From: Amphibalanus amphitrite
Lineage: Eukaryota > Arthropoda > Thecostraca > Balanomorpha > Balanidae
Length of the DNA stretch: 64,000 bases
Assembly: GCF_019059575.1 (NCBI RefSeq)
Contig: NW_024881562.1
Location: 744,001-808,000, forward strand
Direction of reading: 5' to 3'
The translations under genes and the position numbers were made by a program. Below, in pieces: positions 1-64,000 of the stretch; position 1 is the stretch's first letter, and each line of letters begins with the position of its first letter. The notes below the pieces were generated by a model. That model did no database searches and had not been told where the DNA came from. It was given only the letters and a program-made list of their open reading frames with translations.

Positions 1-385
1 CACCGTGTGCCCCAAGCCGACGTACCCCAGCTACGGCAAGTAGGAGCCGCCGCCGACCGGCCGGGCGCGGCTCTGACCGCGGAGCCGCATCGCCCCAGTC
101 GCTGGTCCGCCAATCAGCTGGTCTTTATCTGTGATGTGTGTGATGTACTGTGATGTGTGTGGTCGGGTGAGTTTATACTGTATGTGTACCATGTGATTGT
201 GTAGGTGGGGAGGGGTCACGGGTCGGCTGGTCCGCCCGCTCTGGTCAACATTGTTCCTCTGACGGTGTTATTGTTGTGTGGGAATTCGCGCCCTGCCATG
301 TGAGACTTGTTATACATGCTGACTCGCTGTGATTTATCATGCTGCAACAACGCTACGTGTTACGATGATGTACTCCGAAATGAAA
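1..385 (+). repeat. Left arm of an inverted gene duplication
   Basis: Bases 1 to about 385 match the reverse complement of about 3040-3416. The match covers the last codons, the stop and the 3' flank, including the stretch TACATGCTGACTCGCTGTG. Similarity becomes patchy after about position 345. The two arms are separated by about 2.65 kb of transposon-rich sequence. Confidence 0.85.
2..43 (+). CDS. 3' end of a YVT-repeat secreted protein (partial, cut by window edge)
   Basis: The window opens inside a coding region whose last 13 codons read TVCPKPTYPSYGK followed by TAG. This is identical to the C-terminus of the complete minus-strand gene at 3374-4120, so it is the last part of a second copy in the opposite orientation. 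The bulk of the gene lies to the left of the window. The sequence after the stop also matches the 3' flank of the minus-strand copy, which points to a recent inverted duplication with the two genes tail to tail. Nothing can be said about its promoter or its intactness. Confidence 0.8.
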   Translation, partial: TVCPKPTYPSYGK

Positions 386-396
386 TTTCGTTTTAT

Positions 397-402
397 AATA
401 AA
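397..402 (+). promoter_or_regulatory. Possible polyadenylation signal AATAAA
   Basis: AATAAA lies about 350 bp after the stop of the partial YVT-repeat gene, at a position comparable to the AATAAA downstream of its minus-strand partner. The spacing is plausible for a 3' UTR. Confidence 0.4.
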
Positions 403-786
403 ATGTACAACAATATCGAAATGTTTCCCGGGTATAAAAACGTACTGCACTGTTTGCTGCTACTCATTTATTCGCTCTGTCCCATTCTCAATGACGCAAG
501 GCTAATAGGTGTAACGGAGTTCTATAGCCTTGGGACTTGGGTGCAACCCTTTCTGCTGGCTGAGATTTAGCTTCGCGAAAAAAGGTGGGTGTGCTGCTTT
601 CAACATAAAAACAAATAGAAACAGAAGCGCCTAATTTTATGAATTTAGCTCAGCCCTTAAAAAAAACCTTAAAAGGTCATGTCAATAACGAACAAATTAA
701 AAGGTCAAGCTGAGCCGCTAGATGATTCGAATCATCTTCATGAGCTTGACGTATGAAAGAGGTTAATATATGTTGGTACCTTTTAA

Positions 787-1366
787 CTCTCGCCCGACGA
801 GGGGGGGGTTGATGCAACCCCCCCCCTAAGGTTTTTCGCAAACAACGTAAAAACGGCGGCGCGTAGCGCCGCCAAATTTGGCATACCATCTGGGGCAGCA
901 TTTTCGCACCTTTCCTGAAAAGTTGAAGTCCCATTCTTTTCAGGTCAGGTCACCAGGTCACAAAAACCGGTACAAGGTCAGGGGGAAATTGGACTAGCTT
1001 AGCGGCAACTGAATTCCAGAGTTCACTTAAATTGGTAACAAAGTATATCATTCGATGCGCACGGACGTCTTGAGTTCACTGGTGCTTTTATTTTTGCTCT
1101 ATCTTTACTAGGTAAAAAGTTATAAGCGAAAAAAACTTTTAACATGTTTTAGCAAAGTTTTTGCACTCATACCCCCAAAACTCCCCTAAATATTGACTTA
1201 GAGTCACCAAACTTTCACAGGGGCGAGATCTCCTATGGACCCACCTACCCTGTAAATTTGGCGTTTCTCAGTGCCATAGGAGCCAATCGCGAGGGGGGGT
1301 CGTATCAACCCCCCCTCGCCGTCCGTGTTATGGAAAAGGCCCTCGCCTGGCGAGGGTTGAACGATG
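787..1366. mobile_element. TTAA-type G-tract-hairpin element (copy 1)
   Basis: The left end is TTAA followed by CTCTCGCCCGACG and a G8/C9 hairpin at about 800-826. The right end is a similar hairpin at about 1291-1318 followed by GGCGAGGG and TTGA, a decayed TTAA. The two hairpin loops are inverted counterparts (TTGATGCAA against TTGATACGA when reversed). The interior contains AGGTCA half sites and the family motif ATTCGATGCG. There is no coding capacity. The ends and the TTAA flank resemble non-autonomous piggyBac-like elements, but no transposase is present to prove the class. Confidence 0.6.
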
Positions 1367-1833
1367 AGCCCGTTCTCCCCTTTGCAATAACCAATGGTCC
1401 CGATGCTTAGGATCCTAGGAAGACTAAAATTAAATTATGAATTAAATTCATAGAAAAGCATCTAACATGCATGACCCTGCCGTGTCCGGGCAGCATTAGG
1501 CTTACCTATGATTCCACGATATCGGCTTTATAATGTCTCTGTCAATTATTTTTTCCTGAAAATAATCTGTTAGTAACCTTTTATGACCTTACATGATCAC
1601 AGGATACAAAGATAAGGCATCGAACAATTTGCCCGCGCCCCGCTCCGTAGCTGATATCTCGGTTCATACCGTAACGGCGTAACATATTTCCTAGACGTAA
1701 AAAGTCAAAAAGAAGCCCATTCACAAGAGACATACGACTTTAATTTCTTTCATTGACTTAAAATGGGGTGGGCAACATGTTGACAAGACCTTAGGAACTA
1801 GGTCACAGTTACCAATAAAAACGGGGGAAAAGC

Positions 1834-2640
1834 GTTAGCCCGCGCCCAGCTGGAGGGGGGGGGGGCGGAATCTGCCCCCTCCCGTTTTTGCCAATAACTT
1901 CTAAACGCGTTACGCCAACGACGTCAAACTTTCAGTACCTTATCATACATCAATTTAAGACGTTTCCTGAAAATTTGAGCAAATCCCTCGGATTTTTTTT
2001 AGAAAATGACATTTTAGTGACGTCATGTCCGCCATTTTCGCCTCAAAAACGGCAAAATTTCAAACGCCGTTCACAACTTCATTTTTAAAGGAATCAAGAC
2101 GTAACAAAAAAGGTTATACGTGATTCTACTTTGTCTATCAAATGGCTATCTCGGTTTTTTGAAAATTTTGGATTTTGGCCCAATATTTTTTCTTAAAAAA
2201 ACTGACTTTTAGAAAATTAATTATAAAATCCAAAATTTTGAGTGTATCGAAAAAAAACAATATATGCCAGAGAAGTGGGCAATGTGCACCTAAATACCAA
2301 TTTTTAGAAGAATCGGTTCAAAAATGTGGGAGCTATTCAAAATTTTATGACGTCACGACACACATTTTTTTTTGAAAAATGAACTTTTCTAAGTTCTAGA
2401 CCTCGTACGGAAACAAAAATAGCACCATTCGATTCGCCGTGAAAAACTGCATCAGATAAACACCTTTTTAGACCTTAACAACCAACTTCCAAATTTGACC
2501 TCACTTGACATGACCTTGACCTGACCTCAACCTGAAGTTCATCCAGATGTGGTCCATATCTCTTATTGAGTGTGCCTATTGAATTCTACGAATAAAATAG
2601 CCCATAAAACATGTGCACATGCCCAGCCGATTCGCTTTGT
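1834..2640. mobile_element. TTAA-hairpin family remnant (copy 2, boundaries uncertain)
   Basis: It begins with TTAGCCCGCGCCC and a G11/C6 hairpin at about 1853-1886, like the fragment that ends near 52966. The interior shares words with 51230-51720, such as CATAAAACATGTG, and has dense TGACCT half sites at 2490-2535. The right boundary was not found. No gene is present; the short ORFs here are AT-rich chance frames. Confidence 0.4.
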
Positions 2641-3018
2641 TAAGCTAAGCACATTTGCCGTATACCTATGCATCGCTCTAGTACCTATGTCTCTAGTAAA
2701 ATGTATTATCAAATGACAAATGCTTATAACCTATCATAACCTAAGATGACATTTCAAGTGACCACTGGTCGTTCTTGTTGTATAAAACCGACCCATTGTA
2801 TGTGCGACCCATGAGCAATGCAGTCGAGATAGCGTAGTGGGTTCCGTTCGAGATACTGACAAGATGAGAAAGTGATGCCCGTCATGATAGCCTATATTCA
2901 GCATCTTATTCAATCTGGTTTTGCCGATCTCATAGCTTGATATGTTTTCGAACGGTACTTCTTTCAATCTGATTTTCCATGTGTCTCCATAAAAGAATTC
3001 ACTATATAAAACGTTCAC

Positions 3019-3024
3019 TTTATT
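3019..3024 (-). promoter_or_regulatory. Polyadenylation signal of the minus-strand YVT-repeat gene
   Basis: On the minus strand AATAAA lies about 350 bp after the stop codon at 3374-3376, a normal 3' UTR distance for the gene upstream. No other AATAAA was noticed closer to the stop. Confidence 0.45.
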
Positions 3025-3039
3025 AGTGACATGGGTGTC

Positions 3040-3416
3040 TTGGAGTACATCATCATAACACATTTCTATCAGCATGATAAATCACAGCGAGTCAGCATGT
3101 ATAACAAGTCTCACATGGCAGGGCGCGAATTCCCACACAACAATAACACCGTCAGAGGAACAATGTTGACCAGAGCGGGCGGACCAGCCGACCCGTGACC
3201 CCTCCCCACCTACACAATCACATGGTACACTTACAGTACTATAAACACACCCGACCACACACATCACAGTACATCACACACATCACAGATAAAGACCAGC
3301 TGATTGGTGGACCAGCGACTGAGGCGGTGCGGCTTCGCGGTCAGAGCCGCGCCCGGCCGGTCGGCGGCGGCGTCTACTTGCCGTAGCTGGGGTACGTCGG
3401 CTTGGGGCACACGGTG
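3040..3416 (-). repeat. Right arm of the inverted gene duplication
   Basis: This is the reverse complement of about 1-385. It covers the last 13 codons and the 3' flank of the complete minus-strand gene. The arms differ by scattered substitutions, for example GTAGACGCC against GTAGGAGCC just after the stop. Confidence 0.85.
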
Positions 3417-4120
3417 ACGTACTGGTTCTGGTACTGGGTGCTCGTCACCGTCACATACTGGTGCTGCGTCTCCGTGTGGTAGACCTGCTTGTACTCGGGG
3501 TAGGCGTTGGTGATGGTCTGCGTGACGTAGTAGGGCACCTGCTGCGTCTCGGTGATGTACTCGTAGCTGAGCTTGGTCTCGGTGACGTAGCGGTACTCGG
3601 GGTACGCCTGGCTGTGGTAGGCCGTCCGCGTCACGTAGTAGGGCACCCGGGCCGTCTCCGTGTAGTACTGCTGCACGGCCACCACGTCCGTGTAGTAGGC
3701 TGTCTTGGTCTGCATCACAAACACCGTCTCGGTCAGGTACTGGTGTTCGGTGACGTACTTGGTGTCGTAGAGCACCTTGGTGCTGACCTTGACCTCCGGC
3801 GCGCCGTACGCAGTCACGTACTGCGAGTGGTACACGGTGCTCGGCTGGTACTGGGTCTCGGTAACCTGCTGGTAGCGCGTGGTCGGCTCCAGCGCCGTGT
3901 ACGTGTTGTACTGGGTCTCAAAGTCTATCTTGGTCGAGGTAATGGTGACGTAGTGAGTGCGCGGCTCGCAGGCGGGCGTGCCGTAGCCGGCGGCCGGCGC
4001 TGGCGCGTCGTACGACGGAGCGATGACCGGCGGAGGCGCGTGCTGCGGCCGTCCGTCGGGCGAGGGCAGGGCGGCCGTGCAGACGGCGCCGGCCACCAGC
4101 AGCACCAGCAGACGCGCCAT
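3374..4120 (-). CDS. Secreted Tyr/Val/Thr-repeat protein, cuticle or secretory type
   Basis: A single-exon gene of 248 codons. ATG at 4118-4120 is preferred over the in-frame GTG just upstream because it begins a clean signal peptide (MARLLVLLVAGAVCTAALP). A Pro/Ala-rich linker follows to about residue 45. The rest is a degenerate repeat built on YVT, TETQ, YHSQ and PYYVT units, ending in TVCPKPTYPSYGK. Only a few cysteines are seen (one near the repeat start, one near the end). Tyr/Thr/Val-rich repeats after a signal peptide are typical of arthropod extracellular matrix, cuticle or secreted adhesive-like proteins. The exact function is unknown and I do not recognise a named family. A TATA box at 4193-4198 and an AATAAA at 3019-3024 frame the transcript. 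The antisense frame is also open for 297 codons, which is a codon-bias shadow. Confidence 0.8.
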   Translation of the reverse strand: MARLLVLLVAGAVCTAALPSPDGRPQHAPPPVIAPSYDAPAPAAGYGTPACEPRTHYVTITSTKIDFETQYNTYTALEPTTRYQQVTETQYQPSTVYHSQYVTAYGAPEVKVSTKVLYDTKYVTEHQYLTETVFVMQTKTAYYTDVVAVQQYYTETARVPYYVTRTAYHSQAYPEYRYVTETKLSYEYITETQQVPYYVTQTITNAYPEYKQVYHTETQHQYVTVTSTQYQNQYVTVCPKPTYPSYGK

Positions 4121-4192
4121 CACGTTTGTGAGTCTATGTGCTGCTGCGGGCCGGTCGGCGGGGATTGTGACGCCGACCGGCCGACCGCTGCC

Positions 4193-4198
4193 TTTATA
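4193..4198 (-). promoter_or_regulatory. TATA box of the YVT-repeat gene
   Basis: The minus strand reads GGTATAAAGG about 75 bp before the ATG. This would place the transcription start near 4163-4168 and give a 5' UTR of roughly 45 bp, which fits a short single-exon arthropod secreted-protein gene. Confidence 0.55.
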
Positions 4199-4884
4199 CC
4201 ACCACGGAGACGGGACGGTGACGACACCGGTCGACCCAAATCGACTCCGGTGGGGACGGCCCGCCCCCGGTCACACGGCGCCCGCCGGCCCTCACAGCCG
4301 GGCGCACACAGGGAAGGAGGAACCCGCAGCTTACCCAATGTTTACGGCCCATGAACGGCTGCCCGGGCGACCACTGACACTGTTCCACCGCGCGGAGCAC
4401 GACCATCGCAGCCGTGACTCGAGCGCTCGTCAGATGGGGCAATATGCATTGCCCCTTTATACAACAATCGACCGCCTATCAAAATGTTGATTCAATTATT
4501 TCAAAGTCAACAGATCGCAGGCAGGAATGGTAGGCCCAGAATGTTTTGAATAAGACCGTGTGATTATTATTTCGCGCTGTCTGTCGAACGGTGTTCGTCA
4601 TTCCATTCTTTTTGCCACCATAAAGGGATGCAGTTAGCTAAAGCGAACATTTCCATGTTAACCTGCGAATGCAATCCATAAAATCTGCGAAACAGCTGTC
4701 TAACTGCACTGATAGGCGTTGTGCAGATAGCCGTAGCCGTAATTCGCAGATGAGCCAGATATGAAATGTCACTGGTCTGTCGACATTCGAACGCACCGGC
4801 CGGGACGGTCACGTTGAATAGCAGCATGAGACGTCAGATTTGGAGACCGGGCGGCGGTCCAGGTAACTGAATGTTAACACACCT

Positions 4885-7513
4885 GGGGCATTCCACGATA
4901 GATCGTACCACTTTTTTCCAATTTGACACCCTCATCCCTCGGATTTTAACGATAATTGGTGTAAGGGGTAATCAGGGGCTCTGAATCCTCCTGTGACAAT
5001 TTCTGGCTTATCTGATGAGTGGTTTTTGAGTTATAATGTATAACATGTTTTGGATCTTGCGTTGCAGCGCCAAGTTTGGCGGGCTGTAACTCTAAGACGG
5101 ATAATCCAAATGCCAAATGCTATACGGCATTGAACTATTGAAACAAAAAGTAATATGCATTTTTAAAATTTTGAAATATAAACTATTTTTGATATCTAAC
5201 ACATCGAGTTTCATTTCATTTGAATTTTCATGCCTTTGGGACCAATTTGTTTTTTAATTTCTATTTACTTAAAACATTTTTGGATCATTATTAAGTAGTA
5301 TGCAAAAAATTAGGAAGGTGTTCTTTCTATAAATGCACTTATTTTGCGTCACCGTAATGGTCTCGAATTGTGATTTCGGGAAGAGAGCCTACAAATGGCG
5401 TGGTAAAGCTGCCTAGTGACATCACTGGTTACTGAAAGTCCAATTGAAGTCATTTTTACCTCGCGTTTGCATTGTTGACCTTGCGTGACGTCATTCGTAT
5501 GCGTCACTAGGGTCAAAGAGTTTTTCGTTAATAACTCTCGATCAAATTGAGCTAGAGAGACGGGAAAGCTACCAATGGACTCGGGAAGACCTTGCGAATC
5601 GAATGATGTGCAATATGATCTCATTCGCCCAGCTTCGTGGCCTGACCCGACTGTGAACCATCTATGTGGCGGCGCTGTTTGTCCAGCGCCGCGCTGGTTG
5701 GCTTTGCCGGGGACTCTGGGCGGTCACGTGATGCCCGAGGGCTGGCTGCCGGCTGGGCCGCCCGGTCGGGGCGCGGAGCCAAATACACGGCAGTGTGCTG
5801 ACCTGAGGTCAGCGACTTAAGCTGACCTCACCAGAACAAACAGTATACCATTCGACGCGCCGGAGCTAGGCAAACACAACGATGCTAAAATCGCGGCTCT
5901 GCGACCATTTGTTGCGAAGTTATCTACCGAAAACCGGACCCGTAATTTGGGTCACTTGAAATGACATCAGGGGTCACCAATGAACCCGAGACCTTAAAAA
6001 GTGGTATCAATCGATGCATCTTGTAACGGCGCACATGCTCGTTTTTTCCGCAAGGTTCTAGCTCCATTGGAGGCGAAACGGCGAGCTGGGGTCGTACTGA
6101 CCCCCCGGAAACCCATTTTGTATGCATTAACCCTCGCCCGTAAACGGCGATCTGCCACCTTCGCCCATGCAGGGGGGGGGGGGTTGGTGCGACCCCCCCC
6201 CTTGGCGTTTGAAAACGGAGCGTCGTAGAGCTTAGCGGAAAAGACCAACGGATTGCTCTCGCCGAGATCTCGCGATTGGTGGTATATTTTTTGGTCCTAG
6301 GTCAACATTTGACCTACTTTTGACCGGTCAAAGGTCAAATTTTCGGAAAAATAGACTTTTTTCAACTTTCCGCGGCGATTGCGGCAAAAAGGTGGGAGAT
6401 ATCGACTTGAAACCTTCACTATCGTGTTCCTTGATCAATTCTCTATCGTTTGGTATGTATTTCGTTTCCCTAGCTCTAAAAATGGCGCGTTGGGAGCGCC
6501 GGAAGTCGGCAAGGTCACAGTCGGCGGCAGAAGTTCGAAAAATCAAAATTTGAATTTTTGAAATCTGATTGTATTTTTGGATTTGGAAGGTCCATTTGCT
6601 CCCTATAGAAGCTAATATTGCTGCATATTCCCATTGAGGTGACAAGAATTAGCAAAATAGTGGTTCGGGCGCTTTTCAAAAATAGTACCGGACGCTGTTC
6701 CTCTTGTGACGTCATAGCTCCGTGACCTGACCTGACCCGGTCAAGTTTCTTATACCATATGATAGCCATTACTTGCCCCAACATGCATGGGAAGTTTCAT
6801 CACGATCCATCAACCGATGTCCGTACCACCGGCAGGAAACCTCGGGCGTTGGCACTCAGTTTGTGAAAATCCGGCCGGAGGCTGTTCCCTTTGTGACGTC
6901 ATAACTCCGTGACCTGACATTACCCAGTCAAATTTTTTTTTTTTATCAAAAGATGCGCAAGGTTTGCCCCATAAGGTACCCAAAATTTGGCGTATTTCCG
7001 AAAAACCTCAGGGGGGGGGGTTGCACCAACCCCCCCCCCCCCCTACATGGGCGAGGGTTAAAATGAGGAACTTATAGAAAGAACACCTTTCTAATTTTTT
7101 GCATGTCGATTTTAAATGACCTGAAATTAATTTTGAAGAAATAAAAATGGCAAAAAATTTGGTCCCAAGCGCCGTTATAGACAATTCAAAAAAATCTTAC
7201 GACTTTTTTCAATATGTAAAGCTTTTCTTTCCAATTTTAAAAAAGCTGTATTAATCTTTGATTCATCGTTAGTTCAAAGCTGTTTACCGTTTGTTGCTTG
7301 CTTAGCTCGTTTTTGAGTTATAGCTCATCAAACTCACCCTTACAATCTGAAGTTTAGAAAATATTATGCAATGTAGCTCAAAAAGTTTTCATATGAGAAG
7401 TCTGATATTTTGGCAGGTGTTTTTGGAGCCTATGATTACCCCTAGCACCAATTTTCATTCAAATCTGAGAGATGAGGGTGACGGGCCTGGTACGATCTAT
7501 CGTGGAATGCCCC
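4885..7513. mobile_element. DNA transposon with ~440-bp terminal inverted repeats starting GGGGCATTCCACG
   Basis: The left end GGGGCATTCCACGATAGATC and its right-end inverse match. Similarity continues inward for about 440 bp, ending near the shared word GGTGTTCTTTCTATAA (about 5320-5335 and 7070-7085, inverted). The flanking direct repeat is ACCT on both sides. A second element with the same terminal sequence lies at 35953-37749 with flanks GCAC, so a 4-bp target duplication is likely. The interior carries a nested TTAA element (6131-7057) and AGGTCA-rich sequence. No transposase is recognisable. The superfamily is not assigned. Confidence 0.7.
6131..7057. mobile_element. TTAA-type G-tract-hairpin element (copy 3), nested
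   Basis: It is flanked on both sides by TTAA (6127-6130 and 7058-7061). Terminal inverted repeats start CCCTCGCCC. G-tract/C-tract hairpins lie at about 6171-6202 and 7011-7044, with loops TTGGTGCGA and, inverted, TTGGTGCAA. The interior has repeated AGGTCA/TGACCT words and no ORF of note. It sits inside the long-inverted-repeat element at 4885-7513, so it inserted later. Confidence 0.7.
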
Positions 7514-7725
7514 ACCTTTCAACGCGACCGGCACCCATGTCAGCCATACCTATTCAGCAGATTGCAGGATCATTGCACACAATCCACCTCTTATTGGGTT
7601 TGCAGGTTAACTACCTCTCGAATGATCACGCGGCAGTCTATGTAAACCTTTTCAAACACCGAATTACAAGTAACGTTGACAGTTGACCCAATGAACACAA
7701 AAATACATAGCACCCGTGACCCTTC

Positions 7726-8060
7726 ACACAGAAAAATATTAACACCGTTAGCGGTGTAATTGCACAGTACATATCTGAGCACTTGAGGAAAGTTAATTTA
7801 GTCCCTTCCCCGCTTACATTACTCGCGCTTCTAAATGAACACCAGGAAGAAGGTAATAGAACACTGTTAGGAGGGTTGGGTGGTTTGCTACATGTAGTAA
7901 AACACCCAACCCTCCTAACAGTGTTCTATTACCTTCTTCCTGGTGTTCATTTAGAAGCGCGAGTAATTTAAGCGGGGAAGGGACTAAATTAACTTTCCTC
8001 AAGTGCTCAGATATGTACTGTGCAATTACACCGCTAACGGTGTCAATATTTTTCTGTGTG
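7726..8060. repeat. 335-bp near-perfect palindrome (foldback element)
   Basis: The left arm starts ACACAGAAAAATATT and the right arm ends in its inverse, AATATTTTTCTGTGTG. Arms of about 160 bp are almost identical and meet at CTACATGTAG near 7892. The short ORFs reading through it on both strands encode the same peptide because of the symmetry and are not genes. It resembles a foldback MITE. No clear target duplication was identified. Confidence 0.8.
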
Positions 8061-8790
8061 TTGTTTATGCCCATGAGGTCATGTCAGGTCACGAGGGTAT
8101 CTAGCAGGTTTTAGCAAATAGTTTTGGATAGAGGCATGTTAGAGCGATGAAAACGCATTAGATTTGTTAAGCTCCACGATACGGATCGGCTGATACGCAG
8201 CATGACCCTTTCCGGTCAGGTCAAGACCTTGGCCTGAGGTCATTTTTTCAATTTGACCTTTCAAGGTCAAATTATAGTTCATTCGATGCGTCTTGACGAG
8301 AGGAACACTATGCAGGTAAAGTTTAGCTCGTGCAAGGCTTGAGTCAAAAGTTAGTGCAAAAAAAAAAACTGTCCGCAAAAATCGTCCATTTTGGCAGTTT
8401 TTGCCACCTGCAGGCTAGAACGTTGACGTCGGATCAAATATGCAGGGAGAAATATTCAAAGAGAGCGTTCAGCGAGCTATCAAATGCGCTTTTCCTCGGC
8501 GCTGTAGCTCTCTTGGTTCCCGAGTTATGTGTCGGCTTCTAAAAATTGTTGACATTTGGCCTGAAAATCTGCAACATTTGGCCTTCAATGACCTCTGGTG
8601 ATCTGACCTTGACCTGAGCAAAAAAGTGACTGAAGTAGTTCCGTCATTATGTTTGTCACTCTTTCGCACACTGCCTTCCGCGTATCGCTGCGTGGCCCAG
8701 GAGCCGAGTTAGAAGGGGAAGGGTGTTCAAACACCCCCCCCCCCCAGCAGGGCGTGGAAATCCAGGACCCCAGCGGTATGCGGGTTAAGA
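8061..8790. mobile_element. TTAA-hairpin family remnant (copy 4, one end recognised)
   Basis: It contains AGGTCA arrays (8078-8095, 8215-8272, 8585-8620) and the family motif TTCATTCGATGCGTCTTGACG. Near the right end is a hairpin GGGTGTTCAAACACCC followed by C-tracts (about 8715-8745), ending in TATGCGGGTTAA. The left end is not resolved. No gene is seen. Confidence 0.4.
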
Positions 8791-10538
8791 CGGAGGACAG
8801 TGTAGTGTAGGATTCAATGTCATCGTATGGAAGCTCTAACGCCAGTCATTTTGAATTTTTAATCCAATGAAGCATTGCTATGTTGAAGTTCTATACGAAC
8901 TGTCACAATTGCAAATATGTAGTCGAACACATTGTTTATTTTATTTGCACTAAAACTTAAATATTCAGCATAGCTTGAAGTAACTATAATTTTAAGATTA
9001 AATTGCATGTCATTTATATTAATTTGCTTGTCATTTATTTTAAATAGCATGTCAATTGTTTTAAGCTAAATGTCACGTGTTTTAACCCGCCTGTCAATTG
9101 TTTTAATTCAGAAATCAACTGTTTTAAATTGGACTTCATTTGTCTTAAAATGCATCGAAAATGGTGTAAATGTACCTTAAAACATTTCGTTCGCCACAGT
9201 AACCAGTAATTACTTCTCAATGGGGAATGCTCATTGCTCATAGCGGGAATAATCGATAAATATCCGTCTGTTTCCAGTGCTTAAATATGCACAAATCGCA
9301 TGAAGGGTAACTGGTGTCACGATTCCAGACTCCGCCTTGGTAAATAAACAAATCAATTCCTTTTTCTCCAAATTAAGAGACACCTTCCACTCTCCTTTCT
9401 AGCGAATGCATTTTTCCCCAGTGTCCTCTCAGACAGATGACATTTCACCTAAAATACTCCCCTCTCCCACCCATCGACAATATTTTCCTTGATATAGCGT
9501 CATCTAGACTGTTCTAACGGCATTTTAACCTTAGACAGTATCCTCTCCCTCCTACTGCAACTGACGGCATTTTCCTTCCGATAGGGCCTTCTTACATTCT
9601 TACAGACGGCCTTATCCCTCAGACACGGTCCTTTTCTCTCCCGCAAACGTTTTTTTCTAAGCGCCTTTTCCCTACTACGGAAGGTATCATTCCTAACATT
9701 ACCATCTCTTTCCTATTCTTTCTTATTGTCTCTTTCTCTCTCCTAAAAGCACCATTTTCCGCCGGACAGCTCTCTGCTTCCTACCGGCGGCATTTCCCTC
9801 ACAATGTTCTCCCTCCCTCCAACCGACGTTAGCTTCCAAAGACAGCTTACTGGCCATAGTACCTGTCCTTTAAACCAATCTATCGGCATTGTCGCAAAGT
9901 TGTTTCGTACCAACCCACCACTGCGTACGCCCACAGCTGCGAGGGTCCACCAAAGCGATCGACACACTATCTCGCTGGCTCAGAGCTGAGCATTCCAAAG
10001 GCCCAGTCCCAAAAAAGAGGCAGCTTCATAGATTCTCATTGCATTACACAGCTGTGGTCATAAACGGTTGGTGTTTTCCACCAACTAAGCACGCGTGCGC
10101 ACCTCACCATAACAACCAACACGACACGAAATCGAGCACACCACCGGAATTTACCCCTTACGTTGTTCTCCCTATCCAATTAACAAGAATAAAATATATA
10201 TTGAAATAATTTACAAGCATCCTAGGTAGATCTTGGGCCCTGAAGCCACACCACGAGGGCACCATTGGCGGAAAATTGCTACTAACGCTCATATAAACCC
10301 GCAAGAAGGTAGCCCGGGCGGGTATTGCGCTCCGATCGCAAACCGCGGCGCAGATAGGATGGAGTTTCGCAGCTAACGTCATGAGGTGGCCAGATCCACC
10401 CAGCCCGTCCACCGGTTCACCATTGGACGTTTTTATCACTTATGGGCTGTTCACTGTTCAGCTTCCACACCCGTCGTATCTCCAGCATTAATGTGCTACG
10501 CGGATCGACTGCTGTAGGAATACCGTTCAACAGTGCTG
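8791..10538. other. Gene-free stretch: degenerate repeats and pyrimidine-rich sequence
   Basis: From 9010 to about 9190 a loose TGTCAATTGTTTTAA-like unit recurs with a period of roughly 30 bp. From 9360 to 9830 the plus strand is rich in TTTCCC/CTCTCC blocks with recurring ACGGCATTTTCC-like words. I see no conserved coding sequence. Part of it may be 3' flank of the PREB gene, but no clear polyadenylation signal was found. Confidence 0.4.
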
Positions 10539-10539
10539 C

Positions 10540-10795
10540 GACTGTCATGTGCCATTCGTATGACAAAAGTACGACAGCGACTGAACACTGTCGTACAAGT
10601 GTCGTATGAATGAACTACGAGAGTCACAAAACTGCCGCACGAGTGCTGTATAACAGTTGCGTGACAAAAGTACGGCAGTTGTACGATTGAGGTACGACTT
10701 TCACATAACTGTCGTACGAGTGTCGTTTGTCAGTCGTATAACAAATGTGCGACAGTCGTACCTCATTCGCAAAACTGCCGTACGAGTGTTACACA
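10540..10795. repeat. Degenerate ~70-bp minisatellite with ACTGTCGTAC core
   Basis: Words such as ACTGTCGTACGAGTGTCG recur near 10587, 10627, 10703 and 10771. Spacing is about 40-76 bp and the inverse word GTACGACAGT is interspersed. It lies just downstream of the PREB stop codon and could be within its 3' UTR. Confidence 0.5.
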
Positions 10796-10938
10796 CAAGC
10801 AATACAACAGCAATACGACTCTGCAGCTGCGCGGTACGCGGCTATGATTCAACACGTCACCGTTATGCCGGTCGTCCGCGCCGCCCGTACGCCGCCTCAG
10901 TCATGCTGCCACCGGGTCACCTAAGTCATGTTGCAGTC

Positions 10939-13900
10939 TCAGAGTCCCAGCATGCTGCAGCCGATGAAGGTGGCTACCATGACCACAATGACGATCAGAC
11001 TGGCGGCCAGCACAGAGATGGTCCCTGAAACGGACACAAGCGTGGGGGAGGTCAGTCATGAGGTAGGTAACGTGCCGATTGAGAGGGGAGGATAGCTGCA
11101 CAGGTACGAGCAACAGGGCACATTTCAAGCAAGGCGATAGCTGAAGAGTCAAGGTAGCAGTGCAAGGTAGCTGCAAGATAGCAAGGTAGCTGAGGGGTGC
11201 AAAAGGCTCAGACAACAGTGAAGGGAGCTACAAATTTAAGACACCGCAAAAATGTGAAGCCAAAACGAGAACGATGAATAAAAACACGACAAACCAACAC
11301 AAACGTTCCTTCCAATATTCTATGGTACTTCTGGTATCTTGCCTACCAATTCTCACACCAAAAAGCTCGCCTCCTCTCCATAGCGCATCAAATGGTGGTA
11401 ACGGATCACATTCCTTTGCTACGTGGTGGTTCCTATCCCATCCATCTGCGTCAGGTGCCATTTTCTCACCTCTCTGTGCCACGTGGTGAATCTTGACCTG
11501 GTTGTCGACACTGATGCTGACCACACTGGCGTCGCTGTTTCCTGTGACAGCACGCGCCGCCTCACCCGACGGCAGGAACTCCAGACCGGTGACAAACGTG
11601 TGGTGCGCACTGTCCACCGTCTTGAGCGGACGCAGGCTATAGCTGATGAAGATGGTGACAGAGCCAGACTCCATGGAGCCCACGGCCAGGAATCGACCGT
11701 CGTCACTGACCGCCAGAGCGGATAAGCTGCCTGTAGAAAAGGAGGGGCAGCTGTTAGCGGGAGGAAAGCCACCTGCCAGCAGGGGATAGCAGGGCCGACC
11801 GGACAGGCTGCCTGAGGGCGGGGAGAGGGGTCAAGCTGTCTGGGAGGTTAGGTACTAGTCAGCGAGGAAGGGGAGGGGCGACTGGGCACCTGCCTGGCCG
11901 AGGGAAAGTTATCTGAGCGTGGGGAAGGGTAAGGCCAGCTGGACGGTAAACGGGGCGACCTCTGCCGGATAGAGCAACAACTGAACAGAGATATGCCAGG
12001 GTCATTTACACCCACCACTTTGACCGTTCTCCCTGACGCTACGTGATGTTCCATTTGACTTCTGGACTATTACCTGTGACTGTTGCCGTCTTCTCCGGCA
12101 CATAGGTGGTGGTGTTCCATTTGACGATGTAGCCCGGTTTTCGGGACGACGAGATCGGGTTGTGCAGAGTAAACAGACAGAAGTTGTTCTTGTCGCCTTC
12201 GACTATCCCGAACCTGCCGGTCGAGCCATTCGTCAGTTGTTCAGTGTCTTCGTGGCACTGACACGAATTTTAAATTGATGGCTTGAAGGTCATATTATTA
12301 TCCCATTAACCATGCCGTTAAGAGCGCAAATAGACTCCGCAGCTGTTTGTGAATCCTCTAAATCTCTAGTTCATCCCCATTATCGGGACAAGTACGAGTA
12401 CGAGCGAGTCACGCGATACAAGTACCAGGTCGAGGACACCACTTATTCGAGCGCGATTCGTCTCAGAGTTACGGTGATTATGCCATCATTCAATGGTCCG
12501 TCATTTCGTTAAAGCGGTGTCCTTCATAGTATAAGATACAAAAAGACGAGAGAGAGAGAGCTAAAAGCACCCTTACTTTACTGCAAACCCGACACCGTCG
12601 TACTGACCTGCACTTTTTGAACATGTATTTGCAGCCATCCTGGGGCGGGTCAAAGTCCAGCTGGGCGGCCTTCTTCCCGTCTTTGGTGTTCCAGACGTTG
12701 CACTTGTTGTCCTTCCCGATACTAACGATCTGTAGAAGCAATAGACTAAGCAGTTAATAGCGCATGTGTTGTGGAGCTCACACTTTCAAACGCTAAAACA
12801 TTATAAAAGACGACACGAGTCGTGCTCGGACCATTTGGACGAAATTTCGAGTCTATGACAGAATGGTCGGTTCTCAGTGAAATGGGTTTGCGATTAGCTG
12901 ATATATGTACAATATGCTGAGTGAGCCACAAACGCAAAGCACGGCGGACCGGTCAGCACGGAACGAGCAAAACGAACTAAGCCTTTCGAGGAAAAAAACG
13001 AGCACAAGACTTTTTTTGTAAGTTATCCGCCGATCACGAAATCAAAGATATGACATTTAATACAGACGAACTAATGACAAAACACATATGCATTCGCAAA
13101 ATAGCATTAACGAACTATAAAAACCGTTTCCTCATTGCCGCTCAAAATCAGAGGGCAACAACTCCGCCCAATAATACATTGCAAAACTCTTCAGTCATTA
13201 ACTACATTCTACCAGCCCTGCAAGTGACTCACCCTTGTTCCCGATGGGCTGATGTCTACATCGTCGATTTCCTTGGCGTGTGCCTTGAGGTCCCTGAGTT
13301 TGGTGAGTCCGGGGAACTTCCAGATGCGCAGGTGTCCGTCGCAGCCGCCCGTCACCAGGAACGTCCGGTCCAGACTGACGCGGACCACCTTCTGGAATGA
13401 GTCGTCCCCCTTCGAACTGGGGCGCACGGTCGGGCGGAGGTCAGACAGTCGGCAGGTCAGGGTGTGTTGGGACACATCAAATTAGGGATGTGAAACGGCA
13501 CGGCTGGAAATGGATTGGCATGAACAGGAAGAGCACTATCATAGCAGCAACTGAATAAAGCTGTCGAAAGACATAATGAATGCATTCGTAAATAATTGAC
13601 ATATTCTGATTTCGAAAAACAAACAAATCAAAGGAAAGAACGAAACAAGCGAACGAACATGTGTGTATGCATGAGTCCCAACCCAGCAGTCATTATCAAT
13701 GTTTGTGAAAACTATGACGTAAATATGACAATTATTTACTGCTGACGGTCACTGATACTGAATGGACCGAAGAACCCCTGGTCGTCTCGATCACGACCAC
13801 ACTGACAGCCATGAGCCACCACATGGCCAACCAAGCCTTACTTGAAGTCCGTGCGCACTGACTCCTGCTTGGTGATGTCGAAGCCGATCCGCATGTTCCC

Positions 13901-15001
13901 CGAGGGGTGGCGCCGCTTCCGGAAGAACCGGCCCTCCTGACTGTTGCTCAGAGACTCGCTCTTCCGTCGCTTCCTGGTCTGCGCGAACTTCTCTGAAGGG
14001 CGCAGAGTGGCGAGATGGTGAGAACTTAGAAAACACGAGGAAGGCTGTTCGGTGGACGTCAGTGGTACCTAGCACTATGCTGATTTGTACACAAAATGTT
14101 ATTAGGTTTCTCTGGAGCTTCAGAAAAGTGCACAGGGGCAGAATGAAAAAGTTCCTCTTTAAGGTTTCACTAAAAAAGAAATGCTTTACTATTCACAGTA
14201 TCAAGTCAACAGCCTAGTCAAGCATTCTTACGACTCGATATCGCTATAAGCACCAGAAAACAAAGGCCTGCATTGCAGTAACGGCCTACATCAGTGAGGA
14301 CTATGGACGCGCTCACCCTCGTCAGGCAGCACGTGACCCTGGTTATCCTCATCGACCAGTTTGCGGCTGATCTGATACATCTGCAGGTCGTCGTCCAGGC
14401 CGGCGGCCAGCATCTCGCGCCGGCCGTGCGTGAACGTGGTGCAGTTCATGATGGCCCGGTCACCAGTCTCGTGCCAGGCCACCTCCTCGGCCTCCGTCTG
14501 ACGTCCCGAGTAGGTCAGCTCGAATATTTGCTGCCGGAGAGGAGATGGTAAGGTCAGCTCGAATATTTGCTGCCGGAGAGGAGACGGTAAGGTCAGCTCG
14601 AATGCCAAAGAGGAGGTGTCACTGTATGCGTCAATGTATGTCTCGAATATCTCGAATACGTCACTGTAGTTTAGTCTCAACAGTTTCAGAGAGGAGAGTA
14701 CAAGACGAGTCACTAATGATTGGATTTACGAAAATGTTACTGACATGCAATCACCTGAATTAATAAATGATGAAACCAATAAACAACACCTATATTGCAT
14801 AATGTATTTAGGGATGGCATTGTAACCACAATCATAATTCTAGCTCGCAAGGATACTCACGAATCCATTGGCGACTCCCGTTTTGGCCGAGCCACCTCCG
14901 CCGGCCACAAGAATGTGCTGTCCTGAGAGTGCCTTTATCGTGTACAGTGGGAACGAAACCTTAGCCAGCAGCTCCCCAGTGGGGTTCTCATCCTCCGGCA
15001 T
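10939..15001 (-). CDS. PREB: PREB/Sec12 homologue, Sar1 guanine-nucleotide exchange factor
   Basis: Eight exons on the minus strand: 14861-15001, 14317-14530, 13842-13992, 13233-13416, 12608-12729, 12074-12213, 11470-11730, 10939-11024. They join in frame to 432 residues (human PREB has 417). Exon 1 carries the diagnostic loop GGGGSAKTGVANG (about residues 34-46), equivalent to the potassium-binding loop of Sec12. A WD40-type propeller follows, with TGGCDGHLRIWKFPGL and SIGKDNKCNVWNTKDG as blades. A basic low-complexity insert lies at RKRRKSES. The last exon encodes a single membrane anchor, TISVLAASLIVIVVMVATF, near the C-terminus. In this family the protein sits in the ER membrane and loads GTP on Sar1 to start COPII coat assembly. 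All introns are GT-AG with matching phases. The gene is divergent from DNAJC7. Confidence 0.93.
14524..14604 (-). repeat. 39-bp tandem duplication of the PREB exon-2 splice acceptor
   Basis: A 39-bp unit containing polypyrimidine tract, CAG acceptor and the first codons of exon 2 (QIFELT) is repeated twice with a third partial copy. Acceptors therefore exist with exon starts at 14530 and 14569, exactly 39 bp apart. The frame stays open through the extra unit, so use of the outer acceptor would add 13 residues. Confidence 0.8.
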
Positions 15002-16987
15002 GGTTGGCTGCCTTGACTGTTAGATCTTCTGTAGCCAAACTGCGGAGCTACACACATAGTTGGATGTCATGAAGTGCACTGATTTGTAACCAAATATCCA
15101 TCAGTCACATGGAAAATAAATATCTTTAGGTGCAGTAAGAAGGTTTGGTATGCATGGCAAGACTCTTAGAGATATTGCACTGGAGCTGGCGCAATCTATT
15201 TATAGCACCTAAATCCATACAAACATCATCACAAGCCAGATTGCAAAGCATGATAATCTCGACGAGACCTTGTTGGTACAGGGGCACTGTGCTTGGGTGC
15301 AGCGCACTGTGCAGTGCATATTTAGGCAGTGTGGTGTGTTTGCTTGTTTATTGGGGCTTTAAACTAATGGTCATTTCAATTTTTTGTATTTGGTTGTCTG
15401 GGATCTGTGCATATGTCTGATCAAAGTGAATCCAACCACATCCAACCAGCAGCCTGTAAAACCATGCTTTCATGTGTTTGAATGTCAATAAGTGCCACAA
15501 AATTATGAATGGTTGTTATATCATATAAGTAGTTTTTGATAGAGACAAGTAGAAAAACACGGAACAAATAGTGTATGGATGTGTTTTGATTATGGTGGGT
15601 AAGTGATCCTTAAATATTTCCGTGTTGACCAAAATTGAGTAAATGCAGGTACCTAGCTTAGTCGTAAAGCAGGCAGGTGTCACACTTGTTTTTTGCAACC
15701 AAAGATAGGCGCTATACGCAGAGCAGAGATGCTTTCTGATCAAGCCAAACCAACCCAAACCTGACCTAACCTTACCTACAACCTACAACCTGCTACAACC
15801 TTACCTACAGCATCCCTCCTTTGCCTTGGTTGCAAAAAACAAGTCAAAGTGTGATGCCTGCTTTACGACTTCCCTATTTTTTTAAAGATGCACATGAAAC
15901 TGACTAGCGCTGGCCGCTGGGAGAAGTCCAAGTGTGTCATACGTGAAATGAGGGATAGAATTACTGGCTACAAAAAATTAATGGCATTTAGTTCAATTAC
16001 AAATTCATGCTCACAGACACCTGTAGAACAAAAAATTGCTACCGTCTCAGCTTGACACCGGCTTCAAAATATCGTCTCAGTCTGTGATTGAAAATTAAAA
16101 TGCGGTGTAAATGGTAAGTACCACGAAACAAAACGACATCAATTTACTGAACAAATTTATAAAATATTTTTCGGCGCCTTTAGTCATACGCAATTTGCAA
16201 TTATCCCGCAATTATCGACTGTTTTTTTTTTGACGGTATATCAATATACTGCCTTGGTTTTGACGGTTTTGACCCAATATACCTTGGTTTTGACCACTAA
16301 ACCAAAACGTTTTAACTGTTGACGCCAAGTTGACACGCTGCTTTTAGTTTATGGCGCAGCTGTTACAAAAGATAAAAGTGCAGTTCACATGGCGTAGTTC
16401 TATTAGGACTTTTGAAACTTTTGTTATAGTTTTTCATATTTTTTAAGTTAAAATATGTTCATATTCTAACCTGGTCACAGACAAATCACAGAAACGTTTT
16501 GAAACCCAGAAATAAAGAGTGTTTTCACACAAAAATGAAAAGGTGGAAAATAAAGTCAATTTTATGTATTGTGTTATATGGAATGAGTGTAAACTGCACT
16601 TTCTTCGCAACAGCGTCAAGGCGTTGGATGTAAACCCAGAAAGAGATTTTAAATGTGAGTGATGTAAATAGAATTAATGTGAAGTAGTTACCATATATGA
16701 TTTTGAAAAATCGTGTTTTTTAAACAAAGTTAATTTTATTAGCCTAATTGTAGTAAAAAATAGTGTTGACAACTTTTTATTTGACAAATTTTGTTACATG
16801 ACGTCATTTACTCAAATGTTCATTTCTAATTTCTAGAAGTGATCTTTCTTTCAAGGCCACAGGGGATCTGCAGCAGATTTGTCTTCAAGTCGAGGGTCCT
16901 CTGTGTGTGCCTGCTCGGTGTTTGTGGCGTAAATAAACTTATTTTTGTGTCATCTTTTTGTCAGTTCGTCACTTATTCCTTACAACC
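15002..16987. other. Intergenic region between divergent PREB and DNAJC7
   Basis: About 2 kb separates the two start codons and must hold both promoters. The DNAJC7 5' UTR probably lies just before 16988. The region contains a MITE (15660-15870) and AT-rich sequence with no ORF of interest. I could not pick a convincing TATA box or initiator for either gene. Confidence 0.5.
15660..15870. mobile_element. MITE with ~45-bp terminal inverted repeats (AGTCGTAAAGCAGGCA)
   Basis: The left end AGTCGTAAAGCAGGCAGGTG and the inverse of the right end match over about 45 bp, including TTGTTTTTTGCAACCAA. The 211-bp element has no ORF. The target duplication is unclear, so the superfamily is not assigned. 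It lies between the PREB and DNAJC7 starts. Confidence 0.65.
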
Positions 16988-47964
<30,977 letters not shown>

Positions 47965-48542
47965 GGAACCCCGGCCGCGGCCACGCGCGCCTGCGCAGCA
48001 TGAGAGTGTGTTCGGCCGCGACCCGAGTGAGTGAGGTGAGAGTGACCGAGCGAGTGATGAGTGCAGAGTGAGGTCTGGAGTGTCAATACTCCAGCCAAGT
48101 GAACGGACGGGGTGAAGTGTCGCGATCAAAAGATGAGATGGTTCGATGCGCTGTGCGTTAGACGAAGATGTTTGCGCGCTGAGTGATGGAGTGCGAGGGC
48201 GGTGCTGGGCGGTATGCGATATGCGAGCGTCTGTCTCCAGCGGCGGCGCGATTCTCGCGTTGTATATGTCGGAAGGTCAGCGATAGTGAGTGCTTCTGCT
48301 TTTCTGTGTGCGTCGATGGCCCGTGTCGCGAGTGGTCTCCGGAGTCACGGCGTGTCGCTGTGCCGCAGTGACGACCTATGGATGGCTGGTGGGGGAGGGT
48401 CAGGTTCAGAGCTGAGCTCTCAGCGTACGTGCTCTGCGCGGGCGCAACGCAAGTCGTGGGCTTTGTCGATGTGCTGGTCAGACGACTGCTGGCTTTGGCT
48501 CGACTTAGAGCCGACTTATGGCGAACTCGCGAGGCTGATTAT
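47965..48542 (+). other. Probable 3' UTR of DNAJC7
   Basis: A GC-rich stretch after the stop with no conserved gene. No convincing AATAAA was seen before the MITE at 48543, so the transcript end is not located. Confidence 0.4.
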
Positions 48543-48905
48543 GGGCCTGTTCCAGCACCTCCAGTAGAAAGGCTTGACTGGAGGCTCTTTTAATATGTTT
48601 TACTGGAGGCGTAGGAACGCAATTTTATAAAAATAGGTTTAAAAAATTATGTGATTTTCCTTACATTTCAATAGTAAAATTAATCTTTCTTTAATCCTTT
48701 CTTTACGTTCATAATCGTCACATGTGCGCCATGATTATAGACCAGAGCCTCCAGTCAAATGTGGACCTCGCAACTGACTGGAGGCTACTGGAGGTTTCTG
48801 GAGCTTTGGCGAGAGCTTTCTGAAGCTTACAGGAGGCGCTGGTTCTGGACTGACTGGAGAATTCTGGAGCTTTCTGGTGTTTTCTAGAGGCGTTGGAACA
48901 GGCCC
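48543..48905. mobile_element. MITE with GGGCCTGTTCCA termini
   Basis: The left end GGGCCTGTTCCAGCACCTCCAG and the inverse of the right end GGGCCTGTTCCAACGCCTC match, with TAT flanking both sides. The interior is rich in CTGGAGG words in inverted arrangement. The termini and 3-bp flank are in the style of PIF/Harbinger or ISL2EU non-autonomous elements. This class call is tentative. Confidence 0.7.
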
Positions 48906-49429
48906 TATCATGGTTGGCGCCCTGGCCGCGATGGGTTGCTGAGGGACGGAAGTGGCGGCGACCTGGTCGGGGCAACCCACCCAGCAGAGTGGGCGGTCTC
49001 ACGGGAAATCGCCCGCCGCTAGTTTTATACCGTTACCAAATAACTTTTCGATGAAAATCTACAGTAACTGAGTACCATGGATTCTGTTGTAAGAAACCTG
49101 TGCTTGCTGGTCCATAATCCGTATGCTTGTTGGTATTTCATATTTCGTTCGTAGTCTTCAATTGCTGAATTAATTTAACCGAGATACATCGCCTATTAGA
49201 ACCCTGGAGGTGTGTCACGGACGCTGGCCGGTCGTCGAACAGGGTCGGGTTCGACCCGACTGTGGGCGTCTCGGTTCATAATGTACTGACCTGTTCAGAA
49301 GCCGAGTGCTCAGTGCTAGCGGTAACACCCTGTGCGGCACGAACGGTGAGCCGGTGGCCGATTTCAGCTGGAGACGGTGATCGCTGCGCGGGATGAGCGT
49401 TGTGTTCATTCTCTCGCGTCTGGTGACAA

Positions 49430-49815
49430 CTTTCCGTACCGTGAGCGGTCAATACATAACCCTGAGAAATACTGTGAGCCGTCAAGGCATAACCCTGAGA
49501 GGAATCGTGAGCAATGAGCAGTCGATACATAACTCTGAGAAGCATGAGCACTGAGCATTCAATGCATAACAAGGAATACAGCTGTGAGCGGAAAATACAT
49601 AACCACGAGAGGATCCGTTAGCGGTCAATGCACAACTCCGAGAAATACCTGAACTGTCAATACATAACCCTGAGAGATGCCTTTATGGTCATTTAATGAC
49701 CAATTATTGGTCAATGCTCAGTACAAAACCCTGAGCAGTATCGTGAGCGGTCAATTAACGCTGAGAATCTCTCCCACGCCATAGCGCTCAGAGCATAACG
49801 CTGAGAATTGTCCGT
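49430..49815. repeat. Degenerate ~50-bp minisatellite (GTGAGCGGTCAATACATAAC)
   Basis: About eight units share GAGCGGTCAATACATAACCC followed by TGAGA with variable spacers. The order is head to tail. No coding meaning is apparent. Confidence 0.65.
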
Positions 49816-51199
49816 TCCGTAAGTATGCGTGACGCTGCACAAAGCCAACCCCGTGTTGGAAGAAGTTAGTCTTCAGCCCACAGCGTCCTGGGTGGTTGCC
49901 GGCATTCGTCCCAAACACGTGATATGCTGTGTAGGCGGCCAGGCGGTTTCATCATCTGATAACCTTAGCGAGCGAGTGATAAGGTCGATAGGGAAAGATA
50001 AGTTGTCGGGTCGATGGCGGATTGCCAAAATGACCTTGTAGTCGGCGCGCCCTTAAGCCCCCCGATGGCGGATTGCACAATGCACATTCTGCCTGCATAG
50101 GACTCCAGTGCTGCCGACGGTCGCCCTAGGGCCGCCCGTGACGGAAGAGGGCCCAGGTCGCCGCTCCCCCTCGTTTGGTGCTATAAATCGTTATATCGTT
50201 GCTATAAGGACAGCTTGCCATAACAAATATTTACAATGGCATTACCACGGAATGACGATGTTTGCGGCCTAGCTAATGGCAAGTGACGAGGAATTGAGTA
50301 TGTATGTAGGTTTGCTCGAAACAAAGATGCTGTATCGGCCAATGATAAAAGTTTTGATATGCTACGACGCGGTAGAGTTTGACCCGAGCCGTAACGAGCG
50401 ACGTTTTATTACTCCCTTCCCTCCCCTCCCCTCGGGCTTTACATAAACGCCGGCGCTACGCGTTGCCGTTTTAAGCGCACCTTTTTGATTTTTACGCACA
50501 TGTGGAGGTCAGCTATAGGTCATCTAAGGTCAGGTCACCAAGTCACTTCAAGGGATCTCATCTCTGGAGCTAAGTAAATACTGGTCCCCCGTTTTGAATG
50601 GGGAACTTTTAGCGGTTGATCTAATTGACAAGGGTGACAGGAAATGTGTATCTCGTTTTACTCGTCGTAATATGAGACTGAATGCTGCTACAAACCGCAG
50701 AATGACAGATAACACAGGTCTCGCCTCGTAAGCACTGTGCCCAACTGAAATAAACGTACATCGGTCGCTACAAGGTATTCCCATCTCTGGTAACCCGTCT
50801 CCCACCCACACCCAGCGGGATGGACGGGCCCCGCCCCTCTCCACCGCCGACCGACCGGCCGACCGGGGGTCATGACCTCGGCCGGCGGCTGTGACCCCGG
50901 GCGAGCTCCGGCCAGCCTCTCCAGCTACGGAAGGTGGCGCCGCCTAGCCGCCGTCCGTTGAACCCAACCTGTGTTCATGACTCCGACAAAATTGCTCGGT
51001 CGGCAAATTCAAGGTCGCTAGCTGGGGGCGGCGGCCGCACGGCCGTGGCCGGCCCGTCGACTCGCGCGTATGACTCAAACTGTGGTTGGTGTGTTGTGCA
51101 ATGCGGGCGAGCAGCGGGATAGGCGGTACGGAGCGCTGTCAGGAAAAGAGCGGCTCGCCGCGGTAGGGTAGCTCGCTGCAGGGCCAAGGGTTGGTCGCA
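49816..51199. other. Gene-free stretch
   Basis: No conserved coding sequence. There is a short AGGTCA cluster at 50507-50540 and GC-rich sequence at 50810-51180. Nothing further is supported. Confidence 0.4.
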
Positions 51200-51229
51200 A
51201 AACATGTGTTTTTATTTTTTTCATATAAT

Positions 51230-52966
51230 TTTTCGACCTTTCGAAAAAAAAAAAACAGAATATAGGTTTGTGATAGAACACATGCCGATAATTTACTCTA
51301 GCAAGTTTTAGCCCGATGTCTTCAAAAATAGCTAAGTTATACGCATTTTACTCAAAATTTCACCATTATCGATTTTTCACATTCATTTTTCAGTAGATTT
51401 TAAACATCCTACAGCAAAATAAATAACACTATTGTGTTCCTGAGCTCAAACTGCATCTGATAGACTTCTATTTTGTTGAAAAATTCAGCTTCAAAATTTG
51501 ACCTTTTTGACCTGAGAGTGACCTGACGGTCTGACCTCAGCTATATTCAGCTAAAAATAATCTCAAATGACAAAAGCGACACTATTGTTTAAATCTATTG
51601 CTGAAATGGACCATAAAACATGTGTCACGTGACCGATGCATGATATAAAATTTCAGTGACCTAGGATATTCGACGGGTAACCTGGAGGGGGCCTTTATCT
51701 GAAAAATTCGCAGCACAAGTTCGGTAGTCGGTACCCTCCGGGTATCTAAGACATATCAAGGAGTGCGTACCCAAGCCAAAAATGAGCCTGGTCGGACTTG
51801 TTAGCAGGCGGCCAGACCCTCAATTGTGAACAAACCAAAATGCTAATTGGTAATTTTTACTTTGACCTGATCTGTGTGACGTCATTGGTGGGTTAACTCT
51901 GGGTCAATGAAACTGGGTTTCACTTAACCCTCGCATGTGTGCGGCGTTTGCCAGCTTCTAATGTGTAGGGGGGGGGGGTCGGTTGGACCCCCCCCCCCCT
52001 TGCCGTTTGGCCCCTGATCGAGCTAGAGCTTCGCGGAAAAAAACGAGCGTGTTGCCCGTGACGAGAGGAAGCCGATGATACCCAATTTTAAGGTCCTAGG
52101 TCGTTGGTTGACCTTCCAGGTCAGGTCAATGACCCAAAGTCGGGAAAATCGGGACCTGTTAGAAAGTCGTAAAGTGTGGCTGCTAAGGGGTTTTTCGGGG
52201 TGCTGATCACGAATATCGTGTTAGTTTTGATCACAGATGATGTCTTGAAGCATTTAGACCAGGTCGGGTCAGGTCAGGTCAGGTCAACCAGTAGGCGTCG
52301 TGACGGGTATTCGTAGTACGTGTCAACCGCCTCTGACAGCTTCGTAACATGTTACGAAGTCACCAAAACTACTTCGTAAATGTTCAAATGGTTGCTAAAT
52401 TCGAATTCAGCTCCAAAAACTAGCCTAGAAACATGTAAAACTCGAAAAAGTGAACCGAGGTCACCCGAGGTCACCAAAGGTCAATGACCTGACCTGACCT
52501 TCAGGTGACCTTGACACACACGGGAGTAACATCAAATCACATGTTTGAACGTTTGAAACCACGAAAAGCTTGCAAACACGCGGCTAGTGCTAGCCGACAT
52601 ACGCGAAATCGCGATTCCGGCCAAACATGGTCTCTGAAAAGAGGTCACAGGTCAAAGGTCATTTGGGTCAGGGTCATGAAATTTTCAGGGTAGGTGTAAA
52701 ATTGATCAATGGGAGGGTACTGAAAGTTTCGTCGCGATCGGCCGCTTTTTACGCGAGTTATTCGCGAAAAACCATGGGGGGGGGTCCATCCGACCCCCCC
52801 CCCCCCTACACATGCGAGGGTTAACAGTTTTTCCAAGGCTATCAGACGCTGTCTGGATTTTAACGATTGGCCCAGTAGTTTCAGAGATAGGGGGGCCTCT
52901 GTAGAGCCCCCCCCCCCTCCCCCAGTCACTCGCGTTATGGAAATAACTCCAGGTCATGCGCGGGCT
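51230..52966. mobile_element. Older TTAA-hairpin family element interrupted by a younger one
   Basis: The 51230-51720 part resembles 2090-2600 (CATAAAACATGTG, TTTGACCTTTTTGACC). The right end near 52889-52966 has a hairpin GGCCTCTGTAGAGCC with G/C tracts and ends GCGCGGGCTAA, matching the inverse of the start of the remnant at 1834. A complete younger copy (51928-52820) sits inside. The left boundary is not resolved. Confidence 0.4.
51928..52820. mobile_element. TTAA-type G-tract-hairpin element (copy 5)
   Basis: TTAA on both flanks (51924-51927, 52821-52824). Terminal inverted repeats start CCCTCGCATGTGT. G/C-tract hairpins lie at about 51967-51999 and 52776-52806, with matching inner sequences TCGGTTGGA and, inverted, TCGGATGGA. 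Its interior has the densest AGGTCA arrays of the window (52090-52130, 52255-52290, 52455-52510, 52640-52680). No ORF of note. Confidence 0.75.
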
Positions 52967-53404
52967 AATTCTCGCTGAAGTAATGCTCACTCGTTTTCCT
53001 CGAGAGATATGACATTCGCGCGTAAACAAGTGCAGCACTGGGAGATACGGTCGCACTGACAGCAAAGGTTACCACGAGGAGAGTGCCTAGTGGTCGGCTC
53101 GGGGGAAACTAAACATATGAGCAGTGGTTTCCGCATGCGTATAGGGTGAGCGATAAACGATAAACGATAATTTTCGCTGTTAAGTAAATCGGTTATCGTT
53201 ATCGTTTATCGCTAAATTTTGAAAATTATCGCTCATCCACATATCGCAAGTTACAAAAATTATGAACGATAAGCGATAAATATAAAACGGGATGATTGAA
53301 AAATGGAAGACGATCGACAGTGTATGCCGCGCGACAGTAGGTATGTGTGCGCAACCTGTTGCCATCTGCTAAGTGTACAGATCTGTCAGACGGCCGACGG
53401 GTGG

Positions 53405-53440
53405 TATAAATTTGCGCGGCGGACCGGGCAGAGGTCAGTC
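53405..53440 (+). promoter_or_regulatory. Core promoter: TATAAAT and TCAGTC initiator
   Basis: TATAAAT starts at 53405 and TCAGTC spans 53435-53440. The initiator A is 32 bp from the first T of the TATA box, the canonical arthropod spacing. The ATG of a short ORF follows about 56 bp downstream. Confidence 0.55.
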
Positions 53441-53492
53441 ACAGCGGGGCCTACTCCCGCATATCTGGAGGAGTGAACAAAACAAGTATATA

Positions 53493-53636
53493 ATGAACTT
53501 GCTCCAGAAAGTCAAACTCAGCATCAAAAACTACGCCAACTTAGCTAAGGTTTCCGTCTTTGACTACTCCCGAAATAAGAACGTGCTCGTACCGATATTA
53601 GTAGGATTAAGAATTACAAAGCTTAACTTGTCATAA
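53493..53636 (+). CDS. Short ORF of unknown function downstream of a core promoter (47 aa)
   Basis: The frame starts MNLLQKVKLSIKNYANLAKV and ends at TAA 53634-53636. It is basic with an amphipathic start and I recognise no family. It is retained only because a well-spaced TATA/initiator pair precedes it and it sits between two TTATCG arrays. It could be the first exon of a longer transcript or a chance frame inside a mobile element. Confidence 0.25.
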   Translation: MNLLQKVKLSIKNYANLAKVSVFDYSRNKNVLVPILVGLRITKLNLS

Positions 53637-54192
53637 TTACGGCGCGCCTACAACGCATTACGTCTTTTGCCAATTGGCGAATTTTCACAGTGGAGGTACC
53701 GTTTCGTTATCGCTGTTAAAAAACAATTATCGTTATCGTTTTATCGTTTACATATCGTTTCGTTATCGCTGTCAAAACAATTTTCGTTATCGTTCTATCG
53801 TTTTATCGCTATCGTTGTTAATTTTAAAAAAAAATATCGTTTATCGTTTATCGTTATCGCAAACCTTCCTTATCGTTTTATCGTTATCGCAGGTGCGAAA
53901 ATTAGTTGTCGCGGAAAGCACTGCATATGAGGGAGAGGGTTCGGGGAGACGGACACGGTACCTAAGTAGGTAGGTAAGTACAGGTCTCGCGGGTTTTAGC
54001 GGTAGGTTTTGCACCTAGAAAATTTAGTGTACTTCAGGCTATATCTTCGTCGTCTTAAGCTTTTAAGTGTTGAAGATGCGATCGACTTGTTGGGTAACAA
54101 GCCGGCCAGGATCGTGTAAAATGGCTTCATCGTAGATCGATTAGTTTCTGAGATATAACCGGAAATGTAAAAGTGCAAAACCTACCGCTTAA

Positions 54193-55380
54193 CCCGCGCC
54201 CTGGTGTGGGTCTGAGCCACCTTCGCCCTGGTGGGGGGGGGGGGCCAAAATGACCCCCCCCCCCGTCTAACTCGAAAACGAAGAGGGCTAGGAAGACGCG
54301 GAAAAAAGCAAACGAAAGCCCATAACAAGTACGTTCGAAAGTATTTCAGTCATTTTTTCGCTAAGGTCAATATTGAGGTCGCTAGAGGTCATCATAGGTC
54401 AAATTTCAGTGTTTTCGGTGTTGCCGGACATATTCCGCTGTAGCTCGGAAACTAGAAGAGCTAGAGAGCCGCGGAAAAAAGCAATCGATAGCTCTTTTCA
54501 AGCTCTTTCGCCAAGGTTCGTCAGATTTGACCTCAGCTCAACGGTTTGGCCCACAGAGGTCATGCAAGGTCAACTTGGCAAATTTCGTTGAAAATGTTTT
54601 TAACTATAGCATGCATTCACGAGAAAATAGAGAAACGATTCATGCACCATCGTGCTTGGCTCGTCGAGACGCGTCGAATGATATATAGTTTGACCTCGAA
54701 AGGTCATTTTGAAAATTTGACCTCAGGTCAAGGTCATGACCTTACCGAAATAGGTCATGCTGCATATCATTCGATCCGCATTGACGAGACAAACACGATA
54801 AACGTCGAACGGAGTCTCTATCTCTATTCAATAACAAGTAAGTGCAGAAAAACCGCTGGTGACCTCTGGTGACCAGGGAGATGACCTAGCGTGACCTCAG
54901 CGAGGTCACAAGCAAATGGTTTCACATGGGCTGTGATTTGCTGACCCAAGACACTTCAATAACGAAATATAGGAACAATCACGCCCGATTTAGCTGAAAA
55001 ACAACTACTTTTCGATTCTCCCATTGACTTATAATGGGGAGCAGCGATGACCTGACCTGACCTTAGGTCACATTTATAAAAAATCCGAGATAGCCATTTT
55101 GTAGAGCTGGGTGACATCTTCAAGTACTGTAAATTTTACATCGATCGGATAAAAGCTGTGCCTTTGAGAGAGCTTTGAACTTTTTTAGAGGTGGTGTCAG
55201 TTTTGGTGACCTTGTGACCTGACCTGACCTGACCCGAACCCCCCAAAAAAGGACATGATGTAAAAATGTTGAATAAACAGCTATACAAAGTTTCAGGGCG
55301 CTAACTCAAGTGGTTTCTGAGTTATCGCTGAAAAACCACAGGGGGGGGGCCAAAATGGCCCCCCCCCACCAGGGCGAAGG
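54193..55380. mobile_element. TTAA-type G-tract-hairpin element (copy 6)
   Basis: TTAA flanks both ends (54189-54192, 55381-55384). The termini are CCCGCGCCCTGGTG and, inverted, CCTTCGCCCTGGTG. Hairpins lie at about 54232-54264 and 55340-55368, with inner parts CCAAAATGA and CCAAAATGG. AGGTCA/TGACCT words are abundant (54365-54400, 54555-54575, 54690-54760, 54860-54905, 55045-55070, 55200-55235). It carries the family motif ATTCGATCCGCATTGACGAG. No gene. Confidence 0.72.
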
Positions 55381-55384
55381 TTAA

Positions 55385-56662
55385 TCTCGCGAGACCTGTA
55401 CAAAGGAGAGGATGACGGAGTGGAAAGCTTCTGTCTATGAGAACGGAAGGAGAGACCTATTAGAACGGAAGGGATGTCAAAAAGGACGGAAGAAGAGATC
55501 GAACTGAGGACGGAAGGATGAGGATAGACGGCCCAGGGGAAGGAGACAGCTTTCACGGCGAACGGATGGCAGAAAAAGCGAGAGTTGATATAAGGGCCGA
55601 AAGGGGTCAGAGAAGGATGGACAGGTGGATGAAAGGAAGGTATTTATTCCAGAGTAATGAGCCGAGTTGTAAAAAAGTTGAAATAAGGGATGTTTGACCT
55701 GTAATGACCTTTAGTGACCTGACCTTTGACATAACCAGAAAATGACAAGTATTTTCTTCACGCCTTTTAGCGCTCTTTCGAATGCCGCTTGCCGCTTACC
55801 GCTTACCACTGTACGGACCCGCGCACGTGTCCCTAAACGGCTCTAAGAGGGGGAGGGAGGCCTTCCGCACGGCCCAGCGCGGGCGCCGGGCGGCACCGAG
55901 CGCCGGTCCAGCGCGGGATACCTAAAAGGTCATGGGAAGTGCCTTTTATGACAATAGCTTTTGATGGAAAAGTAGGTCGGTAGAAGCACTTGGAATGTCT
56001 TTAGCTCAGCAATACGATCAGATTGATATGCAACATAACCTCATTTCCGTTTAGATCATGTTAAATGGAATCCTTTGCAGGTAACCTTTATTTGTCTAGC
56101 TTAGGTAAAGTTCATTCTGCGGGTCTCGATAAATAAAAAAGAGAGAAAAAAAGTCGTCACGATGTTAATTCATGTTATTTCAAATTTTATTCATTTTTAT
56201 TTTTTAATTTTTTATTACATTATTTTTAATCTTTATTTACATTTTATTTCATTCATTCAAATTCATGTTACGATGTTAATTCAAGTAACATTCTCGTTGT
56301 TTTAGGCAATGGACTATCGAGTGTCCGGCGTCGTTGAAGAGTCTCCTCCTCTCGATCGGGCGAAGTTGACCTTAGGCCCACGTCGCCGTCATCAATGCCA
56401 AGGCTATATCGCAACGGTCAGATAGGTACAGGCCATGTCACCGTCTACGGCTACGGGCTTGAGCGTCTCAGAAAAAGCAAACCTCATCCTAGTAAAACCG
56501 ATTGCCTGATCTTTATGTAACATTCATTTTTTTAGGGTAATGGGCCTATAAATATTAATTTACTTATTAGTAGCATTTTGCCTGGATCCTACTGCCTACA
56601 CCCCACGGTGACTTTACACCCTGTACCTACCCAAGGCCTTTTACCGAACTAAACGTATGCAC
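55385..56662. other. Gene-free stretch
   Basis: Purine-rich GGACGGAAG-type words at 55400-55640, a short TGACCT cluster near 55695-55730, a GC-rich patch near 55850-55920, then AT-rich sequence. No supported feature. Confidence 0.4.
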
Positions 56663-56666
56663 ATAA

Positions 56667-56946
56667 TAGCCGTTTTCACGACGGCCATCTGGTACACATT
56701 TGGTGCACATTTGGTGCAGATTAGGTGCAGATTTGGTCAAGTTAGTTCAGTGTATCTCTTAGTAGGTATCAGTTATAGGGTTGCGCTAATTGTTTATATG
56801 CCTGCTTTGTCATATTATCAGAGAGTATCATCGGTTAAAACACTGAAATAAATTCATAAAGTGAAGATATTTGCTGTAAAAGAGATTAGCTGCAGGTTTG
56901 GTCAAATTAGGTGCATTCACCGGAGAGCCCGTCGTGAAAACGGCTA
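56667..56946. mobile_element. MITE with TAGCCGTTTTCACGACGG termini
   Basis: The left end TAGCCGTTTTCACGACGG and the inverse of the right end are identical over 18 bp, flanked by ATAA on both sides. The interior has GGTGCA-GATTTGGT repeats near both ends. No gene; superfamily not assigned. Confidence 0.75.
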
Positions 56947-56949
56947 ATA

Positions 56950-59243
56950 ACCGTATATTTAGACGGCGGACGTCGGCAGGCCGATATAGGGCCTTGCACC
57001 GATGCTGGGAGCATTGGTAGGCCGATCAAGATTCCTTTACTACTCGTAGCCGACAGCAAGATTTCCATTGCACGCCCAAACAATTTATGCTGGGTTACCT
57101 AAGCATCTACTTCAATTTATCCCTGAGGATAAAAACGTGATAAATGTGCTATGGATGGGATAAACGTGAACACGACAAACGGTGTTGGTGCCAGAAAGAC
57201 GGGCGCGGGGCCGGGCAGGTTAAGATGGACTCTGAACAATTCTTCTAGTTAGGTACCTCTTATACGGCCTTGCTAGTTACGAAAGTTTACTTTCCGATGA
57301 ATTTGTTTTTTTTTCGTGATTCAATTATATGGGCTCAAATTATTGACGACCTTGGGCTCATTAGCGAATTATGCCAAACTGCCAATCAGCGATCTTGGCT
57401 CCTTTGCACCGATGCGCATGCGCACTAACATTTTGCCAGACGGGAGCGTTTCATGAGTGGCGCGCGCGTCCTTATTGATGGTTTTCATGCGCCAATTGAT
57501 TTTTTACGTAATTTGGATATATAATAGCCAACTTATTGACTTTTTTGGAGCACTTATAGGTAAGTCTTTGCTATTTTATCTCGTTGAAGTCGATATGTGA
57601 CTCGTTGAAGCCCCCGCGAGTTGGTGCGCACGCCGTGGGTTTTGTTGGCCCGGATGCCGAGTCCAAGTGGAATTTTGCACAATTTCAATTTTAGAAATGT
57701 TTTTCATGCTTCATTTGAAGAAAAACTGTTGAATTCAATTTTTTCATTTTTATTTTCGCGTGAATTAACTGCATTCTGCTCTTAAGCAAACAATTTGGGC
57801 AGTGGGCGAGGTAAAGGTGGTTCAGTTTTGGCAACACTTCCAAAGCTGCCCTAAAATACAATTGATTTTAATTGTTTTTGTTATGCAGATTTTAAGTATT
57901 AAATATTTGATGAAACGTTTCAATTGTTGAAATGTTTTTGGTGTTTATGAATTATGATGTAAAATGAGTCGAGTAATTGATTGCCAGTTGCGGAAAATGA
58001 CTTCAAGCTACCGTAATTGTATATTGAAAGTGGGTACTGTTAATTTTGTGTTGTTTTTCTATTGTTTTAACATACCAAGAAAGCTTATTTATGACAGTGT
58101 GATGAATGGGCACTGCTAGTTAAGTGGCATTTTGTAGGCTAACATCAATTTTCAATGTTGTAAGTTACCTATGCGATTTTGTCTCAATTTTTTTTTTATC
58201 TTTAACCCGGTTTACATAGCATATTTGACGAGGCTCTAGCTCGTTAATTTGGCGATAATTTCGTTGCAGTGGTCTTCAAATATTTAGAGGGGATCATTTT
58301 GTAAATTGTTTAGCACCATTGGCATCCTTAGCAACGTCACGGACGGAGATATAAGCTTGCAACAAACCCTATGTAAACGCGTCTATTCTTTCTTCAAGTT
58401 TTATGACATAAAGAACAATATGCTTCTCTAAATTAATGGATTGTAAAACTAAAGTGTCATTGCATGTTTAATTTATCATTAAATCAGATTTCATAGGGTT
58501 TCATGTCATTATTGCATGTGAGCTTCAGCCTTCATTAGTTCATAATTTCTATTTCAAAATGTTGTCTTATAGGGAAGCACAAGATGGCACCTGATAGACA
58601 AAATAAATCTAACCTGATATCTTTTAGGAAGAAATGAATTTTATAACATCTGATTAAAATGTTCCTACATTCATCTCAATGGTGAATATTTTGTTTTGAG
58701 GTGTCCTGCAATAATTTATAGATCTTCAGTCTTTACCAGTACCATGGTACCAGAATGCTTCAGTTTCTGTCAAAATTGCCATGTTTACTTTTGAAGAAAC
58801 ATTTTTGAGCTACTTTTCTTATCTTATTATTTTCTCTACTCTATAAAGATAGTACACCATGCTTCAATATGTAAATGCTACCATGTACTGCTTTTATCTG
58901 TAGGTCTGTATAGTTATCACTTTTTGTTTTGAGCAATAATTACAGATACTTTGATTAGAATAAGATAGCATTATCTAACCAATACAGAACCTTTTCCTCT
59001 GCTCTGCTGTCAATTGTTTCACTGATATAAGGTCTGTGACCAATATATTTGAAAAAGTTCAATATACTGTTGACAAAACATTTTTTGGGGAGGAAGAAAA
59101 AAAACTGAAAAAGTCATCTAAAAGTATGTAATTACATTAGCAATAGTGATCCATCAACAAGTGCTGAATCATATTAAGCTCACAGAGAATAATATTGACA
59201 AAATTTATATTATGATTTAGAGCCTGTTTGTGTCCCAGATATC
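56950..59243. other. Gene-free AT-rich stretch
   Basis: I see no ORF over 60 codons, no splice-framed homology and no clear repeat ends between the MITE and the subterminal-repeat element. Confidence 0.4.
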
Positions 59244-61843
59244 TCTGCCGTCGGGAGGAAAAAAGCCGTATCTGGGGCACTTTTTCGAATTGAAAATTGT
59301 TCAGGAGAGGCAAAAACGCGTTTTTTTGTTTTAAAATTCGTTAACTTTGCTCAATAACGAAACAAAACATACTACAGTGATCGGAAAGAAATTTTACATC
59401 CAATGAAAGTGGTCATAAAAGGGAAATTATTTTAACCTAAAAGCAAAAGGCGAAAAACTTTTTTGCTTCCAATTCAACCCCGAGTTTGCGTAATCTTTCT
59501 TTCACGAAAAAAGCTGTATCGTGGAAGAAAGCCGCATCGCACGAGACACCTGAGCAATACTGTCATGAAAAAACCGTATGTCTGATACATTGGTTAACCG
59601 ATCGGGAATAAAGCCGTATCGCCATTTTTGTTTAATCATATTGTCGTCAAAAAGCAGTATCATCGGTGCATTTCTGTTGACAGCATATTAGTTCATAAAA
59701 GTACTAAAGCATTTCCGCTGCTGGTTCCGTTCCACTGATTCAGCTCTCAAGTATGGATATTTAATAGAACGTTCGATACAAAAACAAACATGATACCCAT
59801 TTTAAACTACATTATCCATGCATAATCGCATTATTGTCGTAACTTGAGGCTCTTGGATTCTGATTGCGCAGGGTGCCATCAAAAGACAGCTTGACCAACC
59901 GACCAGGGACGTAGCCAGGGGGGGGGGGGAGGGGGGCAGAGGGGCCATGTCCCCCTCTAAAGGCGAAAAATAAAATAAAACTTAAAAAAACACAGCTGCA
60001 CCACACCCCAAGAGATAGTGGGCCAAATCCGAGGAGTTTTCCTTTTCTGGAGGGACACGACACTAGGCCGCGACCTGTGGCCCCTCCCTGAGCAAAATCC
60101 TGGCTACGTGCCTGCAACCGACAAGGGGAATCACGAATGCTGTCTTTGTACGGTGCTTCAATTTTCGATTACACTGGACTCCAGAGTTAATTCTGAGCCA
60201 CCGATATATTCGGAGAGATGAGTGTGCCGGTCTGCCGCTGCGCCGGAGCCACGGCGACAATGTCGAGAGAACCGAGATAGTGTAGTTTCCCATCGTCGAT
60301 CTGCAGACCTCAAAGCACTTCAAGGGGGCAAGAGACGATGAGTGGGAATGTTTTTGATTAGCTGGACACAAGGTTCCCGGAAAAGGGACGCTGTTAAGTC
60401 ACGTGGTGCGCAGCTACAAGCACGGAACCGCCCGGCTCCTGAACCAAAATAGAGGATGGTGTAAGAACTTCAGGAATTCCCGTTAAGAAACTGCATCTAC
60501 AAAGCCTGTGCGAAACATCTAGGGCGACAGCACCGTGCCGCGGCTGAGGGTGTAAGCAAATGCCGCCTCATTGTCGGAGATCGCTAGACTGCTGAGAGCT
60601 CCACACGTCTGCGGGAACGCCCTTTAGAGGGCGCACCCTCAAAAGGCCCCCCTCCTCCCCCCAATGTGCACTCGTATTCACAGGGCTCTGATTATAGCGC
60701 CTACTGCAACAGAGCAGAGGGCTATTCAGTACGCCTTGCTGCATCCTCCATCGGTCACAGCTGTGCTGGTAGGCTCTGGGCAGCTGCCCGTAGAATATGA
60801 CAATGTTGGGCTTGTGTGGGTGCTACAAGGTAGCCTAAATTTCCAATATGATTGAGCATCATGGGTATGAGGGAGCCGGAAAGAAGACGGTAAAGTCATT
60901 GACCAGGAATGAAAGTGATAGGGGATGACGTCCCAAAGATACATGGGCGTGGTCACAATTATCACAATAAATGTGACGAGGTTGGCAATAGCAATCGACC
61001 TTTCACGGTATTCAACTGTATCTTCAACGGTTTTACGACAAAGATTGTAGGTCGTCGTACTAAGCGTGCCGGCTACGAGCTGCATGTCTATGATGATTAC
61101 CGGGTCGAACTTAACATGATGCTATTTTGGTTGTGGGGTGGGGTGGGGACAGGGAGGCCAAATTCATCATGGGGGAGGCTAGGTCGGGTATTTTTTATTG
61201 GAATTTTAAACGAAGCTGGGGAAAAGAACGGTCGGATTATACTGGCGCTCCCGGCTGGTTAGCACATCAAAATACTGAATGCCCGGCACCCTGCTGACAC
61301 CACCGAGCTCGCACAGTTCTGTTGGCTTCAAGCTTCTCAAGTTCACTCCCTATTTTATTTCAATTAAAATTCCCCTATAAATGGTCACATATTGCTACGA
61401 TCACGTAGCATGTTTGTGTAAATGTTCAACTGTTCCGTCCAGGATATGCCGAAGCCATGCTAAATGAGTAGATACGGCTTTCTTCCAAACTGCCTGGACC
61501 AACGATTCGGCTCATATTTCACAGGCTACCATCAAATAAAAGCCGTATCTACAAGATACGGCTTTCTTCCTGACTTATCAGTTCCACATTCTTTGTTTGA
61601 AATTTTGTATAAATGCCGTATCTGTCGAATTTAAGGATACGGCTTTCTTCCTGCGTGTTTTGCTATCCCTGATGTAACAAATCCGTTTTTGAATTTTTAT
61701 ATTATATATAATATTTTCCTTTTTGGGTGTACACATGTTTGAGCAGTACCATTAAACGCATCATGAAAAGAGCTTTCCAACGATATCAAAAACGAAAAAT
61801 CGATAAAAATGCGACTTACGGCTTTTTTCCTCCCGACGGCAGA
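59244..61843. mobile_element. 2.6-kb element with AAAGCCGTATC subterminal repeat arrays
   Basis: Terminal inverted repeats TCTGCCGTCGGGAGGAAAAA (continuing AGCCGTA) are identical at both ends over about 27 bp. Inside each end the word AAAGCCGTATC or close variants recurs. Left side: near 59264, 59510, 59528, 59608 and 59650. Right side, mostly inverted as GATACGGCTTTCTTCC: near 61475, 61540, 61555 and 61632. Subterminal arrays like this are transposase-binding sites in several DNA transposon superfamilies. The interior has short frames but no recognisable transposase, and a second MITE is nested at 59904-60114. Confidence 0.72.
59904..60114. mobile_element. Nested MITE with CAGGSACGTAGCCAGG termini
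   Basis: The left end CAGGGACGTAGCCAGG and the inverse of the right end CAGGCACGTAGCCAGG match at 15 of 16 bases. It is 211 bp with G-tracts inside, no gene, and no clear target duplication. Confidence 0.7.
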
Positions 61844-63108
61844 TCTTGCATGTGATGTAATTTAGTAGGCTTGCTGCTCAGATACATACTAGGTATATTT
61901 TAATAAATAAGTGTATATTCCACATAAAACACATTTATATTTCACTTTTTCTGCAAGCTATGAGCTCTGATGAGCTCATAGCTCTCTATCCACAAACATG
62001 GTGGACAGACTAGCACCACTGTTGAGCTGCAATAACTTGAGTCCTATGCTGCTGTGTGTTTTGATTTTGGGATGACATTGATTCCCAGATTAGGTGAACA
62101 TTAGGAAATGCATCAAGGCAGCTGTGTAGGATACAACATAATAAGGTAATCAAGCCTTGCCAATGAAGTCAGAATGCATCTAATAAAGGCCCAATCTCAA
62201 GGTCTTAACTCTCCTGAGACCATTGTCACTCCTTTGAATTTTGATGTTTTTAATGATGAGAGCAAGTGAAAGTTATAGAGCAGATTGTTTCATAATTGGC
62301 CATTGATTCCAGCTGATTCTTTGGCACCAACCACATTTTAAGTCTGTCAGGCTACCAAATATTCAACTGTGGCAATGTGACATCCTGCATTAGCATCAGA
62401 GATGTGTCATGTCTTAAAATGTCACAATTTTTAATACTCTGAGCCAGGGAATCTCATAGGGAATTGAATGATTCAGGAAACAAGGCCCCTCTGGATGTTG
62501 GGCTTTAATTGGGTTAGTGAGCTTAAGAAGAGATCAATGGACTAAGAGTCAGTCACTGATTTGAATTATATGCAACCTCACTCAATCAAGCTCTGACTTA
62601 ACCAGCTTTGACATAAATTTGACTTAAGGTCTACAATCTACATGTAATTTGACTTTTCCTAAACAAGGATATTTTTAATGTTCTGGAGAAATAATGAACA
62701 CTGTATTTAAGTGCTTGTTTTACAAAAAAAAAGCTGGTCACTGAAAGGCTAAACCTGAGCTATGGGCTATTAATCTGTCCTCAAGTCACCAGCTGGCCTG
62801 AAATCTCGAAGTGTTGTACCATTCCGACCGCAGTTCGTAACGGTTTCCGAGATCTTTTTCGCGAAACTCTAGCACAATGCGAAACGGCGAAGGGCCGGGG
62901 AACCCTATGCCTAGTAGTGTCCCTATGCCTAGTAGTGTGTAGGAAACTAATATATCCCACCAGGGCTAAAAATAATGATCTGCAACCTTTCTTGACTTGC
63001 TCCTTTTAACCAGCCTCGTGCCGACGCCCCGTCTCTGTGCGTACCTCTAACTCCTGCCTTTGTGAGGGTCCTAACGCCGTGCCCTGTCAGTACCGTAAAG
63101 TGGGGCTA
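61844..63108. other. Gene-free AT-rich stretch
   Basis: No supported ORF, RNA gene or clear element ends. A short doubled phrase CCCTATGCCTAGTAGTGT occurs at about 62904-62938. Confidence 0.4.
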
Positions 63109-63675
63109 TTTGAAACGGATTTTACAGTTTTTGGCCTCTCCCTTTAAGACGGTTCATATTTCTTATAGCATGTAAATTGCAAAAATGTAGGTCTCCGTAA
63201 GCTCTTTCATATAGGTGCATTTTGGTTCAGCTAGTAATAATAATTAAGGATATTTTTTTAGTTAAAGCCTGTCTCAAATAGCCCCATAGGGTGGGGCTAT
63301 TTGAGACAGTTTTAGTTACGAAGAAATTGAAGAAAATCGGTCACGATAGAGATAATTTTTTAAATGTCATGTGATTGGAAATTAAATTTTGATCATTCTG
63401 GCAAAAATTGCTTTTGCAAAGACAGTTACATTTCCTTTATATTCAATCTTTTCCTTTTTCGTAGGATGCTTCATTTCGGTAGGTTATAAAATTGCATCAC
63501 TATATGCTAAGGCTGTCATAATATGATGTGACCCTAAACTTTCCAATTTGCAGAATGATCATCAAGGACTATCCTAAAGACAACAACAGTAAAATTTTGA
63601 AAGAAAGTTTTTGTACATAGCCCTGGTAGCGTGAAAACAGACATACTGAAAGTCGGTGGGGCTATTTGAGACAGG
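63109..63675. repeat. Elements with GTGGGGCTATTTGAGACAG termini
   Basis: The word GTGGGGCTATTTGARACRG occurs at about 63109, 63291 and 63657, and its inverse CTGTCTCAAATAGCCCCA at about 63267. The segment 63109-63285 therefore looks like a small MITE with inverted ends. The word starting at 63291 abuts it to form a local palindrome. No coding sequence. Confidence 0.55.
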
Positions 63676-64000
63676 CTCGCTACCTAATGAAGCACACCGT
63701 ATTGAATCAAACGAGCTAAAAGGTTTCCCAAAACATTTAAGTGAATAGTCTGCATGATTCCTTGTTCCATTGCACATCTTCATGCGAAGAAATAACAGAA
63801 AAATGTTAAGCGGTTTTGATTTTATGACGATTTTCCTCGATCGCTGCATGCTGTATCAATTGGCCGGTAACCCTACCACATCAAGCCTACTTGCATAGGC
63901 TCACCTAACAGTACGTTCATGTGTTAAGTAATCTTCAATGGTGTTTTTTGGTCAACCAAGGTAGACATGTGTTATTGTCGACTAAGTAAGTGACTGATGA

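Follow-up and report, generated by a model that had tools for sequence, protein, structure and literature searches.

G-tract palindromes at the ends of barnacle piggyBac MITEs as putative family-specific CRD dimer sites

The palindromes near the ends of a group of TTAA-flanked elements in the barnacle Amphibalanus amphitrite are very probably bound by a homodimeric cysteine-rich domain (CRD) of the piggyBac transposases, each family having its own site that diverges with its enzyme. The elements are very abundant non-coding piggyBac MITEs, and their cores differ from family to family yet mostly keep dyad symmetry, above the level of shuffled cores.

Elements in the window and plan of their ends

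The window, i.e. the whole stretch analysed, comprises 64,000 nucleotides (contig NW_024881562.1, positions 744,001 to 808,000, forward strand). The four clear TTAA-element copies and three fragments named in a preliminary description were all recovered in it, with G-tract/core/C-tract palindromes near their ends. In the window there are nine matches to the pattern G(6+)-N(3-16)-C(6+), one at each of the two ends of every copy and one in the fragment near 52900, against no match to the reverse order C-N-G, and the arms of the fragments near 1855 and 8734 are shorter or interrupted. The features are as follows, with palindromes unstranded and cores in plus-strand order.

787-1356, minus strand: 570-bp MITE copy with its compact end on the left and its long end on the right; flanked by TTAA (783-786) and TTGA (1357-1360)
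801-826: compact-end palindrome G8-TTGATGCAA-C9 of copy 787, 14 bp from the tip
1293-1315: long-end palindrome G7-TCGTATCAA-C7 of copy 787, 41 bp from the tip
1855-1879, plus strand: fragment, compact-type end; TTAG, then CCCGCGCCCAGCTGGA (16 bp), then G11-CGGAATCTG-C5
6131-7057, plus strand: MITE copy, 927 bp; TTAA on both sides; relative of the L069/L072 piggyBac elements, middle lost
6172-6201: long-end palindrome G12-TTGGTGCGA-C9 of copy 6131, 41 bp from the tip
7011-7043: compact-end palindrome G10-TTGCACCAA-C14 of copy 6131, 14 bp from the tip
8715-8784, minus strand: fragment with a long-type end whose G arm is interrupted; inward reading gives core TGTTTGAACA; spacer of 39 bp; ends at TTAA 8785-8788
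51928-52820, plus strand: MITE copy, 893 bp; TTAA on both sides
51968-51999: long-end palindrome G11-TCGGTTGGA-C12 of copy 51928, 40 bp from the tip
52776-52806: compact-end palindrome G9-TCCATCCGA-C13 of copy 51928, 14 bp from the tip
52890-52964, minus strand: fragment with a long-type end and the flank CTAA; inward reading gives core CTCTACAGAGG
54193-55380, plus strand: MITE copy, 1188 bp; TTAA on both sides; derived by internal deletion from the piggyBac element L080 (G000:C33), with the junction near 54873-54874
54233-54264: long-end palindrome G12-CCAAAATGA-C11 of copy 54193, 40 bp from the tip
55341-55367: compact-end palindrome G9-CCAAAATGG-C9 of copy 54193, 13 bp from the tip

The target-site duplication is TTAA/TTAA in three of the four copies and TTAA/TTGA in copy 787, where one TTAA must have mutated. 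Copy 787, which lies opposite in orientation to the other three and has at least 39 more genomic copies at 92-95% among the matches listed, was correctly recognised earlier, though its right border had been set at 1366. The core TTGGTGCAA of the earlier list comes from reading the right end of copy 6131 in inverted form and does not describe the left end of that copy, which carries TTGGTGCGA. As described earlier, the core of copy 54193 does not change orientation from one end to the other, and neither does that of the family with the 7-mer CGTATA. The core TGTTTGAACA recurs at the loci L032 and L061.

Genome-wide, strict patterns matched 39,089 "long" and 35,982 "compact" ends, compared with 5 and 0 matches for the respective reversed control patterns. 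A compact end consists of a 13-15 bp tip followed by the palindrome, while in a long end a similar tip is followed by some 20 further bp, then by a second copy of the last 7 bp, and only then by the palindrome. Spacer lengths are discrete (compact 13-15 bp, with 17 in one of 29; long 40-42 bp), the two ends of an element differing by 26-27 bp, and 99 of the 104 facing pairs examined unite one long with one compact end. Like piggyBac sensu stricto, the elements have two dissimilar ends that contain a palindromic repeat. The tip of the piggyBac superfamily is given as CC[C/T]T (PMC2872659); here CCCT and CCTT occur, and CCC followed by G, A or C (pattern TTAACCCV) was found in 23,995 long and 17,395 compact matches.

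Kinship with piggyBac elements

The preliminary description had proposed a TTAA family of piggyBac type and a search for an autonomous partner with the same ends. Both proposals were borne out, the former by the TTAA duplications and the match of copy 54193 to the L080 flank, the latter by autonomous-type relatives with DDE_Tnp_1_7 at L080 and C431 (long end only) and at L069 and L072 (both ends). Positions 70-682 of copy 54193 equal L080 1-613 at 99.5% and positions 681-737 equal L080 4145-4201 at 98.2%, whereas about 3.5 kb that spans the piggyBac transposase gene is missing from the copy; copy 54193 arose by internal deletion of an L080-type piggyBac element.

L080 encodes an open 645-aa protein (PF13843 at 9.4e-60) that aligns to the piggyBac transposase 6x67/6x68 at 1.2e-56 through the CRD, and the ligand order CxxC..CxxC..CxxH..CxxC is common to both proteins in the alignments. 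The predicted model matches 6x67 by fold at 1.2e-30; since the CRD part of the AlphaFold model has low confidence (pLDDT about 36-48), the fold of that domain was judged by sequence only. Residues D295, D379, and D478 of L080 are invariant in 16 proteins and aligned to the piggyBac chain, where they correspond to the DDD catalytic residues. A transposase copy of equal score at C431:242303-243388 is accompanied at 244709-245014 by a full long end, including tip and palindrome, with 99% identity to window positions 54193-54500. A compact end beside the L080-lineage genes was not seen among the 40 matches listed (39 besides the window, 99-100% identical), from which C33, C257, and C431 are absent.

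A second piggyBac lineage, represented by L072 and L069 (38% and 34% identity to L080), has both palindromic ends, compact upstream and long downstream of the gene, with one frame defect in each of the two genes; copy 6131-7057 resembles this lineage. Among the 42 transposase loci read (of 116 matches), L069 and L072 are the only ones to use G-palindromes as their own ends in the stretch examined. Other ends, with CCCATTA tips, are found at 22 of the first 30 loci, and in several loci no end was readable. In 19 distinct other piggyBac ends, a palindrome was located at bp 15-34 in L039 5' (0/200 shuffles) and L065 3' (4/200), and at bp 53-70 in the near-identical ends of L043, L045, and L051 (2-3/200); in the remaining 14, at least 21 of 200 shuffles score as high. 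Comparison of the L066 and L074 transposases with the MITE families gave one 63-bp match, along with matches that possibly stem from a neighbouring MITE.

Core symmetry and the role of the palindromes

At the family level, 51 of 63 core pairs are complementary in compact ends (shuffle mean 22.2) and 49 of 60 in long ends (23.9). The register of the cores GTAAATTTTAC and CTCTACAGAG had been picked by eye in this test, which was repeated with no such choice and yielded 48/63 (against 22.1) and 47/60 (against 24.0); none of 20,000 shuffles reaches any of the four counts. The cores at the two ends of a family are alike as well (95 of 117 letters versus 53.5), and the two ends share a 7-mer (92 of 105 letters). 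Pairing, end-to-end identity, and the 7-mer each exceed all 20,000 shuffles, which overstate independence because the families are related. The family-specific cores with preserved pairing and the left/right correlation described earlier are thereby corroborated. Pairing is retained across cores as unlike as TTGGTGCAA, CGGGTGCCG, and CCATTTTGG, and two families show opposite core orientations at their two ends.

Individual copies are less regular. In a 9-nt register, 70 long ends (the 71 listed rows less an incomplete one, and including one compact end that matched the long pattern) keep three inner pairs in 16 cases, two in 28, and one or none in 26, and 44 listed compact ends (a 45th place, being a long end, was excluded) keep three in 22, two in 17, and one or none in 5. 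Taking the best of 8-, 9-, and 10-nt registers gives three pairs in 16, two in 46, and one in 8 long ends, and 23, 17, and 3 compact ends, with none in a single one. The abundant long core CGGGTACGA has two of its three pairs broken.

The putative CRD sites lie where the known site of piggyBac lies. In the Trichoplusia ni element, as described in PMC7351741, the published ends are LE35 and RE63, RE bp 34-63 being almost identical to LE bp 7-35, and a CRD dimer sits on the palindromic repeat at bp 17-33. Residues Y558, R567, and K569 of piggyBac are singled out there as crucial. The barnacle elements agree with that account in the TTAA target, the unequal ends offset by about 27-28 bp, the palindromic repeat near each end, the duplicated segment in the longer end, and the transposase fold and CRD ligand order. 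They differ in that their palindrome arms consist of G/C tracts enclosing a core usually 9-10 nt long (G-tract arms go unmentioned for T. ni piggyBac in the part of PMC7351741 drawn on here), that the core varies between families, and that end matches in this single genome number in the tens of thousands. The same CRD would read both half-sites and both ends, so a change in its specificity would favour matching changes in all of them. 'Compensatory' changes in the core would then follow from a CRD specificity shift and call for no hairpin function, and the dyad symmetry expected of a homodimeric binding domain would explain the paired cores as well as the mismatches they tolerate, and likewise the inverted cores, which a symmetric dimer could accept. 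Copying of one end from the other, suggested earlier, is not needed, though it may have occurred.

It is quite improbable, in our estimation, that the palindrome is functionless as such, with ends alike by descent and end-to-end gene conversion, G-tracts grown by slippage, and symmetry left as a by-product of fold-back repair. G-tracts, which span 6-16 nt in 51 long ends, do differ in length even inside single families, the inversions resemble fold-back template switching, and the shared 7-mer would suit such an origin. The asymmetry of 99 of 104 facing pairs, however, implies that conversion does not homogenise whole ends, and both the persistence of pairing across very different cores and the coincidence with the piggyBac CRD position speak against it.

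Quite improbable is a single-stranded hairpin or extruded cruciform as the functional form (in strand processing, replication, or recognition by a hairpin-binding transposase), with pairing selected as pairing. The known piggyBac hairpin lies elsewhere, at the TTAA tip intermediate and not at the palindrome (PMC7351741), and TTAA duplications with a cut-and-paste DDE transposase partner need no such structure. Family-level pairing far above shuffles, very strong G/C arms, the 22 of 44 compact ends with all inner pairs kept, and the presence of G-T, compatible with a hairpin, at 5 of the 11 unpaired positions counted in 20 long-end families would fit it, but some mismatches, for example the G-G of TCGGATGGA/TCGGTTGGA, are shared by the two ends of a family. 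The earlier claim that the hairpin itself matters is not upheld by three inner pairs in only 16 of 70 long ends; many non-complementary inner stems, named in the preliminary description as counter-evidence, are largely what long ends display.

Other superfamilies, e.g. Kolobok and Sola3, also duplicate TTAA, but that one of these mobilises the ends and the piggyBac kinship reflects chance nesting is scarcely credible, given a MITE that matches a piggyBac gene flank and resumes beyond the gene, and palindromic ends beside piggyBac genes in two lineages. Hairpin-dependent single-strand transposons (IS200/IS605, Helitron) are not known to have target-site duplications or terminal inverted repeats, and are ruled out here by the TTAA duplications and inverted ends.

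Diverging families in one genome

CRD dimer sites of another form are described for piggyBat of Myotis lucifugus (PMC11707139), with imperfect palindromes 3 bp inside repeated motifs; unlike here, there are three at the left end and none at the right, and the CRD is topologically different. The barnacle transposases align to the piggyBat core and not to its CRD. Coral CMITEs (PMC2872659) likewise comprise MITE families that are flanked by TTAA, have diverging TIRs and are akin to a piggyBac element in their own genome; they differ in being about 100 bp long, and words in palindrom-, hairpin-, and asymmetr- are absent from the main text of that paper. G-tract piggyBac ends were not described in any title or abstract start in a literature search at that level.

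Somewhat short of an even bet, we speculate that at least about fifteen piggyBac families in one genome, each with its own dyad core and 7-mer on one end plan, provide naturally evolved, mutually orthogonal pairs of transposase and ends, with coevolution of CRD specificity and DNA site; the arms of the palindrome would also let the core invert by fold-back template switching with binding kept. The barnacle genome resembles a library, made by nature, of transposase recognition sites that are diverging. With its many sister families, its ends in the tens of thousands, and transposase genes that can be read, it bears on how a transposase alters end recognition while staying mobile. From this natural variation it may be possible to read, and to test, both how the CRD encodes its DNA site and whether the ends must be unequal; orthogonal families, if such they are, would provide separate piggyBac tools for genome engineering.

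Speaking against the CRD reading, the variation in G-tract length shifts the core by about one helical turn relative to the tip, which would be awkward for a rigid complex, and assembly error or later slippage may contribute to this variation.

Elements in the window and in the genome

The preliminary description of four clear copies and three fragments with G/C palindromes near their ends was borne out. The window holds nine palindromes of the form G(6+)-N-C(6+) and none in the opposite order (C then G). TTAA lies on both sides of three complete copies, and the remaining one is flanked by TTAA and TTGA.

Elements with G/C palindromes in the window
787-1356: complete element
6131-7057: complete element
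51928-52820: complete element
54193-55380: complete element
near 1855, 8734 and 52900: three end fragments

The 807.55-Mb genome was searched with a strict pattern of TTAA and a tip, followed by G(6+) and then C(6+). With the long spacer, the tips CCCTCGC and CCCV gave 15,094 and 23,995 matches (reversed-pattern controls 0 and 5), while with the compact spacer CCCTCGC, CCCV, and CCCT followed by A, G or T gave 14,615, 17,395 and 3,972 (control 0 in each case). Because some sites match twice, these are match counts and not site counts; they point to an element number in the tens of thousands. G runs in 51 long ends vary from 6 to 16 in length, a variation to which slippage and assembly error may contribute.

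Other features were also observed in the window. A near-perfect fold-back palindrome at 7725-8060 has two 168-bp arms, 98% complementary, without a spacer. By eye, the minus strand of 3363-4125, GC-rich with periodic TACTGG-type codons, resembles a repetitive protein gene, dense ATAACGATAA/TTATCGTT repeats fill 53140-53900 between two elements, and many GGTCA/GACCTGACC repeats lie within several elements (e.g., 52240-52300 and 54350-54760).

Anatomy and pairing of the two ends

Read inward from TTAA, compact ends have 13-15 bp before the palindrome and long ends 40-42 bp. Among 54 TTAA-anchored ends from the loci and the window, a set that leaves out any whose spacer contains a G5 run, the spacer measured 13-15 bp in 28, 17 bp in one and 40-42 bp in 25; all 51 long ends typed from the genome-wide CCCTCGC long-pattern matches had 40-42 bp. 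The long spacer resembles the compact tip plus about 20 bp and a repeat of the tip's last 7 bp. Across 18 long-end rows, which include a few variants of one family, this inner 7-mer shares a mean of 5.9 of 7 letters with its own tip region versus 3.4 with other rows (0 of 5,000 shuffles). Compact and long 7-mers have 92 of 105 letters in common in 15 families (shuffle mean 39.7), both ends coming from one element in 13 of these, with CCCGTT and CCCTGCT paired by motif. The palindrome centre lies 24-32.5 bp from the tip in 29 compact ends and 50.5-62.5 bp in 51 long ends, and the palindromes of the two ends are offset by 26-27 bp.

A survey of the first 3.0 Mb of contig C1 (325 ends) revealed 104 facing pairs 150-2500 bp apart, 99 of them long with compact, three long/long and two compact/compact; as controls, there were 18 divergent pairs of mixed types and 28 same-strand pairs. 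With CCCV tips alone, 57 of 58 facing pairs were long with compact. Element sizes on C1 are mostly 885-945, 997-1038 and 1153-1215 bp. Excerpts of PMC7351741 describe piggyBac ends as likewise unequal (LE35, RE63), with LE bp 7-35 almost identical to RE bp 34-63.

Transposase-bearing partners

PF13843 (piggyBac family) scored 116 matches in the genome, many with long open frames, and 42 of these loci were examined. Of the first 30, 22 had one or more readable ends of the TTAA-CCCATTA type; G-palindromes there were assignable only to nested elements or neighbours, and none to a transposase-bearing element. The next 12 included L069 and L072, in which a long end with palindrome lies downstream and, in short sequence extensions, a compact end with palindrome upstream of the gene. 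The L072 gene has an in-frame stop close to its start, and that of L069 a frame change ahead of the cysteine-rich domain (CRD). On the long-end side, copy 6131-7057 matches these two loci at 86-87% over 269-277 bp; its compact-end match to the lineage is 75-84% over 232-322 bp.

A nearer relationship was found between copy 54193-55380 and locus L080 (G000:C33). Positions 70-682 of the copy equal L080 1-613 at 99.5% and positions 681-737 equal L080 4145-4201 at 98.2%; the copy thus lacks about 3.5 kb, including the transposase gene. As the L080 sequence begins within the C-tract, the tip was checked at an equal-scoring transposase copy on contig C431, where 244709-245014, downstream of the gene at 242303-243388, matches window 54193-54500, tip and palindrome included, at 99%. 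Among the 40 compact-side matches listed, no compact end of the L080 lineage was found beside its gene. The best 39 other copies in those matches are 99-100% identical to the window, which points to recent spread of this family, and four score equal to the window itself over 451 bp.

The L080 protein has 645 aa and no internal stop. Against the piggyBac transposase (6x67/6x68) it gave E 1.2e-56 and the L072 frame E 8.9e-79, with alignments extending through the C-terminal CRD and its ligand pairs CxxC, CxxC, CxxH and CxxC; alignments of both proteins with piggyBat stop before the CRD. A predicted L080 model matched 6x67 by fold (1.2e-30), its CRD part being of low confidence and uninformative. 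Among the C-termini compared, L066, L072, L074 and L080 have this ligand order, which thereby includes both lineages seen with palindromic ends (L080 and L069/L072), and most other lineages reaching the region have a different cysteine pattern. Excerpts of PMC8086355 class the piggyBac CRD as a cross-brace finger of PHD-like type whose target is a motif repeated in the transposon ends; different CRD folds are described there for other relatives. Palindromes without G-tracts were also observed at bp 15-34 of one end in two other piggyBac lineages (L039, 5' end, GTGTCCTCATATGAGGACAC; L065, 3' end, CGTATCATTTATGATACG).

Core pairing and the symmetry of the palindrome

A set of 21 compact and 20 long cores, a single one for each end of a family, was taken from genomic matches, loci and the window and scored at three inner pairs against 20,000 shuffles. 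Pairing was found at 51 of 63 positions in compact cores (shuffle mean 22.2) and 49 of 60 in long cores (23.9), or 48 of 63 (22.1) and 47 of 60 (24.0) without registers chosen by eye. No shuffle reached the observed pairing, a figure that is not a probability since the families are related. The two ends of a family were claimed to be alike in core, and they agree at 95 of 117 letters versus 53.5 in 13 families. The claim that family-specific cores keep their pairing holds at the level of these family cores, with many copies nonetheless carrying mismatches.

The further proposal, that a single-stranded hairpin is itself needed and pairing is kept as pairing, fits the copies poorly. In the 9-nt register all three inner pairs are present in only 16 of 70 long ends (two in 28, one or none in 26) and 22 of 44 compact ends (two in 17, one or none in five). 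Of the three pairs, the common long core CGGGTACGA retains one. A hairpin could tolerate G-T, which accounts for five of 11 unpaired long-end positions; all five lie in cores with CGA as a shared inner half and are unlikely to be independent. A hairpin and a duplex dyad cannot be told apart by symmetry of sequence alone; it is the mismatches, the location of the palindrome, the plan of the ends and the transposase that favour the dyad.

The straightforward reading is of the palindrome as a duplex binding site of two-fold symmetry, putatively bound by the CRD. In excerpts of PMC7351741, the piggyBac CRD site is a palindromic 19-bp internal repeat at both ends, on which (bp 17-33 of one end) a CRD dimer sits and bends the DNA; imperfect palindromes bound by a CRD dimer are also described for piggyBat in excerpts of PMC11707139. 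If one protein domain reads both palindrome halves and both ends, selection on that domain would produce 'compensatory' change. Between their two ends, two families show an inversion of the core (CCATTTTGG/CCAAAATGA and TCGAACGGA/TCCGTTGGA). Such inversion would not matter to a symmetric dimer and could arise if the template switched by fold-back from one G/C arm to the other. The inner half CGA beside the C-tract is common to long-end cores with different outer halves in several families (CGGGTACGA, TTGGTACGA, TTGTTACGA and TTGGTGCGA).
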